Assembly (NCBI RefSeq): GCF_004570875.1
Contig: NZ_SPQK01000018.1
Coordinates: 1-64,000 of the forward strand
Source: Blastococcus sp. CT_GayMR16
GTDB taxonomy: Bacteria; Actinomycetota; Actinomycetes; Mycobacteriales; Geodermatophilaceae
Reading direction: 5' to 3'
Length of the DNA stretch: 64,000 nt
Part shown: positions 1-64,000 of the stretch, piece after piece
How positions within the stretch are numbered: the first letter of the stretch is position 1
Layout of the letters: every line of letters begins with the position of its first letter
The notes under the pieces: model-generated
What the model was told of the DNA's origin: nothing
Database searches by the model: none
The model's input: the letters and a program-made list of their open reading frames with translations, nothing else
Translations under genes and position numbers: made by a program

Positions 1-62
1 ACTTGCATGTGTTAAGCACGCCGCCAGCGTTCGTCCTGAGCCAGGATCAAACTCTCCGTAGA
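1..62 (-). rRNA. rrs: 16S ribosomal RNA, 5' end only
   Basis: Read on the minus strand, positions 55 down to about 36 give the universal 16S start AGAGTTTGATCCTGGCTCAG, followed by the bacterial stretch that leads to ACACATGCAAGT at the window edge. Only about the first 60 nt of the gene are inside the window; the rest lies to the left. The exact mature 5' end is estimated from the usual 8-10 nt before AGAGTTTGATC. Confidence 0.96.
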
Positions 63-402
63 TGATTTGATCGCAGCTGAGAACCGAGAGCTAGCACTCT
101 CGATATCAATCAACCAAAGGAATCCCAAACCAGAGCAAGCCCTGGCACGGGGTATTACTTGGCACTGACTTTCGGCACGCTGTTGAGTTCTCAAAGAGCG
201 GACGCGCAACAATTCGACCCTTCCGGGCGTCCTCGCTGGCTGGATGTCCAACACTACGCCGGTTTCCAGCACCCCCGCAGGAGCAACCGGTCCGGCGACC
301 CTTCCGGGCCGCGCGGCGCATGGAGAACAGTACACGGCTCGGAGAGCCCCCTGCAGGGGGGTCCCGACCACCCCGGCGGCCCTGTCCGGACGGGTCTTTT
401 GG
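63..402 (-). promoter_or_regulatory. rRNA operon leader and promoter region, no gene
   Basis: This 340-base stretch between the 16S gene and the AlkB-like gene holds the transcribed leader of the rRNA operon on the minus strand. I see no convincing protein-coding gene in it. A conserved leader box lies at 181-198. I looked for paired -35 and -10 hexamers on the minus strand and found isolated -10-like hexamers (for example TACTGT at 327-332) but none with a well-spaced TTGAC partner, so the promoter is not placed exactly. Confidence 0.7.
181..198 (-). promoter_or_regulatory. Conserved rRNA leader box
   Basis: On the minus strand this reads CTCTTTGAGAACTCAACA, a sequence recurrent in actinobacterial 16S leaders and spacers, where it is associated with antitermination and RNA processing. 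It sits about 120 nt before the 16S 5' end, as expected. The function here is inferred from position and similarity only. Confidence 0.7.
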
Positions 403-1032
403 TCAAGCCACGCCGGTCGGCCGGAACTGGACGCTCACCCGTGGCCCGACGGGCTTCGTGGTCTTGGGGATGCAGTGCTCCCACGTGCGCTGGCACGAGC
501 CGCCCATGACCACGAGGTCTCCGTGCCCCAACGGGAACCGCAGGCTCTGCCCGCCGCCGACCGGTCGGAGCAGCAGCGGCCGCGCCGACCCGAAGGAGAC
601 GATCGCGACCATGGTGTCGGCGGACCGTCCGCGGCCGATCCGGTCGCCGTGCCAGGCCACGCTGTCGCGGCCGTCGCGGTAGAGGCACATGCCGGCGCTG
701 ACGAATCTCTCGCCGAGCTCTGGGCCGTAGTGGCGGTTCAGCGACTCCCGCGCCTCCGTCAGCAGCGGGTGGGGGAGCGTCTCGGTACCGGAGTACCAGC
801 GCAGCAGGCGGGGGACCGCGACCTCGCGGTCGTACATCTGCCGGCGGTCCTCACGCCAGCCGATGTCCCCCAGCAGGACGTCCAGCACGGCGTCCGAGCC
901 GGTGACCCAGTTCGGCAGGTGGTCGACCCAGGCGCCCCGGCCGAGATCGTGTCGGACGACCTGGCCGGCCAGCGCGCCCAGCGTGGCCTCCTCGGCCAGG
1001 TCCCACATCGACGGCTGGTGAGCGAGTGACAT
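403..1032 (-). CDS. alkB: AlkB-like 2-oxoglutarate/Fe(II) dioxygenase
   Basis: A 209-residue protein of the AlkB family, which oxidatively removes alkyl groups from DNA or RNA bases using Fe(II) and 2-oxoglutarate in the cytoplasm. The iron-binding triad is visible as H128-x-D130 (in AWHGDR) and H186 (in TWEHCIPK), and the 2-oxoglutarate arginines as R198 and R204 in RVSVQFR. Length is normal for a stand-alone AlkB. The ATG at 1032 lies 16 bases from a perfect 24-bp palindrome (1049-1072) that resembles an SOS operator. recQ lies upstream in the same direction with a 55-nt gap, so co-transcription is possible. The substrate (DNA or RNA) cannot be told from sequence. Confidence 0.9.
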   Translation of the reverse strand: MSLAHQPSMWDLAEEATLGALAGQVVRHDLGRGAWVDHLPNWVTGSDAVLDVLLGDIGWREDRRQMYDREVAVPRLLRWYSGTETLPHPLLTEARESLNRHYGPELGERFVSAGMCLYRDGRDSVAWHGDRIGRGRSADTMVAIVSFGSARPLLLRPVGGGQSLRFPLGHGDLVVMGGSCQRTWEHCIPKTTKPVGPRVSVQFRPTGVA

Positions 1033-1048
1033 AGGGGAACGCTACTCC

Positions 1049-1072
1049 GGTTTCGCACATATGTGCGAAACC
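1049..1072. promoter_or_regulatory. Perfect 24-bp palindrome, SOS-box-like operator
   Basis: The sequence reads the same on both strands from 1049 to 1072. Its core is TCGCAC (1053-1058), ATAT, GTGCGA (1063-1068). The actinobacterial LexA box is TCGAAC-N4-GTTCGA, so each half-site differs at one base, symmetrically. It lies just before the alkB start and after the recQ stop. It has no loop, so it makes a poor terminator and a good dimer-binding site. Which protein binds is unknown. Confidence 0.6.
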
Positions 1073-1087
1073 CTGTGGACAGTCGCC

Positions 1088-3325
<2,238 letters not shown>

Positions 3326-3404
3326 GGCGACGACAGTAGGCACGCCCGGGGACAGAACAGCCCACCGCGCGGCGGGTGGGGACGGCGGGGGAGAATCCAC
3401 AGCG

Positions 3405-4223
3405 ATGCGACCGCCGGACAACCACGTGCACACCAGGTGGTCGTGGGACACCCAGGACTCCTCGACGATGCGACGTGCCTGCGAACGGGCCGTCGCCCTG
3501 GGCCTCCCCGCGATCGCGTTCACCGAACACCTGGACTTCACGGTCTGGCACGAGGACGACGCGGCGACGTCCCGCGGCCTGATCGACCGGCACCCAGCGC
3601 ACCAACTCCCGATCGACGTCGACAGCTACTTCGCCGATCTCGAGGAGTGCCGCGACCGCTTCCCGGAGCTGCGGATCTGGTCCGGCGTCGAGACCGGCGA
3701 GCCGCACCTGTTCGCGGCGAGCGTGGCCCGGCACCTGGCCCAGTCCCCCGTCGACCGGGTGCTCGGCTCCCTGCACTCGCTGAACCTCGACGGCCGGCTG
3801 GTGGGCGTCGGCCGGCTGCTCTGGGCCGATGCCGACGGCACGATGCGCCGCTACCTGGGCGAGCTGGTCACGATGATCGAGAGCAGTGACGTGTTCCAGG
3901 TGCTCGCGCACTGCGACTTCCCGCGGCGGTACTGGCCCGACGGCCGGGACCAGTACGTGGAGAAGTGGTTCGAGGAGGAGTACCGGGCGGTGTTCCGGGC
4001 GCTGGCCTCCACCGGCCGGGCGCTCGAGGTGAACACCAGCAGCCCGCTCGCCTCGGTCGACCAGGTGCGCTGGTTCCACGAGGAGGGCGGCGAGGCGGTC
4101 AGCTTCGGCAGCGACGCCCACCAGCCGGGCGCCGTCGCCCAGCAGTTCGACCTCGCCGCCGACGTGGTCGAGGCGGCCGGCTTCCGGCCGGGCCGCGACC
4201 GCTTCGACTTCTGGCGCCGCTGA
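3405..4223 (+). CDS. PHP-domain phosphoesterase (histidinol-phosphatase-like)
   Basis: A 272-residue PHP-family metal-dependent phosphoesterase. Metal ligands expected for the family are visible: DNHVH at the N terminus, EH in FTEHLDF, the glutamates of GVETGE, the histidine in GSLHSL, AHCD and the terminal GSDAH. The length and order match HisK/HisJ-type histidinol-phosphatases, which remove phosphate from histidinol phosphate in histidine synthesis. No other his gene is nearby, so another phosphoester substrate is possible. The start at 3405 puts the first metal motif at residues 5-9, as usual. It is divergently transcribed from recQ. Confidence 0.85.
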   Translation: MRPPDNHVHTRWSWDTQDSSTMRRACERAVALGLPAIAFTEHLDFTVWHEDDAATSRGLIDRHPAHQLPIDVDSYFADLEECRDRFPELRIWSGVETGEPHLFAASVARHLAQSPVDRVLGSLHSLNLDGRLVGVGRLLWADADGTMRRYLGELVTMIESSDVFQVLAHCDFPRRYWPDGRDQYVEKWFEEEYRAVFRALASTGRALEVNTSSPLASVDQVRWFHEEGGEAVSFGSDAHQPGAVAQQFDLAADVVEAAGFRPGRDRFDFWRR

Positions 4224-4290
4224 ACCGGGAGAACTTCCCGGCCCGGACGGGAAGGCGCCTCACGACGGCGCGGTGAGCCGGCGGCACGGT

Positions 4291-4321
4291 TCTCGATGAC
4301 CGGATCGACCGGTCGTCGAGA
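4291..4321 (+). promoter_or_regulatory. Hairpin directly before a ribosome binding site
   Basis: TCTCGATGACCGG (4291-4303) pairs with CCGGTCGTCGAGA (4309-4321) through a 5-base loop, with one G-T pair. The 3' arm runs into the AGGAGA ribosome binding site at 4321 of the next gene (ATG 4332). It could be an operator palindrome or a structure that affects translation. There is no U-tract, so it is unlikely to be a terminator. Confidence 0.45.
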
Positions 4322-4331
4322 GGAGAATCCG

Positions 4332-5021
4332 ATGTCCAGGACTGCATGGCGCCTCGCAGGGGCGTTCGCGATCGGCCACGTGGTGCTCATCCTCGCGGGG
4401 ATCAGCCAGCAGGACACGCTCCTGCTCGGGGACGACGCCGCGATGGTGGCGGAGCAGTACGTCGACGGCGACATGATCCGCTCCTTCGCCGGCGGCTACG
4501 TGGAGGCTCTGGGCCTGCTCCTCCTGCTCCCGGTGATCGCGTTCCTGGCCCAGGCCGTGGGACGACGGACCGAGGCGGGGAGCTGGGCGGCCCGGACCGC
4601 CTTCGCGGCGGGCACGGGATACGTCCTGCTCAGCCTCGCCCCCGGCTTGGCCGCCGGGGCGGCGGCCTTCTACGGGGCCCAGCACGGCGCGGACGTGGCC
4701 ACCGTGTCGCTCGTCAACGACGTCCGGGTCTTCGCCTTCTTCATGAGCCTGCTGCTGCTCGGGGGGCACACGATCGGGATCGCGATCGGCGTGCTGACCG
4801 ATCACGTGCTCCCCGCCTGGCTGGGCTGGTCGGCGGTCGTGACGGGCATCGTCCTCCTGGGCGGCGTGCCGTTCGCCGTCCACGGGGTGGCCGACTACGC
4901 GACCCTGCTCTGGATCCTCTGGTTCATCGCACTGGCGACCGTCATGCTCAGGCACCGCCCCCAGGGGGCGGACGTCGTCGCCCGCGCGGACCGGCCGGCA
5001 GCGGCGGCGACGTCGGTGTGA
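4332..5021 (+). CDS. Multi-pass membrane protein, DUF4386-like
   Basis: A 229-residue hydrophobic protein with about six predicted membrane segments, beginning near residue 7 (LAGAFAIGHVVLILAGI) and ending with a segment near GVADYATLLWILWFIALATV. The pattern resembles DUF4386 membrane proteins; no enzymatic motif is seen. A good ribosome binding site (AGGAGA) lies 6 nt before the chosen ATG. Its stop overlaps or abuts the following sensor kinase gene, so it belongs to the same operon as the two-component system and may be an accessory membrane component or a target. The family call is tentative. Confidence 0.7.
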   Translation: MSRTAWRLAGAFAIGHVVLILAGISQQDTLLLGDDAAMVAEQYVDGDMIRSFAGGYVEALGLLLLLPVIAFLAQAVGRRTEAGSWAARTAFAAGTGYVLLSLAPGLAAGAAAFYGAQHGADVATVSLVNDVRVFAFFMSLLLLGGHTIGIAIGVLTDHVLPAWLGWSAVVTGIVLLGGVPFAVHGVADYATLLWILWFIALATVMLRHRPQGADVVARADRPAAAATSV

Positions 5022-5032
5022 GGACGGGCGGG

Positions 5033-7063
5033 ATGACGGTGTCCGGACGGGTCGCACCCGTGGTCGTCGCGCTCGTCGCCCTGGCCGGGGCCGTCGTCCC
5101 GCTGACCCTGGCGTCGGCGCGCGGCGACGGGCTCCCGCAGGGCGAGACCGCCATCGCGCTGGCCATCACCGCGTACGCCGCCGTGGGCCTGGTCATCGCA
5201 CTGGCCCGGCCCGGCCACCGCGTCGGTCGCCTGATGCTGGGAGGAGCGGCGGCCTGGGCCGTCGGCGAGACCGCCCTCGCCCTCGCCGTCCAGGGGTTGG
5301 GAACCGAGCCCGGCAGCGTGCCGGCGGTCGCGTGGCTGGGGATCCTGGGCACGTTCCTTCGAGGGGCGGGCTGGCTGGTCCTCGTGCTGGGCGTCCCGCT
5401 GGTCTTCCCGGACGGGATCCTGCCGGCAGCGCCGTGGCGGTGGGCTGCACCGGTCGCCACCGCCGCCGTCGTCGGCTTCGCGGCCGCCACGCTGCTGACA
5501 GCGCACCCGCTGGACAACCGACTGATGACGGTGTCCAACCCCCTCGCTCCTCCCGCCTGGGCTTCGGCGCTCGTCGACGGGCTGGCCGCGCTCAGCCTCG
5601 GACTGGCCGCGATCGCTCTCGTGGGCGCGGTCGGCAGCCTCGTGGCCCGCTGGCGGAAGGGGAGCCGGCTGGTCCGTCAGCAGCTGCTGTGGTTCACCCT
5701 CGCCGCTGCCGTCCCGGTCCTGCTCCTGCCGATCGTCCCGACCAACGTCGCAGCGCCCCTCCTGTTCGCGCTGGCGGTCCTCCCGCTGCCGATCGCGATC
5801 GCGGTCGCCGTCCTCCAGCACCGCCTCTACGACGTGCAGCTCGTCGCGAACCGGACCATCGCGTCGGTCGCCCTGTCGGCGGCCCTCGCCGTCGTCTACG
5901 TCCTCGTCGTCGCCGGGGTGGGGGCGCTGCTCCAGGCGCAGGGGGCGCGGTGGCTGCCCTGGCTCGCCACCGGGGTGGTGGCCCTGTCCTTCGCGCCACT
6001 CCGGGAGGCGCTCCAGCGCGCCGCGAACCGGCTCACCTACGGCCTCTGGGCCCAGCCCGAGGCGGTGCTGGCCGACGTCCGGCGGCGGGTCGCGGACGCC
6101 GGCGACGCGCACGGACTGCTGCGCGACCTGGTGGTCGAGCTCGGCGACGGACTCGGTCTGGCGCGGATCGCCGTCCTGGACGCCGACGGGCAGCTGCTCG
6201 CGGCCCACGGCTCGGAGCAAGGCGACGGGAAGGAGGAGACCCCGCTGACGGCGTACGGCCGCCCGGTCGGGATCCTGCGCTGGTCGCCGCCCCCGCGGGC
6301 GCTGCGCGCACGCGACCGGCAGCTCCTCTCCGACATCGCCGGGCACCTGGGGGCCCTCGTGCACGCGGCCGGCCTGGTCGCCGGGCTGCGGGCCGCCCAG
6401 GAACGGCTGGTCCTGGCACGGGAGGACGAGCGGCGCCGACTCCGCCGGGACCTGCACGACGGGCTGGGCTCCCGGCTGGCGGGCCTCACGTTCCTCGTCG
6501 AGGCGACCGGCAACCTGCTGCGCAGCGACGTCGACGCAGCCGAGGAGTCGCTGCGCCACATCCGCAGCGGGATCCAGGCCGCGGTGGTGGACGTGCGTCG
6601 CGTCGTGGACGGCCTCACGCCGCCGGGTCTCGACCAGCTCGGGCTGGTCGAGGCGGTCGCGGAGCTCGCCGACCGGCTGGGACGGCACCTGCCCGGCGGG
6701 ATTGCGATGGACGCTCCGCCGGAGCTCCCGCCGCTGAGCGCCGCGGTCGAGGTGGCGGCCTTCCGTGTCGCCCAGGAGGCGGTGACGAACGTCGTCCGCC
6801 ATGCCGGTGCCTCGCGGGGCCGGATCTCCCTGAGCCACGACGGTTCCGCGCTGCTGCTCGAGGTGGCAGACGACGGTTCCGGAGCGGTCGCGTCACGGGC
6901 GGGAGGGGCCGGCCTCGCGGGGATGCACGAGCGGGCCGCGGAGCTGAGCGGGGAGCTCACCGTCGAGAGCCGGCCCGGCTCCGGCACGACGGTCCGGCTG
7001 CGCCTCCCTGCGGCCGGCGCGGCGCCGCGGCCGGACGTCGCGGTCGCGGGGGTGGCCCGGTGA
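5033..7063 (+). CDS. Membrane sensor histidine kinase (NarL/NreB type)
   Basis: A 676-residue kinase. The first ~330 residues are almost all membrane segments (about ten), suggesting sensing within or at the membrane. A weak GAF-like region follows. The HisKA_3 dimerisation helix has the phospho-acceptor histidine H475 in RRDLHDGLGSRLAGL. The C-terminal ATPase domain shows the N-box (EAVTNVVRHAG) and G-boxes (DDGSG, GAGLAGM, GSGTTVRL). The ATG at 5033 was chosen; an in-frame GTG at 5018 overlaps the upstream stop as GTGA and is an equally possible, coupled start. It overlaps its response regulator by 4 nt. The signal is unknown. Confidence 0.9.
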   Translation: MTVSGRVAPVVVALVALAGAVVPLTLASARGDGLPQGETAIALAITAYAAVGLVIALARPGHRVGRLMLGGAAAWAVGETALALAVQGLGTEPGSVPAVAWLGILGTFLRGAGWLVLVLGVPLVFPDGILPAAPWRWAAPVATAAVVGFAAATLLTAHPLDNRLMTVSNPLAPPAWASALVDGLAALSLGLAAIALVGAVGSLVARWRKGSRLVRQQLLWFTLAAAVPVLLLPIVPTNVAAPLLFALAVLPLPIAIAVAVLQHRLYDVQLVANRTIASVALSAALAVVYVLVVAGVGALLQAQGARWLPWLATGVVALSFAPLREALQRAANRLTYGLWAQPEAVLADVRRRVADAGDAHGLLRDLVVELGDGLGLARIAVLDADGQLLAAHGSEQGDGKEETPLTAYGRPVGILRWSPPPRALRARDRQLLSDIAGHLGALVHAAGLVAGLRAAQERLVLAREDERRRLRRDLHDGLGSRLAGLTFLVEATGNLLRSDVDAAEESLRHIRSGIQAAVVDVRRVVDGLTPPGLDQLGLVEAVAELADRLGRHLPGGIAMDAPPELPPLSAAVEVAAFRVAQEAVTNVVRHAGASRGRISLSHDGSALLLEVADDGSGAVASRAGGAGLAGMHERAAELSGELTVESRPGSGTTVRLRLPAAGAAPRPDVAVAGVAR

Positions 7064-7671
7064 TCCGCGTGCTGGTCGTCGACGACCACCCGATCGTCCG
7101 GCAGGGGCTCTCCTCGCTGCTCGGCACGGTGACCGACATGTCCGTGGTCGGCTCCGCCGGGGACGGCGAGACCGCGGTCCGGCTCGCCGTCCAGCACCGA
7201 CCGGACGTCGTCCTCATGGACCTCAACCTGCCCGGCGTCCCCGGGCTGGAGGCCACCCGCCGGATCGGCCGCGAGGCGCCGGAGGCCGCCGTCCTGGTCC
7301 TGACCATGGTGGACGACGACGACACCGTGCTGGCCGCACTGCGCGTCGGCGCCCGCGGCTACGTGCTCAAAGGTGCCGGCCAGGACGAACTCCTCGGCGC
7401 GATCCGCACGGTGGCGAGCGGCGGCGCGGTCTTCGGGGCCGGCGCCGCGCGCGCCGTCCTGGCCGGACCACCCCCGCGGGATGCCGCCGGGCGGCTCACG
7501 GAGCGGGAGGCCGAGATCCTCGCGCTCGTCGCCGACGGCCGGAGCAACCCCGAGATCGCCCACGAACTGGGCCTCAGCCTCAAGACGGTGCAGAACCACG
7601 TCTCGCGCATCCTTCCCAAGCTGCAGGTCCGGGACCGCACCCAGGCGGCGCTCCGGATGCGCGGTCTCTGA
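7060..7671 (+). CDS. NarL/LuxR-family response regulator
   Basis: A 203-residue regulator with a receiver domain (about residues 2-117) and a LuxR-type helix-turn-helix. The acidic pair is D8-D9, the phospho-accepting aspartate is D54 in VLMDLNLPG, and the conserved lysine is in GYVLKGAG. The DNA-binding part begins at LTEREAEILALVADGRSN and contains LKTVQNHVSRI. The GTG start at 7060 overlaps the kinase stop (GTGA), so the pair is translationally coupled and almost certainly a cognate two-component system. No operator can be assigned. Confidence 0.95.
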   Translation: MIRVLVVDDHPIVRQGLSSLLGTVTDMSVVGSAGDGETAVRLAVQHRPDVVLMDLNLPGVPGLEATRRIGREAPEAAVLVLTMVDDDDTVLAALRVGARGYVLKGAGQDELLGAIRTVASGGAVFGAGAARAVLAGPPPRDAAGRLTEREAEILALVADGRSNPEIAHELGLSLKTVQNHVSRILPKLQVRDRTQAALRMRGL

Positions 7672-7683
7672 TCCCCGATCTGG

Positions 7684-7699
7684 TACTTCACCGCTAAGG
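7684..7699 (+). promoter_or_regulatory. Shared upstream motif, copy A (before arcC)
   Basis: TACTTCACCGCTAAGG lies 24 nt before the arcC start. Its first 12 bases recur exactly on the minus strand at 19719-19730, before fdrA, and CATCGCTAAGG at 53847-53857 before hyuA is close to its 3' part. The recurrence in front of functionally related genes suggests an operator or an unusual promoter element. It is a candidate only. Confidence 0.5.
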
Positions 7700-7722
7700 C
7701 AATTCCCAGTAGGGTCCGGCAG

Positions 7723-8673
7723 ATGACCTCCCGCCGCGTCGTGATCGCCCTCGGCGGCAACGCCATGACCGGCGCGGACGGGTCGGCCACCCCGGGAGCC
7801 CAGCGCGACGCGCTGCGCGAGGCGTCTGCCCACATCGCCGACGTCGTCGCGTCCGGCGTCGAGGTGGTGCTCACCCACGGCAACGGCCCGCAGGTCGGCA
7901 ATCTCCTGGTCAAGAACGAGCTGGCCGCGCACGTGGTGCCGCCGGTCCCGCTGGACTGGTGCGTCGCCCAGACCCAGGCCACCATCGCCTTCACGCTCAG
8001 CGACGAACTGGACTCGGCCCTCGCGGCGCGCGGCCTGCCGCAGCGCACCGCCGGCCTGGTCACGCGCACGCTCATCGACGTCGAGGACCCGGGCTTCCGC
8101 GAGCCGTCCAAGCCGGTCGGCCGCTTCCTCCCCCGCGAGGAGGCGGAACGGTTCGTCTCCCTCGGCCAGGTCTGGGAGGACCGCGGGGAGAAGGGCTGGC
8201 GCCGCGTGGTCGCCTCGCCCGAGCCGACGTCCGTCGTCGACTCCCCTGCGATCCACGCGCTCGCCGGAGCCGGCTTCGTCGTCGTCTGCGCCGGCGGCGG
8301 TGGCATCCCGGTGGCCGACGACGGGCGTGACGGATCCGCCCTGCGCGGCGTCGAGGCGGTCATCGACAAGGACCTCACCGCCGCGATCCTGGCGCGCGAG
8401 CTCGACGCCGACACCCTCGTCATCGCCACCGACGTCCCTCACGTGATGATCGACTTCGGGACGGCGAACGCCCGACCGCTGGGCCGCGTCACGGTGGCCG
8501 AGATGCATGCGCACGCCGCCGCGGGCCAGTTCGCGCGCGGCAGCATGGGCCCGAAGGTCGAGGCCGCCCTCCGCTTCGTAGCGGGTGGCGGGCGCGCCGT
8601 CATCACGTCTCTAGAACACATCGCCGACGCCGTCTCCGGTGACGACGCCGGCACCGTCATAACCGCTTCCTGA
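7723..8673 (+). CDS. arcC: Carbamate kinase
   Basis: A 316-residue amino-acid-kinase-fold enzyme. It interconverts carbamoyl phosphate plus ADP and carbamate plus ATP; catabolically it makes ATP while carbamate falls apart to CO2 and NH3. Family signatures are present: IALGGNAM at the N terminus, THGNGPQVG, the CAGGGGIPV segment, [12 protein letters not shown] and [10 protein letters not shown]. Length is typical. No arginine deiminase or ornithine carbamoyltransferase is nearby. The next gene, 11 nt downstream, is a barbiturase-family ring opener, and FdrA/DUF1116 carbamoyltransferase-like genes lie 8 kb away. This points to carbamoyl phosphate from heterocycle breakdown rather than from arginine. 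Confidence 0.95.
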
Positions 8674-8684
8674 GAGGAACCCCC

Positions 8685-9788
8685 GTGCCCGCACCGATCG
8701 AGGTCCGCAAGGTCCCGCTGCACAACGTCAGTGACGCCTCCGAGCTGGCCAAGCTCATCGACGACGGTGTCATGGAGGCCGACCGCATCATCGCCGTCAT
8801 CGGCAAGACCGAGGGCAACGGCGGGATCAACGACTACACCCGGATCATCGCCGACCGCGCCTTCCGCGAGGTCCTCGAGGAGAAGGGCTCCCGCTCGCGC
8901 GAGGAGGTCAAGCAGATCCCGATCGTCTGGTCCGGCGGCACGGACGGCGTCATCAGCCCGCACGCCACGATCTTCGCGACCCTCCCCGAGGACTCGGTCG
9001 AGCAGACCGACGAGCCGCGGCTGACCGTCGGCTACGCGATGAGCGACGTCCTGCTGCCCGAGGACATCGGGCGCATCTCCATGGTGGAGAAGGTCGCCGA
9101 GGGCGTGAAGAAGGCGATGGAGGCCGCCGGCATCACCGACCCGGCCGACGTGCACTACGTGCAGACCAAGACCCCGCTGCTGACGATCGACACGATCCGC
9201 GACGCCCGAGAACGCGGCAAGACGACGTACATGGAGGAGCCGCACGGCTCCATGGACCTCTCCAACGGCACCACGGCACTCGGCATCGGGGTCGCACTCG
9301 GCGAGATCGAGATGCCGAAGCAGGAGCAGGTCATGCACGACCTCTCCCTCTTCAGCGCCGTCGCCTCCTGCTCGTCGGGTGTGGAACTGGACCGCGCGCA
9401 GATCGTCGTCGTCGGCAATGCCCGTGGCCACGGTGGCACCTACAAGGTCGGCCACTCGGTGATGAAGGACGCCCTCGACCAGGACGGGATCTGGGAGGCC
9501 ATCCGCAACGCCGGCCTCGAGCTTCCCGACCGGCCGCACTACACCGACCTGGGCGACCGCCTGGTCAACGTGTTCCTCAAGTGCGAGGCCTCGCCGGACG
9601 GCAAGGTCCGCGGGCGCCGCAACGCGATGCTCGACGACTCCGACGTCTCCTGGCACCGCCAGATCAAGGCGACGGTCGGCGGCGTGACCGCCTCGGTCAC
9701 CGGCGACCCGGCCGTCTTCGTGTCCGTGGCTGCGGTCCACCAGGGCCCGTCCGGCGGCGGCCCGGTCGCCGCCATCGTCAAGGCGTAG
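8685..9788 (+). CDS. Ring-opening amidohydrolase, barbiturase/cyanuric acid hydrolase family
   Basis: A 367-residue member of the small barbiturase/cyanuric-acid-hydrolase family, which opens cyclic ureides. The family has three repeated domains with serine-lysine pairs. Matching motifs are [14 protein letters not shown] and [13 protein letters not shown], then YVQTKTPLL and [11 protein letters not shown], then LKCEASPDG and HQGPSGGGP. Sequence alone does not clearly separate barbiturase from cyanurate hydrolase. The context (uracil-type permease, molybdenum hydroxylase) favours barbiturase, giving ureidomalonate. The GTG start follows GAGAGGAA. It lies 11 nt after arcC in the same operon and ends at a strong hairpin (9799-9844). 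Confidence 0.9.
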
Positions 9789-9798
9789 TCAGCAACTC

Positions 9799-9844
9799 CG
9801 GGGAAGTAGGGGTTCGGACGCCGTTCCGGAGCCCTACTTCCCCG
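9799..9844. terminator. Bidirectional terminator hairpin
   Basis: CGGGGAAGTAGGG (9799-9811) and CCCTACTTCCCCG (9832-9844) form a perfect 13-bp stem with a 20-base loop, between the convergent ring-opening amidohydrolase and the SipW-type gene. There is no clear U-tract, as is common in actinobacterial terminators. Confidence 0.7.
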
Positions 9845-9854
9845 AACTCGGGGT

Positions 9855-11531
9855 TCAGGCGAAGCGGTGGCCCCAGAGGCCTCCGGGCGCCGACATCGGC
9901 CCCGGGACGACGACCGGCAGAGGCGCCGTCAGGTCGTCGGGTTCCGTCGACCTGGCCGCGACCGGTGCCGGTACGGGCGGCTTGCCTCGCTGGCGCTGCG
10001 GCAGGCCGGGGATGACGAGGCGGTACGTGGCATCGACGTCCCGCACCGCGAAGACGTCCTCGTCCGGGGCCGCGTGGTGCAGGACGAGCGTGTCGAACCG
10101 TTCGGCGACCCGGTGCAGAGCCTCGGGGTCGGAGACGTCGATGACGGTGGGCCCGGGGTCGAACGCGGCAACGGGCAGGATCCGGGCGGCATGCTTGACG
10201 AGGAACTCGTCGGCGACGTCGCCACGTCCGGTCCGGCCGATCCACGCTCCGCCGGCGAGGGTGAGCAGGGAGAGTCCGAAGACGGCGACCACCACGATCC
10301 GGGCGACGTCGAGCGGGATCGACACGCTCAGCACGCTGAGCCGGCGCGGACCGGTCTCCTCGACCACCACGGGGGTCTGCGTGCTCGGCGCCAGTGCTGC
10401 CCGCGCGTCCCCGGCGAGGCGCAAGGACGTGGCCTCGAGATTGAACGAGAGCCCGGCGGGTGAGCCTGCCTGGAAGGGCAGCCCGCGGACCGTGCCCTCG
10501 GTCACGACGACGGGCGTGACGGTGAGCGTCGCGCTCGTGCCCCCGCCGCCGATCTCCGCGAAGTGCTTGCCGAGCAGGGCAGCCGCCTCCGCCGGGTCGA
10601 CCGGCACGGTGGCGGTGGCCGACCCCTCGGCCAGGGCGACGACGGGACTGCTGTTCAGGTAGGCGCTCCAGCCGTCCGCCGAGGAGACCGCGACGTCGAG
10701 CCGCATGGCGCCACGGAGATCGGCGAGGTCCGGGCCGGTGACGGCATTGGTGAAGGACACGCTCAGGTCGGAGGCGAGGCTGGTCCACACCGTGTCGCCG
10801 GTCGAGACGGTGCCGGCCGGGTACGTCGTCCCTGCCTCGGCGGAAGCGGTATAGGTGAACGTTCCCTGCTGGGTCACCTGCAGCGTCTTCGTGTCCGTCT
10901 GGGTCGACGGCAGCGCGAGCAGGACGCCGCCCGCGACCCCCGCCAGGAGAGCGACGGCCGCGGAGATCAACGCGACCTGGCGGGCCATCGCCCGGGTCGG
11001 CATCCTGAAGGCCGGCGCTCGAGGGATCGAGGGGCGCCGGAGACGGCGGAGCGCGGAACGGGCACCGTGCCGGCCGCGGGGCCTGCGGGCGGCCCCGGCC
11101 ACGGTGAGCGCGGCGACGACGACCAGCCCGAGGACGCCGGGGTTGGTGACCGCCGCGAGCGCCTTACCCCCCTGGGGAACTCTCAGGAAGAGCTTGCCCA
11201 GGACCTCGTTCGGTGTCGGGTGATCCTCGTCGAGCCAGTCGTTGTTGTCGCCCTGGATCACGAAGCGGTCGCCGTCCAGTGCGACGATCCGGTGCATGAC
11301 GACGGTGTCGAGCGAGGCACTCTGGTAGGCGACGACGTCCCCCACCGCATAGCTGCCGGCCGACCGCAGGATCGCCATGTCCCCGGTGTGGAAGCGCGGT
11401 TCCATGCTGATGCCGTGCGTGCTGACGTACGTGGTGGAGCCACCGAGCGCGAGCGGCCACAAAAGCCACACAGCCGCCAGCACCAGCGCGCTGAGGGCGC
11501 TGATGCTGGCGGCTCTGCTGGCGGCATTCAT
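9855..11531 (-). CDS. SipW-type signal peptidase I fused to a DUF5305-like domain
   Basis: A 558-residue membrane protein. Residues ~10-150 are a SipW/archaeal-type signal peptidase: a membrane helix, then catalytic S42 in HGISMEPRFHTGD, and H80 in VVMHRIV where bacterial type I enzymes have lysine; GDNND follows. Two membrane helices and a basic linker lead to a long extracytoplasmic region (about 210-400), a further helix near 410-430 and a Pro-rich tail, which fits the DUF5305 architecture. Such peptidases cleave TasA/CalY-like substrates at the membrane. The adjacent upstream gene encodes a suitable small secreted protein. The fusion of peptidase and DUF5305 in one chain is notable. The DUF5305 call is from overall pattern. 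Confidence 0.82.
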   Translation of the reverse strand: MNAASRAASISALSALVLAAVWLLWPLALGGSTTYVSTHGISMEPRFHTGDMAILRSAGSYAVGDVVAYQSASLDTVVMHRIVALDGDRFVIQGDNNDWLDEDHPTPNEVLGKLFLRVPQGGKALAAVTNPGVLGLVVVAALTVAGAARRPRGRHGARSALRRLRRPSIPRAPAFRMPTRAMARQVALISAAVALLAGVAGGVLLALPSTQTDTKTLQVTQQGTFTYTASAEAGTTYPAGTVSTGDTVWTSLASDLSVSFTNAVTGPDLADLRGAMRLDVAVSSADGWSAYLNSSPVVALAEGSATATVPVDPAEAAALLGKHFAEIGGGGTSATLTVTPVVVTEGTVRGLPFQAGSPAGLSFNLEATSLRLAGDARAALAPSTQTPVVVEETGPRRLSVLSVSIPLDVARIVVVAVFGLSLLTLAGGAWIGRTGRGDVADEFLVKHAARILPVAAFDPGPTVIDVSDPEALHRVAERFDTLVLHHAAPDEDVFAVRDVDATYRLVIPGLPQRQRGKPPVPAPVAARSTEPDDLTAPLPVVVPGPMSAPGGLWGHRFA

Positions 11532-11599
11532 GTCGAAGGCACCGGTCCGGGGTCAGGCGGGGCGACCGTTCGGCCGACCCCGCCTGCACCGCGGAGGGG

Positions 11600-12010
11600 T
11601 TACTGGACCACCGTGATGGCCACGCTGTCGAACTCGTCGAAGGTGCGCGGGCTGCCGGTCGTGTCGCAGGTCATGACGATGATCGGGGGAACGGCGAGGG
11701 CGTCCCACGCGGTCTTGACGGCGCACGTGTACGGGGTGCCGACGACGACCGTGCCGCCCGTGGTCTTGAGCGTCATGGTGGTGGTCTTGCCCGTGAGGTT
11801 CGTGGTCGAGGTGAACTCGACGGCGTCGACGACGGTCGCGTCGGCGGCGTTCTGCACGTAGTGGATGTCGGTCACGACGGCACCGGTGACGGAACCCTGA
11901 CCGGAACCTGCGACGGAGTTCGGGACGGTGTTGCTGGCGGTGAAAGCGGACGTGCCGACGGCGGCAGCGGCAACCGCGACACCAGCGAGCAGAAGACGCG
12001 ACTTGCGCAT
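11600..12010 (-). CDS. Small secreted TasA/camelysin-like protein, probable SipW substrate
   Basis: A 136-residue protein with an N-terminal signal peptide (MRKSRLLLAGVAVAAAAVGT) followed by SAFTASNTVPN, the type of junction seen in SipW-dependent secreted proteins. The rest is Thr/Val-rich and predicted beta-rich, with two cysteines (near residues 96 and 113) that could form a disulfide. No catalytic motif is seen. It lies 68 nt upstream of the SipW-type peptidase in the same direction, so the pair probably forms an operon in which the peptidase processes this protein for surface display or assembly. Its function is unknown; the substrate role is inferred from neighbourhood. Confidence 0.75.
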   Translation of the reverse strand: MRKSRLLLAGVAVAAAAVGTSAFTASNTVPNSVAGSGQGSVTGAVVTDIHYVQNAADATVVDAVEFTSTTNLTGKTTTMTLKTTGGTVVVGTPYTCAVKTAWDALAVPPIIVMTCDTTGSPRTFDEFDSVAITVVQ

Positions 12011-12351
12011 TGCACGGGTCCTGTTCTCTCAGTGGCTCAGTGCCGCCCAGATGTGTTCATCCGGTTCAGCGACGGCTTCGCCATTCGTTGACGCCCTGTC
12101 TTCGGCCACTCGCCGCCCCGTATCAACTCCTGTCCCAAAAGAAACTGGAGTCGCTAAAGCGACACCCTCGGGGCGGTCATCGACGAGTGAATTCCACGGT
12201 GGAAAAGCGCAGGTCCACGTGTTGTCGGGGCCGCCGCAACGGTGTCCGCCGGGTCCGCATCCCCGTCGGGGTCCGGAAAGACTTCCGTTCGGCTCAACTA
12301 CCGTGAGCCGGTACTTCGCGGTCGGAGGCCCACGCCACGAGGAGTTCGGCA
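12011..12351. promoter_or_regulatory. Divergent intergenic region, two short palindromes
   Basis: These 341 bases separate the secreted protein (minus) and a phosphatase (plus) and hold no convincing gene. It is less GC-rich than its surroundings. Two short inverted repeats are visible: GTCGCT-aa-AGCGAC at 12150-12163 and TTCCACGGTGGAA at 12192-12204. They may be regulatory sites. No paired promoter hexamers could be assigned with confidence. Confidence 0.45.
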
Positions 12352-13461
12352 GTGCACAGGTCAACCCGTGTACGGCACGCGTTGCCGCTCACGGTGCTCG
12401 CCCTCTTCACGGTGCTCGACCTCGCGGCCGGCCGCGGTCAGCAGGCACTCTCGCTGACCGTCATCTCTCCCTTGGTCGCAGCGACCACCCTCGGCCGACG
12501 GGCGACAGCTGCGTACGGCGTCCTCGCCGTGCTGGTCTCGGCGCTGCTCGGCATCTACGACCAGCAGTACACGTCCGAGGCGGCGCCCACGCAGTTCATG
12601 CGGCTGTTCGGCGTCGCCGTGGGCAGCGGCGTCGCGCTGTTCGCCTGCACGCTGCGACTCCGGGGTGAGGCGCGGCTGAGGCAGGCGAGCGCCCAGGCGG
12701 CGGCGAGCGGGGCCGTCGTCGAGCTGGCCGAGACCCTGCAGCGCAACCTGCTGGGTGACCCGCCCCGGGTCGACGGGCTGGAGACCGCGGTGCGGTACCT
12801 GCCTGCCACGCGCCATGCCCGCGTCGGCGGTGACTGGTACGACGCCTTCCCGGTTCCGGACGGGACGACGATGCTGGTCATCGGCGACGTCGCCGGCCAT
12901 GACGCCCCGGCCGCAGCGACGATGTCCGAGACGCGCGGCATGCTGCGGGCGATCGCGCAGTCCACGGTCGGCTCACCGGCGGCGGTGCTCGCCGTGCTGG
13001 ACACCGCTTTGGCGAACCTGCGGATGCGCACCCTCGTGACGGCGCTCGTCGCGGCGGTGGACGTCCGGCGCACCCGGGACAGCGCCGGGGTGACGCTGTG
13101 CTGGTCGAACGCCGGTCATCCCGCGCCGGTCCTGGTCTGCGCGGACGGCTCCACGCAGCTGCTCGAGCGCCCGGCCGACCGGCTGCTCGGGGTCTCGCCC
13201 GACGCCGCGCGCCACGACCACACCCTGGTCCTGCAGCCGGGCGACACGGTGCTCTTCTACACCGACGGGCTGGTGGAGCAGCCGGATGTCGCGCTCGACG
13301 ACGGCACGGCCTGGCTCGTCGGGCGGCTCCGGCGGCTGGGCACCGAATCCCTCGATCGGCTGTGCGACGACCTGCTGGCCGGCATGAGTGGGCCGATCGA
13401 CGACGACGTCGCCCTGCTGGCCGTGCGCGTCCCGCCGAGGGCTCAGGCGCCGCAGCGGTAG
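12352..13461 (+). CDS. Membrane PP2C-type (SpoIIE/RsbU-like) phosphatase
   Basis: A 369-residue protein with about three membrane segments in the first ~105 residues, a short coil, and a SpoIIE-type serine/threonine phosphatase domain (about 125-360). Metal-binding and fold motifs are VGGDWYDAF, IGDVAGHDA, SNAGHPAP, FYTDGLVE and DDDVALLAV. Such phosphatases usually act on anti-anti-sigma factors in partner-switching control of sigma factors; none of those partners is nearby. The GTG start has GAGGAG about 8 nt upstream. The 3' end overlaps that of the convergent phosphatase gene by 19 nt. Confidence 0.9.
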   Translation: MHRSTRVRHALPLTVLALFTVLDLAAGRGQQALSLTVISPLVAATTLGRRATAAYGVLAVLVSALLGIYDQQYTSEAAPTQFMRLFGVAVGSGVALFACTLRLRGEARLRQASAQAAASGAVVELAETLQRNLLGDPPRVDGLETAVRYLPATRHARVGGDWYDAFPVPDGTTMLVIGDVAGHDAPAAATMSETRGMLRAIAQSTVGSPAAVLAVLDTALANLRMRTLVTALVAAVDVRRTRDSAGVTLCWSNAGHPAPVLVCADGSTQLLERPADRLLGVSPDAARHDHTLVLQPGDTVLFYTDGLVEQPDVALDDGTAWLVGRLRRLGTESLDRLCDDLLAGMSGPIDDDVALLAVRVPPRAQAPQR

Positions 13462-15167
13462 ACGAGGAAGGCCACGTCGTCGTCCGGGGCATCGTCCAGC
13501 AGCTTCTCGGTGAGCAGGTCCGCCAGCTCCGCGGGGGGGAGGTGCCGCCCCTCGGCGAGCACCTCCGCCGCGCGCGTCATGCCGTCGTCGAGGCCCTGGT
13601 CGCGCCGTTCGACGAGTCCGTCGGTGTAGAGCAGCAGCGTCGAACCCGGTGCCAGGGCGACGTCGGCCTCGGGACGCTCCAGGTCGTCGACGACCGCGAG
13701 GGGCAGCGAGCCGGCTTCCTCGAGGAAGGTCGCCCTCCCGTCGGCGTCGACCACGATCGCCGGAGGGTGGCCGGCGCTGCTGTACCGGAGGATGCCGTCG
13801 CGCGGGTCGATGACGGCGCAGAACACCGTGCTCACCGCGGCGCCCGGCACCAGCGTCGCGAACCGGTCGAGGGCCGAGAGCACGTGACCGGGCGACCGGC
13901 TCTCCAGCAGCAGTGCCCGCCCGGCACTCCGGAGCTGGCCCATCACCGCGGCCGAGGCCAGGCCGCGACCGACCACGTCGCCCACGACCACGCCGTACCG
14001 GCCGTCGGGCAGGTCGACGACGTCGTACCAGTCACCGCCGACCTCCAGCGTCCCGGTCGCCGGCTCGTAGTGGACGGCGAAGTCGCGCGGCAGGACCGTG
14101 GGCCCGAGGACGGCGCGCTGCAGGGTGACGGCGACGTCAGTGAAGAACTGCGCCCGCTCCTCTGCGCGACGGCGCTCGCTCTCGACGGCCTGTGCATCGG
14201 CGACGGCGGCAGCGACCTGCCCGGCGGCCAGCGACAGGAAGATGCGGTACTCCTGGTCCAGCTGCAGGTGCGGGCTGGTGCCGAGGACCACCGCCCCCAC
14301 CGGAGCGGGCCGGCCGGCGACGATGAGCGGGAGGACGACGGCCGTGTGGACGTCGGCCTGGCCGGCCGGGCTCGCCCCGACGCTGGAGAGCCCGGGTAGG
14401 CGTTCGGCAAGGCCGGTCACCGTCTGGGTCTGACCCGTGGCGATCACCTCGCGCACCTGGTCCGGGATGACGCTGGCGGCGAGGTCGTCGTCGACGCCGA
14501 TGCCCTGACGGGCGACCAGCCGGGCGGCGGCGCCGTCCTCATCTACCAGGTAGACGAGGCCGAACGGACAGTCGGTCCGGGCGTCGGCCAGCACCCGGAG
14601 AGCCGCGGCGACCGCGTCGTCGGTGCTGCCGTGCACCGAGCGGGGCAGGCTGCCCAGCTGCTGCAGCACGCCCATGCGCCGGGCGGCCAGCACCGTCTGG
14701 GTGGTCTCCACGACGGTGTTGAGGAGGCCGGCAACCTCGCCGCCGGGCTCGACCACGGGGCTGTAGGAGAAGGTGAAGTAGGCCTCCTCGTCGAAGCCCC
14801 GCCGCGTCATCGTCAGCGGCAGGTCCTCGAAGCGGATCGTCCCCCCGGCGAAGACGTCCTCGACCATGCCCTTGATGTCGGGCCAGATGTCGTCCCACAC
14901 GTCCGGGACTCGACACCCCAGCGCAGACGGGTGCCGCAGGCCGAGCATCGGGGCGTAGGCGTCGTTGTAGATCATCACGAGCTCCGGGCCCCACATGAGG
15001 AGCATCCCGAAGCCGGAGTTCAGCGCCGTGCTGGCGGCGGTGCGCAGGGTGGGCGACCAGTGCTCCTCGGCGCCGAGAGCCGTCCCGGCCCAGTCGTAGT
15101 CGAGGACCATCCGCTGCAGCTCGGTCCGCGCGGTGGCCGGGACCAGCTCCGCCAACTGCCCGTCCAA
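13443..15167 (-). CDS. PAS-GAF-SpoIIE phosphatase
   Basis: A 574-residue soluble sensor phosphatase. Residues ~30-160 resemble a PAS domain (LVMIYNDAYAPMLG, FTFSYSPVVEPGG), ~165-330 a GAF domain, and ~345-570 the SpoIIE/PP2C domain with VGGDWYDVVDLPDG, VGDVVGRGL, SSAGHPPA, LYTDGLVERR and DDDVAFLVY. It probably controls a partner-switching module in response to a small ligand, light or redox signal. The start at 15167 is a TTG with GGAG almost touching it, so the true start is uncertain; a shorter product is possible. It overlaps the convergent phosphatase by 19 nt. Confidence 0.88.
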   Translation of the reverse strand: MDGQLAELVPATARTELQRMVLDYDWAGTALGAEEHWSPTLRTAASTALNSGFGMLLMWGPELVMIYNDAYAPMLGLRHPSALGCRVPDVWDDIWPDIKGMVEDVFAGGTIRFEDLPLTMTRRGFDEEAYFTFSYSPVVEPGGEVAGLLNTVVETTQTVLAARRMGVLQQLGSLPRSVHGSTDDAVAAALRVLADARTDCPFGLVYLVDEDGAAARLVARQGIGVDDDLAASVIPDQVREVIATGQTQTVTGLAERLPGLSSVGASPAGQADVHTAVVLPLIVAGRPAPVGAVVLGTSPHLQLDQEYRIFLSLAAGQVAAAVADAQAVESERRRAEERAQFFTDVAVTLQRAVLGPTVLPRDFAVHYEPATGTLEVGGDWYDVVDLPDGRYGVVVGDVVGRGLASAAVMGQLRSAGRALLLESRSPGHVLSALDRFATLVPGAAVSTVFCAVIDPRDGILRYSSAGHPPAIVVDADGRATFLEEAGSLPLAVVDDLERPEADVALAPGSTLLLYTDGLVERRDQGLDDGMTRAAEVLAEGRHLPPAELADLLTEKLLDDAPDDDVAFLVYRCGA

Positions 15168-15221
15168 CTCCGCACCCCCGCCCAGCGTCCACGGCCGTCC
15201 CCGCTCACTGCGCCGGCCGGC

Positions 15222-15261
15222 ACGGTGTCGGGATCATCGTGCCATCCCGGTACGACACCGT
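15222..15261. terminator. Long hairpin between rpsD and the PAS-GAF phosphatase
   Basis: ACGGTGTCG (15222-15230) pairs with CGACACCGT (15253-15261), and inside it GGGAT (15230-15234) matches ATCCC (15244-15248). It lies 69 bases after the rpsD stop and before the phosphatase start on the same strand. A terminator for rpsD or an operator for the phosphatase are both possible. Confidence 0.45.
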
Positions 15262-15329
15262 CCCGCTGGACACCACCTTGTGTGACGGAACGGTCATCCT
15301 TCGCAGTCGAGCCGGGGGAGGCGACGGCG

Positions 15330-15932
15330 TCAGCGGGAGTAGTACTCGACCACCAGCTGCTCCTCGCACAGGACGGGGACCTCGTCGCGGCCCGGCGTCC
15401 GCTCGACCCGGGCGACGAGGTCGGCCAGCCGCACCTCGAGGTAGGCGGGGGCGTCGGCGTGCGCGCCCGAGGCGGCCACCTGGAAGGGCTCCTTCTGCTT
15501 CGACTTCTCGGCGATCTGGATGAAGTCGCCGGGCCTGAGCCGGTAGGACGGGCGGTCGACGCGCTTGCCGTTGACCAGCACGTGCTGGTGGGTGACGAAC
15601 TGGCGGGCCTGGTAGATGGTGCGGGCGAAGCCGGCCCGCAGGACGGTGGCGTCCAGGCGCGACTCGAGGTCCTGGATCAGCGCCTCGCCGGTCTTGCCGC
15701 CGGAGCGCCGCGCCCGGTCGAAGGCCGCCCGCAACTGCGTCTCGCTGATGTCGTACTGCGCGCGCAGCCGCTGCTTCTCCTTGAGCCGGGTGGAGTAGTC
15801 GCTGTCCTTGCGGCGCTTGCGCCCGTGCTCGCCCGGGGGATACGGCCGGCGCTCGAAGTACGCGACGCACTTCGGGGTGAGCGGGATGCCGAGCGCGCGG
15901 CTGAGTCGGACCTTGGGACGAGGGGTGTTCAC
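15330..15932 (-). CDS. rpsD: 30S ribosomal protein S4
   Basis: A 200-residue S4 protein, which binds 16S rRNA early in small-subunit assembly. Typical segments are RPYPPGEHGRKRRKD, KQRLRAQYDISE, the S4 RNA-binding domain (LDATVLRAGFARTIYQARQFV, VLVNGKRVDRPSYRLRPGD) and the terminal CEEQLVVEYYSR. It keeps only one of the four N-terminal cysteines found in zinc-binding S4 forms. The gene stands alone rather than in the rpsM-rpsK-rpoA operon; Streptomyces also has a stand-alone S4. Whether a second copy exists cannot be known here. The GTG start has GGAGG upstream. An iron box lies 12-30 nt upstream. Confidence 0.95.
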   Translation of the reverse strand: MNTPRPKVRLSRALGIPLTPKCVAYFERRPYPPGEHGRKRRKDSDYSTRLKEKQRLRAQYDISETQLRAAFDRARRSGGKTGEALIQDLESRLDATVLRAGFARTIYQARQFVTHQHVLVNGKRVDRPSYRLRPGDFIQIAEKSKQKEPFQVAASGAHADAPAYLEVRLADLVARVERTPGRDEVPVLCEEQLVVEYYSR

Positions 15933-15943
15933 AGGACCTCCAG

Positions 15944-15962
15944 TTTGGTTAGGCTCACCTTA
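15944..15962. promoter_or_regulatory. IdeR/DtxR-type iron box
   Basis: TTTGGTTAGGCTCACCTTA agrees with the IdeR/DtxR consensus TTAGGTTAGGCTAACCTAA at 16 of 19 positions, including the central core. It lies between rpsD (minus, start 15932) and the DUF2470 gene (plus, start 15993), so iron-dependent repression could act on either or both. The DUF2470 family link to haem use makes that gene the likelier target. Confidence 0.7.
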
Positions 15963-15992
15963 CTACTCGCCCATGAGCTTCCGAGGTGGTCC

Positions 15993-16745
15993 ATGACGGC
16001 CGGTTCGATCCACTCGTCCCCTGCCGTGCATCGGCAACCACCGGCAGCCGAGCGCGCCCGGACGATCGCCGCCGCCCCCGCGGTCTCCCTCTACGGCCTC
16101 GGTCTCGGTATCTGCCAGCTGTGGGGCGCGACGACGACGGACGCCGGGGACGTGCTGCTCGTCGTCCCCACCGACGGCGTGGTGACGGCGGCACTCCGGG
16201 ACACCCCCCTGGGCGACGTCCCCGCCCGGCTCACGGTCACCGAGCGGACGCCGTTCCCGGTGCCCCATCCGGTTCGTGGGCTCGTCCAACTCACCGGTTT
16301 GGTGGCGTCGGTCGCCGAGTACGACGTCACGCGGCTGGTGCTGGATTTCGCCGACGTCCGCACCTGCGACAGCCTGTTCGACGTCGGCCTGAGCGCGACG
16401 CTGCTGCGCCTGGAGCCGGCCGAGGTGCACCTGGAGGAGGCCGGGGGCACCACGGACGTCGGGCTCGACGAGTTCCTGGCCGCGCGGCCGGACCCCGTGA
16501 GCCGCGCGGAGAACGCACTGGTCGCCGAGCACTGCCATGCGCTGGTCCGGCTGGCCGCGCGGATCCAGCGCCGGGTGGGCCGCCACGACTCCATCCGGCT
16601 GCTCGCGCTGGATCGCTACGGCGTCCGCTTCCGGGTGCAGGGCTCCGCGGGGTGCTACGACCTCCGCGTGCCGTTCGTGGCGCCGCTCGGCGGGCCGGCC
16701 GGGTTCGGTGCCGCGGTCGATCGCCTGCTCACCTGCGGCCCCTGA
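15993..16745 (+). CDS. DUF2470-domain protein, probably iron-regulated
   Basis: A 250-residue protein. The last ~85 residues match DUF2470 (ENALVAEHCHALVRLA, LLALDRYGVRFRV, YDLRVPF), a domain often found with pyridoxamine-oxidase-like or haem-utilisation proteins. The first ~160 residues look like the matching split-barrel half, with PHPVRGLVQLTGLV, but no clear cofactor residues. An ATG with GAGGTGG upstream was chosen; an earlier ATG at 15973 is out of frame. An IdeR-like box lies 31 nt upstream, suggesting expression when iron is scarce and a role in iron or haem metabolism. It ends 4 nt from the convergent DUF1116 stop. Confidence 0.72.
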   Translation: MTAGSIHSSPAVHRQPPAAERARTIAAAPAVSLYGLGLGICQLWGATTTDAGDVLLVVPTDGVVTAALRDTPLGDVPARLTVTERTPFPVPHPVRGLVQLTGLVASVAEYDVTRLVLDFADVRTCDSLFDVGLSATLLRLEPAEVHLEEAGGTTDVGLDEFLAARPDPVSRAENALVAEHCHALVRLAARIQRRVGRHDSIRLLALDRYGVRFRVQGSAGCYDLRVPFVAPLGGPAGFGAAVDRLLTCGP

Positions 16746-16749
16746 CCGT

Positions 16750-18171
16750 TCAGGCGGTGCGCGACTCCTCGGCCAGCGCGGCGAGCGCCTTCTCGAAGCA
16801 CTCCTGCGGCGGCTGCACGAGGCCGGCGCCGACCTGGCCGGTGCCGGCGATCCGCCCGGCCATGCCGGTGTTGATCTGCGGCAGCCAGCCGGTGCGCGCC
16901 ACCTTCAGGACGTCGATCCCCGTCGGTGAGCCGCGGAAGCCCATGATCGGGATGGCCATCGCCGGGTTCTCCGCGAGCGTCAGCTGGTACATCCGCTCCG
17001 TGGTCGCGAGCGCGTCGGGCACGGTGCCGCCCACGAACCGCACGATCGCGGGCGCCGCGGCCATCGAGAAACCACCGACGCCGTAGGTCTCCATGATCGC
17101 GGAGTCGCCGATGTCGGGGTTGGCGTCGTCCGGGCCGTAGTCGCCGAGGAAGAGCCCGACCGGGGTGTTCGCGGGCCCGGTGAACCAGCGGTCGCCGGTG
17201 CCGGCGGTCTGGATCCCGAACTCCGTGCCGTTGCGCGACATGACGGTCACCATCGACGAGCCGGGGACGTCCCGGGCGGCGTCCATCGCGAGCTTCGCCG
17301 TCGGCATACCGAGGTTGAGGTAGAAGTGCTCGTTGCCGCCGATGAACTTCAGGACCGCGGCGATGTCGGACGACGGCGCATCGACGGCGACGATCGACGG
17401 CGACAGCTCGCGCAACGCCATCAGCGAGCCGGCGCGGTTGCGGTTGTGCCCCTCATCGCCCATCTGCAGCATCTGCGCGAGGATCGCCTTGACGTCGATC
17501 GGGTCGTCGGACCGGCTCCGCACCGCCGACTGCAGGACCGGGCCGAGGACGTCGCGCATCCAGGCCAGCCGGGTGAGGACCTCCTCGTTGAAGGCGCCCA
17601 TCCGCAGCACCTTGCCGAGGCCCTCGTTGAGGTTGCAGAACGCCATGTTCTTGTCGCTGCCGCCGTGGACCGGGTCCTTCAGGCACCACATCCACATCGA
17701 CGGCGACGTCACACCGGCCATCGGGCCCACCGTGCGGTGGTGGTGGCACGGGTCGAGCGTGATCTCGCCGTTCGCCAGGATCCGCTCGGCGTCCTCGACG
17801 TCGGTGGCCCAGCCCTCGAACAGGCAGGCACCGATCAGCGCACCCCGCATCGGACCCGACGCGGTCTCCCACGTCAGCGGCGGTCCGGAGTGCAGCAGCA
17901 TCCGGTCCCGCAGGCCGATGACCTCAGCCGCCGGGCGGACGTCGACCAGCTGCGAGCCCGCGGCGAGGATCCGCTCGACCGCGGCCCGGTTGGCCGACGC
18001 GCGGCGCGGGTCGAGGGCGACGTCGGCGATGTCCTCGGCGCTGCCGAAGCCCGGCGGACGCCAGTCGACGTCGTGCACCTCGGCGCCCTGGGCGCGCAGC
18101 GCGTCGGAGAAGACGTCGACGCCCGCGGCGACGACGGCCGGCGGCCCGGAGAGCAGTCCACCGAGCGTCAT
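16750..18171 (-). CDS. DUF1116 protein (YlbE/AllG-like, carbamoyltransferase-associated)
   Basis: A 473-residue DUF1116 protein, homologous to E. coli YlbE. In E. coli the fdrA-ylbE-ylbF genes have been assigned to oxamate carbamoyltransferase, which converts oxalurate plus phosphate to oxamate plus carbamoyl phosphate. Conserved-looking stretches here are MLLHSGPPLTWE, DPCHHHRTVGPMAGV, MWCLKDPVHGG, LQMGDEGHNRN and VMSRNGTEFGIQ. Its ATG overlaps the fdrA stop by 4 nt (ATGA), so the two are coupled and probably form a complex. A DUF2877 (YlbF-like) third subunit is not in the window. The substrate here is unproven; ureidomalonate is proposed from context. Confidence 0.85.
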   Translation of the reverse strand: MTLGGLLSGPPAVVAAGVDVFSDALRAQGAEVHDVDWRPPGFGSAEDIADVALDPRRASANRAAVERILAAGSQLVDVRPAAEVIGLRDRMLLHSGPPLTWETASGPMRGALIGACLFEGWATDVEDAERILANGEITLDPCHHHRTVGPMAGVTSPSMWMWCLKDPVHGGSDKNMAFCNLNEGLGKVLRMGAFNEEVLTRLAWMRDVLGPVLQSAVRSRSDDPIDVKAILAQMLQMGDEGHNRNRAGSLMALRELSPSIVAVDAPSSDIAAVLKFIGGNEHFYLNLGMPTAKLAMDAARDVPGSSMVTVMSRNGTEFGIQTAGTGDRWFTGPANTPVGLFLGDYGPDDANPDIGDSAIMETYGVGGFSMAAAPAIVRFVGGTVPDALATTERMYQLTLAENPAMAIPIMGFRGSPTGIDVLKVARTGWLPQINTGMAGRIAGTGQVGAGLVQPPQECFEKALAALAEESRTA

Positions 18172-19691
18172 GAGGAGGCTCCCAGCAGGTCGAGGGCGTA
18201 CCGCGTGGCCGCGGAGTTGGAGGCGAAGACGGCAGCGCCGGCGGCAGAGAGTGCATCGGCCTGGCGCGACCAGCCCTGCGGATCACCCTCGGTGCCGATC
18301 AGCGCGATCACCACCGGCAGCGGGAACTCGGCCGCCTCGCGGGCCGCCGTCAGCGCCGGTTCCAGGGCCGCGGCGGGATCGGGGTCGGCGCCGTACCCGA
18401 GGACGACGTCGAGCAGCAGCACCGCGGGCTCCTCGCCGGCGGCGACTGCCGCGATCGCCTCGAGCCGCAGCGTCGGGTCGATCATCGGGTGCGCCCGGCC
18501 CACCGTCAGGGCGTCGTCCCCGAAGTCGATGACGACGTGCCCCGAGGCGAACAGGTCCGTCCCGAGGTCGAGCTCGGGCTTCAGCGGGGTGTTCGAACGG
18601 ATGTCGCCGAGGGCGGGAGCGGCGAGCAGCATCGTCTCGTCGGCGAGCGTGCCCCCGGAGTAGAGGCCCTTGAGCACGGCGCCGGGCAGCGCGGCCTCGG
18701 CCGGCCCGGGCCGCGACGGCCAGGTCGGCACGTCGAGCCCCATGTCGGTGAGCAGCGCCTCGACCGCGGCGGTGAGGTCCGGCGTCTCCGGCGACAGGAC
18801 GGCGGAACGCACGGGGACGGACAGCTTGTCGCCGGCTGCCGAGACGGCCGCGGCCACCGACGGCGCCGGCGGCTTGGACACCAGCAGCACCCGCTCCGTC
18901 GCGGTGTCGGCGTCCAGCGCCGCGAGCGCGTCGAGGGTGGCGAGACCGCCGACCGCCTCGGAGAGGTCACGGCCGCCGACGCCCAGCACGTGCGAGACGC
19001 CGACACCGGCCATGTCGAGCAGGGACGAGATCTGCTGCGCTCCCGTGCCGGAGGCGGCGACCAGCCCGACCGGGCCCGGCCGGACGACGTTCGCGAAGCC
19101 GAGTGCGACGCCGGAGACGATCGCCGTCCCGCAGTCGGGACCCATGACCAGGACGCCGGCCGCCCGGGCCGCCAGCTTGAGGGCGACCTCGTGCTCGACC
19201 GGGACGCCGTCGGAGAAGACGAGGACCGACCGGCCGGCGGCGATCGCGTCGGCGGCCTCGGCCACGGCGTAGCTGCCGGGCACGGAGACGATCGCCAGCG
19301 CGGCGGTGTCGGGCGGGAGGTCGTCGAGGCCGGCGCCGATCGTGCGCAGCGGGACGGCAGCGGCGGTGCCGGTCGAGCGCTCCCGGGCCGCGAGCGCGGC
19401 GTCGACGGCGGCCTCGGCGGCGGCCAGCACCTCGGCGTCGTCGGCACGGATGGCGATGAGCAGCTGCTCGGGCGAAGCGTCCCCGTCGGGGGCCAGGCCC
19501 ATGGTGGTGGCGAGCTCGAGGTTGAGCGGCGTGGCCATCGCGACCAGGACCGCGGTGACGCCGTCCCGGGCGCCGATGTCCCGGCTCACCTGCATGAGCT
19601 TCACCGAGTCGGCGTACACCCCCGATCGGAGCACGACCGAGCGTGTACCGGCTGATGCGGAGGGGGCTCCCGAGGGGGGCGAGGCACTCAC
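18168..19691 (-). CDS. fdrA: FdrA-family protein (acyl-CoA synthetase-like; AllF-like)
   Basis: A 507-residue FdrA-like protein related to succinyl-CoA synthetase alpha chains. An N-terminal part (about 20-110) holds the FdrA-specific segment (SGVYADSVKLMQVSRD). A Rossmann-like region contains VLVMGPDCGTAIV, PGPVGLVAASGTGAQQ and VLGVGGRDLSEAVGG. E. coli FdrA (AllF) is part of oxamate carbamoyltransferase. Here it leads a two-gene operon with DUF1116 and is divergent from the permease-hydroxylase operon. The GTG start at 19691 was taken from a short N-terminal lead; the conserved part begins near residue 17. The shared motif lies 28-39 nt upstream of the start. Confidence 0.85.
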   Translation of the reverse strand: MSASPPSGAPSASAGTRSVVLRSGVYADSVKLMQVSRDIGARDGVTAVLVAMATPLNLELATTMGLAPDGDASPEQLLIAIRADDAEVLAAAEAAVDAALAARERSTGTAAAVPLRTIGAGLDDLPPDTAALAIVSVPGSYAVAEAADAIAAGRSVLVFSDGVPVEHEVALKLAARAAGVLVMGPDCGTAIVSGVALGFANVVRPGPVGLVAASGTGAQQISSLLDMAGVGVSHVLGVGGRDLSEAVGGLATLDALAALDADTATERVLLVSKPPAPSVAAAVSAAGDKLSVPVRSAVLSPETPDLTAAVEALLTDMGLDVPTWPSRPGPAEAALPGAVLKGLYSGGTLADETMLLAAPALGDIRSNTPLKPELDLGTDLFASGHVVIDFGDDALTVGRAHPMIDPTLRLEAIAAVAAGEEPAVLLLDVVLGYGADPDPAAALEPALTAAREAAEFPLPVVIALIGTEGDPQGWSRQADALSAAGAAVFASNSAATRYALDLLGASS

Positions 19692-19718
19692 CCCACGGAC
19701 CGTACCGAGGGATGTCTC

Positions 19719-19730
19719 AGCGGTGAAGTA
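19719..19730 (-). promoter_or_regulatory. Shared upstream motif, copy B (before fdrA)
   Basis: On the minus strand this is TACTTCACCGCT, identical to 12 bases before arcC (7684-7695), followed by GAGA instead of AAGG. It lies 28-39 nt upstream of the fdrA start in the divergent promoter region. It is a candidate operator or promoter element. Confidence 0.5.
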
Positions 19731-19741
19731 TTCGCCCGAAA

Positions 19742-19761
19742 GTGCAATAACGATTTAGCAC
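19742..19761. promoter_or_regulatory. Imperfect 20-bp palindrome in the fdrA/permease divergent region
   Basis: GTGC (19742-19745) and GCAC (19758-19761) frame an AT-rich centre; the 20 bases match their own reverse complement at 14 positions. The spot, midway between two divergent operons of the same proposed pathway, suits a regulator controlling both. No regulator gene is adjacent. Confidence 0.4.
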
Positions 19762-19874
19762 TGAGGTACTTCCGCCGGACACACCTGCGTGACACATTGG
19801 CGCCTCCCCGGTGGGTCGACGCCCGTCGAGCAGCACCGGTTCGGGTCGGAAGTGCACGTCAAGGAGGCACTCGG

Positions 19875-21347
19875 ATGGCGTTCAGCTGGAAGCTCTACGG
19901 GGACGGCAAGACCCCGCCGTTGGGCGAGGCGGTGGCCCCCGACGAGCGCTTGTCGTGGCCCCGCACCGTCGGCATCGGTGCGCAGCACGTCGTCGCCATG
20001 TTCGGCGCGACCTTCGTCTTCCCGCTCATCATGGGGTTGGACCCCAACCTCGCGATCATGATGAGCGGCATCGCGACGATCATCTTCCTGCTCATCGTGC
20101 AGGGGAAGGTCCCCAGCTACCTCGGCACCTCGGCGTCGTTCGTCGGCGGTGTGTTCGCGATCCGCGCCCAGGGCGGCGACTCCGCCGACGTCGTCGGGTC
20201 GATCCTGATCGCCGGTGTGGTACTGGCCCTCGTCGGCCTGCTCATCCACTTCGCCGGCGTCGGTCTGGTGAACAAGGTGCTGCCCCCGGCGGTCACCGGC
20301 GCGGTCGTCATGCTGATCGGGTTCAACCTGGCCCCGGTCGCGGCGAACACGTACTGGCCCCAGGACCAGTGGGTGGCCCTGGCCACGATGACCTTCGTCA
20401 TCGTCTCCTCGCTGGCACTGCGGGGCTTCCTCGCCCGCATCGCGATCCTGCTGGGGCTGGTGTTCGGCTACCTGCTGTCGATCCTGCTCGACGCCACGTC
20501 CGGCCCGATCACCTCCGTGCTCGGCGGTGCGACCGAAGCAACCGAGCACGACCGGATCAGCTTCGACTCGGTGTCCGGCGCCGACTGGTTCGGCCTGCCG
20601 GACTTCACCGCGCCGCACTTCTCGTTCAACTTCGCCGTCCTGGTGCTGCCGGCCGTCATCGCCCTCGTGGCGGAGAACGCCGGCCACGTCAAGGCTGTCG
20701 GTGAGATGACCAAGCGCGACCTCGACCCGGTCATCGGCCGCGCCGTGTTCGCCGACGGCGTCGGCACCGTGATCGCGACCTCGGTCGGTGGCTCGCCGAC
20801 GACCACCTACGCGGAGAACATCGGTGTCATGGCCGCCACCCGGGTCTACTCGACCGCGGCGTACTACGTGGCCGCGCTCGTCGCGATCCTGCTGGGCCTG
20901 GTGCCCAAGTTCGGCGCCCTGGTCAACATCGTCCCCGGCGGCGTGCTCGGCGGGATCACCGTCGTCCTCTACGGGATGATCGGCCTGCTCGGCGCCAAGA
21001 TCTGGAAGGAGAACCGGGTCGACTTCGCCAACCCGATCAACCTCGTGCCGCTCGCGGCCGGGATCATCATCGGGATCGGCCCCGTCAACCTGCAGATCAC
21101 CGACAACTTCTCCCTGCAGGGCATCGCGCTCGGCTCGATCGTCGCGGTCGCCGGCTGGCACCTCGCCCGGGCTCTTGCCCCGGCGGACATGAAGGCGGCG
21201 CTGCTCCGCGAGGGCGCCGTCCTGGAGAGCGGGTCCACGCTCGGCCACAAGGGCGCCCAGCTCGGTGGGGCCGACCCGTCGTCGGTCGACGAGATCGGCC
21301 GCCCGGGTGTTCCCGGCAACCGGGGAGAGGGCACGCTCAACCGGTGA
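19875..21347 (+). CDS. NCS2 nucleobase permease, uracil (UraA/PyrP) type
   Basis: A 490-residue permease with the ~14 membrane segments of the nucleobase/ascorbate (NCS2) family, importing nucleobases with protons. The signature SPTTTYAENIGVMAATRVYS and the glutamate in ALVAENAGHVKAV follow the uracil-permease branch rather than the xanthine/urate branch, which has a QNNG-type motif. The ATG at 19875 follows a strong AAGGAGG at 19861; the reading frame further upstream lies in the promoter region. It overlaps the next gene by 4 nt and heads a five-gene operon with a molybdenum hydroxylase. Uracil or another pyrimidine is the likely substrate; thymine or xanthine are not excluded. Confidence 0.9.
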   Translation: MAFSWKLYGDGKTPPLGEAVAPDERLSWPRTVGIGAQHVVAMFGATFVFPLIMGLDPNLAIMMSGIATIIFLLIVQGKVPSYLGTSASFVGGVFAIRAQGGDSADVVGSILIAGVVLALVGLLIHFAGVGLVNKVLPPAVTGAVVMLIGFNLAPVAANTYWPQDQWVALATMTFVIVSSLALRGFLARIAILLGLVFGYLLSILLDATSGPITSVLGGATEATEHDRISFDSVSGADWFGLPDFTAPHFSFNFAVLVLPAVIALVAENAGHVKAVGEMTKRDLDPVIGRAVFADGVGTVIATSVGGSPTTTYAENIGVMAATRVYSTAAYYVAALVAILLGLVPKFGALVNIVPGGVLGGITVVLYGMIGLLGAKIWKENRVDFANPINLVPLAAGIIIGIGPVNLQITDNFSLQGIALGSIVAVAGWHLARALAPADMKAALLREGAVLESGSTLGHKGAQLGGADPSSVDEIGRPGVPGNRGEGTLNR

Positions 21348-22219
21348 AACCAGCTCCGTTCCGTTACGCCGACCCCGGCACCCTGGATGAGGTCCTGACA
21401 GTTCTCTCATCAGAGGGTGAGGGCGCCAAGGTGCTCGCCGGCGGCCAGTCGCTGCTCCCGCTGCTCTCCATGCGGCTCGCAGCACCGGCCACGCTGGTGG
21501 ACATCAACCGGGTGCCCGGCCTCGACACCGTCGAGGCCACCGGGGACGGCGTGACGGTCGGAGCGCTCGTACGGCACAACGCACTGCTGCATGACGACGC
21601 TGCCGCCCGGGTCCAGCCGCTGCTGGCCCGGGCGACGGCGAACGTCGCCCACCCGGCCATCCGGAACCGGGGCACGACGGTCGGCTCCATCGCGCACGCC
21701 GACCCCTCGGGCGAGATGACCTCGGTCCTCGCCCTCACCGACGGCTCCGTCACCGTGGCCACGCCCAGTGGCGTCGAGACCATCGGCTGGCGCGACCTGT
21801 TCGTCGGCCCGCTGGAGACCTCGATCCACGGTCCCGCGGTCGTCACCTCCGCCTACTTCCCCGCACTCCCCGCGCGCTCGGGCACCGCCTTCGCCGAGGC
21901 CGCGCGCCGCAAGGGCGACTACGCGGTCTGCGGCGGGGGTGTCGTCGTCACGCTGGACGCCGACGGTCGCGTCGCCGCCGTCCGCGCTGCGTACATCTCG
22001 GTGGGCCTCACCCCCGAGGTGCACGACCTCACCGACGCCGTGGTCGGCCAGCCGGCCGACAGCGCGGACTGGGCCGCCGCCGGCGAGCTCGCGCGGACAC
22101 TGGTCGATCCGGACACCGATCTGCACGCCAGCGCGGACTACCGGCGCCTGCTGGTCGGCGTGCTGACCGAACGCACGCTGGCCGAGGCTGCTGCCGAGGC
22201 TCTTGGGGGCATGGCATGA
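21344..22219 (+). CDS. Molybdenum hydroxylase FAD-binding subunit (CoxM/XdhB type)
   Basis: A 291-residue medium subunit of an xanthine-dehydrogenase-family enzyme, carrying FAD and passing electrons outward. FAD motifs are AGGQSLLPLLSMRLA near residue 30 and RNRGTTVGSIAHADPSGEM near residue 108. The C-terminal CO dehydrogenase flavoprotein domain is present. The GTG start overlaps the permease stop, and its stop overlaps the next start, so it is made with its partners. In the proposed scheme the enzyme would hydroxylate uracil to barbiturate. Confidence 0.92.
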   Translation: MKPAPFRYADPGTLDEVLTVLSSEGEGAKVLAGGQSLLPLLSMRLAAPATLVDINRVPGLDTVEATGDGVTVGALVRHNALLHDDAAARVQPLLARATANVAHPAIRNRGTTVGSIAHADPSGEMTSVLALTDGSVTVATPSGVETIGWRDLFVGPLETSIHGPAVVTSAYFPALPARSGTAFAEAARRKGDYAVCGGGVVVTLDADGRVAAVRAAYISVGLTPEVHDLTDAVVGQPADSADWAAAGELARTLVDPDTDLHASADYRRLLVGVLTERTLAEAAAEALGGMA

Positions 22220-22719
22220 GCACCGACACCGAACGCACGATCACCCTCACGGTGAACGGTGTTCCACGTGAAGCCACGGTGCCGGTGCGCCGCCTGCTGT
22301 CGGACGCGCTGCGCCACGACCTGGGCCTGACCGGCACGCACGTCGGCTGCGAGCACGGCGTCTGCGGGGCGTGCACCGTGCTGGTGGACGGCGATCCGGT
22401 GCGCTCGTGCCTGATGCTCGCCGTCCAGGTGCACGGGCACGAGGTGACGACCGTCGAGGGCCTGGCGCACTCCGACCACCAGGGCGGGCAGGTGCTGCAC
22501 CCGGTGCAGGAGGCCTTCCGTGAGTGCCACGCGCTGCAGTGCGGCTTCTGCACGCCGGGCTTCCTCATGACGATCGCCGCCGGGCTCGAGGCGCGCGACA
22601 ACTCGGCGGAGCTCACCGAGGAGGAGGTCGACGACATGGTCGGCGGCAACCTCTGCCGGTGCACGGGCTACGCCAACATCAAGAAGGCGGTGCACCACGC
22701 CGCCGAGGCGATGAAGTGA
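22216..22719 (+). CDS. Molybdenum hydroxylase [2Fe-2S] subunit (CoxS type)
   Basis: A 167-residue small subunit with two [2Fe-2S] clusters. The plant-ferredoxin-type cluster is bound by the cysteines of GCEHGVCGACTVLVDG and the downstream RSC; the alpha-helical cluster uses CGFCTPGF and CRCTGYANI. It relays electrons between the molybdenum site and FAD. It overlaps both neighbours by 4 nt (ATGA and GTGA). Confidence 0.95.
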   Translation: MSTDTERTITLTVNGVPREATVPVRRLLSDALRHDLGLTGTHVGCEHGVCGACTVLVDGDPVRSCLMLAVQVHGHEVTTVEGLAHSDHQGGQVLHPVQEAFRECHALQCGFCTPGFLMTIAAGLEARDNSAELTEEEVDDMVGGNLCRCTGYANIKKAVHHAAEAMK

Positions 22720-25139
22720 CCACGAAGCTGTTCGGCGAGCCGGTCCGCCGGCGCGAGGACGCCCGGCTGATCATCGGCAAGGGCCGCTACCTCGACGACA
22801 TCGGGCACAACGCCCTGGCCGCCGCCTTCGTGCGCAGCCCGCACGCGCACGCGCGGATCACCGCCATCGACACCGACGGCGCCCTGGACGTCGAAGGCCT
22901 CGTGGCGATCTACACCTACGAGGACCTGCACGGCCCGATGGCCGAGCCGCTGCCCGTGCTCATCCCCCACCCGCAGCTGCACCACCCGCGCACCGGCTAT
23001 CCGCTGGCCAACGGGATCGTGAACCACGTCGGCGAGCCGATCGTCATGGTGGTCGCGACCGACCGGTACATCGCCGAGGACGCCGCCGAGCGGATCCTGG
23101 TCAGCTACGAGGAGCTGCCGGTCGTCGTCGGGGTGGATGCTGCGCGCGAGGCCGCCAACTGGGTGCACGAGGACGTGCCGACGAACGTTGCGGCGCACCA
23201 CCACCAGGAGACCGGCGACGTCGAGGCGGCGCTCGCCGGATCGACCCGCACCATGTCCTTCACGCAGTACATCGAGCGCAGCGCCTGCACGCCGATGGAG
23301 GGCAAGGGCGTGCACGCACGCTGGGACGCCGACGACTCCAGCCTGCGGGTCTACACGAGCACCCAGGCGTCGACGTCGGTGCGCGCGGCGATCGCGGCGA
23401 AGCTCGAGCTGTCGCTGGACAAGGTCGAGGTCATCGCGCCGGACGTCGGCGGCGGCTTCGGCGTGAAGATCGTGCACCCGTGGCCCGAGGAGCTGCTGAT
23501 CCCGCTGGCGGCGATCGCGCTCGGCGCCGAGGTGAAGTGGACCGAGGACCGCCGCGAGCACTTCATCTCCTCGGCGCACGAGCGTCAGCAGCGGCAGGAG
23601 ATCACCGTCGGGTACGACGACGACGGCCGGATCAGCGCGCTCGACGTCCACATCTGGCACGACAACGGCGCGTACACGCCCTACGGGATCATCGTGCCGA
23701 TCGTGACGGCGACCCAGCTGGTCGGGCCGTACGTGATCCCGACGTACCGGGTGCGGGTCGAGAGCGTCTACACGAACACCGTGATCGTGACGCCGTACCG
23801 CGGGGCCGGGCGGCCGCAGGGCTGCTACGCCATGGAACGGACGATGGACCGCATCGCCGACGAGCTCGACCTCGACCGGGCCGTCGTCCGGGAGCGGAAC
23901 CTGATCCAGGCCGACCAGTTCCCCTACGACCACCACCTGACGTTCCAGGACGGCCGGCCGGTCATCTACGACTCGGGTGACTACGTCGGACTGATGGACA
24001 AGCTCAAGGTGCTGGTCGGCTGGCCGGAGGCGTCGCGTCTGCGCGACGAGGCCGCTGCGCGCGGGAAGCTGCTCGGCGTCGGCATGGCGATGTACGTGGA
24101 GGGCACCGGGCCCGGGCCGTACGAGGGCGGGCACGTGCAGGTGCTCGGCAGCGGCAAGGTGCTCGTCTCGACCGGGCTGACGTCGCAGGGGCAGGGCCAC
24201 GAGACGGCGTTCGCGCAGATCGTGGCGTCCGAGCTCGGGGTGCCGATCGAGGACATCGAGGTGACCACCGGCGACACCCGGCGCTTCGGCTACGCCGTGG
24301 GCACGTTCGCCTCACGGGCGGCGGTGATGAGCGGCAACGCCATCGCTCTGGCGGCGCGGGGCGTGAAGGAGAAGGCGCTGCGGATCGCGGCCGACGTCCT
24401 CGAGGTCGACCCGGGTGACCTGGAGATCGACGAGGGACTGGTGCAGGTCAAGGGGACGCCGGGGGCCTCGATCCCACTGCGGACGGTGGCGGTGCTCTCG
24501 AACCCGCTGCGGTACGCGTTCGACGAGGCCGCGAAGCAGGCGACCCAGTTCGCCGGGCCGGCCGACGACTCGAAGCCGCCGGTCGCAGTCGGTGACGCAC
24601 CGGGGCTGGAGCACGTGGACTACTACTCGCCGATCCGGTCGACGTTCGCGTCGGGCGCGCACGCGGCGATCGTGGAGATCGACCCGGCGACGTGGGAGAT
24701 CGAGATCGTGAAGTATGCGGTCGTGCACGACTGCGGCAACGTCGTGAACCCGATGATCGTCGAGGGCCAGGTGCACGGCGGCGTCGCGCAGGGCGTGGGC
24801 GGCGCGCTGTACGAGCGGATGGCCTACGACAGCGACGGGCAGCTGCAGAACGCCTCGTTCATGGACTTCCTGATGCCGTACGCGAGCGAGATCCCCGACG
24901 TGGTGATCGACCACCAGGAGACGCCGTCCCCGCTGAACCCGCTGGGGATCAAGGGCGCCGGCGAGGCAGGCGTCATCCCCGGGACGGCGGCGATCGCCTC
25001 GGCGATCGAGGACGCGGTGGGACGGCGGATCTCCTCCATGCCGATCTCCCCCACCGAGCTGTACGACCTGATGCGCAACGACGACTCGGAACTGACCGCG
25101 GCGCATGCCCGGCGTTCCGGAACAGGAGCGATGGCGTGA
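22716..25139 (+). CDS. Molybdenum hydroxylase catalytic subunit (CoxL-like, not a form I CO dehydrogenase)
   Basis: An 807-residue large subunit binding the molybdopterin cofactor. It starts at GTG 22716, overlapping the small-subunit stop. The active-site loop reads PYRGAGRPQG (from P360), not the AYRCSFR loop of form I CO dehydrogenase. The catalytic glutamate is E750 in KGAGEAGVIPG. Molybdopterin-contacting segments include GGGFGVKI and TSQGQGHETAF. Annotation as carbon monoxide dehydrogenase would therefore be wrong. The substrate is unknown; with a uracil-type permease in front and a barbiturase-family gene in the same region, uracil or thymine oxidation is the leading hypothesis. Confidence 0.92.
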   Translation: MTTKLFGEPVRRREDARLIIGKGRYLDDIGHNALAAAFVRSPHAHARITAIDTDGALDVEGLVAIYTYEDLHGPMAEPLPVLIPHPQLHHPRTGYPLANGIVNHVGEPIVMVVATDRYIAEDAAERILVSYEELPVVVGVDAAREAANWVHEDVPTNVAAHHHQETGDVEAALAGSTRTMSFTQYIERSACTPMEGKGVHARWDADDSSLRVYTSTQASTSVRAAIAAKLELSLDKVEVIAPDVGGGFGVKIVHPWPEELLIPLAAIALGAEVKWTEDRREHFISSAHERQQRQEITVGYDDDGRISALDVHIWHDNGAYTPYGIIVPIVTATQLVGPYVIPTYRVRVESVYTNTVIVTPYRGAGRPQGCYAMERTMDRIADELDLDRAVVRERNLIQADQFPYDHHLTFQDGRPVIYDSGDYVGLMDKLKVLVGWPEASRLRDEAAARGKLLGVGMAMYVEGTGPGPYEGGHVQVLGSGKVLVSTGLTSQGQGHETAFAQIVASELGVPIEDIEVTTGDTRRFGYAVGTFASRAAVMSGNAIALAARGVKEKALRIAADVLEVDPGDLEIDEGLVQVKGTPGASIPLRTVAVLSNPLRYAFDEAAKQATQFAGPADDSKPPVAVGDAPGLEHVDYYSPIRSTFASGAHAAIVEIDPATWEIEIVKYAVVHDCGNVVNPMIVEGQVHGGVAQGVGGALYERMAYDSDGQLQNASFMDFLMPYASEIPDVVIDHQETPSPLNPLGIKGAGEAGVIPGTAAIASAIEDAVGRRISSMPISPTELYDLMRNDDSELTAAHARRSGTGAMA

Positions 25140-25780
25140 ACCTCGACGGATCCGCGGTGCTGCACGCCGACCCCGAGCGGGTGTGGTCGGTCATCACCGA
25201 CCCCGCGGTGCTCGCGCGCACGATCCCCGGCGTGGAGACGCTGGAACAGGTCGGGGACGACGAGTACAAGATGAACGTGACGGTGGGCGTCGGGGCGATC
25301 CGCGGGACGTACGCCGGTGACGTGCGCCTGTCGGACCAGCAGCGGCCCACGTCGTATGTGATGCACGCGTCGGGTGCCGGCGGTCCGGGCAACGTCCGGG
25401 CGAAGGTGACGATCAACCTGGAGCCGCACGCCGACGGGACAGCCCTGACGTACTCCGCCGATGCGGTGGTCGGCGGGGCGGTCGCGGGCGTCGGTCAGCG
25501 GATGATCTCCGGCGTCGCCAAGCGGATGGCAGGCCAGTTCTTCAAGGCGATCGACGACGAGCTGACCGGGAAGGTGACACCCATCGCGGCGGCTCCCTCC
25601 GCGGTGGCCGCTGCCCCGGCGGCCGGCGCCCCGGCGGCGGGTCCGCAGGTCTTCACGGGCAAGGCGCCCGCTGCGGCCGCGGGCCCGGCCGACGTGAAGA
25701 CCCTCGCGCTGGCCGCGGCCGGCGGCGCGCTGCTCACCCTGATCGGCGTCCTGGTCGGCTACCGCCTCGGTCGCCGCTGA
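25136..25780 (+). CDS. coxG: CoxG-like SRPBCC membrane-anchor protein
   Basis: A 214-residue protein. Residues 1-~145 are a CoxG/SRPBCC fold (LDGSAVLHADPERVWSVITD, IPGVETLEQVGDDEYK, GVAKRMAGQFF). An Ala/Pro-rich linker (~150-190) leads to a C-terminal membrane helix (LALAAAGGALLTLIGVLVGY). CoxG proteins anchor molybdenum hydroxylases to the membrane or help deliver electrons to quinones. The GTG start overlaps the catalytic-subunit stop by 4 nt, making it the last gene of the operon. Confidence 0.9.
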   Translation: MNLDGSAVLHADPERVWSVITDPAVLARTIPGVETLEQVGDDEYKMNVTVGVGAIRGTYAGDVRLSDQQRPTSYVMHASGAGGPGNVRAKVTINLEPHADGTALTYSADAVVGGAVAGVGQRMISGVAKRMAGQFFKAIDDELTGKVTPIAAAPSAVAAAPAAGAPAAGPQVFTGKAPAAAAGPADVKTLALAAAGGALLTLIGVLVGYRLGRR

Positions 25781-25796
25781 CAGGTCACCGCACGGA

Positions 25797-26192
25797 TCAC
25801 ACTCCGGGCTGAGCCATAGGCAGTCCCTGCGCACGCGCTGCGTTCACCAATCGCGTGTCGTACGCCACGAATGCCACGAGGTCGGTGCCGAGCTGCAGGG
25901 CGCTCGTCAGGTGGAGCGCGTCGAGACTGCGCAGGTCCGTGCCCGGCAGTTCGGCCGCAGCGTCGAGCACGCCACCATCGAGCGGGATGAGGTGGAGCGC
26001 AGCGATCACCGCGCGACCCGTGCGCAGGAGCTGCTCGTCGATCCGTCGGCACGACCGGAGCACCTCGACCTGCGCCAGGGCACTGCTGACCAGCAGGACG
26101 TCGGACCGGTCGCCGAGCCACTCGCGCAGGTCGGCCGTGTGCGCCTCCGCTCGCACGAGCTTGAGCAGCGCCGACGAGTCCAGGTAGATCAC
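25797..26192 (-). CDS. vapC: VapC-family PIN-domain toxin
   Basis: A 131-residue PIN-domain ribonuclease. Acidic active-site residues are visible in IYLDSSALLKL (D5), the QVEVLRS glutamate, the SLDALHL aspartate and the AYDTRLV aspartate. VapC toxins cleave RNA, often initiator tRNA or rRNA, when not bound by VapB. It overlaps vapB by 4 nt, the normal order in which the antitoxin is first. It is convergent with coxG. Confidence 0.93.
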   Translation of the reverse strand: MIYLDSSALLKLVRAEAHTADLREWLGDRSDVLLVSSALAQVEVLRSCRRIDEQLLRTGRAVIAALHLIPLDGGVLDAAAELPGTDLRSLDALHLTSALQLGTDLVAFVAYDTRLVNAARAQGLPMAQPGV

Positions 26193-26458
26193 AGACGGTC
26201 TGCGCGCAGGTCATCGAGGACCTCTGCGCTCGACGGTCCGGCGACGTGCATCGGTTCCGGAAGGCGCAGCGGACCCGTGGCCGGAAGGAGCTTCCCTGCA
26301 GCGATCAACCGGTCACGAGCCGATTCGGCAGGGCTCGGAGGGGTGAGCAGGGCGATCAGCGTGCCCCGCTCGGTGACCTCGACCGTCTCACCGGCCTTGA
26401 CACGCGCGAGGTACTTGCTGGCGTTCTGCCGCAGCTCCCGTACCCCGATGCGCAGCAT
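26189..26458 (-). CDS. vapB: Phd/YefM-type antitoxin (VapB)
   Basis: An 89-residue antitoxin. The N-terminal half (MLRIGVRELRQNASKYLARV, then VTERGTLIALL) is a Phd/YefM DNA-binding and dimerisation fold; the C-terminal half would wrap around VapC. The ATG at 26458 was chosen because the Phd motif starts there; the frame upstream runs through a palindrome at 26468-26488 that is the likely autoregulatory operator. Confidence 0.9.
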   Translation of the reverse strand: MLRIGVRELRQNASKYLARVKAGETVEVTERGTLIALLTPPSPAESARDRLIAAGKLLPATGPLRLPEPMHVAGPSSAEVLDDLRADRL

Positions 26459-26467
26459 GGCGCGAAT

Positions 26468-26488
26468 GGTAGCACTGAATGTGCTACC
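26468..26488. promoter_or_regulatory. vapBC operator palindrome
   Basis: GGTAGCAC (26468-26475) and GTGCTACC (26481-26488) form a perfect 8-bp inverted repeat with a TGAAT spacer, ending 10 bases before the vapB ATG. Phd-type antitoxins repress their own operons by binding such palindromes. The right arm contains the stop codon of the preceding SDR gene, so the promoter overlaps that gene's end. Confidence 0.65.
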
Positions 26489-27419
26489 GATCACGAGCCT
26501 CGACGTCAATGGTGATGCCGGTCTCGCGCTCGGAGACCAGCCACAAGACGTCGATCTGCTTCTGCAGGTCGAACCGTCGCAGGATCGGCCGCCGCACGGC
26601 AGGGCCGGTCGAGCCGAACCGCGGCGCGTACAGCTCCCCGCCCGTCGCCCGCGGGTCCGTCGCTGCCCGGAGCTGTGGCCGCGCCCCCTCGAAGGGCGTC
26701 ATCCCCGACCGCGCCGTGAACGCCTCGAAGAATGCCCCCACCCAGCCGGCGCCACCCTCCCGTACCGCCCGCGCCTGCAGGTCGGTGTTCGACAGCCCCG
26801 GGTGCGCGACCAGGCTCTGTGCAGTCACCCCGGCCCGGGAGAACTGCTGCTGCAGCCCCAGCCCGAAGTGGAAGTTGGCCATCTTCGCCTGCGCGTACGC
26901 CGCCCACGCCCGGTACTTCCGCCGCAGGTGCGGATCCGCCGGATCGAGGCGCCGCGCCCGGTGCCTCGCCGTGCTCGTCACCGTCACCACCCTCGCGGCC
27001 GGCGCCCGCAACAGCGCCGGCATCAGGTGCGCGGTGAACGCCCAGTGCCCCAGGTGGTCGACGCCGAACTGCATCTCGAAGCCGTCGACCGTCGTCCGCT
27101 GCGGCATCGCCATCACCCCGGCGTTGTTCACCAGGACGTCGACCCGCTCGTGCGCGGCCAGGATCGTGGAAGCGGCGGCCGAGACCACCGACAGGTTGCC
27201 CAGGTCCAGCGGCACCACCTCCAGGCACGCCGATGGATACCGCTCCCGGATCCGGGCCTCGGCGGCCGCCGTCTTCGACGGATCCCGGGCAGCGAGGACG
27301 ACGTGCGCACCGGCGCCCGCCAGCGCGAGCGCCGTCTGGAACCCGAGCCCGCCGTTCGCGCCGGTCACCACCGCCGTCCGGCCGCTCAGGCCAGGGATGT
27401 CTCGCTCGGTCCAGGCCAT
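26484..27419 (-). CDS. Short-chain dehydrogenase/reductase
   Basis: A 311-residue SDR similar in layout to retinol-dehydrogenase-like oxidoreductases. The nucleotide loop is VVTGANGGLGFQT, the NNAG motif is VLVNNAGVM, and the catalytic pair is Y-x-x-x-K in AYAQAK, with a serine/threonine in VTVTSTARH. The basic residue in AARDPSK after the second strand suggests NADP preference. The ATG at 27419 is preferred (AGGAC upstream); a GTG two codons earlier is possible. A TetR gene follows upstream on the same strand, so both may share control. The substrate is unknown. Confidence 0.88.
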   Translation of the reverse strand: MAWTERDIPGLSGRTAVVTGANGGLGFQTALALAGAGAHVVLAARDPSKTAAAEARIRERYPSACLEVVPLDLGNLSVVSAAASTILAAHERVDVLVNNAGVMAMPQRTTVDGFEMQFGVDHLGHWAFTAHLMPALLRAPAARVVTVTSTARHRARRLDPADPHLRRKYRAWAAYAQAKMANFHFGLGLQQQFSRAGVTAQSLVAHPGLSNTDLQARAVREGGAGWVGAFFEAFTARSGMTPFEGARPQLRAATDPRATGGELYAPRFGSTGPAVRRPILRRFDLQKQIDVLWLVSERETGITIDVEARDR

Positions 27420-27447
27420 GCCCACGTCCTGCCCACCGAGCGGCGAC

Positions 27448-28059
27448 TCAGGCCTCGCGGCGGCGGGCGGCCTTCTTGTAGCCGGCGAGCAGGTGCGCGC
27501 CCAGCTCGGTGAGCTCCTCGCGCAGCCACTCCTCCGAGACGTCGGGCGGCGCGGCGATCAGCGCACCGGCCAGCGCCTGCAGCGTCGCCGCGCCCCAGAC
27601 GGTGCCGAGCGCGGCGCCGTCCCCACCCAGCAGCATCGCCTCGACCTGCCCGCGCATCCGGGCGCCCTTCTCCACGAGACCCGGGCGGCTCATGGCCGTC
27701 GCGTCGCGGGTCAGGTACGCGGCGACCCGGCGATGCCGCAGCAGGTAGTCCACGTAGCGGGCGACGCCCGCGCCGCCGCCTCGCTGGGGCCGCAGCGCCG
27801 AGTCCGCCTCGCCCGCGAGCGCCAGGATCTCGTCGAACGCCGGCTCGACGAGGGCGAGCAGGAGGTCGTCCTTGGTGTGGAAGTGGTAGTAGACAGCCGC
27901 CTTCGTGACGCCCAGCCGATCGGCGATGTCCTGCAGGCTGGTGCCCTCGAACCCGTGCTCGCTGAACAGGTCCAGCGCCGCATCGAGGACCCGCTGCGCA
28001 CCAGCAGATCTGCCGCCCGGCGCGAGCCCGGGAGAGGGCGCCGTCGGCGAGGTGGTCAC
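27448..28059 (-). CDS. TetR-family repressor
   Basis: A 203-residue TetR regulator. The helix-turn-helix reads FEGTSLQDIADRLGVTKAAVYYHFHTKDDLL. The C-terminal ligand domain is variable. The GTG at 28059 was chosen; an upstream ATG at 28104 would place the coding sequence against the operator. It is divergent from an MMPL exporter, with two matching palindromes in between, the usual arrangement for a local repressor of an efflux pump and of itself. Confidence 0.9.
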   Translation of the reverse strand: MTTSPTAPSPGLAPGGRSAGAQRVLDAALDLFSEHGFEGTSLQDIADRLGVTKAAVYYHFHTKDDLLLALVEPAFDEILALAGEADSALRPQRGGGAGVARYVDYLLRHRRVAAYLTRDATAMSRPGLVEKGARMRGQVEAMLLGGDGAALGTVWGAATLQALAGALIAAPPDVSEEWLREELTELGAHLLAGYKKAARRREA

Positions 28060-28104
28060 GGCGTCAGAGTAATCACCGGCCACGTGACGTGTCTCATGGA
28101 CCAC

Positions 28105-28143
28105 CTAGCCGATCGGCTAGTAACATCCTTGCCGATCGGCTAG
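28105..28143. promoter_or_regulatory. Tandem TetR operators
   Basis: CTAGCCGATCGGCTAG (28105-28120) is a perfect 16-bp palindrome. GCCGATCGGCTAG (28131-28143) repeats its right-hand 13 bases, giving two sites with centres 23 bp apart, about two helical turns. Both lie between the TetR and MMPL genes, and a -10-like TAACAT sits between them. Confidence 0.75.
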
Positions 28144-28190
28144 GCGACCACGTCGTCGCGCACCCTCGTCTCAGAACCGGAGCAACACTC

Positions 28191-30392
28191 GTGGCTGTCT
28201 TCCTCCACCGTCTCGGACGCTGGGCGTTCCACCGCCGCAAGACCGTCCTGCTCGCCTGGGTCGTCGCGCTGTTCGCCCTCGGTGGCCTCGCCGGTGCCTT
28301 CGGCCGGGACGCCGACGCGCAGCTCACCATCCCCGGCGTCGAATCGGTCAACGCCCTGGAGACGCTGCAGGAGCGCTTCCCCGGCGGCGGGGCGGGCGGA
28401 GCCAGCGCACGGATCGTCTTCGCCGCCCCCGAGGGCGCCGCCGTCACCGACCCCGAGCTCACCCAGGCGATCGAGCAGTCCCTCGCCGAGGCTGCCGACG
28501 CCGACCAGGTGGCCGCCGTCAGCGACCCGTTCCAGGCCCAGGGCGTCTCCCCCGACGAGTCGACCGCCTACGCCACCGTCAGCTACGACGTCCAGGTCGA
28601 CGAGATCACCGACGACGCCCGCGCCCAGCTGCTCGACGTCGCCACCGTCGCCGAGGACGCCGGCCTGCGGGTCGAGTTCGGCGGCGAGGCCACCCAGGCC
28701 ATCCCCGCGCAGGGCGCCGCCGAGGCGGCCGGCGTCCTCGTCGCGCTCGTCGTCCTCGCGGTGACCTTCGGGTCCCTGCTCGCCGCCGGACTCCCCCTGC
28801 TGACCGCACTCATCGGCGTCGGCGTCGGCATGGCGGGCGTACTGGCCCTCTCGTCGGTCATCGACCTGACCGCGACCACCCCGACGCTCGGCCTGATGAT
28901 CGGCCTGGCCGTCGGCATCGACTACGCGCTGTTCATCAGCATCCGGCACAAGGAGCAGCTGGCCGCCGGGGTCGATCCTCGGGAGTCCGCCGGCCGCGCC
29001 GTCGGCACCGCGGGCAGCGCGGTCGTGTTCGCCGGGCTCACGGTGATGATCGCGCTCGCCGGGCTGACCGTCGTCGGCATCCCGTTCCTCACCTCGATGG
29101 GCCTGGTGGCCGCCGGAATGGTCGGCGTCGCCGTCCTCATCGCGCTGACGCTGGTCCCGGCGATGCTCGGCTTCGCCGGGAACCGGTTCGACCGCTGGAA
29201 GGTCCCGGGCCTGGGCCGCCGACAGGCCGCGCTGGCGACCAAGGAGTCGGCCGGCACCCGCTGGGCCCGCACGGTCACGCGCCGTCCCCTGATCGTCCTG
29301 CTGGCAGGCATCATCGGACTCGGCGTCGTGGCCCTGCCGACACTGGACCTGCGCCTCGGCCTCCCCAGCGAGGGCGACCTGGGCGCGGAGACCTCGCAGC
29401 GGCAGGCCTACGACCTGCTCGCCGAGGGCTTCGGCCCCGGGTTCAACGGTCCGCTCACCGTGCTCGTCGACGCGGTCGACGCCGACGACCCGCAGACCGC
29501 GTTCGCCGACACGGCCGCCGCGATCGGGGAGCTGGACGGCGTCGCCGCCGTCAGCCCGGCGATCCCGAACGAGGCCGACGACACCGCCATCATCTCGGTG
29601 ATCCCGGACGCCGGGCCGGCCGACGCGGGCACCGAGGACCTCGTCACAGACATCCGCGACCTGCGCCCGGGGCTGACCGAGGACACCGGCTCCGAGCTGG
29701 CGGTCACCGGCAACACCGCGCTCGGCATCGACATCTCCGAGAAGCTCGGCGACGCGCTGCCGGTGTTCCTCCTCGTCGTCGTCGGCCTGGCGTTCCTGCT
29801 GATGCTGGCGTTCCGCTCGATCCTGGTGCCGATCAAGGCGGTGCTCGGCTTCCTGCTCAGCCTGGCCGCCACCTTCGGCGCGCTCGTCGCCGTGTTCCAG
29901 TGGGGTTGGCTCGCCGACCTGCTCGGCGTCGAGCAGACCGGGCCGGTACTGAGCTTCCTGCCGATCCTGCTCATCGGCCTGCTGTTCGGACTGGCCATGG
30001 ACTACGAGGTCTTCCTCGTCAGCCGGATGCGGGAGGAGCACGTGCACGGCGCCGAGCCGAAGGAAGCGGTGATCGGCGGCTTCCGCCACGGCGCCCGGGT
30101 GGTGACGGCGGCCGCGCTCATCATGGGCTCGGTGTTCGGCGGCTTCATCCTCGGCCACGACGCGACCATCAAGAGCATCGGCTTCGCGCTCGCCTTCGGT
30201 GTGCTGGTCGACGCGTTCGTCGTCCGCATGGCGATCGTGCCCGCGGTGATGACCCTGCTGGGCAAGGCCGCCTGGTGGCTGCCGCGCTGGCTGGACCGGG
30301 CGCTGCCGGACGTCGACATCGAGGGCGCCGCCCTGGAGCGCCACACGCCCGCGCGGGCACCCGAGCAGGAACTCGTCAGCGCACAGCGGTGA
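28191..30392 (+). CDS. MMPL-family (RND) transporter
   Basis: A 733-residue transporter with the two-fold MMPL layout: a first helix, a soluble loop, five to six helices, then a repeat. Proton-relay motifs are visible as GLAVGIDYALFI and GLAMDYEVFL. MMPL proteins export lipids or drugs using the proton gradient. The GTG at 28191 was chosen for its GGAG-like site and because the first amphipathic and membrane helices follow at once. It is probably induced when the divergent TetR releases its operators. It ends just before a strong terminator. Confidence 0.92.
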   Translation: MAVFLHRLGRWAFHRRKTVLLAWVVALFALGGLAGAFGRDADAQLTIPGVESVNALETLQERFPGGGAGGASARIVFAAPEGAAVTDPELTQAIEQSLAEAADADQVAAVSDPFQAQGVSPDESTAYATVSYDVQVDEITDDARAQLLDVATVAEDAGLRVEFGGEATQAIPAQGAAEAAGVLVALVVLAVTFGSLLAAGLPLLTALIGVGVGMAGVLALSSVIDLTATTPTLGLMIGLAVGIDYALFISIRHKEQLAAGVDPRESAGRAVGTAGSAVVFAGLTVMIALAGLTVVGIPFLTSMGLVAAGMVGVAVLIALTLVPAMLGFAGNRFDRWKVPGLGRRQAALATKESAGTRWARTVTRRPLIVLLAGIIGLGVVALPTLDLRLGLPSEGDLGAETSQRQAYDLLAEGFGPGFNGPLTVLVDAVDADDPQTAFADTAAAIGELDGVAAVSPAIPNEADDTAIISVIPDAGPADAGTEDLVTDIRDLRPGLTEDTGSELAVTGNTALGIDISEKLGDALPVFLLVVVGLAFLLMLAFRSILVPIKAVLGFLLSLAATFGALVAVFQWGWLADLLGVEQTGPVLSFLPILLIGLLFGLAMDYEVFLVSRMREEHVHGAEPKEAVIGGFRHGARVVTAAALIMGSVFGGFILGHDATIKSIGFALAFGVLVDAFVVRMAIVPAVMTLLGKAAWWLPRWLDRALPDVDIEGAALERHTPARAPEQELVSAQR

Positions 30393-30393
30393 G

Positions 30394-30444
30394 AACGGCA
30401 ATGAGGGCCGTCCGGACGTCGTCCGGGCGGCCCTCGTTGCCGTT
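30394..30444. terminator. Bidirectional terminator
   Basis: A 17-bp stem with one mismatch (30394-30410 with 30428-30444) and a 17-base GC-rich loop starts 1 nt after the MMPL stop and ends before the convergent membrane protein stop. Confidence 0.8.
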
Positions 30445-30448
30445 CAGC

Positions 30449-31219
30449 TCAGGCCGCCACCTGGCCCGACGCCCGCATCGGCCCAGCCTCGTCGTACCCA
30501 CCGCTTCCGCCGGCCTTCATGAGCAGCACGACGCTCGCGGCGAGCACCCAGATCAGCAGCAGCAGGAAGCCGGCGAATCCGACGAAGCCCAGGGCGCCTT
30601 CGTCGTCCGTGCTCTGGAAGACGCCGAGCACACTGACCAGCAGCGACAGGGCGGCGAGGGCCGACAGCCAGCCGAGCCACGCCGGAAGTGCCCGAGTGGT
30701 CAGGATGGCCGCGGCGATGGCGGCGAACAAGGCCGTGCCCGGGACGACGGTCGAGGCGCCCACCCAGTCGTCGAGCACGGCCAGCGCCGGCAGCGCCGCC
30801 GCGTCACCCTCAGTCGCGCCCTTCACGAATGCCAGGTAGATCCCTTCGGACACGAGGATCATCGCCACGAACGCCGCTCCGGCGATGGCGACCAGCCCGG
30901 ACAGCATCCCGGCCGGGCCTTCCCACCGGCGCAGCCTGCTCCACAGCCCCGCCAGGAACACGAAGAAGGCGAGGTCGGCGAGGAAGCCGAGGAGCAGCGA
31001 CATCTGGTGACCGCTCTCGTCGGCGGTGATCTCCTCCGCGATCCGCTCGGCGGCGACGTCGGACCCCGGGGTGTCCGGTGTGAAGAAGCTGGCCACGATG
31101 AGGACGATGAACACGAGCCCTGCGATGCCGGCGATGCTGTCCCACTTCCGTCCGTCGCCGCCGTGACCGTGGCCCACGACCGCGGGGCCCCCCGTCTGCG
31201 ATCCAGGTCTGGTCTCCAT
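30449..31219 (-). CDS. Hypothetical multi-pass membrane protein
   Basis: A 256-residue protein I cannot assign to a family. After a Gly/His-rich N terminus it has about six membrane helices (from IAGIAGLVFIVLIVASFF to FLLLLIWVLAASVVLLM) and a short soluble tail. One acidic loop follows the first helix. It is preceded on the minus strand by 121 bases with a hairpin and a CCGGAATTCCGG palindrome (31317-31328). It is not clearly in an operon. Confidence 0.75.
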   Translation of the reverse strand: METRPGSQTGGPAVVGHGHGGDGRKWDSIAGIAGLVFIVLIVASFFTPDTPGSDVAAERIAEEITADESGHQMSLLLGFLADLAFFVFLAGLWSRLRRWEGPAGMLSGLVAIAGAAFVAMILVSEGIYLAFVKGATEGDAAALPALAVLDDWVGASTVVPGTALFAAIAAAILTTRALPAWLGWLSALAALSLLVSVLGVFQSTDDEGALGFVGFAGFLLLLIWVLAASVVLLMKAGGSGGYDEAGPMRASGQVAA

Positions 31220-31340
31220 GACGACACCCCTTCCGACTCCGGGATCAGCCTCGGTCGGGGCTGACCTGGCACGGAAGTGTGGACCTGTTGACCCAGTCGT
31301 GGTGGCGCTTCGATCGCCGGAATTCCGGGGATTTTCGGCG

Positions 31341-32474
31341 TCAGCTCAGTGCGTCGTACACCGCGCTCACGTACGCATCCGCACGGTCGCTGCCGAGGAT
31401 GCCCGGCGCCATCTTGTTCATCATGTAGCTGATCGTCAGGCGGCGGTCGAGATCCAGGATGATCATCGAGCCGCCCCAGCCACCCCAGTAGAAGGTGCGC
31501 CCCGAAGGCACGTACGGGACGACGGGCGACCCGAGGCAGTAGCCGATCCCGAAGCGGAACGGCTCCCCCAGCACCAGGTCGACGCCGTCGGACTGCTGGT
31601 CGAACACCAGGTCGATCGTCTTCTGCGAGAGCAGCCGGCGACCCCCGGCCTCCCCGCCCAGCGACATCACCCGCATCACGTCCAGTACGCCGCGGGCGTT
31701 CGAGTGCCCGTTCAACGCACCCAGATCGGCAGCCCGCCAAACCGGTGAGTTCGCCGCCTTCGCCGACGCCACCGGCCCGGTGTAGGTCTTCACCATCACC
31801 GACTCCGGGTCGAGCGTCCGCGGGTCCTCCTCCGGGCGCGGCGGCGGCACGACCGGCGCGATCCGGCCGACGTCCCGCTCGCGAGCACCGATCTGGAAGT
31901 CCGCGCCCAGCGGGCCCGCGATCTCGTCCGCCACGAACTGCTTGAACGTGGTGTTGGTGATCCGCCTGATCACCTCGCCGACCAGGTGCCCCTGGTTGTT
32001 GGCGTGGTAGCCCGACGCCGTGCCCGGCTCCCACCACGGCCGCTGCATCGCCAGCCGCTCGGTCGAGGTCTCCCAGTCGTACATGTCCTTGATCGAGAAC
32101 GGCTGGTCCCAGCCCGAGACGCCCGACGTGTGCGACATCAGGTGCCGCACCTTGATGTCCTTCTTCCCCTTGGCCGCGAACTCCGGCCAGTAGTCGCCCA
32201 CCGGCGCGTAGACGTCCAGCTCGCCGCGCTCGACCAGCATCAGCGCCGCCAGCGACAGCACGGTCTTCGTCGTCGACCAGACGTTGACGATCGTGTCCTG
32301 GGTCCACGGCGTGGCCCGCTCCGTGTCCCGGTAGCCGCCCCACAGGTCGACGACGGTCTCCCCGTCGAGGTCCACGGCGACCGACGCACCCAGCTCCTCG
32401 GCGTCCAGGTGACGCTCCAGCGCCTCCCGCACCCCGGCGAACCGGTCGTCGCAGCTGCCCTGGACCTCGGCCAT
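31341..32474 (-). CDS. Serine hydrolase, class C beta-lactamase/esterase fold
   Basis: A 377-residue protein of the beta-lactamase-related family, usually esterases in this size class. The nucleophile motif S-x-x-K is S67TTK in NVWSTTKTVL, the Y-x-N-like motif is YHAN in SGYHANNQG, and HTSG follows the active-site helix. No signal peptide is seen, so it is probably cytoplasmic. The ATG at 32474 has GGAGGGGG upstream. A fused acyl-CoA dehydrogenase gene precedes it by 137 bases on the same strand, consistent with a role in lipid or sterol-like breakdown. Confidence 0.88.
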   Translation of the reverse strand: MAEVQGSCDDRFAGVREALERHLDAEELGASVAVDLDGETVVDLWGGYRDTERATPWTQDTIVNVWSTTKTVLSLAALMLVERGELDVYAPVGDYWPEFAAKGKKDIKVRHLMSHTSGVSGWDQPFSIKDMYDWETSTERLAMQRPWWEPGTASGYHANNQGHLVGEVIRRITNTTFKQFVADEIAGPLGADFQIGARERDVGRIAPVVPPPRPEEDPRTLDPESVMVKTYTGPVASAKAANSPVWRAADLGALNGHSNARGVLDVMRVMSLGGEAGGRRLLSQKTIDLVFDQQSDGVDLVLGEPFRFGIGYCLGSPVVPYVPSGRTFYWGGWGGSMIILDLDRRLTISYMMNKMAPGILGSDRADAYVSAVYDALS

Positions 32475-32611
32475 GGAACCCCCTCCGGACGGCGGGACAC
32501 CGATGTCGCGCCGTCGGCGATCAGACCACGACCCCACCGTGCTCACAACGGCGGTGCAACGTTCGCGCCCTTCGCCCCGGCAAGGCGCGGGACTTGCCCG
32601 AGGCGAGCGGG

Positions 32612-34753
32612 CTACTTGTTCAGCGGGTCCCGTGGCAGGCCGAGGATCCGCTCGGCGATCACGTTGCGGGTGATCTCCGAGGTGCCGCCGGCGATCGTCG
32701 ACGACCGGTTGCTGAGGTAGCCCATGGCCAGGCCGTCCTCCGCCCCCGATACCGCATCCAGACCCGCCAACGAGACCGCCAACTCGGTCAGCCGCTGCGA
32801 GTGCTCCGCCCCGGCCAGCTTGGTCACGTTGCCCTCCGGCCCCGGACCGGATCCGGCGACCGCACGGGCCACCTGACGCAGGTTCACCAGCTCGAGCCCC
32901 TGCTCGACGGCGATCAGATGCGCGATCTCGCCGCGTACGGCGGAGGAGGCACCGAACCGCGACGCGAGTGGGATCAGCTGGTCGGCGGTGAATCGGCCGG
33001 GAAGGCCACCGCCGATGCTCACCCGCTCGTTGCCCAGCGTCGTCCGCGCGACGGCCCAGCCGTTGTTCACCTCACCCACGACGTCGGTGTCCGGCACGAA
33101 CACGTCGTCGAAGAAGACCTCGTTGAAGTGGGACTCACCGTTGAGCTGGCGCAGCGGCCGGACCTCGACGCCCTTCGCCTTCATGTCGATGACCACCGCG
33201 GTGATGCCCTTGTGCTTGGCCGCCGTCGGGTCGGTCCGGATCGTCGCCAGGCCGAAGCTCGACACGTGCGCCCCGCTGGTCCACACCTTCTGCCCGGTGA
33301 CCAGCCAGCCACCCTCGACCTGCACGCCCCGCGTCTGCACGGCGGCGGCGTCGGAGCCGGCGCCGGGCTCGCTGAACAGCTGGCACCACACGACCCCGTT
33401 CGCCAGCGTCGTCGGCACCCAGCGGTCGATCTGCTCCTGCGTCGCGGTCTGGGTCAGCGTCAGCAGCACCCAACCGGTGATCCCCAGGTTGGGCGTCTCG
33501 ACGGCGGCGAGCTCCTCCTCGATCACCAGCTGCTCGACCGGGCTCGCGCCGCGGCCGAACGGCGGCGGCCAGTGCGGCACCAGGTAGCCACTCTCGGCGA
33601 TCGCGCGACGGCGGTCGGTCTCCGGGGTCGCGCGGTAGGTGTCGACGAACGCCCGCGCCGCGGCCCGGTACTCCTCGGCCTCGGGCGGCAGGTCCACCCC
33701 GTAGGCGCGGCGCACGCCGGACTCGGTCAGGCCGTAGAGCACCTCGGTCGGGTCGCCGGCGGCCGCGAGCAGGTTCCGCAGGCTGACGGCGCGACGCAGG
33801 TAGAGGTGCGCGTCGTGCTCCCAGGTGAAGCCGATGCCGCCGTGGATCTGGATGTTCTTCTGCGCGTTCTCGACGTAGGAGGTGAACGCCAGCTCGCCGG
33901 CGCCAGCGGCGGCCAGCTCGGCCTGGTCGCCGGACGCGGCGCGGGCGGCGTCCCAGCTGACGGCGACCGCCAGCTCGAGGCGGATGAGCATGTCGGCCAG
34001 TGCGTGCTTGATCGCCTGGAAGCCGCCGATGATCCGGCCGAACTGCTCCCGCACCTTCGCGTACTCCAGCGCCGCGTCCAGCGTCGCCCGCGCGCCACCG
34101 GCGGCCTCCGCGGCCGCGACCGTGCGCAGCACCCGCAACGCCACCGCGGCACCGCCCGCCACGACGGCGTCCGCCGCGACCGCGACGCCCGAGAACGTGA
34201 CCGTCCCGAAGCCCAGCGCCGGGTCCAGCGGCTTCTCCGAGTGCACCGTCACGCCGTCGGCAGCGGCGTCGACGAGCACCAGGTCGTCCCTGACCCGGAC
34301 CAGCAGCAGCGTGGCGGCAGAGCCCGCCAGCAGGCCGGACGCCTCGCCGGTCAGCGTCCCGCCGTCCTGGGTCACCGATCCGCTGAGCGCGACCCCGGCG
34401 ACGACCGATCCGTCGGCCAGCCCGGCCAGGTGGCTCTTCCGCTGCGCGTCCGTGCCCGCCTCGACCAGCGTCGCGGAGGCGACGACCGACGGCAGGAACG
34501 GTGCCGGGGAGATGGCGTAGCCGAGCTCGTCGGCGACCACCGCGGCCTCGGCCAGGCCGTAGCCCGACCCGCCGAACTCCTCGGGGACGTGCAGGCCGAC
34601 CCAGCCCTGGGCGGCGATCTTCTGCCACAGCGCGGCGGGGTCGCCGGAGCCCTCCAGCGCGGCCCGCGCGTGCGCACGCAGCCCGTTGGACGTCGAGAAC
34701 GAGCGGACGACGTCGCCGAGTTCGCGATGGTCGTCGGTGATGGCGAGGGGCAC
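32612..34753 (-). CDS. Fused two-domain acyl-CoA dehydrogenase (FadE34-like)
   Basis: A 713-residue protein containing two acyl-CoA dehydrogenase modules. The N-terminal module (1-~340) has EYAKVREQFGRIIGGFQAI and IHGGIGFTWEHD. The C-terminal module (~350-713) has QLFSEPGAGSDAA, GWLVTGQKVWTSGAH and the terminal IAGGTSEITRNVIAERILGLP. Similar ~700-residue fusions such as mycobacterial FadE34 act on steroid side-chain CoA thioesters; this substrate is a guess. The GTG at 34753 with GGAAGG upstream is preferred over an earlier ATG. It oxidises an acyl-CoA with FAD, passing electrons to ETF. Confidence 0.88.
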   Translation of the reverse strand: MPLAITDDHRELGDVVRSFSTSNGLRAHARAALEGSGDPAALWQKIAAQGWVGLHVPEEFGGSGYGLAEAAVVADELGYAISPAPFLPSVVASATLVEAGTDAQRKSHLAGLADGSVVAGVALSGSVTQDGGTLTGEASGLLAGSAATLLLVRVRDDLVLVDAAADGVTVHSEKPLDPALGFGTVTFSGVAVAADAVVAGGAAVALRVLRTVAAAEAAGGARATLDAALEYAKVREQFGRIIGGFQAIKHALADMLIRLELAVAVSWDAARAASGDQAELAAAGAGELAFTSYVENAQKNIQIHGGIGFTWEHDAHLYLRRAVSLRNLLAAAGDPTEVLYGLTESGVRRAYGVDLPPEAEEYRAAARAFVDTYRATPETDRRRAIAESGYLVPHWPPPFGRGASPVEQLVIEEELAAVETPNLGITGWVLLTLTQTATQEQIDRWVPTTLANGVVWCQLFSEPGAGSDAAAVQTRGVQVEGGWLVTGQKVWTSGAHVSSFGLATIRTDPTAAKHKGITAVVIDMKAKGVEVRPLRQLNGESHFNEVFFDDVFVPDTDVVGEVNNGWAVARTTLGNERVSIGGGLPGRFTADQLIPLASRFGASSAVRGEIAHLIAVEQGLELVNLRQVARAVAGSGPGPEGNVTKLAGAEHSQRLTELAVSLAGLDAVSGAEDGLAMGYLSNRSSTIAGGTSEITRNVIAERILGLPRDPLNK

Positions 34754-34918
34754 GGGCGCACAACCTTCCGGCCGGCCGCACCCCGGCTCTCCGGGCGGGC
34801 ACACGGCTCTGATAGAAGTTTTACCGTAATCCATACGATTGCTTGTTCACCAGTCGTTCACACCAGCTCCTTCCCGGGCTAGCGTGCGAAGCGGTACTGC
34901 CGAGCAGAGGAGCACGAC

Positions 34919-36016
34919 ATGGTCCTGCGAGTGGGCGTCATCGGCGTCGGCTGGGGGCAGCTCGTGCACGTCCCCGCCTTCCGGGCCGTCGAGGAGTTCG
35001 AGGTCGTCGCGCTCTGCGGTCGCCGGCAGTCCTCGGTCGAGAAGGCCGGCGGCCGGCTCGGCATCGAGGACTTCACCACCGACTGGGAGGCGTTCGTCAA
35101 GCGGCCCGACCTCGACGTCATCTCGATCAGCGCCCCCGTGGGCATGCACCGGGCGATGCTCCTGGCGGCCCTCGCCGCCGGCAAGCACGTGCTGTGCGAG
35201 AAGCCCCTGTCGATGGACGGCAAGGAGGGCTGGGAGATGGTCCAGGCCGCCGAGGGCTCGGGCCTGGTCACGGGCGTGTGCTTCGAGAACCGCTTCAATC
35301 CGCAGCGCCTCGCCCTCTGGGACTTCATCGCCGCCGGCGGCCTCGGCACGCCGTACTTCGCGAGCGTGCTGCGCACCGCGCCGTACTGGCACCCCAGCCG
35401 CCCCGAGCAGTCGGAGTGGATGTACCTCCAGGAGGAGGGCGGCGGCTACCTCAACGGCATGGCCTCCCACGAGCTGGACTACCTCCAGACCATTCTCGGC
35501 CGCGCTGTCGCGGTGGCCGCCGACGTGCGCACCGTGGTGAAGGAGCGTCCCCGCGAGGACGGTTCGGTCCTGCAGGTCGACGCCGACGACACGTCGTCCC
35601 TGATCCTGCGGCTGGAGTCCGGGGCGCTGGCCACCGTCTCGACGTCGGTCGTCGGGCTGCACGCCAACAGCGCGGGCTTCGAGCTGCTCGGCAGCGACAA
35701 CACCGTCCGCGCGGAGCTCGACGCGAACGGCGAGCCGGTCTTCTTCCACGGCGGCGCCGGCGACGTGGGCGTCGTCCCGCTGGAGATCCCGGCCCGGCCG
35801 CTGCGCAGCGGCGTCGAGTGGCCGGCGGGCAAGGTGTCCTCGGCCTCCCGGCACGCGATGGCCGTGATGCTCGAGGAGTGGCTGCCGGCGTTCGAGGGCA
35901 AGCCGTCCCGCGTCCCGACCGTCCGCGACGGCTGGCGTACCCAGCGGCTCATCGACGCCGCCCGCGAGTCCTCCGGCGGCGGCGGCTGGATCGACCTGCC
36001 GGAGAGCGGCACCTAG
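34919..36016 (+). CDS. Gfo/Idh/MocA-family oxidoreductase
   Basis: A 365-residue NAD(P)-dependent dehydrogenase of the Gfo/Idh/MocA family, which usually oxidises sugars or polyols. The Rossmann motif is LRVGVIGVGWGQL, and the family signature is VLCEKPLSMDGKEGWEM with the catalytic lysine of EKP. The C-terminal alpha/beta domain is full length. The ATG at 34919 has AGAGGAG upstream. It is divergent from the acyl-CoA dehydrogenase and ends at a terminator. The substrate is unknown. Confidence 0.92.
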   Translation: MVLRVGVIGVGWGQLVHVPAFRAVEEFEVVALCGRRQSSVEKAGGRLGIEDFTTDWEAFVKRPDLDVISISAPVGMHRAMLLAALAAGKHVLCEKPLSMDGKEGWEMVQAAEGSGLVTGVCFENRFNPQRLALWDFIAAGGLGTPYFASVLRTAPYWHPSRPEQSEWMYLQEEGGGYLNGMASHELDYLQTILGRAVAVAADVRTVVKERPREDGSVLQVDADDTSSLILRLESGALATVSTSVVGLHANSAGFELLGSDNTVRAELDANGEPVFFHGGAGDVGVVPLEIPARPLRSGVEWPAGKVSSASRHAMAVMLEEWLPAFEGKPSRVPTVRDGWRTQRLIDAARESSGGGGWIDLPESGT

Positions 36017-36019
36017 ACC

Positions 36020-36059
36020 CGGGCGAGGGCCGGACGACGCACTCTCCGGCCCTCGCCCG
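36020..36059. terminator. Bidirectional terminator
   Basis: CGGGCGAGGGCCGGA (36020-36034) and TCCGGCCCTCGCCCG (36045-36059) form a perfect 15-bp stem with a 10-base loop, followed by TT, between the convergent MocA-like and SRPBCC-like genes. Confidence 0.8.
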
Positions 36060-36082
36060 TTCCAACTCCGATCACGTCGACG

Positions 36083-36637
36083 TCAGGCCGCGTGCCGCTG
36101 CGTGCGCACGTCGACCGCGGTGAGCACCTCCCACCGGATCGCCGTGCTGCCCGGCGCCACGATCAGCCAGTAGCGGGCGAAGCGCCGGCGCGTGGCGTCG
36201 TCGGTCGACACCACCCGGGTCTCCGAGCTCAGTTCCGTGCCGCTGCCGCGCGGGGTCAGCCGGAAATCCATGGCTGCCTTCACCCATCCCGGCTCCGACC
36301 ACGCGTGCAGCCCCTCCGCGTCCAGGGCAGGCGACTGCTCCCCGCCGGTGAGGCGCCAGGCCTGGAGTGCTCCGCCGAAGACGACGGAACGTGGGCGCTC
36401 CGACGACAGGAGCGGCACCGGCAGCGCATCGAGGAACGGCCTGTCGTGGAGGTGCTCCCGTCCGCTCCCGGCGAGCACGACGGGCAGGAACCGGACGGCG
36501 CCGAGAACCAGGGTCACGGGGAGGCAGCTCAGCCGGATCTCGTGCAGCGCGTCCCACACAGCGTCGGGCGGTGCGGCTATCCACCGCGACTGCCGGGTGA
36601 CGTGGTCCGGCGCCGGCAGCAGGTCCTCGAGGTCCAT
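36083..36637 (-). CDS. SRPBCC-like hypothetical protein
   Basis: A 184-residue protein with a likely START/SRPBCC lipid-binding fold: WIAAPPDAVWDALHEIRL near the start, a central variable part, and DFRLTPRGSGTELSSETRVV near the end, followed by an amphipathic helix (RRFARYWLIVAPG). The ATG at 36637 begins just before the conserved fold. No catalytic residues can be named. It is divergent from the DUF1003 gene. Confidence 0.7.
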   Translation of the reverse strand: MDLEDLLPAPDHVTRQSRWIAAPPDAVWDALHEIRLSCLPVTLVLGAVRFLPVVLAGSGREHLHDRPFLDALPVPLLSSERPRSVVFGGALQAWRLTGGEQSPALDAEGLHAWSEPGWVKAAMDFRLTPRGSGTELSSETRVVSTDDATRRRFARYWLIVAPGSTAIRWEVLTAVDVRTQRHAA

Positions 36638-36746
36638 GACGTCCGATCCGGTCGACGGCGCGGCGAGATCACCGCGGGCTCGTGCATCCTTCGTGCCCGT
36701 GCACGAGGCGCACAACCCCGCGCCCACGCACCCTCGGAGGAGACGC

Positions 36747-37139
36747 ATGACCGACATCGCCGGCCACCCCGAACACCCCGCCGTGACGAAGCTCCGCCTC
36801 AAGCGCGCGGCCGACCTCCAGCTGCGGGTGGCCGACGCGATCACGGCGTTCGCCGGCTCGATGCCGTTCGTCTACGTGCACGTCGCCGCCTTCGCCGTCT
36901 GGATGGTGTTCGTGGAGGCCAGCCCGTGGCCCACGCTCACCCTGGTGGTGTCGCTGGAGGCGATCTTCCTGTCGACCTTCGTGATGATCGGTCAGAACCG
37001 GGCCGCGCACTTCCAGCAGTTGAAGGCGAACCACGACTTCGTCGAGCAGGAGATGGAGCTGAAGACCAACACCCAGCTCACCCGCGAGATCCACGTGCTG
37101 ACGACGGAGCTGCACCGCCGGGTGATCGACGGCGCCTGA
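36747..37139 (+). CDS. DUF1003 membrane protein
   Basis: A 130-residue DUF1003-type protein with two membrane helices (FVYVHVAAFAVWMVFV and TLTLVVSLEAIFLSTFVMIG) followed by the conserved segment QNRAAHFQQLKANHDF and a C-terminal helical tail. Function is unknown for the family. The ATG at 36747 has GGAGGAG upstream. Its stop is 4 nt from the convergent MFS stop. Confidence 0.85.
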   Translation: MTDIAGHPEHPAVTKLRLKRAADLQLRVADAITAFAGSMPFVYVHVAAFAVWMVFVEASPWPTLTLVVSLEAIFLSTFVMIGQNRAAHFQQLKANHDFVEQEMELKTNTQLTREIHVLTTELHRRVIDGA

Positions 37140-37143
37140 GCGC

Positions 37144-38619
37144 CTACTCCGGGTCGTCGCCGACGAGGGTGCCGCCGGCGACCAGCGCCGCCTCGGGGTG
37201 GCGCAGCGCCACGTTCGGCTCCTCGTGGGTGACCGGGTCGCGGCGCACGGCCGGGATCAGGATCGCGGCGAGCGCGGCGAGGATCAGCGCCCCGGTCAGC
37301 AGCAGGAAGCCGTTGACGTAGCCGGCCTCCCGCGGCAGCCCGCCGGGGCCCATGTGGGCGGTGACGACGCTGGCGATCAGCGCCGAACCGATGGAGCCCC
37401 CGATGGTGCGGATGTTGGCGTTCATGCCGCTCGCGACGCCGGTCTGCTCGTGCGGGACCGCGGCGACGATCAGGTTCGCCATCGAGGAGAAGGCGACGCC
37501 GAAACCCGCGCCCATGATCGCGGAGATCACGTAGATCTCCCACCGTTCGTCGTGCGCGAGGGCGAAGAGCAGGTAGCCGGCGACGGAGACGAGGGTGCCG
37601 ACGATCAGCACGTTCTTCGATCCGAAGCGCTGACCCAGCCGGCCGGCGTAGAGCCCCAGTACGAAGGCCGCCACGGTCTGCGGCAGGAGCATCAGGCCGG
37701 ACTCGGTGACCGAGGCGCCGAACCCGTAGCCGTTCTCGGGCGAGGTCTGCAGGAACTGGGGCAGGAAGGCGAAGCCGGCGTACATGGCGACGCCGAACAG
37801 CAGTGCGACCAGGTTGGTCGCCCACACCGCCCTCGTCCGCATCATGCGCATGTCGACCAGCGGGTAGCGGGCGCGGGACTCGACGACGACCCACAGCACC
37901 GCGAGGACGACGGCGACGGCGAGCAGCCCCAGCACGATGGGCGAACCCCAGCCCCACACCGGCGCCCGGCTGACCGGCAGCAGCAGGGCGACCAGCCAGC
38001 CCGACAGCAGCAGCGCCGCGACCCAGTTGATCCGTCCGACGCTGCGCGCCTTCGACTCCGGGACGACGAAGTACGCCGCCGTCGCCGCCACCACCAGCAC
38101 GATCATGGGGAACCAGAACAGCCAGGCCGGACCGAGCAGGTCGACGATCGGCCCGGCGAGGATCAGCCCCACGCCTGTTCCGGCGGCGGCCATCGAGGCG
38201 AGCGCGCTGATCGCGCCGGGCACCCTGTCCTCGTCGAACTCGTCGCGGACGATCCCGAAGCCGAGCGGCAGCACGCCGCCGCCGATGCCCTGGATGATCC
38301 GCGCCGCGATCATCACCGGCAGCGACGTCGCCAGCGCGGCCAGCAGACAGCCGAGGGCGAGCGCGGCCAGCGCGACGACGAACATCCGCTTCTTGCCGGT
38401 CATGTCGCCCAGCCGGCCCACGATCGGCGTGAAGATCGAGGCCGACAGCAGGTACGCGGTCAGCACCCAGGTGACGTCGGCCTGGGTCGTGCCCAGCTCC
38501 TCCTGGATGGTCGGTAGCACCGGGATCACCAGCGACTGCAGCAGCGCGAACGCGAGCACCCCGGTAGCGAGGACGGCAAAGGTGAGCTGCCGCGGAGCGC
38601 GTCGTCCGATGGCTGTCAC
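37144..38619 (-). CDS. MFS multidrug exporter, 14-helix DHA2 type
   Basis: A 491-residue transporter of the EmrB/QacA type. Motif A appears as GRLGDMTGKKRMFV, motif C-like sequence in the fifth helix as GTGVGLILAGPIVDLLG, and about 14 helices can be counted. It likely exports drugs or metabolites with protons. The GTG at 38619 was chosen because GGGGG lies 6-10 nt upstream and because the alternative ATG at 38649 lies inside an inverted repeat (38640-38660) that looks like its operator. Confidence 0.9.
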   Translation of the reverse strand: MTAIGRRAPRQLTFAVLATGVLAFALLQSLVIPVLPTIQEELGTTQADVTWVLTAYLLSASIFTPIVGRLGDMTGKKRMFVVALAALALGCLLAALATSLPVMIAARIIQGIGGGVLPLGFGIVRDEFDEDRVPGAISALASMAAAGTGVGLILAGPIVDLLGPAWLFWFPMIVLVVAATAAYFVVPESKARSVGRINWVAALLLSGWLVALLLPVSRAPVWGWGSPIVLGLLAVAVVLAVLWVVVESRARYPLVDMRMMRTRAVWATNLVALLFGVAMYAGFAFLPQFLQTSPENGYGFGASVTESGLMLLPQTVAAFVLGLYAGRLGQRFGSKNVLIVGTLVSVAGYLLFALAHDERWEIYVISAIMGAGFGVAFSSMANLIVAAVPHEQTGVASGMNANIRTIGGSIGSALIASVVTAHMGPGGLPREAGYVNGFLLLTGALILAALAAILIPAVRRDPVTHEEPNVALRHPEAALVAGGTLVGDDPE

Positions 38620-38639
38620 GTCGTCGCCCCCACAGTCAT

Positions 38640-38660
38640 ACCGTTGCATCAGTCAACGGT
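38640..38660. promoter_or_regulatory. Operator-like inverted repeat before the MFS gene
   Basis: ACCGTTG (38640-38646) and CAACGGT (38654-38660) are perfect 7-bp arms with a 7-base spacer, typical of TetR- or MarR-type sites. It is 21-41 nt upstream of the chosen MFS start. No regulator gene is adjacent. Confidence 0.55.
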
Positions 38661-38735
38661 CGGCAACAGCGGCGGCGTCGGGTTTGCTCCCGGATACGCG
38701 GAACAGATCCCGGACCGGCGTCCTTGTCGCCTGGC

Positions 38736-39566
38736 ATGTCGAAGACCTGGTTCATCACCGGCGCGTCCCGTGGCTTCGGCCGCGAGTGGACGATCGCCGC
38801 CCTCGAGCGCGGTGACACCGTCGCCGCCACCGCCCGCGACACCTCGACGCTGGACGACCTCGTGCAGCAGTTCGGCGACGCGGTCCTGCCGCTTAAGCTC
38901 GACGTCACCGACCGGGACGCCGTCGTCGCGGCCGTGAAGGACGCGCACGACCGCTACGGCCGGCTCGACGTCGTCGTCAACAACGCCGGCTACGGCCAGT
39001 TCGGGATGGTGGAGGAGATCAGCGAGGCCGAGGCCCGCGCGCAGATCGAGACCAACGTGTTCGGCGCGCTCTGGGTCACCCAGGCCGTGCTGCCCTACCT
39101 GCGGGAGCAGGGTTCCGGCCACATCCTGCAGGTGTCGTCGATCGGTGGGATCAGCGCGTTCCCGAACATCGGCATCTACAACGCGTCGAAGTGGGCGCTC
39201 GAGGCACTGAGCCAGTCGCTGGCCGCCGAGGTGGCCGACTTCGGCATCAAGGTGACGATCGTCGAGCCCGGCGCCTACTCCACCGACTGGGGCGGCGCCT
39301 CGGCCAAGCACGCCGCGGCCAACCCGGCCTATGACGCCTTCCGCGAGAAGGCCGCCGAGCAGCGCAAGGCCCGCGCGGGCAACCCCGGTGACCCGGGAGC
39401 CACCCGCGCGGCGGTCCTGCAGGTCGTCGACGCCGAGAACCCGCCGCTGCGGATCTTCTTCGGCGACGCGGCCCTGACGATCGCCACCCGGGACTACGAG
39501 TCGCGGCTGGCCGAGTGGCGCGCGTGGGAGCCGGTCTCGATCGCGGCGCACGGCACCAGGGCCTGA
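38736..39566 (+). CDS. Short-chain dehydrogenase/reductase
   Basis: A 276-residue classical SDR. Cofactor loop TWFITGASRGFGREW, NNAG motif VVVNNAGYGQF, catalytic serine in VSSIGGISAF and Y-x-x-x-K in IYNASKWALEAL. The arginine in ARDTS after strand two suggests NADP. It is divergent from the MFS exporter, with the inverted repeat at 38640 between them. The substrate is unknown. Confidence 0.9.
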   Translation: MSKTWFITGASRGFGREWTIAALERGDTVAATARDTSTLDDLVQQFGDAVLPLKLDVTDRDAVVAAVKDAHDRYGRLDVVVNNAGYGQFGMVEEISEAEARAQIETNVFGALWVTQAVLPYLREQGSGHILQVSSIGGISAFPNIGIYNASKWALEALSQSLAAEVADFGIKVTIVEPGAYSTDWGGASAKHAAANPAYDAFREKAAEQRKARAGNPGDPGATRAAVLQVVDAENPPLRIFFGDAALTIATRDYESRLAEWRAWEPVSIAAHGTRA

Positions 39567-39631
39567 TCCACCCGCCTACTTCGCCTCCACCCTCGGTGGC
39601 CGACGCGCGGCACCTGCCCCACCATGAGCCG

Positions 39632-40444
39632 GTGCCGACCCCCGACGCCGACGTCCTCGCCGGGTGGACGCCCACCCCGTTCACCGCAGCCGGTGCCACG
39701 CACGACGTCTACACGCGCGGGACCGGGCCCGGGGTGGTGCTGCTTCCGGAGATCCCCGGGATGACCCCGCAGGTGATGGGCCTGGCGAACCACCTGGTGG
39801 GCGAGGGCTTCACCGTCGCCGTCCCCTCGTTGTTCGGCGAACCCGGGCGCGGGCTCTCCGCGGGCTACGTCATGGGCACGCTCGCGAAGGCCTGCATCAC
39901 CCGCGAGTTCGGGGCGTTCGCCCGCAACGCCGACCGCCCGATCGCCGAGTACGTCCGCGCGCTGGCCCGCTGGCTGCACGAGCGGGCCGGCGGGGCGGGC
40001 GTCGGCGTCATCGGCATGTGCTTCAGCGGGGGCTTCGCGCTGGCCTCGGCGGTCGAGCCCGCCGTGCTCGCCCCGATCGGCAGCCAGCCGTCGGTGCCGT
40101 TCCCCCTGGGCAAGGCCCGGCGGCGCGACCTGGGCATGTCCGGCCGCGAGCAGGCGGTGATCGCCGAGCGGGTGCGGTCCGAGGGCCTCTGCCTGGTCGG
40201 CCTGCGGTTCAGCGAGGACGCCGCGTCTCCCGGCGACCGGTTCGCCGAGCTGGAGAAGGCGTTCGGGCCGGGCTGGCGAGCGATCCCGCTGAACTCCGAG
40301 CCCGGCAACCCGCACGGCATCGGCAAGCGCGAGCACTCGGTGCTCACCAGCGCCGACGTCGAGAAGCCCGGTCACCCCACGCACGCGGCGCGCGCCGAGG
40401 TGACCGCCTTCCTGCACGAGCGCCTCGGCCCCGCAGCAACGTAA
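39632..40444 (+). CDS. Dienelactone hydrolase-family protein
   Basis: A 270-residue alpha/beta hydrolase of the dienelactone hydrolase family. The nucleophile elbow is G-x-C-x-G in VIGMCFSGGFALA, so a cysteine nucleophile as in DLH; the histidine probably lies in NPHGIGKREHS. The GTG at 39632 was chosen as the nearest start before the fold; the reading frame upstream overlaps the SDR gene. The substrate is unknown. Confidence 0.85.
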   Translation: MPTPDADVLAGWTPTPFTAAGATHDVYTRGTGPGVVLLPEIPGMTPQVMGLANHLVGEGFTVAVPSLFGEPGRGLSAGYVMGTLAKACITREFGAFARNADRPIAEYVRALARWLHERAGGAGVGVIGMCFSGGFALASAVEPAVLAPIGSQPSVPFPLGKARRRDLGMSGREQAVIAERVRSEGLCLVGLRFSEDAASPGDRFAELEKAFGPGWRAIPLNSEPGNPHGIGKREHSVLTSADVEKPGHPTHAARAEVTAFLHERLGPAAT

Positions 40445-40523
40445 CGATCCGCCCGACACGGATCGATGAAGATCACGGGAGGCTGCTTCTCGGTTCCTGC
40501 CCCGGCCGGTACGTTCCGAACTG

Positions 40524-43223
40524 ATGATCACGTCCCGGTACGGGCCGCGGTCGGTCCTCCGGCGGCTCCGGCTACGGCTTCTGCCGGTGCCCAGCCAGGC
40601 GCTCGGCCTCGCCGTTCTCGTCGCCGTCCTGGCCGCGGCCCTGGTGTCCGGACCCCTGATGGTGGCCTCCGCCGAGCAGGGGGCCTGGCAGCAGGAGCGC
40701 GACCGGGTCGGGCAGAACGGCCTCGGCAGCACGTTCGGGTCCTCGACCCTGGTCGGCCGGCAGGTCTCGGCGCAGAGCCGGATCGCCCGCATCGGTGAAC
40801 TCGACGACGCCGTCGTCGCCTCGGTGGCCGACGCCGGGCTGAACGCACCGGTGTCCCGGGCGACGCTGAACGAGGCGATCTTCACCGCATCCCCGCACGG
40901 CTTCGCCGACGTGCAGCTGTTCTTCGGGACCGGCGCCCAGGACGACGTCGAGATCGTAGCCGGCGCCCCGTCCGAGACCGGCGTCCTCATCCCCCAGGAA
41001 CTGGCGCAGGCCGCCGGTGTGGGTCCCGGGCAGAATCTCGCCGTCCAGGGCGAGCACGGCGACCTCGCAACCCTCCAGGTGAGCGGCGTCTACACGACCC
41101 CGACCCTGCCGCTGGACCCGTACTGGGAGGGCCTCGGCTTTCTCTTCCTCCCCACCCTCACCCCGCTGGGCGAGCTGGAGTACCCGCCGGCGGCGATCCT
41201 GGCGTCGAAGCAGATCACCCTCGCGACGGCCCTGGCCGTCGACGAGGACGTGCTCGTCCAGTGGCTGGTGCCCATCGACGACGGCACCGACATCGCCGGG
41301 GCGCGCACGGCAGCCGACGACTTCGGGCGGTTGCAGGCCGCCATGGCCGATCCCGAATCGGCGGTCACCCAGCTGATCGCGGCGGAGGCATTCCCCCGAC
41401 CCGCGCCGGAGTCGGCCCTGCCGACGTCGCTGGAGACGGTGGACCGTACCGTCGGCCTGCTCTCCCCGCCCGTCCGCGCGGTCGGGATCGGGGGTGGCGC
41501 GGCCGCGCTGGTGCTCGTGGGCGCCTGGGCAGGCCAGCGGATCCGGCGCCGCGAGGACGAGCTCCGCTCCCTCATCACGCGCGGTCTCTCCCCCGCCCGC
41601 GGCGCCGGCCAGGCCGCCACGGAGGCACTGCTGCCCGGCGCCCTCGGGCTGGCGGTCGGCGGGCTGGTCGGCTGGCTGCTCGTGCGCGAGCTGGGGCCGG
41701 CCGCCGACCTCGGGCCCGAGACTCTGCAGCGGTCCCTCGTCGCGCTGGCCGCGGGCGGCGTGGCCGCCCTCGCCGTCGTCGCCGGCGTGACTGCCGCCCG
41801 GCTGGCCCGGCTCGACCAGATCGGCCGCGGCCCGGCTGCCCAGCTGCTCGGCCGGGTGCCGTGGCTGGCGGTGACCGCCGCCGTCACGGTCGTCACTGCG
41901 GTGCCGCTGGTGACCGGGGGCTCGGAGACCGAGCGCGGCTTCGGCGTCCTCACGCTCGTGGTGCCGCTGCTGGCCACCGTCGTCGTCGCCGGCGTGGTCA
42001 CGGCCGGACTGCCCCTGATCGGCCGGCGCGCCGACGCCCGCCTGCGCCGCCTGCCCCCGGGCGCCTTCCTGGCGGCACGCCGGGTGCTGGCCGGCCAGGG
42101 CGCCGCCCGACTCGTCGTCGTGACGACGGCGCTGTCGCTCGGACTCGTGGTCTACGCCGGGGCGCTGGCCGATTCCACCGCCCGCACGATCGCCACGAAG
42201 GCGTCCGTCGCCACTGGCAGCGACGTCGTAGCACCCGTGGCCCGCGGCGCCTCGGCCGACGGGCCCATCCCCGCCGGGGCCATGGTCGTCGGCGTCGAGA
42301 ACGACGCCACCCTCGTGCCGGGCGACCGGCGGGCCGACGTCCTCGTCGTGCACCCCGAGCAGGTCGCCGACGTCGTGCGCTGGAACGACGCCCTCGCCGA
42401 CCAGCCGCTGGACGAGCTGATGAGCGCCCTGGCCGACTACGACGGCGACCGGGTGCCCGTGGTCCTCGCCGGTGGCACGTCGGAGAGCGCCCTCGCGGCC
42501 ACCGACGGCGGTCTCACCCTCGACTTCGAGTACTACACGCTGCCCGTCGACGTCGTGGCGCAGGTCGACGCCTTTCCCGGGCAGGGCTCCCGCGACGCGC
42601 TCCTGGTGGCCGACTGGGACCGCTACCTCGACGCCCTGGAGGCCGCCGACCGCGACCCCGATCTCGTGCTGAGCCGCATGGTGTGGGCGCGCGGCGAGCC
42701 CGGGGAGGTCGTCGACGCCCTCGCGACCGCCGGCTACGTGGACACCTCGACGGCGGACGTCGAGACGGCGGCGGAGTTCGCCGCCCGGCCGGAGCTGAAC
42801 GCGCAGACCTGGGCGCTGTCCTACCTCCGCGCCGTCGCCCTCGCCGCCGGCGTCCTGGGCCTGGTCGGGCTGGCGATGCAGGCGATGGCCCAGCAGCGCC
42901 GGCGGACCGTGGCCGGCCTGCTGCTGTCCCGGATGGGGATGTCCCGCGGCGCGGCCGACCGGGCCAGCGGGCTGGAGATCGGCCTGCTGGCGGCGCTCGG
43001 CGCTCTGGTCGCGGCCGCCGTCGCGCTCCCGGCGTCCGCACTGGTGCTGCACCTGCTCGACCCGGTGCCGACGCTTCCTCCGGGTCCGCTGTTCGCGACA
43101 CCGTGGCCGACCATCGCCGCCGTCGTCGTCGGGGTCGTCCTGGTGACGGTGCTGGGCGCCACCCTCGTCGGGCGCTCCGCGCGGCGGGCCACCGGAGGGC
43201 AGGTGATGCGCGATGCGACATGA
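40524..43223 (+). CDS. ABC transporter permease, FtsX/MacB type
   Basis: An 899-residue permease with an N-terminal helix (ALGLAVLVAVLAAALVSG), a large extracytoplasmic domain (about 50-300), a cluster of helices (about 320-530), a second soluble domain (about 560-760), and three C-terminal helices. This is a double FtsX-like layout as in lipid or peptide export and mechanotransmission systems. Two ATPase genes follow with 11-nt and 4-nt overlaps, so the three form one operon. The substrate is unknown. Confidence 0.85.
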   Translation: MITSRYGPRSVLRRLRLRLLPVPSQALGLAVLVAVLAAALVSGPLMVASAEQGAWQQERDRVGQNGLGSTFGSSTLVGRQVSAQSRIARIGELDDAVVASVADAGLNAPVSRATLNEAIFTASPHGFADVQLFFGTGAQDDVEIVAGAPSETGVLIPQELAQAAGVGPGQNLAVQGEHGDLATLQVSGVYTTPTLPLDPYWEGLGFLFLPTLTPLGELEYPPAAILASKQITLATALAVDEDVLVQWLVPIDDGTDIAGARTAADDFGRLQAAMADPESAVTQLIAAEAFPRPAPESALPTSLETVDRTVGLLSPPVRAVGIGGGAAALVLVGAWAGQRIRRREDELRSLITRGLSPARGAGQAATEALLPGALGLAVGGLVGWLLVRELGPAADLGPETLQRSLVALAAGGVAALAVVAGVTAARLARLDQIGRGPAAQLLGRVPWLAVTAAVTVVTAVPLVTGGSETERGFGVLTLVVPLLATVVVAGVVTAGLPLIGRRADARLRRLPPGAFLAARRVLAGQGAARLVVVTTALSLGLVVYAGALADSTARTIATKASVATGSDVVAPVARGASADGPIPAGAMVVGVENDATLVPGDRRADVLVVHPEQVADVVRWNDALADQPLDELMSALADYDGDRVPVVLAGGTSESALAATDGGLTLDFEYYTLPVDVVAQVDAFPGQGSRDALLVADWDRYLDALEAADRDPDLVLSRMVWARGEPGEVVDALATAGYVDTSTADVETAAEFAARPELNAQTWALSYLRAVALAAGVLGLVGLAMQAMAQQRRRTVAGLLLSRMGMSRGAADRASGLEIGLLAALGALVAAAVALPASALVLHLLDPVPTLPPGPLFATPWPTIAAVVVGVVLVTVLGATLVGRSARRATGGQVMRDAT

Positions 43224-44043
43224 CGCCACCCCCGCGGCCGTCTGTGAGGGACTGGTCCGCATCTACTGGTCGCCCAGCGGCGAGGTGCATGCCCTGAAGG
43301 GTGTGGACGCCGTCGTGCCGGCCGGGCGGCTGACCGCGATCACCGGCCCGTCGGGCTCCGGGAAGAGCTCGCTGCTGCGGATCCTCGCCGCCCAGGACCG
43401 GCCGACCGCCGGGCGCGCGGAGGTCGCCGGTGCGGCGCTCACCGGGATGTCGGCGCACAAGCTGCGGGCGCTGCGCCGCCGGCACATCGGCTACGTCTTC
43501 GCCCGGCCGCCGCAGAACCTGCTGCCGCACCTCACCGCCCGCGAGCACCTGGCGATGGCCGGCAAGCTGCGCGGGGTCGCCCGCGCCGAGGTCGTCCGCG
43601 AGACCGCCGAGCTGTTCGACCTGCTGGGCATCGCCGACCGCGCCGAGCACCTGCCCGGCCAGCTGTCCGGCGGCGAGCAGCAGCGGCTGGCGTTCGCGCA
43701 GGCGGTCGTCGGCCGGCCCGCGCTGGTAGTGGCCGACGAGCCGACCAGCGAGCTCGACAGCGCCACGACCGCCGACCTGCTCGGCGCCGTCCACGAGCTG
43801 ACCCGCACCGGCACCACCGTCGTCATGGCGACCCACGACCCGCTCGCCGCGGGCGCGGCCGACCAGATCATCCATCTGCGCTCGGGCACGGTCGCCCACG
43901 AGGAGGTCGGCGGACGGCGCCTGGCGGTCATCGACGGGGACGGCCGGGTCCAGCTGCCGGAGGAGGCGCTGCGCCTGTTCGCCGCCCGCCGCGTGCTCAT
44001 CGACGTCACCGGCGACGGCGTCGTCCTGCGGGATCCGACATGA
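43213..44043 (+). CDS. ABC transporter ATP-binding protein 1
   Basis: A 276-residue LolD/MacB-like ATPase. Walker A is GPSGSGKSS, the signature is LSGGEQQR, and Walker B is LVVADEPTSELD, followed by the H-loop in MATHDP. The Q-loop region reads YVFARPPQNLLPHLT, where the usual glutamine after YVF is replaced and a short insertion follows. A C-terminal extension of ~50 residues follows the ATPase fold. It overlaps the permease by 11 nt and the second ATPase by 4 nt. Confidence 0.92.
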   Translation: MRHDATPAAVCEGLVRIYWSPSGEVHALKGVDAVVPAGRLTAITGPSGSGKSSLLRILAAQDRPTAGRAEVAGAALTGMSAHKLRALRRRHIGYVFARPPQNLLPHLTAREHLAMAGKLRGVARAEVVRETAELFDLLGIADRAEHLPGQLSGGEQQRLAFAQAVVGRPALVVADEPTSELDSATTADLLGAVHELTRTGTTVVMATHDPLAAGAADQIIHLRSGTVAHEEVGGRRLAVIDGDGRVQLPEEALRLFAARRVLIDVTGDGVVLRDPT

Positions 44044-44690
44044 GTGACGTGCTGCGGGCCGACGACGTCCACAAGAGCTACCGCCGCGGGCGGGAGCAGG
44101 TACACGCGCTGCGGGGCGTCAGCATCGAGGTGCACCCCGGCGAGGTGGTGGCGCTGCTCGGCCGCTCGGGCTCGGGCAAGACCACGCTGCTCAACTGCCT
44201 GCTCGGCTGGGAGACCCCGGACCGGGGCTTGGTGCACGTCCCCGGCGCCGAGACCCCCGCGTCCGCGTCGTGGGCGACGGTCGCCGTCGTCCCTCAGCGG
44301 TTCGGCCTCCTCGAGGAGCTGAGCCTCGCCGACAACGTCGCGATGCCCGCCCGGCTGGCCGGGCTCGACGACCCGCGCGGGACGGCGCTCGGGGTGCTGG
44401 AGACCCTGCGGCTGGGCCACCTCGCCGACCGCCCGCCCGAGGAGGTGTCGCTCGGCGAGCAGCAGCGGACGGCGATCGCCCGGGCCCTCGTCGTCAGCCC
44501 GGCGTTCCTGGTGGCCGACGAGCCGACCGGCCGGCTGGACGAGGACCTGTCGGTGCACGTGCTCGCGACGCTCCGCGAGGTGTGCGCCGCGGCGGGCACA
44601 GGCGTGCTCATCGCCAGCCACGACCCCGTCGTCGTCGCCTCGGCCGACCGCGTCGTCCGCCTCAGCGACGGCCTCGTCGTCGACGACTAG
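44040..44690 (+). CDS. ABC transporter ATP-binding protein 2
   Basis: A 216-residue ATPase. Walker A is GRSGSGKTT, the Q-loop is VAVVPQRFGLLEEL, Walker B is FLVADEPTGRLD and the H-loop is in IASHDP. The signature motif is altered to VSLGEQQR instead of LSGGQ. With ATPase 1 this suggests a heterodimer in which one site may be weak. It starts at ATG 44040, overlapping ATPase 1 (ATGA). Confidence 0.92.
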   Translation: MSDVLRADDVHKSYRRGREQVHALRGVSIEVHPGEVVALLGRSGSGKTTLLNCLLGWETPDRGLVHVPGAETPASASWATVAVVPQRFGLLEELSLADNVAMPARLAGLDDPRGTALGVLETLRLGHLADRPPEEVSLGEQQRTAIARALVVSPAFLVADEPTGRLDEDLSVHVLATLREVCAAAGTGVLIASHDPVVVASADRVVRLSDGLVVDD

Positions 44691-44708
44691 TGCACCAACC
44701 GCCGAGGA

Positions 44709-45329
44709 TCAGTCGAACTCGGCGCCGAAGGAGCCCGTCTCGACCTCGCCGACCCGCTCGTAGGTGAGCATCAGCGCGCCCGTGGACGACGTCGCCTGGC
44801 TGGTGAGCCGCCACACCCGCGGGATCGCCCCCTCGCCGAACAGCCGCTTCCCCTCACCCAGCACCACGGGGAAGACGACCACCCGCAGCTCGTCGACCAG
44901 GTCCTCCTTCAGCAGGGTCTGGATCAGGCCGGCCGACCCGTGCACCTGCAGCTCGCCGCCGTCCTCGGCCTTGAGCTTCCGGACAGCGTCCCCGACGTCG
45001 CCCTGGATCAGCTCCGCGGTCTCCCACTCGACCGCGTCGAGTCCGCGGGAGGCGACGTACTTCTTCTTGAAGTTGAGGCCCTGCGAGACCGGGTCGTCGC
45101 TGATCATCTTCGGCCAGGAGGCGTAGAAGATGTCGTAGGTGCCGCGGCCCAGCAGGAAGTCCTGGGCGCCGACGAACCATGCACTCATCTGCTCGCCCAG
45201 AGCCTCGTCGAAGTGCGGCACCAGCCAGCCCTCGTGGGAGAACCCGCCCGAGGGGTCCTCCCCCGGCCCACCGGGCGCCTGCATGACGCCGTCCAGGGTC
45301 AGGAACGTGGTGACGACGAGCGTGCGCAT
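44709..45329 (-). CDS. RibD C-terminal/dihydrofolate reductase-like protein
   Basis: A 206-residue protein of the RibD-C (DHFR-like) family common in actinobacteria. It begins MRTLVVTTFLTLDGVMQAPG, and has FLLGRGTYDIFYASWP and the nucleotide-binding VHGSAGLIQTLL. It probably binds NADPH; most members have no proven substrate. The ATG at 45329 was chosen at the start of the conserved strand. It is divergent from the EAL gene and lies 18 nt from the ABC operon stop. Confidence 0.88.
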   Translation of the reverse strand: MRTLVVTTFLTLDGVMQAPGGPGEDPSGGFSHEGWLVPHFDEALGEQMSAWFVGAQDFLLGRGTYDIFYASWPKMISDDPVSQGLNFKKKYVASRGLDAVEWETAELIQGDVGDAVRKLKAEDGGELQVHGSAGLIQTLLKEDLVDELRVVVFPVVLGEGKRLFGEGAIPRVWRLTSQATSSTGALMLTYERVGEVETGSFGAEFD

Positions 45330-45452
45330 GGCTTCTCCCGAGGGGGTCGTGTCGATGTGCTCCTTGTACTGACGACGAACAGCGCCTCTCCTCATCGACA
45401 CGCTCGCACAAACTTTCTCCAGGAAAGGCGCAGATCAGCCGATCACAGACCT

Positions 45453-46670
45453 ATGGGCAGGCAGCGTTCGGACGCCGAGCAGCAGATCGCTGACCTGCTG
45501 CACACCGCGAGGAAGTCGCTGCGCCTCAGCGTCGCCTTCCTGAGCCGGCTCGACGGCACCACGCAGCACCTCGAGGTCGTCGACACTGCCGTGCCCGTCC
45601 TCTTCAAGGAGGGCTACCAGCAGAAGCAGGAACTCACGCTCTGCCAGGCGATCCTCGACAAGAAGATCCCGCAGGTCATCCCCGACCTCACCGCCTTCCC
45701 CGAGGCCATGAAGCTGCCGGCGGCCCGCATGCCGCGACTGCGCAGCTACGTCTCGGTCCCCGTCGTCCTCAGTGACGGCTCCCTCTACGGCACCTTCTGC
45801 GCGGCCGGCCTGACGACGGACAAGGACCTGAGCAAGCGCGACAAGGGCCTGATGGACGTCCTCGCCGCGGCGGCCGCAGTGATCATCGAGCCCGAGGTGC
45901 GCTCGCAGGAGCGGCGCTCGGAGATCGGTGACCGGCTCGGCCCGGTCATCGCCGACGGCGGGCCGGTCGTCGCGCTGCAGCCGATCGTGGACCTCGCCAC
46001 GGGCGACCGCGTGGGCGCCGAGGCGCTCAGCCGCTTCCCCGCGGACTGGGGCATGGCACCCGACGTCGTCTTCGCCCAGGCGCACAGCATCGGCCTCGGC
46101 CACCGGCTGGAACTGCTCGCGCTGGAGCAGGCCGCCGCGCACCTGGACCGCGTCGGCGGCTACATCGCGATGAACGTGTCCCCAGCGACCCTGCTGACGC
46201 CGGAGTGCGGCGAGCTGCTCGCCCGGCTGCCCCTCCCCCGGGTGCTCCTCGAGCTGTCCGAGCACGACCAGGTGGAGGACTACGGCACGCTGAACGCCGC
46301 GCTCCGGCCGTTCCGGGCCGAGGGCATGCGGCTGGCGATCGACGACGTCGGTGCGGGCTTCTCCTCGCTGCGGCACATCGTCGTGACCTCTCCCGACGTC
46401 ATCAAGATCGACCGCAGCATCGTCACCGGGCTCAACTCCGACCCCGTGCTGACCAAGCTGGTGCAGTCGCTGGTCGAGTTCGGGCACGGCTGCCGCGTCC
46501 GCGTGGTCGCCGAGGGCGTGGAGACCGCCGGCGAGGCCGCCGCGCTGCGCACGCTCGGCGTCGACTACGGCCAGGGCTGGCACTACGGCCGGCCCGGCCC
46601 GCCCGAGGCCCTGAGCGAGGCCCAGTCGCTGCGCGTCCCAGCTCCGCGGCAGGAACTGCTGCGCTCCTGA
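45453..46670 (+). CDS. GAF-EAL protein, putative c-di-GMP phosphodiesterase
   Basis: A 405-residue protein with a GAF-like sensor (about 10-150; LRSYVSVPVVLSDGSLYGTF) and an EAL domain (about 165-395). EAL residues include the Q in ALQPIVDL, E and R of GAEALSRF, N in AMNVSP, the E in LLELSEHD, D-D in AIDDVGAGFSS, K in IKIDRS and E in VAEGVET. The usual DDFGTG is DDVGAG, but the metal and base residues appear intact, so activity is plausible. A GGDEF gene is 0.7 kb downstream in convergent orientation. Confidence 0.9.
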   Translation: MGRQRSDAEQQIADLLHTARKSLRLSVAFLSRLDGTTQHLEVVDTAVPVLFKEGYQQKQELTLCQAILDKKIPQVIPDLTAFPEAMKLPAARMPRLRSYVSVPVVLSDGSLYGTFCAAGLTTDKDLSKRDKGLMDVLAAAAAVIIEPEVRSQERRSEIGDRLGPVIADGGPVVALQPIVDLATGDRVGAEALSRFPADWGMAPDVVFAQAHSIGLGHRLELLALEQAAAHLDRVGGYIAMNVSPATLLTPECGELLARLPLPRVLLELSEHDQVEDYGTLNAALRPFRAEGMRLAIDDVGAGFSSLRHIVVTSPDVIKIDRSIVTGLNSDPVLTKLVQSLVEFGHGCRVRVVAEGVETAGEAAALRTLGVDYGQGWHYGRPGPPEALSEAQSLRVPAPRQELLRS

Positions 46671-46752
46671 GAGTTCCAGGACGCCGGAACGAAACGGGTG
46701 CGTTCCGTCACCATCCGGTTGCCGCCGACCTACCGACGGGTAACCGGCGCTC

Positions 46753-47262
46753 ATGGCCAATTCAAGTACTGCTGCGCATTCGCACGAGGGGGAGCTCCGT
46801 CATGACCGACGGGCGAACCCGATGGGTGCCTACGTGGCCACCGCCGGCGTCGTCGTCTTCCTGATCGCCACCTTCCTGGACTGGGTGTCCACGCAGGACG
46901 ACTCGGTGACCGGCACCGGCTACGAGACCGACACGACCATCCCGCTCGTCGCCTTCCTGGGCGTCGGCCTGGCGGCTGCCCTGCTCTACGCGCTGAACCG
47001 CGCTCGCGGCCGTCAGCACCGCGGTCTCTCGCTGACCACCATGGCCGCCGGTATCGCCGCGGCCGGTCTGGCGCTGAGCTACATCCTCGACGCTCCGGGC
47101 GCGCTCGAGCGCGGCGGCGACTACTCCGCCGAGGTGGGCACCTGGATCGCCCTGATCGGCGCGGTCGTCTGGACCGCCGGCGCGTTCCTGCTGGCCAAGG
47201 AGCCCGAGGGCGACGACGACTGGCACGGCACCGAGCGCAGGACCGGGCACACCGCCCACTGA
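46753..47262 (+). CDS. Hypothetical four-helix membrane protein
   Basis: A 169-residue protein with four predicted membrane helices (for example GAYVATAGVVVFLIATFLDWV and WIALIGAVVWTAGAFLLA) and charged His/Asp-rich ends. I do not recognise the family. The ATG at 46753 follows 82 bases containing small inverted repeats (CGGAACG at 46685-46691 and CGTTCCG at 46701-46707) that may end the EAL transcript. It ends before a strong terminator. Confidence 0.72.
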   Translation: MANSSTAAHSHEGELRHDRRANPMGAYVATAGVVVFLIATFLDWVSTQDDSVTGTGYETDTTIPLVAFLGVGLAAALLYALNRARGRQHRGLSLTTMAAGIAAAGLALSYILDAPGALERGGDYSAEVGTWIALIGAVVWTAGAFLLAKEPEGDDDWHGTERRTGHTAH

Positions 47263-47316
47263 CGCACTGACCTCTGCGGTCCGCGGTGCAACTCGCGCGC
47301 CCGACCGCTGAACTCC

Positions 47317-47360
47317 ACGGGTGTCCGTCCCGGAGCTACGACTCCGGGACGGGCACCCGT
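47317..47360 (+). terminator. Intrinsic terminator
   Basis: ACGGGTGTCCGTCCCGGAG (47317-47335) pairs with CTCCGGGACGGGCACCCGT (47342-47360) with one G-T pair and a 6-base loop, followed by TTTCCCT. It separates the membrane protein from the convergent GGDEF gene. Confidence 0.82.
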
Positions 47361-47367
47361 TTCCCTG

Positions 47368-48273
47368 TCAGCGCGGGAGCCGCCGCCGCTGGTGGGTCTT
47401 CGCCCCGTACATCGCCCGGTCCGCCCGGCCGATGAGCTCGTCGCCCGACTCCCCGGCCCGCCCGATCGCGACCCCGACGCTGACTCCCAGCGACAAGGGA
47501 CCGTCCGGCCCCGGAAACGGACGCCCCACCTCGGCGGCGACGCGACGCACGAGATCGGCGAGCGCGGCCTCGTCCGGGGTCGGACAGAGGATCACGAACT
47601 CGTCCCCGCCGAAGCGCGCGACCAGGTCCGCCGGACCGGTCAGTGCGACCAGCCGGGCAGCGACCTCGGCGAGGATCCGGTCGCCGACGGCGTGCCCGTG
47701 CTCGTCGTTGACCTCCTTGAACTGGTCGAGGTCGCAGAACAGCAGCGCGCAGCCCGGCCCCTCCTCCAGCCGCCGGTGCAGCGCGTCGAAGAGCGCCCCG
47801 CGGTTGGCGATGCCGGTGAGCAGGTCGGTCTGCGCCCGCTGGTGGAGGAGCTCCTCGCGCCGGCGGTCGTCGGTGACGTCCAGGCCCACGCAGGCGAGCG
47901 CATAGGGCAGCCCGTCGTCGTCGGTGAGCACGGTGTTGCGCATCGCCACGCGACGGCGTTCGCCGTCCCCGGTCAGCCAGTCCCCCTCCTGGGGGTGGGC
48001 GGTTCCGCTCGCCATGGCGCGCTCGACGGCGTCCTGGGCGAGGACGACGTGCTCGGGCGCGACGTAGACCTCCCAGAACTTCTCGCCCTGGAGGTCGTCG
48101 ACCGAGCGGCCGGTGAAGCGCTCGAGGGCGCGGTTGGCCAGCAGGATGTGCCCGGCGCCGTCGATGATGCAGACCAGGGCATCGGTGGACTCGACGAATG
48201 CGCGCAACAGATCGTCGTCGAACCGGCCACCCGCCGAAGCGTGTCGCCGTGGTGGACACACGTGATCAACCAC
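47368..48273 (-). CDS. PAS-GGDEF diguanylate cyclase
   Basis: A 301-residue protein with a PAS domain (about 22-145; LVCIIDGAGHILLANRALERFTG) and a GGDEF domain (about 148-298) with an intact active site, RFGGDEFVIL, and the upstream FCDLDQFKEVND. It would make cyclic di-GMP. No RxxD inhibitory site is evident. The start at 48273 could be later, but the PAS domain needs most of the N terminus. Confidence 0.92.
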   Translation of the reverse strand: MVDHVCPPRRHASAGGRFDDDLLRAFVESTDALVCIIDGAGHILLANRALERFTGRSVDDLQGEKFWEVYVAPEHVVLAQDAVERAMASGTAHPQEGDWLTGDGERRRVAMRNTVLTDDDGLPYALACVGLDVTDDRRREELLHQRAQTDLLTGIANRGALFDALHRRLEEGPGCALLFCDLDQFKEVNDEHGHAVGDRILAEVAARLVALTGPADLVARFGGDEFVILCPTPDEAALADLVRRVAAEVGRPFPGPDGPLSLGVSVGVAIGRAGESGDELIGRADRAMYGAKTHQRRRLPR

Positions 48274-48447
48274 CCGTCGGCACTCCTGGTCCGCCGGCCT
48301 CCGCGCTGCGCTGCACGTCCGGTGCGGGCACGATACGGGGGACGGGATGGTTCCGCATACCAGGGCAACGGGGAAACGTCCGGCGCGTCACGGTCTTCGC
48401 CGCAATTCTTCCGCAGCAGGGCCCCGCGCGGTTCCGATCGGTCGCGT

Positions 48448-48843
48448 TCAGGTCTCGACGGTCGCCGTGGACACCTCCGAGTGCAGGACGAACGGGCACC
48501 CGCGGCAGGCCTCCCGGCCCACCTGGGCGAACCAGCGGCAGCTCCCGCGGATGCCGCAGGCCGGCAGCCGGTCGCCCGGATCCCCGTCGTCCTGCGACGC
48601 GACCACCCGGTCGGCGACGGAGCAGCGCCCGGCCTCGGTCCAGTTCGCGCAGCCCTGCTCGACGCACGGCTCGGCGAACCGGAAGCGTGCCTCGGGGAGC
48701 CTGCCCTCCTCCGCCCGGGCGACGAACTCGTCGTCGATCGGCGGCGGGGGACGCAGGTACGCGAGCTCACCGGAGCTGGTCACGATGCCCAGCAACAGGC
48801 TGCCCGGGCGGCACCGGCCGCTCGGGCAGGTGCACCCGCCCAT
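48448..48843 (-). CDS. Cysteine-rich conserved hypothetical protein
   Basis: A 131-residue protein with ten cysteines: CTCPSGRC at the start, CVEQGCANWTEAGRC in the middle, and CGIRGSCRWFAQVGREACRGCP near the end. The spacing suggests metal or Fe-S cluster binding. I recognise the pattern from uncharacterised bacterial proteins but know no function. A 78-residue protein gene lies 9 nt upstream on the same strand and is probably co-transcribed. Confidence 0.72.
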   Translation of the reverse strand: MGGCTCPSGRCRPGSLLLGIVTSSGELAYLRPPPPIDDEFVARAEEGRLPEARFRFAEPCVEQGCANWTEAGRCSVADRVVASQDDGDPGDRLPACGIRGSCRWFAQVGREACRGCPFVLHSEVSTATVET

Positions 48844-48852
48844 GCCGGGCCG

Positions 48853-49089
48853 CTAGAACCGCAGGTCGGGGAGGTGGGCCACGATGCCGTCGGTCGGCCC
48901 GATCGGCGGGATCTTGCCGCCCAGGTCAGGCGTGAGCCGGTGCACCCGGTAGCCGGAGGCCACATCGATGCTCGCCAGTTCGACCAGCGCCGCCTTCTGG
49001 ACGGCGAACCGGATCCGCTCGGCTTCCTTCTCGTCCAGGTCCAGGCCGCGCAGTGCCACGCGGAACTCGAGATCCCGTTCCTTCGCCAC
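48853..49089 (-). CDS. Small hypothetical protein
   Basis: A 78-residue protein starting at a GTG preceded by GAGGGGG. It has a helical centre (LDLDEKEAERIRFAVQKAAL) and a beta-rich end with LGGKIPPIGPTDG. I cannot assign a family. It lies 9 nt upstream of the cysteine-rich gene, suggesting a two-gene operon. Confidence 0.6.
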   Translation of the reverse strand: MAKERDLEFRVALRGLDLDEKEAERIRFAVQKAALVELASIDVASGYRVHRLTPDLGGKIPPIGPTDGIVAHLPDLRF

Positions 49090-49211
49090 GTCCGTCCCCC
49101 TCCGTCGCGCCGCCCCGGACGGGACGACGGAGAAAACGCTCCTCCTGCCCACCGGCGTCGTCCAGGGGTTCGGCGACGGCCCGGTCTCGCAGGAGGCGCG
49201 GGGACGGCGGG

Positions 49212-50294
49212 TCAGTTCCGGCCCGCCGCCAGCGTCGGGTAGTCGGTGTAGCCCTCGGCGCCGGCGGCGTAGAAGGTCGCCGGGTTGGGCGCGTTCTCCG
49301 GGTGCTCCCCGGCCCAGCGCTCGACCAGGTCGGGGTTGGCGATGACGAGCCGGCCGACGGCGACGGCCTCGGCGTGCGCTTCGCCGATCAGCCGGACCGC
49401 CTCGTCGCGCGTGGTGGGCGAGGAGAAGCCGCTGTTGGCGATCAGCGGGCCGTCGAAGCGGCGGCGCAGGTCCTGGACCAGCTCGCCCGAGGGCTCCTTG
49501 TGCAGCACGCTCAGGTAGGCCAGGCCGAGCGGGCGCAGCCCGTCGACCAGGGCGTCGTAGGTGGCCCGCACGTCGTCGGGGTCGGTCTCGAGGACGCCCT
49601 GGATGTTGTGCTCGGGCGAGATGCGGATGCCGACCCGGCCGGCGCCGATCGCCCCGGCGACCGCCGTGGCGACCTCGACGACGAACCGGGCGCGGTTCTC
49701 CGGGCTCCCGCCGTACACGTCGTCCCGCTGGTTGGACGCCGGGGAGAGGAACTCGTGCAGCAGGTAGCCGTTCGCGCCGTGGATCTCCACGCCGTCCAGA
49801 CCCGCGGCGACGGCCCGCTCGGCCGCGGCGACGAAGTCGGCCAGCGTCGCCCGCGCCTCGTCGGTGGTCAGCGCGTGCGGGACGGGGAAGGGGTGCGTGC
49901 CGGTCGGCGTGCGCACCGCGCCGTCGATGGCGATCGCGCTGGGAGCGACGATCCGGCCGACGCCGTTGATGTCGGGGTGGGAGACGCGGCCGGAGTGCAT
50001 CACCTGCATCACGATGCGCCCGCCGCGCGCGTGCACCGCCTCGGCCACGCGACGCCAGCCCTCGACCTGCTCGTCGGTGACGATGCCGGGCTGACCGGGG
50101 TAGGCGCGCGATTCCGCGTTCGGGAACGTGCCCTCGGTGATGATCAGGCCGACGCTCGCCCGCTGGGCGTAGTGGTCGGCGACGAGCTCACCGGGGACGC
50201 CGGCGTCACCGGAACGCAACCGGGTCAGCGGCGCCATGACGACGCGGTTGGCGAGTTGGAGGTCCCCGAGGGAGACGGGCGCGAACAGGTCCAT
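49212..50294 (-). CDS. Old Yellow Enzyme-family alkene reductase
   Basis: A 360-residue FMN-dependent NADH:flavin oxidoreductase of the NemA/OYE family, reducing activated C=C or nitro groups. It begins MDLFAPVSLGDLQLANRVVMAPLTR. The substrate-binding pair is in GVEIHGANGYLLHEFL, followed by SNQRDDVYGGSPENRARF; FMN-binding segments include GLIITEGTF and SGFSSP. Length is normal. It is transcribed away from the ABC exporter start, on the same strand, 68 nt after that gene's stop. Confidence 0.92.
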   Translation of the reverse strand: MDLFAPVSLGDLQLANRVVMAPLTRLRSGDAGVPGELVADHYAQRASVGLIITEGTFPNAESRAYPGQPGIVTDEQVEGWRRVAEAVHARGGRIVMQVMHSGRVSHPDINGVGRIVAPSAIAIDGAVRTPTGTHPFPVPHALTTDEARATLADFVAAAERAVAAGLDGVEIHGANGYLLHEFLSPASNQRDDVYGGSPENRARFVVEVATAVAGAIGAGRVGIRISPEHNIQGVLETDPDDVRATYDALVDGLRPLGLAYLSVLHKEPSGELVQDLRRRFDGPLIANSGFSSPTTRDEAVRLIGEAHAEAVAVGRLVIANPDLVERWAGEHPENAPNPATFYAAGAEGYTDYPTLAAGRN

Positions 50295-50362
50295 GACGGC
50301 GGCAACCGGGTTGCCCCGCGCAACCATTCCGGAACGGGTCCGGATGCGTCGCTCGTCACGTC

Positions 50363-52195
50363 TCAGGCGACGAGGACGGCGTCCCGCTGGGCGGTCCCGG
50401 CCAACCGGGCATACCGGCCGTCCTCGGCCATGAGGTCCTCGTGGGTCCCCTGCTCGACGATCCGGCCGGCGTCGAGGACGACGATCCGGTCGGCGTCGCG
50501 CACGGTGGACAGCCGGTGGGCGATGGTGATCGTCGTCCGGCCGCGGCTGGCCTCGTCGAGCGCGGTCTGCACGGCCCGCTCCGTCTGGTTGTCCAGCGCG
50601 CTGGTCGCCTCGTCGAGGACCAGGACCCGTGGGTCGCGCAGCAGCGTGCGGGCGATCGCCAGCCGCTGCTTCTCGCCCCCGGAGAACCGGTGCCCGCGCG
50701 CGCCGACGACCGTGTCGTAGCCGTCGGGCAGGGCGGTGATCAGGTCGTGGATCTGCGCGCGCCGGGCAGCGGCGGTCATCTCGTCGTCCGTGGCGTCGGG
50801 GCGGGCGTGCCGCAGGTTCTCCCGGATCGTGCCGTGCAGCAGGTAGGTCTCCTGCGAGACGACGCCGACCACCCGCGCCAGGTCGGCGAGCGCCAGGTCG
50901 CGCACGTCGACGCCGTCGATGAGCACGCGCCCGGAGGTGGGGTCGTTGAGCCGCGCGACCAGCGAGGCGAGCGTGCTCTTGCCGGAGCCGGTGGCGCCGA
51001 CGAGCGCCAGGCTGCTGCCGGCGGGCACCGTGACGTCGATGTCGCTCAGTGCCGGGCGGGGGCCGTCCGGGTAGCGGAAGCCCACGTGCTCGAAGCGGAC
51101 CTCGCCGCGGACGGCGGCCGGGTCGACCGGCACCGGGGCGATGGGGTCGTCGATGTCGACGGGCAGGTCGAGGTACTCGAACACCCGGCTGAACAGCGCC
51201 ATCGAGCTGGTCAGCGTGACGCCGAGGTCGAGCAGGCCCATCAGCGGCCGGAACAGCGTGCCCTGCAGCGCGGTGAACGCGACCAGGGTGCCGATCGTCA
51301 TGCCGCCGGAGGTCGCCGGGAAGCCCGCGGCCAGGTAGATGAGCGCCGGGATGCCGGCGAACACGATGCTCATGGTCGCCATCCGCCACCGGCCGGCCAG
51401 CTGCGAGCGCACCTCGAGGGCGACCAGGTCGTGGGACGTGCCGGTGAACCGCTGCGACTGCGCGGGCCCGGCGCCGAGGGTCTTGCCGAGCAGCACACCG
51501 CTGACCGAGAGGCCCTCCTCGACCTGGGAGTGCAGATCCGCGAGGTGCCGCTGACGCTGCGCGGTGATCGTCCGGCGCATCCGCGCGACGCGGCGGGTCA
51601 GCCAGATCGCCGGCGGGAGCACGACGAGGGACAGCAGCGAGAGCCGCCAGCTGAGTGCCGCCATCGCCACCGCCGTCCCGATGACCGTGGTGGCGTTCGA
51701 GGCGGCCGACGTCGCGGTCGAGGTGACGACCGACTGCATGCCGCCGATGTCGTTCATCAGCCGCGACTGCACCTCACCGCCCTTGGTGCGCGTGAAGAAG
51801 CCGAGCGACTGGCGCTGCAGGTGCGTGAAGACCGCCGTCCGCAGGCCGTGCATGACCCGCTGACCGACGGTCGTCGACAGCCACGTCTGGACGACGCCGA
51901 AGACCGCCGTGACGACGGTGACCGCGAGCATGCCGCCGACCGCCCAGACGAGCAGCCGGACGTCCTGACGGGGGAGCGCCTCGTCGATGACCATGCGCAC
52001 GAGGAAAGGGGTGGCCAGCGCGACGGTGGAGCTGGCCACGATCAGGGCCACCACCACCGAGAGCTGCCACCGGTAGGGCCGGAACAGGCCGGCCACCCGG
52101 CTCCAGCGAACGGGCGACCGCTCGAGCTGGGCCTTGTCGGCCGGATCGGGGTTCCTGGAACCACCCTCGCGACCGCGGCCGTTCTTCGTCGTCAT
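50363..52195 (-). CDS. ABC exporter, fused membrane and ATPase domains
   Basis: A 610-residue half-transporter. Six membrane helices (about 45-320) are followed by an ATPase domain with Walker [11 protein letters not shown]-loop VVSQETYL, signature FSGGEKQRL, Walker [13 protein letters not shown] and H-loop IAHRLS. It probably works as a homodimer exporting a drug or lipid. The ATG at 52195 was chosen; a GTG at 52213 directly abuts AGGAGG and is less likely. A divergent MarR gene and an inverted repeat (52234-52256) suggest local control. Confidence 0.92.
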
Positions 52196-52233
52196 CTCGT
52201 CGATGCCGACCACCTCCTGAGTTCGAATGCTGA

Positions 52234-52256
52234 GGTTACCTCACGGTGTGGTAACC
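52234..52256. promoter_or_regulatory. MarR operator candidate
   Basis: GGTTACC (52234-52240) and GGTAACC (52250-52256) form a perfect 7-bp inverted repeat with a 9-base spacer between the divergent ABC exporter and MarR genes, 26 nt before the MarR start. Confidence 0.65.
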
Positions 52257-52281
52257 ACGCAGCTCCCGCTACGATTCCCGG

Positions 52282-52698
52282 GTGGCGGACGACGGGACGG
52301 CCGAACTCGGGGACCTGGTGATGCGGGTGGCCCGGACGCAGCGGCGGCGCTTCCGGGAGGTCCTGGCGCCGTGGGACCTCTCCCCGCACCACGCCCGCGC
52401 GCTCGCGGTGGTCGTGGGCCGGGACGGCGTGCGGCTGACCGACCTGGCCGAGGCGCTGCACATCGCGCCCCGCTCAGCGACCGAGGTGGCCGACGGCCTG
52501 CAGGAACGCGGTCTGGTCGAGCGGACCCCGGATCCCGGCGACCGGCGGGCGGTGATCCTCCGGCCGACCGCCGAGGGACGGCGCATCCGCGCGGAGATCG
52601 ACGCGGCCCGGGTGGCCGACGCGGCCCAGCTCTTCGGGCGGCTCCCGGCCGCTGATCGAGCGGAACTCGCCCGGATCCTGCGGGCCCTCGCGGACTGA
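52282..52698 (+). CDS. MarR-family regulator
   Basis: A 138-residue winged-helix regulator. The recognition region reads LTDLAEALHIAPRSATEVADGLQERGLVER, followed by the wing DPGDRRAVILRPT. MarR proteins are usually released from DNA by the compound their target pump exports. It starts at GTG 52282, divergent from the ABC exporter, and is followed 25 nt later by a winged-helix protein gene on the same strand. Confidence 0.92.
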   Translation: MADDGTAELGDLVMRVARTQRRRFREVLAPWDLSPHHARALAVVVGRDGVRLTDLAEALHIAPRSATEVADGLQERGLVERTPDPGDRRAVILRPTAEGRRIRAEIDAARVADAAQLFGRLPAADRAELARILRALAD

Positions 52699-52723
52699 CG
52701 CGGGGCAGGACAAGATCGGCCTC

Positions 52724-53818
52724 GTGGGCATCGAGGTGACGCGGCGGCAGGTCCTCGACCTCCGGGTGCGCGCGCAGCAGCTGGACCGCCCCTCGGGGAC
52801 CCTCGCCGACACCGCCGTGCTCGACATCGGGGTCCAGGACACCGGTGCCGACGGCGCGCTGTGGGCGCTGGCGATCCGCGGCGTGGACGCCCCGCCGGCC
52901 GGCAAGCTGGCCACCGTCTGGACGATCCGCGGTGCGCCGCACGTCTACCGCCGCAGCGACCTGGCCGCTGTCGCCACCGCCACCGCACCCTTCTCCGACG
53001 CGGACGCCGGCAAGCGCATCTTCGACGCGTCCAAGCCCCTGAAGGCAGCGGGCATCCCGAACCTCGCCGGGCTCGACGTGGTCGCCGACGCGATGCGGTC
53101 GATCGTCCGCGAGCCGATGGTCAAGGGGGAGATGTCCACGCGGCTGACAGTGGCGCTGCCCGAGCCCTACCTCCGCTTCTGCGTGCCGTGCAACGCCATC
53201 CACAGCTACGAGCAGCCGTTCCGCCTCGCTGCCCTGCGCGCCGGACTCGAGCTCGAGCCCGGCACCTCACCCCCGGTGCTGCGGCCGGTGCCCGGGCTGA
53301 CTCCCGCCGAGGAGGTCCCCGACCGGCTGGACGTCGTCCGCGCGTACCTGCGACTGCTCGGCCCGGCCACGCCGCAGCACGTCGCGGGCTACCTCGACGC
53401 CCCGGTCAAGGACATCAAGGCCCGCTGGCCGGCCGACGCCGTCGAGGTGCTGGTGGACGGCGAGCGGCGGTGGCTGCTCGCCGACGACGTGGACCGCCTG
53501 GACGACGATCCTGCTCCCGCGACGCGACTGCTCGGCCCCTTCGACCTCTACCTGCAGGCCCGCGACCGGCCGCTGCTGGTGGACGACACCGCCCGCGCCA
53601 AGGACCTCTGGCGCGTGCTCGGCCGCCCGGGCGGCGTGCTCGTCGACGGCGAGATCGCCGGCACCTGGCGGGCGCGGAAGTCCGGTTCCGCCGTCGCCGT
53701 CTCCGTCGAGCTCTGGAGTCCGGTGCCGCCGGAGAACCGGACCGAGATCGGCGGGCAGGCCGAACGACTGGCCGCGTTCCGGGGCATCTCGCTGAAGAAC
53801 CTCGAGATCACGGACTGA
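52724..53818 (+). CDS. Winged helix DNA-binding domain protein (YcaQ/HTH_42-like)
   Basis: A 364-residue protein with the pattern of the HTH_42 family: an N-terminal region (VTRRQVLDLRVRAQQL), VWTIRGAPHVYRR, and the conserved ending LLGPFDLYLQARDRPLL with VLVDGEIAGTWRARK. Some family members (YcaQ/AlkX-like) repair DNA crosslinks; many actinobacterial members are uncharacterised. The GTG at 52724 follows the MarR gene closely, so the two may be co-transcribed. Confidence 0.8.
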   Translation: MGIEVTRRQVLDLRVRAQQLDRPSGTLADTAVLDIGVQDTGADGALWALAIRGVDAPPAGKLATVWTIRGAPHVYRRSDLAAVATATAPFSDADAGKRIFDASKPLKAAGIPNLAGLDVVADAMRSIVREPMVKGEMSTRLTVALPEPYLRFCVPCNAIHSYEQPFRLAALRAGLELEPGTSPPVLRPVPGLTPAEEVPDRLDVVRAYLRLLGPATPQHVAGYLDAPVKDIKARWPADAVEVLVDGERRWLLADDVDRLDDDPAPATRLLGPFDLYLQARDRPLLVDDTARAKDLWRVLGRPGGVLVDGEIAGTWRARKSGSAVAVSVELWSPVPPENRTEIGGQAERLAAFRGISLKNLEITD

Positions 53819-53846
53819 AGCCGCACCACTTCCCGAGGGGATATCT

Positions 53847-53857
53847 CATCGCTAAGG
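53847..53857 (+). promoter_or_regulatory. Shared upstream motif, copy C (before hyuA)
   Basis: CATCGCTAAGG lies 7 nt before the hyuA ATG and matches CACCGCTAAGG before arcC (7689-7699) at 10 of 11 bases. TAAGGT could also act as a -10 element, which would give a leaderless transcript. Confidence 0.4.
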
Positions 53858-53864
53858 TACCGGC

Positions 53865-55949
53865 ATGACTGAGCGCCGGGTCCGCATCGGCATCGACACC
53901 GGCGGGACGTTCACCGACGTCGTCGCCGTGGACGAGGAGACCGGTCAGACCACGACCACCAAGACACCGTCCACCCCGGCCGACCCGGCCGAGGGGTTCC
54001 TCAACGGCGTCCGCAAGGTCCTGGGCCTGATGGACATCTCCGACGACACAGCCGGGGCGACGATCTCTGCTGTCAGCCACGGGACGACGGTCGCGACCAA
54101 CCAGCTGCTCGAGGGCAAGCTCGACCGCATCGGGTTCATCACCACCGAGGGCTACGAGTCGGTGCTGGAGATCGCCCGCCAGTCGGTGCCCGACGGGTAC
54201 GGCAACAGCTACTTCTGGGTCAAGCCGCCGCGGATCGTGCCCGCCGACCTGGTGCGGACCGTGCGCGGCCGGCTCGACCACACCGGCACCGAGGTGCGGC
54301 CGTTCGACGCCGACGACGCCCGCGCGGCCGCCCGCTTCTTCAGGGACGCCGGGATCACCACGATCGGCGTCTGCTTCCTGCACGCCTACGCCAACGACGC
54401 CCACGAGCAGCAGATGCTCGAGGTCATCCGTACCGAGCACCCCGGCGCCGTGGTGAGCATCTCGAGCGAGGTGCTGCGGGAGTACCGCGAGTACGAGCGC
54501 TCGGTCACCACGCTCGTCGACGCCGCGGTGAAGCCCAAGGTGGGCGCCTACGTCACGAACATCCGCACCCGCCTGGACGAGATCGCCCCGGGCGTCCCCT
54601 TCTACGTCATGAAGAGCAACGGCGGCGTGCTGTCGGCCGGCGAGGTCGTTCACCAGCCGATCACCACGATGCTGTCCGGCCCCGCCGCCGGCGCGCTCGG
54701 CGCCGCGCTGATCGCCGGCACCGCCGGCTTCGACCGGGTGCTCACCTGCGACGGCGGCGGCACCTCGACCGACGTCACGGTCGTCATCGACGGCGAGCCG
54801 GCGCTGACCACCGAGGGCTCGGTCGGCGACTTCCCGTCGAAGATCCCGATGATCGACGTCGTCACCGTCGGCGCGGGCGGCGGCTCGATCGCCTGGCTCT
54901 CCCCCGAGGGCACGCTCAAGGTCGGCCCCAAGTCGGCCGGCGCCGACCCGGGCCCCATGTGCTACCCGAACGGCGGCGACCAGCCGACCGTCACCGACGC
55001 CCACGTCACCCTCGGCCGGATCCCCCCGCACCTGCTGGGCGGGGAGATCCCGCTCTCGGTCGATGCCGCACGCACCGGCCTGGAGCAGCTCGGCGCGAAG
55101 CTCGACCTCACGCTGGAGCGCGTCGCCACCGGCATTCTCGAGATCTCCGCCTGGAACCAGGCCAACGCACTGCGCCAGGTCACGGTCGCCAAGGGTCTCG
55201 ACGTCCGCGACTTCACGCTCACCACGTTCGGCGGCTCCGGCTCGCTGCTGGCCTGCCGGCTGATGGACATCCTCAACCTGCCCCGCACGCTCGTGCCCCC
55301 GAACCCGGGCAACGTCAGCGCCTTCGGGCTGCTCACCGTCGACGTCCGCAACGACTACGTGCAGACCGTCGTCAGCAAGCACCTCGACCTCGACCTCGAC
55401 CGCGTGCAGTCGGTGTTCGGCGAGCTGGAGGGCCGGGCGCAGGGGGCGCTGGACGGCGAGGGCTTCGGCCGCGACGAGCAGCGCATGCAGCGGACGGCGG
55501 ACCTGCGCTACGTCGGCCAGGCATTCGAGGTGCGCGTGCCGGTCGCCGACGGCGAACTCGACCGTGCCTCGGCGGAGGATGTCGCCCAGGCGTTCCACGC
55601 CGCGCACCGCCAGCTCTACGGCTACGACTTCGCCACCGATCCGCGCCAGGCCGTGGAGTGGGTCAACCTGCGCGTGAGCGGGATCGGGCCGATCCGCCGT
55701 CCCGACCTGGTGGAGCTCGCACCCAAGGACGGCGGGACGGACCGGGCCGTCACGGGGTCGCGCCGGGTGTTCTTCGACGACTGGATCGAGACGCCCACGT
55801 ACAACCGGCCCGATCTCGGGCCCGGCGACGTGGTTCCCGGCCCCGCGATCATCGAGGAATTCGGCTCGACCGTCCCGGTGCACCCCGGCTTCGCCGTCAC
55901 CGTCGACGCCTACGGCAACCTGCTGCTCACGAAGGAGTCGGCCCTGTGA
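53865..55949 (+). CDS. hyuA: Hydantoinase/oxoprolinase subunit A
   Basis: A 694-residue HyuA-type subunit with an actin-like ATP-binding fold. The N-terminal domain starts VRIGIDTGGTFTDVVAVD, with SHGTTVATNQLLEGK. The ATPase core has TCDGGGTSTDVTVV and VGAGGGSIAWL, and metal-ligand-like residues in GADPGPMCY. With HyuB it would hydrolyse or carboxylate a cyclic amide or related compound at the cost of ATP (N-methylhydantoinase, 5-oxoprolinase and acetophenone carboxylase families). It overlaps hyuB by 4 nt. The shared motif upstream hints at a link with the arcC/fdrA genes. The substrate is unknown. Confidence 0.9.
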   Translation: MTERRVRIGIDTGGTFTDVVAVDEETGQTTTTKTPSTPADPAEGFLNGVRKVLGLMDISDDTAGATISAVSHGTTVATNQLLEGKLDRIGFITTEGYESVLEIARQSVPDGYGNSYFWVKPPRIVPADLVRTVRGRLDHTGTEVRPFDADDARAAARFFRDAGITTIGVCFLHAYANDAHEQQMLEVIRTEHPGAVVSISSEVLREYREYERSVTTLVDAAVKPKVGAYVTNIRTRLDEIAPGVPFYVMKSNGGVLSAGEVVHQPITTMLSGPAAGALGAALIAGTAGFDRVLTCDGGGTSTDVTVVIDGEPALTTEGSVGDFPSKIPMIDVVTVGAGGGSIAWLSPEGTLKVGPKSAGADPGPMCYPNGGDQPTVTDAHVTLGRIPPHLLGGEIPLSVDAARTGLEQLGAKLDLTLERVATGILEISAWNQANALRQVTVAKGLDVRDFTLTTFGGSGSLLACRLMDILNLPRTLVPPNPGNVSAFGLLTVDVRNDYVQTVVSKHLDLDLDRVQSVFGELEGRAQGALDGEGFGRDEQRMQRTADLRYVGQAFEVRVPVADGELDRASAEDVAQAFHAAHRQLYGYDFATDPRQAVEWVNLRVSGIGPIRRPDLVELAPKDGGTDRAVTGSRRVFFDDWIETPTYNRPDLGPGDVVPGPAIIEEFGSTVPVHPGFAVTVDAYGNLLLTKESAL

Positions 55950-57820
55950 CCGAGTCTCAGAAGGTCGATGCCGACCCGGTGCTCGTCGAGATCGTCGCCG
56001 GCACGCTGGCGGCCATCGAGAAGGAGGTCGAGACCTCCATCGGCAGGACGTCGAGATCCCCCATGATTCGGGATGCCCACGACTTCCGGGCCGGGATCCA
56101 CGACCGGCAGTTGCGCAAGCTGACCGGCCGCTCGTACTCGGCGCTCGTGCACCCGATTGTGCGCGACTACCCGATCGAGACGATGAACGTCGGGGACGTC
56201 TACTTCCACAACGACGTCTACCTCTCCGAAGGCGGCATCGGCCACCTGCCGGACCTGTGCGTCACGGTGCCGGTGTTCGCGGCCGACGTGGAGACCGGTG
56301 ACCCCGTGGTCGTCGCGTTCATCCAGGCGTTCGGCCACCACGACGACATCGGCGGCGCCGTCCCCGGCTCGATGCCGTCGGCCGCGACCAGCGTGTACGA
56401 GGAGGGCCTGATGGTCCCCCCGATCAAGCTGTGGGACCGCGGCGTGCCCAACGAGTCCGCCCTGAAGATCATGACCCGCAACTCGCGGATGCCCGACTCG
56501 CTGGCGGCCGACCTCGACGCGGAGTGCTCGGCCTGCCTGGCCGGTGCACGCCGGCTCGGTGAGCTGTTCGACCGCTACGGCGTGGCGGCTGTCGAGGCCT
56601 GCTTCGAGGCGATCCTGTCCAACTCCACCGAGGTCTACCGGCGCGAGATCCTCAGCCAGATCCCGGACGGCACCTACGTCTGGGAGGACTACGCCGAGCA
56701 CGACGGCGTGGAGGAGCCGCAGCTGCACCGCCAGCGGATCACGCTGATCATGGACTCCACCAAGGACGTCCCGCTGGTCATCGACTTCACCGGCACCGGC
56801 CCGCAGGCCAAGGGCCCGATCAACCACTGCGGCGACTACGCCGACGGCAACTTCCTCAAGAAGTGGCTGGCGCCGATCCTGCGCAACCTGGCCGAGACGC
56901 CGGAGCGGATGGCCCAGCTCGACGTCAACGAGGGCGTCGTCCCGCTGATCGAGATGCGCTTCCCGGAGAAGGGCACGCTGCTCACGCCGATCTTCCCGGC
57001 CCCCACCAACGCCCGGACGTTCGTCATCCTGCGGCTGCTCGGCGTCCTGGCCGGGGTGCTGGCCAAGGCGACCGGCGGCCGGATGCCCGCCGACCAGGAG
57101 ACGATCCGCTACACCGGCGTCTACGGCACCGACGCAGGCGGCGAGTCCTACCTCATGCGGGAGGTGCTCGGCGGCGGCTCGGGCGGGCGCTACTACGCCG
57201 ACGGCGAGGACACGATCCACGTCGTCCCCGACTCGCGGAACCTGCCCACCGAGTTCACCGAGGGGCGCTTCCCGCTGCGGGTGGAGCGGCTCGGGCTGGC
57301 GCTGGACTCCGGTGGCGCGGGGCGTTACCGCGGTGGCTGCGGCTACGAGAAGCACATCCGCGTGCTGCGCGACGCGCACTTCATGTCGATCGCCGACCGC
57401 TCGATCCTCGCCTGCTGGGGCGTCAAGGGCGGCAAGGCCGGGCGGCCGTTCCAGGTCACCGTCGACCCGGGCGGACCGGACGAGCACGACGTCGACGCGC
57501 TCGCCGACGCCGAGCCGCTGAAGGCCGGCACGGTCGTCCGCATCCGGACGACGGGTGGCGGCGGCTGGGGCGACCCGCTCGACCGCCCGGTCGACGAGGT
57601 GCTGCGCGACATCGCCTGGCGCAAGGTGTCCGTCGAGGGCGCCCGGGCCGACTACGGCGTCGTGGTCACGGACGACGGCACCGCGGACGTCGAGGCGACC
57701 GACGCGCTGCGGAACGAGCGGCGGAGCGTCCGCACGGGCGAGGAGCCGTTCTTCGACCGCGGCCCCGGCTACGCCACGCTCTCCGGTGGCGCGACCTTCA
57801 ACGAGTTCGACGTCCTGTAG
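55946..57820 (+). CDS. hyuB: Hydantoinase/oxoprolinase subunit B
   Basis: A 624-residue HyuB-type subunit, starting at GTG 55946 that overlaps the hyuA stop. Typical segments are PVLVEIVAGTLAAIEKEVE, GDVYFHNDVYLSEGGIGHLPD, FGHHDDIGGAVPGSM and the C-terminal GGGGWGDPLDRP. Residues around DDIGG probably bind metal and contribute to catalysis with subunit A. It is followed by a 19-bp hairpin terminator, so hyuAB is a two-gene operon without permease or regulator. Confidence 0.9.
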   Translation: MTESQKVDADPVLVEIVAGTLAAIEKEVETSIGRTSRSPMIRDAHDFRAGIHDRQLRKLTGRSYSALVHPIVRDYPIETMNVGDVYFHNDVYLSEGGIGHLPDLCVTVPVFAADVETGDPVVVAFIQAFGHHDDIGGAVPGSMPSAATSVYEEGLMVPPIKLWDRGVPNESALKIMTRNSRMPDSLAADLDAECSACLAGARRLGELFDRYGVAAVEACFEAILSNSTEVYRREILSQIPDGTYVWEDYAEHDGVEEPQLHRQRITLIMDSTKDVPLVIDFTGTGPQAKGPINHCGDYADGNFLKKWLAPILRNLAETPERMAQLDVNEGVVPLIEMRFPEKGTLLTPIFPAPTNARTFVILRLLGVLAGVLAKATGGRMPADQETIRYTGVYGTDAGGESYLMREVLGGGSGGRYYADGEDTIHVVPDSRNLPTEFTEGRFPLRVERLGLALDSGGAGRYRGGCGYEKHIRVLRDAHFMSIADRSILACWGVKGGKAGRPFQVTVDPGGPDEHDVDALADAEPLKAGTVVRIRTTGGGGWGDPLDRPVDEVLRDIAWRKVSVEGARADYGVVVTDDGTADVEATDALRNERRSVRTGEEPFFDRGPGYATLSGGATFNEFDVL

Positions 57821-57834
57821 CGGTTGCCTCTGCC

Positions 57835-57876
57835 ACGATCGTGCTCTGCTTACAGGTGTAAGCAGAGCACGATCGT
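57835..57876. terminator. Strong hairpin terminator after hyuB
   Basis: ACGATCGTGCTCTGCTTAC (57835-57853) and its exact complement at 57858-57876 give a 19-bp perfect stem with a 4-base AGGT loop, 15 nt after the hyuB stop. No long U-tract follows. Confidence 0.75.
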
Positions 57877-57927
57877 CGTCGAGGGCACTGCATGGCCGCA
57901 CACCCTCTAGCAAGGCAGGCTGATCCC

Positions 57928-58056
57928 ATGAGCGAGCCGCGCGAGGAGAACGACGAGCCGAACCTGCACCCCGGTCCGCGGGACGAAGGCGGGGAGGGCG
58001 GCATGGCCACCCGCGAGGTCGCCGCCAAGCGGGAGGACGCCGAGGACGACGACTAG
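57928..58056 (+). CDS. Possible small acidic protein (42 residues)
   Basis: ATG 57928 opens a 42-codon frame encoding a very acidic, hydrophilic peptide: MSEPREENDEPNLHPGP at the start and KREDAEDDD at the end. It ends at TAG within the CTAG at 58053-58056, which also provides the stop of the convergent XRE gene. A plausible AAGGCAGG lies 8-15 nt upstream. No homologue is recognised, and a chance frame cannot be excluded. Confidence 0.45.
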   Translation: MSEPREENDEPNLHPGPRDEGGEGGMATREVAAKREDAEDDD

Positions 58057-58832
58057 CGGAGTCCCCGGAGGAACTCCGCGGTCCCCGCATCCGCAGGCAG
58101 GAACGCCTCGATGCTGAGCTCGGCGGCGGTCAGGTCGACGGCGGTGCCGAACGTCGTCACCGTGCTGAGGAAGCTCAGGACGGCGTCCCCCGCCCGCAGC
58201 CGCAGCGGCACCGCGATGCCGTTCGGCGGAGACCGGTCAGCACCTCCGGGCAGCCCCGCGAGCTCCCGGTGGAGCGCGGCCAGCCCGGGGTCAGCGCTGG
58301 CGTGGGCCTCCCGCGCCAGCCGGTGCAGCACGTGCGCCCGCCACTGCGGCAGGTTGACGATCCGCGGTGCCAGGCCGTCGGGATGCAGGCTGAGCCGCAG
58401 CACGTTCGCCGGCGGCTGCAGCAGCTCCGGGGCCACGCCCTCGGTGAGCGGGGCGATGCCGCGGTTGCCGGCGACGAGGTTCCACGACCGGTCGATGACC
58501 ACGGCAGGGAACGGCTCGTAGGCGGCCAGCACGAGGTCCAGCGCGGTCCGGACGGCGGACATGTCGGGGTCGTCGAGTCCGCGCCGCCCGTAGGCCGGCG
58601 CGAAGCCGGCGGCGAGCAACAGCTCGTTGCGCGCCCGCAGCGGCACCTCCATCTGCTCGGCGAGGTGCAGCACCATCTCCCGGCTGGGCCGCGCGCGGCC
58701 CGTCTCGACGAAGCTCAGGTGCCGGCTGGACACCCCGGCGTCGCTGGCCAGATCCAGCTGGCTCAGCCGCCGGCGCTGCCGCCAGTCGCGCAGCAGCTCC
58801 CCCACGGCGGGACGCGTTCCGGTGCTGGTCAC
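58053..58832 (-). CDS. XRE-family regulator with MmyB-like ligand domain
   Basis: A 259-residue regulator. The helix-turn-helix (about 10-65) reads LSQLDLASDAGVSSRHLSFVETGRARPS when its halves are joined. The C-terminal part (about 105-255) matches MmyB-like domains, with VVIDRSWNLVAGN and NVLRLSLHPDGLAPRIVN. Such proteins often repress a divergent gene and respond to a small ligand. The neighbour is a small membrane protein followed by a SnoaL-like protein. Confidence 0.9.
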   Translation of the reverse strand: MTSTGTRPAVGELLRDWRQRRRLSQLDLASDAGVSSRHLSFVETGRARPSREMVLHLAEQMEVPLRARNELLLAAGFAPAYGRRGLDDPDMSAVRTALDLVLAAYEPFPAVVIDRSWNLVAGNRGIAPLTEGVAPELLQPPANVLRLSLHPDGLAPRIVNLPQWRAHVLHRLAREAHASADPGLAALHRELAGLPGGADRSPPNGIAVPLRLRAGDAVLSFLSTVTTFGTAVDLTAAELSIEAFLPADAGTAEFLRGLR

Positions 58833-58868
58833 CCGGCAGACGCTAATTCCACGGCGGCCTGCTGTCGC

Positions 58869-58883
58869 TTACGCCGGAGGTAA
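58869..58883. promoter_or_regulatory. Inverted repeat in XRE divergent promoter
   Basis: TTAC (58869-58872) and GTAA (58880-58883) flank GCCGGAG between the divergent XRE and membrane protein genes. It is short and may be a regulator site or chance. Confidence 0.3.
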
Positions 58884-58918
58884 TCGACCGGCGCCCATGG
58901 CGCGAGCACGGTCGGGAC

Positions 58919-59341
58919 ATGACCACTTCCACCGCCGCCGCGAACGCGGCTCGCACCTCCGCCCCTGCGGACGGCCTGCTCCGGCTCGCCCTCCGCCTCG
59001 ATGCCGCCGTCACCGGCCTGAACGGCGCCGCCTACCTGCTGGCCGCACCGCTCCTGGACAACCCGCTCGGACTGTCGGCGGGACTGCTCCGCGGTACCGG
59101 CGTCGTCCTGCTGGTGTTCGCGGGCGCGGTCTGGCTCGTGGGCAGCCGACGCCCGGTGGGCACCGCCGCCGTCCGGACCGTGATCGTCCTGAATGTGCTC
59201 TGGGCCGTCGGCAGCGTCGTCCTCGCGCTCACCGACGCCGGCACACCCACTGCCGTCGGCGCGGTCTGGATCGTCCTGCAGGCCGTCGTCGTCACCGCAT
59301 TCGCCGGCCTGCAGGTCGCCGGCCTGCGTCGCCGTTCCTGA
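58919..59341 (+). CDS. Small four-helix membrane protein
   Basis: A 140-residue protein with four predicted membrane helices (from LDAAVTGLNGAAYLLAAPLL to AVWIVLQAVVVTAFAGLQVAGL). I recognise no family with certainty. The ATG at 58919 is the first in the open frame. It is divergent from the XRE regulator and 28 nt upstream of the SnoaL-like gene, so the two likely form an operon under XRE control. Confidence 0.72.
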   Translation: MTTSTAAANAARTSAPADGLLRLALRLDAAVTGLNGAAYLLAAPLLDNPLGLSAGLLRGTGVVLLVFAGAVWLVGSRRPVGTAAVRTVIVLNVLWAVGSVVLALTDAGTPTAVGAVWIVLQAVVVTAFAGLQVAGLRRRS

Positions 59342-59369
59342 CCCACCCCACCCGAAAGAGGAGAGACCC

Positions 59370-59738
59370 ATGACCGCCACGACCGACCTCGCCGACCGCT
59401 ACCTCGCCGCGTGGAACGCGACCGATCCCGTCGCCCGGCGCACCGCGATCGCCGACCTGGTCACCGACGACGTCCGATACACCGACCCGCTGGTCGAGGC
59501 CGAGGGGCGGGAGGCGTTCGACGCCACCGTCGCCGCCGTCCAGGAGCAGTTCCCCGGCTTCGTCTTCCGCCTCGCCGGCCCGGTGAACGCCCACCACGAC
59601 CAGGTGCGCTTCAGCTGGGAACTGGGGCCGGCCGGGCAGCCGGCGCCCATCGCCGGGTTCGACGTAGCCGTCGTCGACGCCCAGGGCCGCATCCGGACGG
59701 TCCTCGGCTTCCTCGACCGGGTCCCGATCGCCGCATGA
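59370..59738 (+). CDS. SnoaL-like (NTF2-fold) protein
   Basis: A 122-residue protein with the SnoaL/NTF2-like pattern: LADRYLAAWNATDPVARRTAIADLVTDDVRYTDPL (read in parts), then FDATVAAVQEQFPGF and FRLAGPVNAHHDQVRFSW. Such folds bind small hydrophobic molecules or act as isomerases. The ATG at 59370 follows AAGAGGAGAG. It ends at a strong terminator. Confidence 0.82.
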   Translation: MTATTDLADRYLAAWNATDPVARRTAIADLVTDDVRYTDPLVEAEGREAFDATVAAVQEQFPGFVFRLAGPVNAHHDQVRFSWELGPAGQPAPIAGFDVAVVDAQGRIRTVLGFLDRVPIAA

Positions 59739-59742
59739 CAGA

Positions 59743-59777
59743 CCGCGGGCCGGTGGGCATCGCCCGCCGGCCCGCGG
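59743..59777. terminator. Bidirectional terminator
   Basis: A 16-bp stem with one G-T pair (59743-59758 with 59762-59777) and a 3-base loop begins 4 nt after the SnoaL-like stop and ends 1 nt before the convergent membrane protein stop. Confidence 0.8.
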
Positions 59778-59778
59778 C

Positions 59779-60801
59779 TCAGCAGCCGGACGGCGGCGTG
59801 AGGGCCGTGCGGAACTCCAGCCGGATGCCGGCGCCGCGGGGGATGAGGACCGCCGTGCCGGTCGCGCGGGTCCAGTCCGCGGCCACGAGCAGGTACTGGT
59901 TGCCCGCCTGGCGGATGAGCCGCAGTCCGTCGTACCGGAACCGGTACGCCGCCTCGGGATCGGCGCAGCGCACCTCGGTGACGCCAGTGACGTCGAAACT
60001 CATGCTCCGCTCGCTGTAGAGGACCGCGGCCGGCTGGAACGGCAGCGCGCGCTGCAGCTGCTCGGCCCGCCCGATGCCCACGCCGAAGGCGTAGGAGCCC
60101 ACTGCCCAATACAGGCCGACGCTCACGAGCAGGAACGCCGCACCCCATTCGGCCAGCTCCGAGCTCGCCGACCGGCGAGGGGTGTTCCGCGTGATCCGGA
60201 CCAGGCGCAGGGCGTACACGACGAGCAGCACCCCGATCGCGAGGCTGATGCCGCCCGCCTCGGAGTCGCCCCAGAACAGCCGGACGCCGGTGAGCAGGTC
60301 GAGCAGTGCCAGCACGAGCAGGACCGCGCCGACCAGACCGGCGACCGGGGCGAGGGAGTGCAGGACGCGGTGCCGCTCACCGGTCGAGAGCCGGCTCAGC
60401 ACGAACCGGTGCAGCCACACCAGCAGCAGGGCCAGGACGCAGGCGCCGGCCAGGGGGACGAACAGCCCGTCGGCGCCGACGATCAGGAAGTCGGTCGTGC
60501 TCAGGTCGAGCACCGTGAAGTTGACGCCGAAGTGCCGGAAGTAGCCGGCCGAGTGCAGGCGCCCGAACTGGAAGAGCAGCGCGGTCAGCAGGGTCGCGGG
60601 TGCGACCACCTCGCCGGCCACCTTGACCAGCCGGGGCAGTGCCTCCGTCGCGTCGAGCCCGTCGTCGTCCGTCGGGGGTTCCGGCGGCGCCGCCGCGAGG
60701 GGAACGTCCTCGACTGCCGTCGCCCCCGAGGACGTGGTCTCCCCGGGAGGCGGGGGCTGCCCGTCGGGGGACGCCTGCGCAGCGGTCTCGGTCGCCGTCA
60801 T
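59779..60801 (-). CDS. Hypothetical membrane protein with acidic N-terminal tail
   Basis: A 340-residue protein with a ~55-residue Pro/Glu-rich cytoplasmic-type tail, about five membrane helices (from VVAPATLLTALLFQFGRL to GAAFLLVSVGLYWAVGSYA) and a C-terminal soluble domain of ~110 residues containing SFDVTGVTEVRCADPEAAY. No family is recognised. Its ATG overlaps the upstream lipoprotein stop by 4 nt, so the two are translationally coupled and may act together at the membrane. Confidence 0.72.
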   Translation of the reverse strand: MTATETAAQASPDGQPPPPGETTSSGATAVEDVPLAAAPPEPPTDDDGLDATEALPRLVKVAGEVVAPATLLTALLFQFGRLHSAGYFRHFGVNFTVLDLSTTDFLIVGADGLFVPLAGACVLALLLVWLHRFVLSRLSTGERHRVLHSLAPVAGLVGAVLLVLALLDLLTGVRLFWGDSEAGGISLAIGVLLVVYALRLVRITRNTPRRSASSELAEWGAAFLLVSVGLYWAVGSYAFGVGIGRAEQLQRALPFQPAAVLYSERSMSFDVTGVTEVRCADPEAAYRFRYDGLRLIRQAGNQYLLVAADWTRATGTAVLIPRGAGIRLEFRTALTPPSGC

Positions 60802-61496
60802 CCGGCGGGTTCCTCGGCCGGCGGGTCCTCCGTGCCGCCCTCGTCGTCGGTGGACTCGTCGGTGCCGTCCTCCTCGCTGGACCCCTCGTCGGTCGTGGAC
60901 TCGTCGGTCGTGCCCTCCTCGCCCGTGCCCTCCTCGCCCGTGCCCAGCTCCCCGGTCCCCTCGGGCGGGCACGCGAGGACGACGGTCACGGTGGTGCCGC
61001 GCTGGATGACCTGGTCCGAGGCGGGCGCCCCCTCGGGACGAGCAGGCGGGTCGTACCGGAAGTCGGACACCCGGCAGAACTCGGCCTCGGGGTCGTCGAA
61101 CCGCTCCTCGACGAGCGTGCACCGGCCACCACTGCAGTACTCGCGCCCGAACGGCAGGAACTCCTCCGCCGACTGGCCGATCTGCTCGAAGGCCTCGACG
61201 TCGAACGGCCCGCCCGGCCGCGCTCCCGCACCCGTCTCCGGGTCCGGCCCGCCCCCGCGCCCGCCACCGCCGTTCTCCCCGGTGGTCGCCGCGTCGGTCC
61301 GGACGTCGTCCTGCGACCCGTCGTCCGAGCCGCCGTCGTCGGAGCCACCGTCCTCGGAGCGGTCGTCCTGCTCCGCGGCCGAGGCTGCGGCGGCGTCCGC
61401 GGCCTCGTCGACGCCGGTCCCGCTCCCCGCGCAGGAACTCAGCCCCACCGCCAGCAGGAATGCGAAGAGGAGACGCAAGAACGAGGGACGGGTCAT
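60798..61496 (-). CDS. Putative lipoprotein with acidic low-complexity repeats
   Basis: A 232-residue protein with a lipoprotein signal peptide (LRLLFAFLLAVGLSSC, lipobox LSSC). After it come an acidic Ser/Asp/Gly stretch (about 40-90), a small folded part with four cysteines (YCSGGRC, FCRVSDF, LACPPEG), and a tail of repeats such as EEGTGEEGTTDESTTDEG. The ATG at 61496 places the signal peptide correctly. It is coupled to the following membrane protein gene. The function is unknown. Confidence 0.7.
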   Translation of the reverse strand: MTRPSFLRLLFAFLLAVGLSSCAGSGTGVDEAADAAAASAAEQDDRSEDGGSDDGGSDDGSQDDVRTDAATTGENGGGGRGGGPDPETGAGARPGGPFDVEAFEQIGQSAEEFLPFGREYCSGGRCTLVEERFDDPEAEFCRVSDFRYDPPARPEGAPASDQVIQRGTTVTVVLACPPEGTGELGTGEEGTGEEGTTDESTTDEGSSEEDGTDESTDDEGGTEDPPAEEPAG

Positions 61497-61598
61497 GACG
61501 ACCTCCAGCGGCCGAGGGCCGAGAGGGTCAACGGTTCTCCCGACCTCTGCACCGGTCAAGAGAGATGGGAGCGCCGCCCGGATACATCCGGCCGACGG

Positions 61599-61787
61599 TC
61601 AGTCCTCGATCCGCCAGGAACCCACGATCACGTAGTCGCTGTCGGAGAGCTCCTGCCGCTCCCCCGCCACGAGCGGAACCTGCTTCATGGCTCCGCCCCA
61701 GTAACGCAGGATCCGGCCGAGTTCCGCGGCACGGTTCTTCCCGGCGAGTGCGCCGGCCTCCAGGTCGACCTCGAGCACGAATCGCAT
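61599..61787 (-). CDS. Small conserved-looking hypothetical protein
   Basis: A 62-residue protein beginning MRFVLEVDLEAGAL and containing ELGRILRYWGGAMKQ and DYVIVGSWRIED. It looks like a small soluble alpha/beta protein often seen in actinobacteria but without a name I can give. Its ATG at 61787 lies 4 nt after the DUF1992 stop, implying co-transcription. Confidence 0.62.
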   Translation of the reverse strand: MRFVLEVDLEAGALAGKNRAAELGRILRYWGGAMKQVPLVAGERQELSDSDYVIVGSWRIED

Positions 61788-61791
61788 CGCG

Positions 61792-62277
61792 TCATCCTGG
61801 CCGTCGGCGCCGCCACGGACGAGAGTGCCGCCGCGGTGCCGGCTCGGCGACGACGGGCGCCGGCTCCGGGGCGGGTCTCGTCCGTTCCCAGCCGACGACC
61901 AGCGCGTCGGCGTCCACCAGCCCGACCGGAACCACCGGGGGGTCCTGCGGACGGCGCCAGAACAGGCGCACCCGGTCGTTGAAGTCCTCGGCGAGCGCGC
62001 GGACCGCCGCCTCCGACCGCAGGCCCTCCGCACGCCGCGGGAGGTCCTCCTTCTCCTTCCGCAGCGCCAGGCCTGGCGGCAGCATCCCGAAGACGTCGAG
62101 GTTCTCCTGCCGGGCCTTCTCGATCACCCACGCGACCATCGCGTCCTCGCCGGTTCGGTCCGGCAGGGGCTTGCCCGCGCCGGCCAGGTCGTCGAAGTCG
62201 CCCCGCGCGATCCCCCGCGAGATCTGGGCGTCCACCCAGCTCCCGAAGGACACCCCCGGCGGCTTGCGTTCGGTCAT
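61792..62277 (-). CDS. DUF1992 (DnaJ-homologue subfamily C-like) protein
   Basis: A 161-residue DUF1992 protein. The conserved region reads SWVDAQISRGIARGDFDDLAGAGKPLP, followed by NLDVFGMLPPGLALRKEKEDL. The family resembles human DNAJC28 but lacks the J domain; its role is unknown. The ATG at 62277 was chosen; an in-frame upstream start at 62295 is possible. It is divergent from the NUDIX gene. Confidence 0.88.
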   Translation of the reverse strand: MTERKPPGVSFGSWVDAQISRGIARGDFDDLAGAGKPLPDRTGEDAMVAWVIEKARQENLDVFGMLPPGLALRKEKEDLPRRAEGLRSEAAVRALAEDFNDRVRLFWRRPQDPPVVPVGLVDADALVVGWERTRPAPEPAPVVAEPAPRRHSRPWRRRRPG

Positions 62278-62315
62278 CGCGTCCCATCGTGACACCGTTC
62301 TGCCAGGCTCCGGGA

Positions 62316-62843
62316 GTGCGCACGACGAGCAGCCGGCTGACCTACCAGAACCCCTGGATGCGAGTGCGCGAGGACGTGATCGAGCGCGACGACGGTTCGG
62401 CCGGCCTGTACGGCGTCGTCGAGCGCCCCGACTTCGCGCTGGTCATCCCTGCCGAGCGGAGCGGCTTCTGGCTGGTCGAGCAGTTCCGCTACCCGCTCGG
62501 CCGCAGGTGCTGGGAGTTCCCGCAGGGCACGTGGGGGGAGGGCAAGGACGGCTCGGCGGAAGAGCTGGCCCGTGTCGAACTCGCCGAGGAGACCGGCATC
62601 CGGGCCGGCGAGCTGCGCCGGCTCGGCCACCTGGACCTGGCGCCCGGCATCATGACCCAGGGCTTCGACGTCTGGCTCGCCACCGACCTGACCGCCGGTC
62701 CTACGGCACGCGAGGCGACCGAGGCCGACATGCTCTCGGCGTTCGTGCCGGAGACGGACCTGCGGGCGATGATCGCCGACGGCCGGTTCACCGACGGGCC
62801 GTCACTGGCCGCCTTCAGCCTGCTGTTCCTCGACCGGGGCTGA
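62316..62843 (+). CDS. NUDIX hydrolase, ADP-ribose pyrophosphatase-like
   Basis: A 175-residue NUDIX protein. It has LVEQFRYPLGRRCWEFPQGT and a NUDIX box ending VELAEETGI, in which the usual REL arginine is valine and the box spacing is about two residues longer than standard. The conserved EE pair for metal binding remains. ADP-ribose or a nucleotide sugar is the likely substrate. The GTG at 62316 was chosen over a GTG at 62289. Confidence 0.85.
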   Translation: MRTTSSRLTYQNPWMRVREDVIERDDGSAGLYGVVERPDFALVIPAERSGFWLVEQFRYPLGRRCWEFPQGTWGEGKDGSAEELARVELAEETGIRAGELRRLGHLDLAPGIMTQGFDVWLATDLTAGPTAREATEADMLSAFVPETDLRAMIADGRFTDGPSLAAFSLLFLDRG

Positions 62844-62940
62844 GTCCGCCGGTCGCGGCTTTGTGATCGCACGGTCCCGATCGGGTGACGCCGCGACGCG
62901 CGGTGGTGCACCCGGACGGGCGAGCCAGCAGGCTGTCCGG

Positions 62941-63954
62941 GTGCCGTTGTCCGTCCCCGGTCTGCCGGGCCTCCCGCCCGAGCTGGCGGGACCCGTGGCG
63001 GTACAGCTGGCCAAGCCGGTGGATGCGATCCCCCCGGCGAACGCACTCGTCGGCGGGTGCCTGTACGAGCCCAAGTGGGACGGCTACCGGCTGGTCGTCG
63101 TCCGGACCGGCACCTCGACGCGCGTGTGGTCCAAGCAGGGCCGCGACCTGACCGACCGCTTCCCCGACGTCGCCGCCGCCGCGCTGGCGCAGGTGCCGGC
63201 CGGCACGGTGCTCGACGGCGAGGTCGTGATCTGGAACGGCTCCCGGCTGGACTTCGGGCTGCTGCAGCAGCGGATGGTCACCGCGGCGGGGCGGATCGGC
63301 GCCCTGGTCGCGGCGCACCCGGCGTCCTATGTCGCCTTCGACCTGCTGGCCGCCGGGGGTACCGACCTGCGTGGCCAGCGGCTGTCGCGCCGCCGCGCCG
63401 CGCTGGAGGAGCTCTCCGGGCGCTGGGCACCGCCGATGCAGCTGTCACCCGCCACCGCCGACCCGGAGGAGGCCCGGCGCTGGTTCGACGACTTCCGGCC
63501 GGCGGGCGTCGAGGGCCTGGTCGCCAAGGGCGCCGGCACCCGCTACGCGCCCGGCCGGCGCGAGTGGCTGAAGGTCAAGTCCTGGGAGACCACCGAGGTG
63601 CTGGCCGGCGGGGTCATCGGCCCGATCGACCGGCCCAGCCAGCTCGTCGCCGGGCGCTTCCGCGACGGCGAACTCGTCGTCGTCGGCCGCACCAGTCCGC
63701 TCTCCCCGCGCCAGGCCGCCGAGCTCGCCGCCGCGCTGCGCCCCGCCGACGACGACCATCCCTGGCCCGATCGGATCGGCACCGGACGGTTCGGCGGCGG
63801 CAGGCTGTCGGTGCCACTGACCCGCGTCGACCCGGGCGTCGTCGTCGAGGTCAGCGCCGACGCGGCGTTGCAGGCCGGCGTCTTCCGGCACCCCCTGCGC
63901 TTCGTGCGGGTGCGCCCGGACCTGGAGCCCGGCGACCTCCCGCCGATCCCCTGA
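62941..63954 (+). CDS. ATP-dependent DNA ligase (LigC-like)
   Basis: A 337-residue ligase. The adenylated lysine is K45 in LYEPKWDGYRLVV; other nucleotidyltransferase motifs are VLDGEVVIW, YVAFDLLA, GVEGLVAKG and REWLKVKSW, followed by an OB-fold domain. The size fits actinobacterial LigC-type ligases, which seal nicks in repair. The GTG at 62941 was chosen near the start of homology; an in-frame start at 62863 would add 26 residues. No ku or ligD gene is in the window. Confidence 0.88.
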   Translation: MPLSVPGLPGLPPELAGPVAVQLAKPVDAIPPANALVGGCLYEPKWDGYRLVVVRTGTSTRVWSKQGRDLTDRFPDVAAAALAQVPAGTVLDGEVVIWNGSRLDFGLLQQRMVTAAGRIGALVAAHPASYVAFDLLAAGGTDLRGQRLSRRRAALEELSGRWAPPMQLSPATADPEEARRWFDDFRPAGVEGLVAKGAGTRYAPGRREWLKVKSWETTEVLAGGVIGPIDRPSQLVAGRFRDGELVVVGRTSPLSPRQAAELAAALRPADDDHPWPDRIGTGRFGGGRLSVPLTRVDPGVVVEVSADAALQAGVFRHPLRFVRVRPDLEPGDLPPIP

Positions 63955-63976
63955 CCCACACGGGGGTCAGTCCGCC

Positions 63977-64000
63977 TCAGCGGGCGGTGAGGCCGCGGCG
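63977..64000 (-). CDS. Possible 3' end of a gene continuing beyond the window
   Basis: On the minus strand the last 24 bases read as codons for RRGLTAR followed by TGA at 63979-63977. This is a possible C terminus of a gene that runs in from the right, convergent with the ligase. Too short to identify. Confidence 0.25.
   Translation of the reverse strand, partial: RRGLTAR

Follow-up and report, generated by a model that had tools for sequence, protein, structure and literature searches.

The locus studied here, from the soil actinobacterium Blastococcus sp. CT_GayMR16, places a carbamate kinase gene, arcC, beside a ring-opener gene of the AtzD/Bar family and, further along the same contig, two carbamoyltransferase subunit genes beside a nucleobase permease, and it raises the question of whether pyrimidine breakdown is coupled to the formation of ATP. 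Malonate and urea are the end products given for oxidative pyrimidine breakdown in PMC3758960; the pathway of Soong et al. 2001/2002, cited there and in PMC4051656, includes a hydrolytic ureidomalonase. An earlier reading made from the letters alone, hereafter the sequence-only reading, had proposed that FdrA and DUF1116 proteins phosphorolyse ureidomalonate and that ArcC then makes ATP. Profile searches of the window, the whole stretch of 64,000 nucleotides analysed (contig NZ_SPQK01000018.1; GC of 73%, Blastococcus-like), recovered all the genes that this reading had named, each where it had been placed, and the features are the following.

4346..7063, + strand: sensor histidine kinase (C-terminal part of the ORF; Pfam HisKA_3 and HATPase at ~6428-7012)
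7060..7671, + strand: LuxR-type response regulator (receiver and GerE), adjoining the arcC-barbiturase pair
7723..8673, + strand: ArcC, carbamate kinase (PF00696; PRK12352; TIGR00746)
8685..9788, + strand: predicted barbiturase, Group VI of the AtzD/Bar family (PF09663, TIGR02714, PDB 5hwe, signature residues)
16750..18171, - strand: AllG (DUF1116), carbamoyltransferase subunit (PF06545; E. coli YlbE/AllG; PDB 3clq)
18168..19691, - strand: AllF (FdrA), carbamoyltransferase subunit (PRK06091; E. coli FdrA; PDB 3dmy)
19692..19874, no strand: divergent control region between allF and the permease, with conserved block TTTAGCACTGAGGTACTTCCG at 19754-19774
19875..21347, + strand: NCS2/UraA-RutG-type nucleobase permease (longer ORF from TTG 19797)
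21344..22219, + strand: Mo hydroxylase FAD subunit (profile match)
22216..22719, + strand: Mo hydroxylase [2Fe-2S] subunit (profile match)
22716..25139, + strand: Mo hydroxylase large subunit (start ~22716 estimated; ORF opens at 22524)
25136..25780, + strand: CoxG-like protein (profile match from 25136; ORF opens at 24692)
53865-55949, + strand: HyuA, ATP-dependent hydantoinase/oxoprolinase-type, paired with HyuB
~55946 to 57820, + strand: HyuB, ATP-dependent hydantoinase/oxoprolinase-type, paired with HyuA

The barbiturase gene starts 11 bases past the end of arcC, and the adjoining LuxR-type response regulator is likely to control this pair. The real start of the histidine kinase is probably further in than that of its ORF, whose 5' part is overlapped by a conserved ORF (4296-5021). 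Some 7 kb, encoding a signal-peptidase-like protein, two SpoIIE phosphatases and an S4-family ribosomal protein, separate the arcC-barbiturase pair from allG and allF, which overlap by 4 bases. The permease starts, as had been read from the letters, at the ATG at 19875 with AGGAGG upstream. Conservation of the block TTTAGCACTGAGGTACTTCCG was judged on 34 loci from the window's own family, which comprise 31 distinct sequences and in some cases share a genome, and the block occurs as a single copy within the window when up to 3 mismatches are allowed.

The ring opener belongs to the AtzD/TrzD family (PF09663, 489 bits; TIGR02714, 584 bits), but it also exceeds the cut-off of NF052395, the cyanuric acid amidohydrolase equivalog (472 versus 360), and thus barbiturase and cyanurate hydrolase are not separable by profiles alone. 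It matches PDB 5hwe, 'Barbiturase', at 641 bits versus 338 bits for the best cyanuric acid amidohydrolase, and is 81% identical to a protein of R. erythropolis NBRC 15567 and 79-81% to rhodococcal homologues. The Group VI (barbiturase) signature of Peat et al. 2013 (PMC3758960), given there as Asn195, His321, Lys325, Val345 and Ser/Ala346 in AtzD numbering, is present in full as N194, H324, K328, V348 and A349. The Ser-Lys dyad and glutamate are found as K162, S230 and E234, invariant across 10 aligned sequences and paired with Lys156, Ser226 and Glu230 of PMC4051656 through spacing only. We predict from these residues that the enzyme is a barbiturase, converting barbiturate to ureidomalonate; cyanurate or biuret, which the sequence-only reading had kept as alternatives, are disfavoured at this locus by the signature but appear to be real substrates elsewhere, on the plasmids discussed below. 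The enzyme could also open a different cyclic imide, such as a methylated barbiturate or parabanate, hydrolysis of which yields oxalurate, the product being passed to the carbamoyltransferase. This chemistry is workable, and the title of a 1965 paper ties parabanic acid to oxamate transcarbamylase induction; nevertheless, the full Bar signature, the closeness to the rhodococcal homologues and a pyrimidine-type permease make it quite improbable.

For that permease the best model is RutG (375 bits, below the cut-off of 758.65), followed by uracil permease (293) and xanthine permease (176), and the NCS2 superfamily model is exceeded (297, cut-off 291.8). ArcC scores above the cut-off of the curated carbamate kinase profile PRK12352 (300 bits, cut-off 266) and below that of TIGR00746, arcC (333.6 bits, cut-off 358.25), and is 39% identical to E. 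coli YbcF/AllK. The large subunit of the Mo hydroxylase is well matched by NF040766, 'aerobic carbon-monoxide dehydrogenase large subunit' (CODH_aero_grp5; 1450.8 bits, cut-off 950). CoxL of aerobic CO dehydrogenase has the active-site Cys loop AYxCSFR, whereas the loop here is PYRGAGR, with no Cys, which speaks against CO dehydrogenase despite the profile score; the subunit is a candidate uracil/thymine dehydrogenase.

AllG (PF06545, 307.6 bits) is 49% identical to E. coli YlbE/AllG, and AllF (PRK06091, 388.8 bits, below the cut-off of 433) is 40% identical to E. coli FdrA. The third subunit, AllH, has one match in the genome, outside the window on another contig (G000:C10:83113), which is 30% identical to the E. 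coli enzyme over 125 residues and is adjoined by a PucR-type regulator, so that all three subunits are encoded in this genome. Within the window, ~8 kb separate arcC, the linked catabolic carbamate kinase gene, from allG. In E. coli, oxamic transcarbamylase is described as the product of three genes, homologues of those found here, and as handling the acylurea oxalurate, and in the reported kinetics its substrates were carbamoyl phosphate and oxamate (PMC11326118). The enzyme should be the three-subunit AllFGH, and not FdrA/DUF1116 alone as had been proposed. The same homology would suit an ordinary oxamic transcarbamylase for oxalurate in purine or allantoin breakdown, brought near barbiturase by the clustering of nucleobase-catabolism genes, and the PucR family is named for purine catabolism. 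We find this unlikely, since AllD, the allantoin-route enzyme searched for and the one that makes oxalurate in E. coli, has no TIGR03175 match in the Blastococcus genome, AllD-family matches in 16 of 41 genomes are all below the cut-off, and the recurrent neighbours of AllH within the host's order, taken at one point for purine genes, are riboflavin and histidine genes; the distribution and the tree of AllG, given below, argue against it as well.

In light of these assignments, we consider it likely that the locus encodes oxidative pyrimidine catabolism in a phosphorolytic form that yields ATP. Uracil, and perhaps thymine, would be taken up through the NCS2 permease, and the three-subunit Mo hydroxylase, aided by CoxG, would oxidise uracil to barbiturate, which barbiturase would open to ureidomalonate, an acylurea. 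AllF-AllG-AllH would then use phosphate to split ureidomalonate into malonamate and carbamoyl phosphate, from which ArcC would transfer phosphate to ADP, giving ATP and, via carbamate, CO2 and NH3. Malonamate would probably be converted to malonate by an amidase, for which our best guess is an unlinked 59% homologue in the genome. Phosphorolysis at this step would replace the hydrolytic ureidomalonase, which gives malonate and urea and no ATP. The gene identities, the barbiturase signature, the AllFGH homologues in the genome, the co-occurrence, the operon-like blocks and the single AllG group are direct observations, from which we infer the catalytic steps and above all the substrate of AllFGH; gene context alone equally fits an acylurea other than ureidomalonate. 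Full-text literature searches returned no paper combining barbiturase with FdrA or with carbamoyl phosphate.

The sequence-only reading had called for a search for genome co-occurrence, and the outcome was mostly in its favour. Among 296 genomes of the phylum, 42 with AllG, AllG is present in all 20 that have a barbiturase-like ring opener (Fisher 9e-20) and was not found in either of the 2 with a cyanurate-type ring opener; 9 of the 20 ring openers are termed barbiturase-like and not exact Group VI because Gly takes the place of Ser/Ala at the final signature position. Counted per genus, AllG accompanies the barbiturase-like opener in 15/15 against a background of 31/193 (p 3.6e-14), and the association is far beyond chance. 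The AllG proteins of barbiturase genomes form one group separate from E. coli: a single branch (99/95) takes in 61 of their 62 rows, and the 19 AllG genomes of the phylum sample that are in the tree and have no barbiturase all fall outside the group. In a second set of 48 named barbiturase genomes, 39 have AllG together with arcC beside the barbiturase gene and 4, three rhodococci among them, have neither.

The genes are also linked. Barbiturase and AllG lie within 20 kb on one contig in 14 of the 20 genomes, on the same strand in 13 of these 14, and in all 13 mapped block loci, which come from distant families, AllH, AllF and AllG stand in a row on the barbiturase strand. On that strand the blocks also carry an NCS2 permease (10/13; an ABC importer instead in 2) and Mo hydroxylase subunits (10/13), with an amidase at the far end of three (L082, L090, L095). 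AllFGH could in principle be anabolic or act on malonamate-like amides, with ArcC serving another source of carbamoyl phosphate; the direction of the E. coli kinetics would suit this, and an arginine-deiminase-like (arcA-like) gene on another contig (446.9 bits, below cut-off) is a possible source, and as such also a point against the proposed pathway. This is very improbable given that arcC directly precedes the barbiturase gene in 43 of the 48 named loci and stands right before AllH in 11 of the 13 blocks. The associations might instead mean that independent nitrogen-scavenging enzymes are regulated together but have no common pathway. In the window's own genome the genes are indeed split over three places, AllH being on its separate contig and arcC-barbiturase ~7 kb from AllFG, which also counts against the proposed pathway; PucR and two-component regulators lie nearby, and the allF/permease control block occurs nowhere else in the window. 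Given that these genes recur as co-directional blocks across 13 genomes from distant families, a regulon with no common pathway is extremely improbable.

There are exceptions to the association. Among 41 near relatives, two have barbiturase without AllG (G003, 84% complete, and G023, 95% complete); G031, conversely, carries AllG but lacks barbiturase. In four MAGs of the set of 48, arcC adjoins barbiturase and AllG is missing (AllH in 2/4), one genome (L191) has AllG and no arcC beside barbiturase, and AllH is absent from 5 of 40 named AllG genomes. Modestobacter muralis (L171) retains barbiturase, permease, Mo hydroxylase and AllH, with neither AllG nor an adjacent arcC. Two blocks miss arcC (L100, L104), and three have an amidohydrolase gene between barbiturase and the permease. 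The proposed pathway does not account for HyuA/HyuB, a further point against it: the pair repeatedly adjoins arcC-barbiturase in other genera, and HyuA is 73% identical to such a copy in Nocardioides donggukensis (L198).

A hydrolytic ureidomalonase is reportedly present in Rhodococcus, although we know of no gene for it. In three rhodococci an amidase gene directly follows barbiturase, while AllG, AllH and adjacent arcC are absent, and this amidase is a candidate ureidomalonase. The hydrolytic pathway shares with the proposed one the conversion of pyrimidine to barbiturate and of barbiturate to the ureido acid; it differs in yielding urea, whereas here phosphate would split the acylurea with gain of carbamoyl phosphate and ATP. 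The comparative evidence speaks strongly for a single pathway. Taken together, the signature, the 20/20 distribution, the 13 operon-like blocks and the rhodococcal contrast support ureidomalonate phosphorolysis with ATP formation by ArcC, as first proposed, with the number of subunits amended.

If the proposed pathway is correct, oxidative pyrimidine breakdown gains an ATP-yielding branch, which in this sample would be the usual one, with the hydrolytic route as the exception, and the recently discovered three-subunit transcarbamylase would extend beyond its one characterised substrate. To our knowledge gene assignments are missing for uracil/thymine dehydrogenase, ureidomalonase and malonamate amidase, and candidates would now be at hand for each. 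Pyrimidine hydroxylases may then be among the Mo hydroxylases that bear the name aerobic CO dehydrogenase 'grp5'.

Of the known systems, AllF-AllG-AllH with AllK of E. coli (PMC11326118) has the same three subunit families and carbamate kinase and the same chemistry, in which an acylurea and phosphate give an amide and carbamoyl phosphate. It differs in that allantoin genes lie beside fdrA, where here there are barbiturase, a pyrimidine-type permease and a Mo hydroxylase, and in that its AllG falls in a separate tree group, with oxalurate as substrate where ureidomalonate is predicted here. The comammox and archaeal allFGHK genes (PMC12625717) adjoin biuret genes, thus likewise genes for an acylurea-type substrate, but their authors read them as oxalurate degradation and report no atzD; the word stem 'barbitur' is absent from the main text. 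AtzD/TrzD cyanuric acid hydrolase pathways share the ring-opener family with the window barbiturase. The described routes continue via hydrolases (biuret, carboxybiuret, allophanate). Plasmids of Aminobacter sp. SR38, Klebsiella quasipneumoniae and Citrobacter freundii combine a cyanurate-type ring opener, which carries the cyanurate signature RTRGG unlike the window barbiturase, with FdrA, DUF1116, DUF2877 and arcC, suggesting a general module for acylurea phosphorolysis. We lean slightly towards the view that AllFGH with carbamate kinase is such a portable module, capturing ATP from ring-opened N-heterocycles, its partner being barbiturase in Actinomycetota and, on plasmids of Pseudomonadota, cyanuric acid hydrolase. 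On those plasmids, carboxybiuret, the aza-isostere of ureidomalonate, would give allophanate and carbamoyl phosphate; energy conservation would be predicted for some cyanurate degraders, with cyanurate from herbicides and pool chemicals also giving ATP, and the E. coli enzyme for oxalurate would represent one specialised case of the module.

Profile searches of the window (GC content 73%) located every gene named in the sequence-only reading at the coordinates it had reported. The genes that would form the proposed pathway lie in two blocks with unrelated genes in between:

7723-8673, forward strand: arcC (carbamate kinase), 11 bases before the ring opener
8685-9788, forward strand: barbiturase-like ring opener (PF09663), 11 bases after arcC
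16750-19691, reverse strand: allF (fdrA) and allG (DUF1116), with a 4-base overlap between them

Sensor kinase and LuxR-type response regulator genes lie upstream of the first block, and allF and allG are divergent from permease, molybdenum hydroxylase and CoxG genes that overlap one another by about 4 bases and reach 25780. In the pathway proposed here, the AllFGH carbamoyltransferase would split ureidomalonate with phosphate into malonamate and carbamoyl phosphate, from which ArcC would make ATP. Between the two blocks, 9855-11531 encodes an unusually long protein of 558 residues that matches archaeal-type signal peptidase I (TIGR02228, 55.2 bits, above the 51.85 cut-off). Loci of the family to which the window belongs share a conserved block in the allF/permease divergent region, at 19754-19774 in the window, close to a partly inverted CTCAGCGGTGA element; the block is a likely regulator site and occurs nowhere else in the window. 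The palindrome AGTGC-N12-GCACT was considered as a common operator and dropped, being found in only 2 of 34 allF-permease regions and in none of 10 PucR-AllH regions.

Barbiturases and cyanurate hydrolases are distinguished, in Peat et al. (2013, PMC3758960), by the signatures Asn-His-Lys-Val-Ser/Ala and Arg-Thr-Arg-Gly-Gly, respectively. The window protein carries N-H-K-V-A at these positions and scores 641 bits with the PDB entry 5hwe, 'Barbiturase', against 338 bits for the best cyanuric acid amidohydrolase; by the signature and these scores it is a predicted barbiturase. Across 147 ring-opener loci, many of which share a genome with another, NHKV is present in 138 (followed by A in 69, S in 51 and G in 18), IHKVA in one and RTRGG in eight; the published Group VI logo does not include the form with G. 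PF09663 could not be kept as a uniform label, since the members in two genomes of the phylum sample, G088 and G220, are of the cyanurate type (RTRGG; 37% and 43% identity to the window protein).

The E. coli oxamic transcarbamylase is encoded by allF (fdrA), allG (ylbE) and allH (ylbF) and its carbamate kinase by allK, according to PMC11326118. The window AllF and AllG are 40% and 49% identical to their E. coli counterparts; AllH lies outside the window, elsewhere in the same genome, adjoining a PucR-type regulator, and shows 30% identity to the E. coli protein over 125 residues. Neighbours of AllH that recur in this genome and in two others (G020, G040) had been suspected to be urate genes, and this purine-catabolism reading was dropped when Pfam identified riboflavin synthesis genes, hisG/hisE-type genes and a subtilisin inhibitor.

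Among 41 genomes, the window's own and 40 relatives, AllG is present in 28, AllH in 29 and a PF09663 ring opener in 29. AllH accompanies AllG in 27 of the 28, G031 being the exception; G031 also has AllG without PF09663, and G003 and G023 have PF09663 without AllG. The sequence-only reading had proposed a search for co-occurrence across genomes, and the association held among 296 genomes sampled from the phylum, where AllG occurs in 42 and PF09663 in 22: the barbiturase-type signature is present in 20 of these 22 (NHKV followed by A, S or G in 8, 3 and 9), AllG is found in all 20, and it is absent from both genomes with the cyanurate signature (G088 and G220). The Fisher p-value is 9e-20, or 3.6e-14 by genus (15/15 vs 31/193), both overstating independence because the genomes are related. 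The two genes are at most 20 kb apart in 14 of the 20 genomes and on the same strand in 13 of these, the exception being the window's own genome; two further pairs are 28 and 44 kb apart and four are split over contigs.

For the 13 same-strand loci, maps were drawn with purpose-built profiles, which recovered AllF or AllH where earlier maps of several loci had overlooked them; cluster labels in the other locus maps, based on the analysis's own HMMs, are approximate. AllH, AllF and AllG are consecutive and on the barbiturase strand in all 13 (AllF in two pieces in locus L100), and arcC is immediately 5' of AllH in 11, with L100 and L104 as exceptions. An NCS2 permease is on the same strand in 10 (L081, L082, L083, L089, L090, L095, L096, L099, L103 and L105) and is replaced in two (L088, L100) by an NMT1-type ABC importer, for which Pfam was run on the protein of L102. 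Molybdenum enzyme subunits are on the barbiturase strand in 10 of the 13, and PucR is divergent from the barbiturase in nine. An amidase-family gene ends the row in L082, L090 and L095 (PF01425 by Pfam in L082). An Amidohydro_3-family gene lies between barbiturase and permease on the operon strand in L090, L103 and L105 (two pieces in L105) and also 3' of arcC on an Aminobacter plasmid; its product may be a deaminase that supplies the pathway. Among Nocardioides and its relatives, the genes adjoining arcC and the barbiturase are HyuA, HyuB, an amidase or a class III CoA-transferase, and in Embleya sp. NBC_00888 all pathway parts are inside about 35 kb.

An AllG tree was built from one best AllG per locus, covering 39 of the 42 AllG genomes of the phylum sample (omitting G166, G176 and G296, all of family f35 with weak scores) and 30 of 40 named AllG genomes, those with a locus obtained. 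The AllG of barbiturase genomes forms one group: a branch of 99/95 support holds 61 of its 62 rows, and the remaining row (L104) joins it weakly (46/0 for the group with L104 included). Outside this group are the AllG of E. coli, the AllG encoded on plasmids next to cyanurate-type ring openers and a set with a neighbouring ComA gene; a second AllG of genome G009 (L128), on a very long branch, is placed next to the group. Seven rows (L114, L115, L117, L119, L125, L126 and L127) form a separate clade with 100/100 support, whose neighbours, by Pfam of representatives, are Lyase_1, a disulfide-reductase-like flavoprotein, a GT4 glycosyltransferase and DUF7714, with ComA (phosphosulfolactate synthase) in four of the seven; gene sets vary by locus and several loci end at contig ends. 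This looks like a biosynthetic cluster that includes a transcarbamylase relative; its product may be a cofactor resembling coenzyme M or a thiol.

From 536 confirmed places the best 80 were kept as the barbiturase loci of named genomes, a choice that favours close relatives; the ones nearest to the window are from Blastococcus and Geodermatophilus. AllG was searched for in the genomes of 48 of the 80 (L171, L175-L221); of the other 32, 25 carry AllG in the locus and seven were outside the test. AllG is present in 40 of the 48: 39 have both AllG and arcC beside the barbiturase, four have neither, four (all MAGs) have arcC only and one has AllG only (Fisher p 0.0017). Only arcC matches over 300 bits entered this tally; in Geodermatophilaceae the arcC model also scores 119-246 bits against a second ORF upstream. 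The four with neither are three rhodococci (L177, L182, L187) and Modestobacter muralis (L171). AllH was likewise not found in the three rhodococcal genomes, for which the stated absence covers AllG and AllH, and is present in L171 and in two of the four AllG-less MAGs. R. erythropolis JCM 3132 is reportedly the source of the described barbiturase and hydrolytic ureidomalonase. This species, linked to the hydrolytic route, thus has neither AllG nor AllH in the genome searched here, that of strain NBRC 15567. Directly 3' of the barbiturase the three rhodococci have an amidase-profile match, confirmed as PF01425 in R. erythropolis (L182, 11233-12726); these amidases are 78-97% identical to one another and about 41% to the Nocardioides-operon amidase, and this gene is a candidate for the orphan ureidomalonase. 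Modestobacter muralis (L263, L171) retains AllH and PucR, although its genome has no AllG and its barbiturase lies in another cluster and has no arcC next to it, a pattern that looks like loss and regain.

Position and family make the molybdenum enzyme a candidate uracil dehydrogenase. Its large subunit (22716-25139) matches the NCBIfam model NF040766 best, at 1450.8 bits, a model named 'aerobic carbon-monoxide dehydrogenase large subunit' (CODH_aero_grp5); the active-site Cys loop of CO dehydrogenase is absent from this subunit and its loop, PYRGAGR, speaks against that identity, so the name may be a systematic misnaming. The malonamate amidase of the pathway is at the candidate stage. HyuA and HyuB, present in the window and in other genera recurrently next to arcC and the barbiturase, may form an additional ring opener or have a different ring as substrate. 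Three further loci (L108, L109, L110) have the order MoL-HyuA-HyuB-AllF-AllG, L109 also with an AMP-binding ligase, AllH and an amidase; their genomes gave no PF09663 match, and ATP-dependent ring opening by HyuA/HyuB in the barbiturase's stead is possible there.

Cyanurate-type ring openers also occur beside the transferase, in four regions picked from listings of 193 and 132 records. Plasmid pSR8 of Aminobacter sp. SR38 and a plasmid of Klebsiella quasipneumoniae both carry consecutive fdrA, DUF1116, ring-opener and arcC genes, followed at some distance by DUF2877; the Klebsiella plasmid has an allophanate hydrolase gene upstream of these. The order on a Citrobacter freundii plasmid is ring opener-NCS2 permease-DUF2877-fdrA-DUF1116-arcC, and the fourth region (L254) ends at the record end. 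All four ring openers (plasmid loci L252, L253 and L255, and L254) carry RTRGG. A membrane-protein-like family with no Pfam match is common to the gene rows of Aminobacter and Citrobacter (36% identity). 1-Carboxybiuret is ureidomalonate with NH in place of CH2, and by this likeness the same enzyme chemistry, acting on carboxybiuret and phosphate, would give allophanate and carbamoyl phosphate. An isochorismatase-family hydrolase accompanies AllF-AllG and arcC in L027, L111, L112 and L257 (a Peptoclostridium plasmid), with no AtzD-family ring opener in the locus; the transcarbamylase family perhaps acts on yet another substrate there. This hydrolase was not taken as a general ureidomalonase, as it adjoins AllFG without a barbiturase (L027, L111, L112) or with a cyanurate-type ring opener (L107).

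A full-text search, covering few subscription journals, found no paper that mentions barbiturase together with FdrA or with carbamoyl phosphate, and one that mentions cyanuric acid together with carbamate kinase; the novelty of the link between barbiturase and AllFGH is provisional. The nearest published work, PMC12625717, concerns nitrifiers in which allFGHK adjoins biuret genes, an arrangement read there as oxalurate use.
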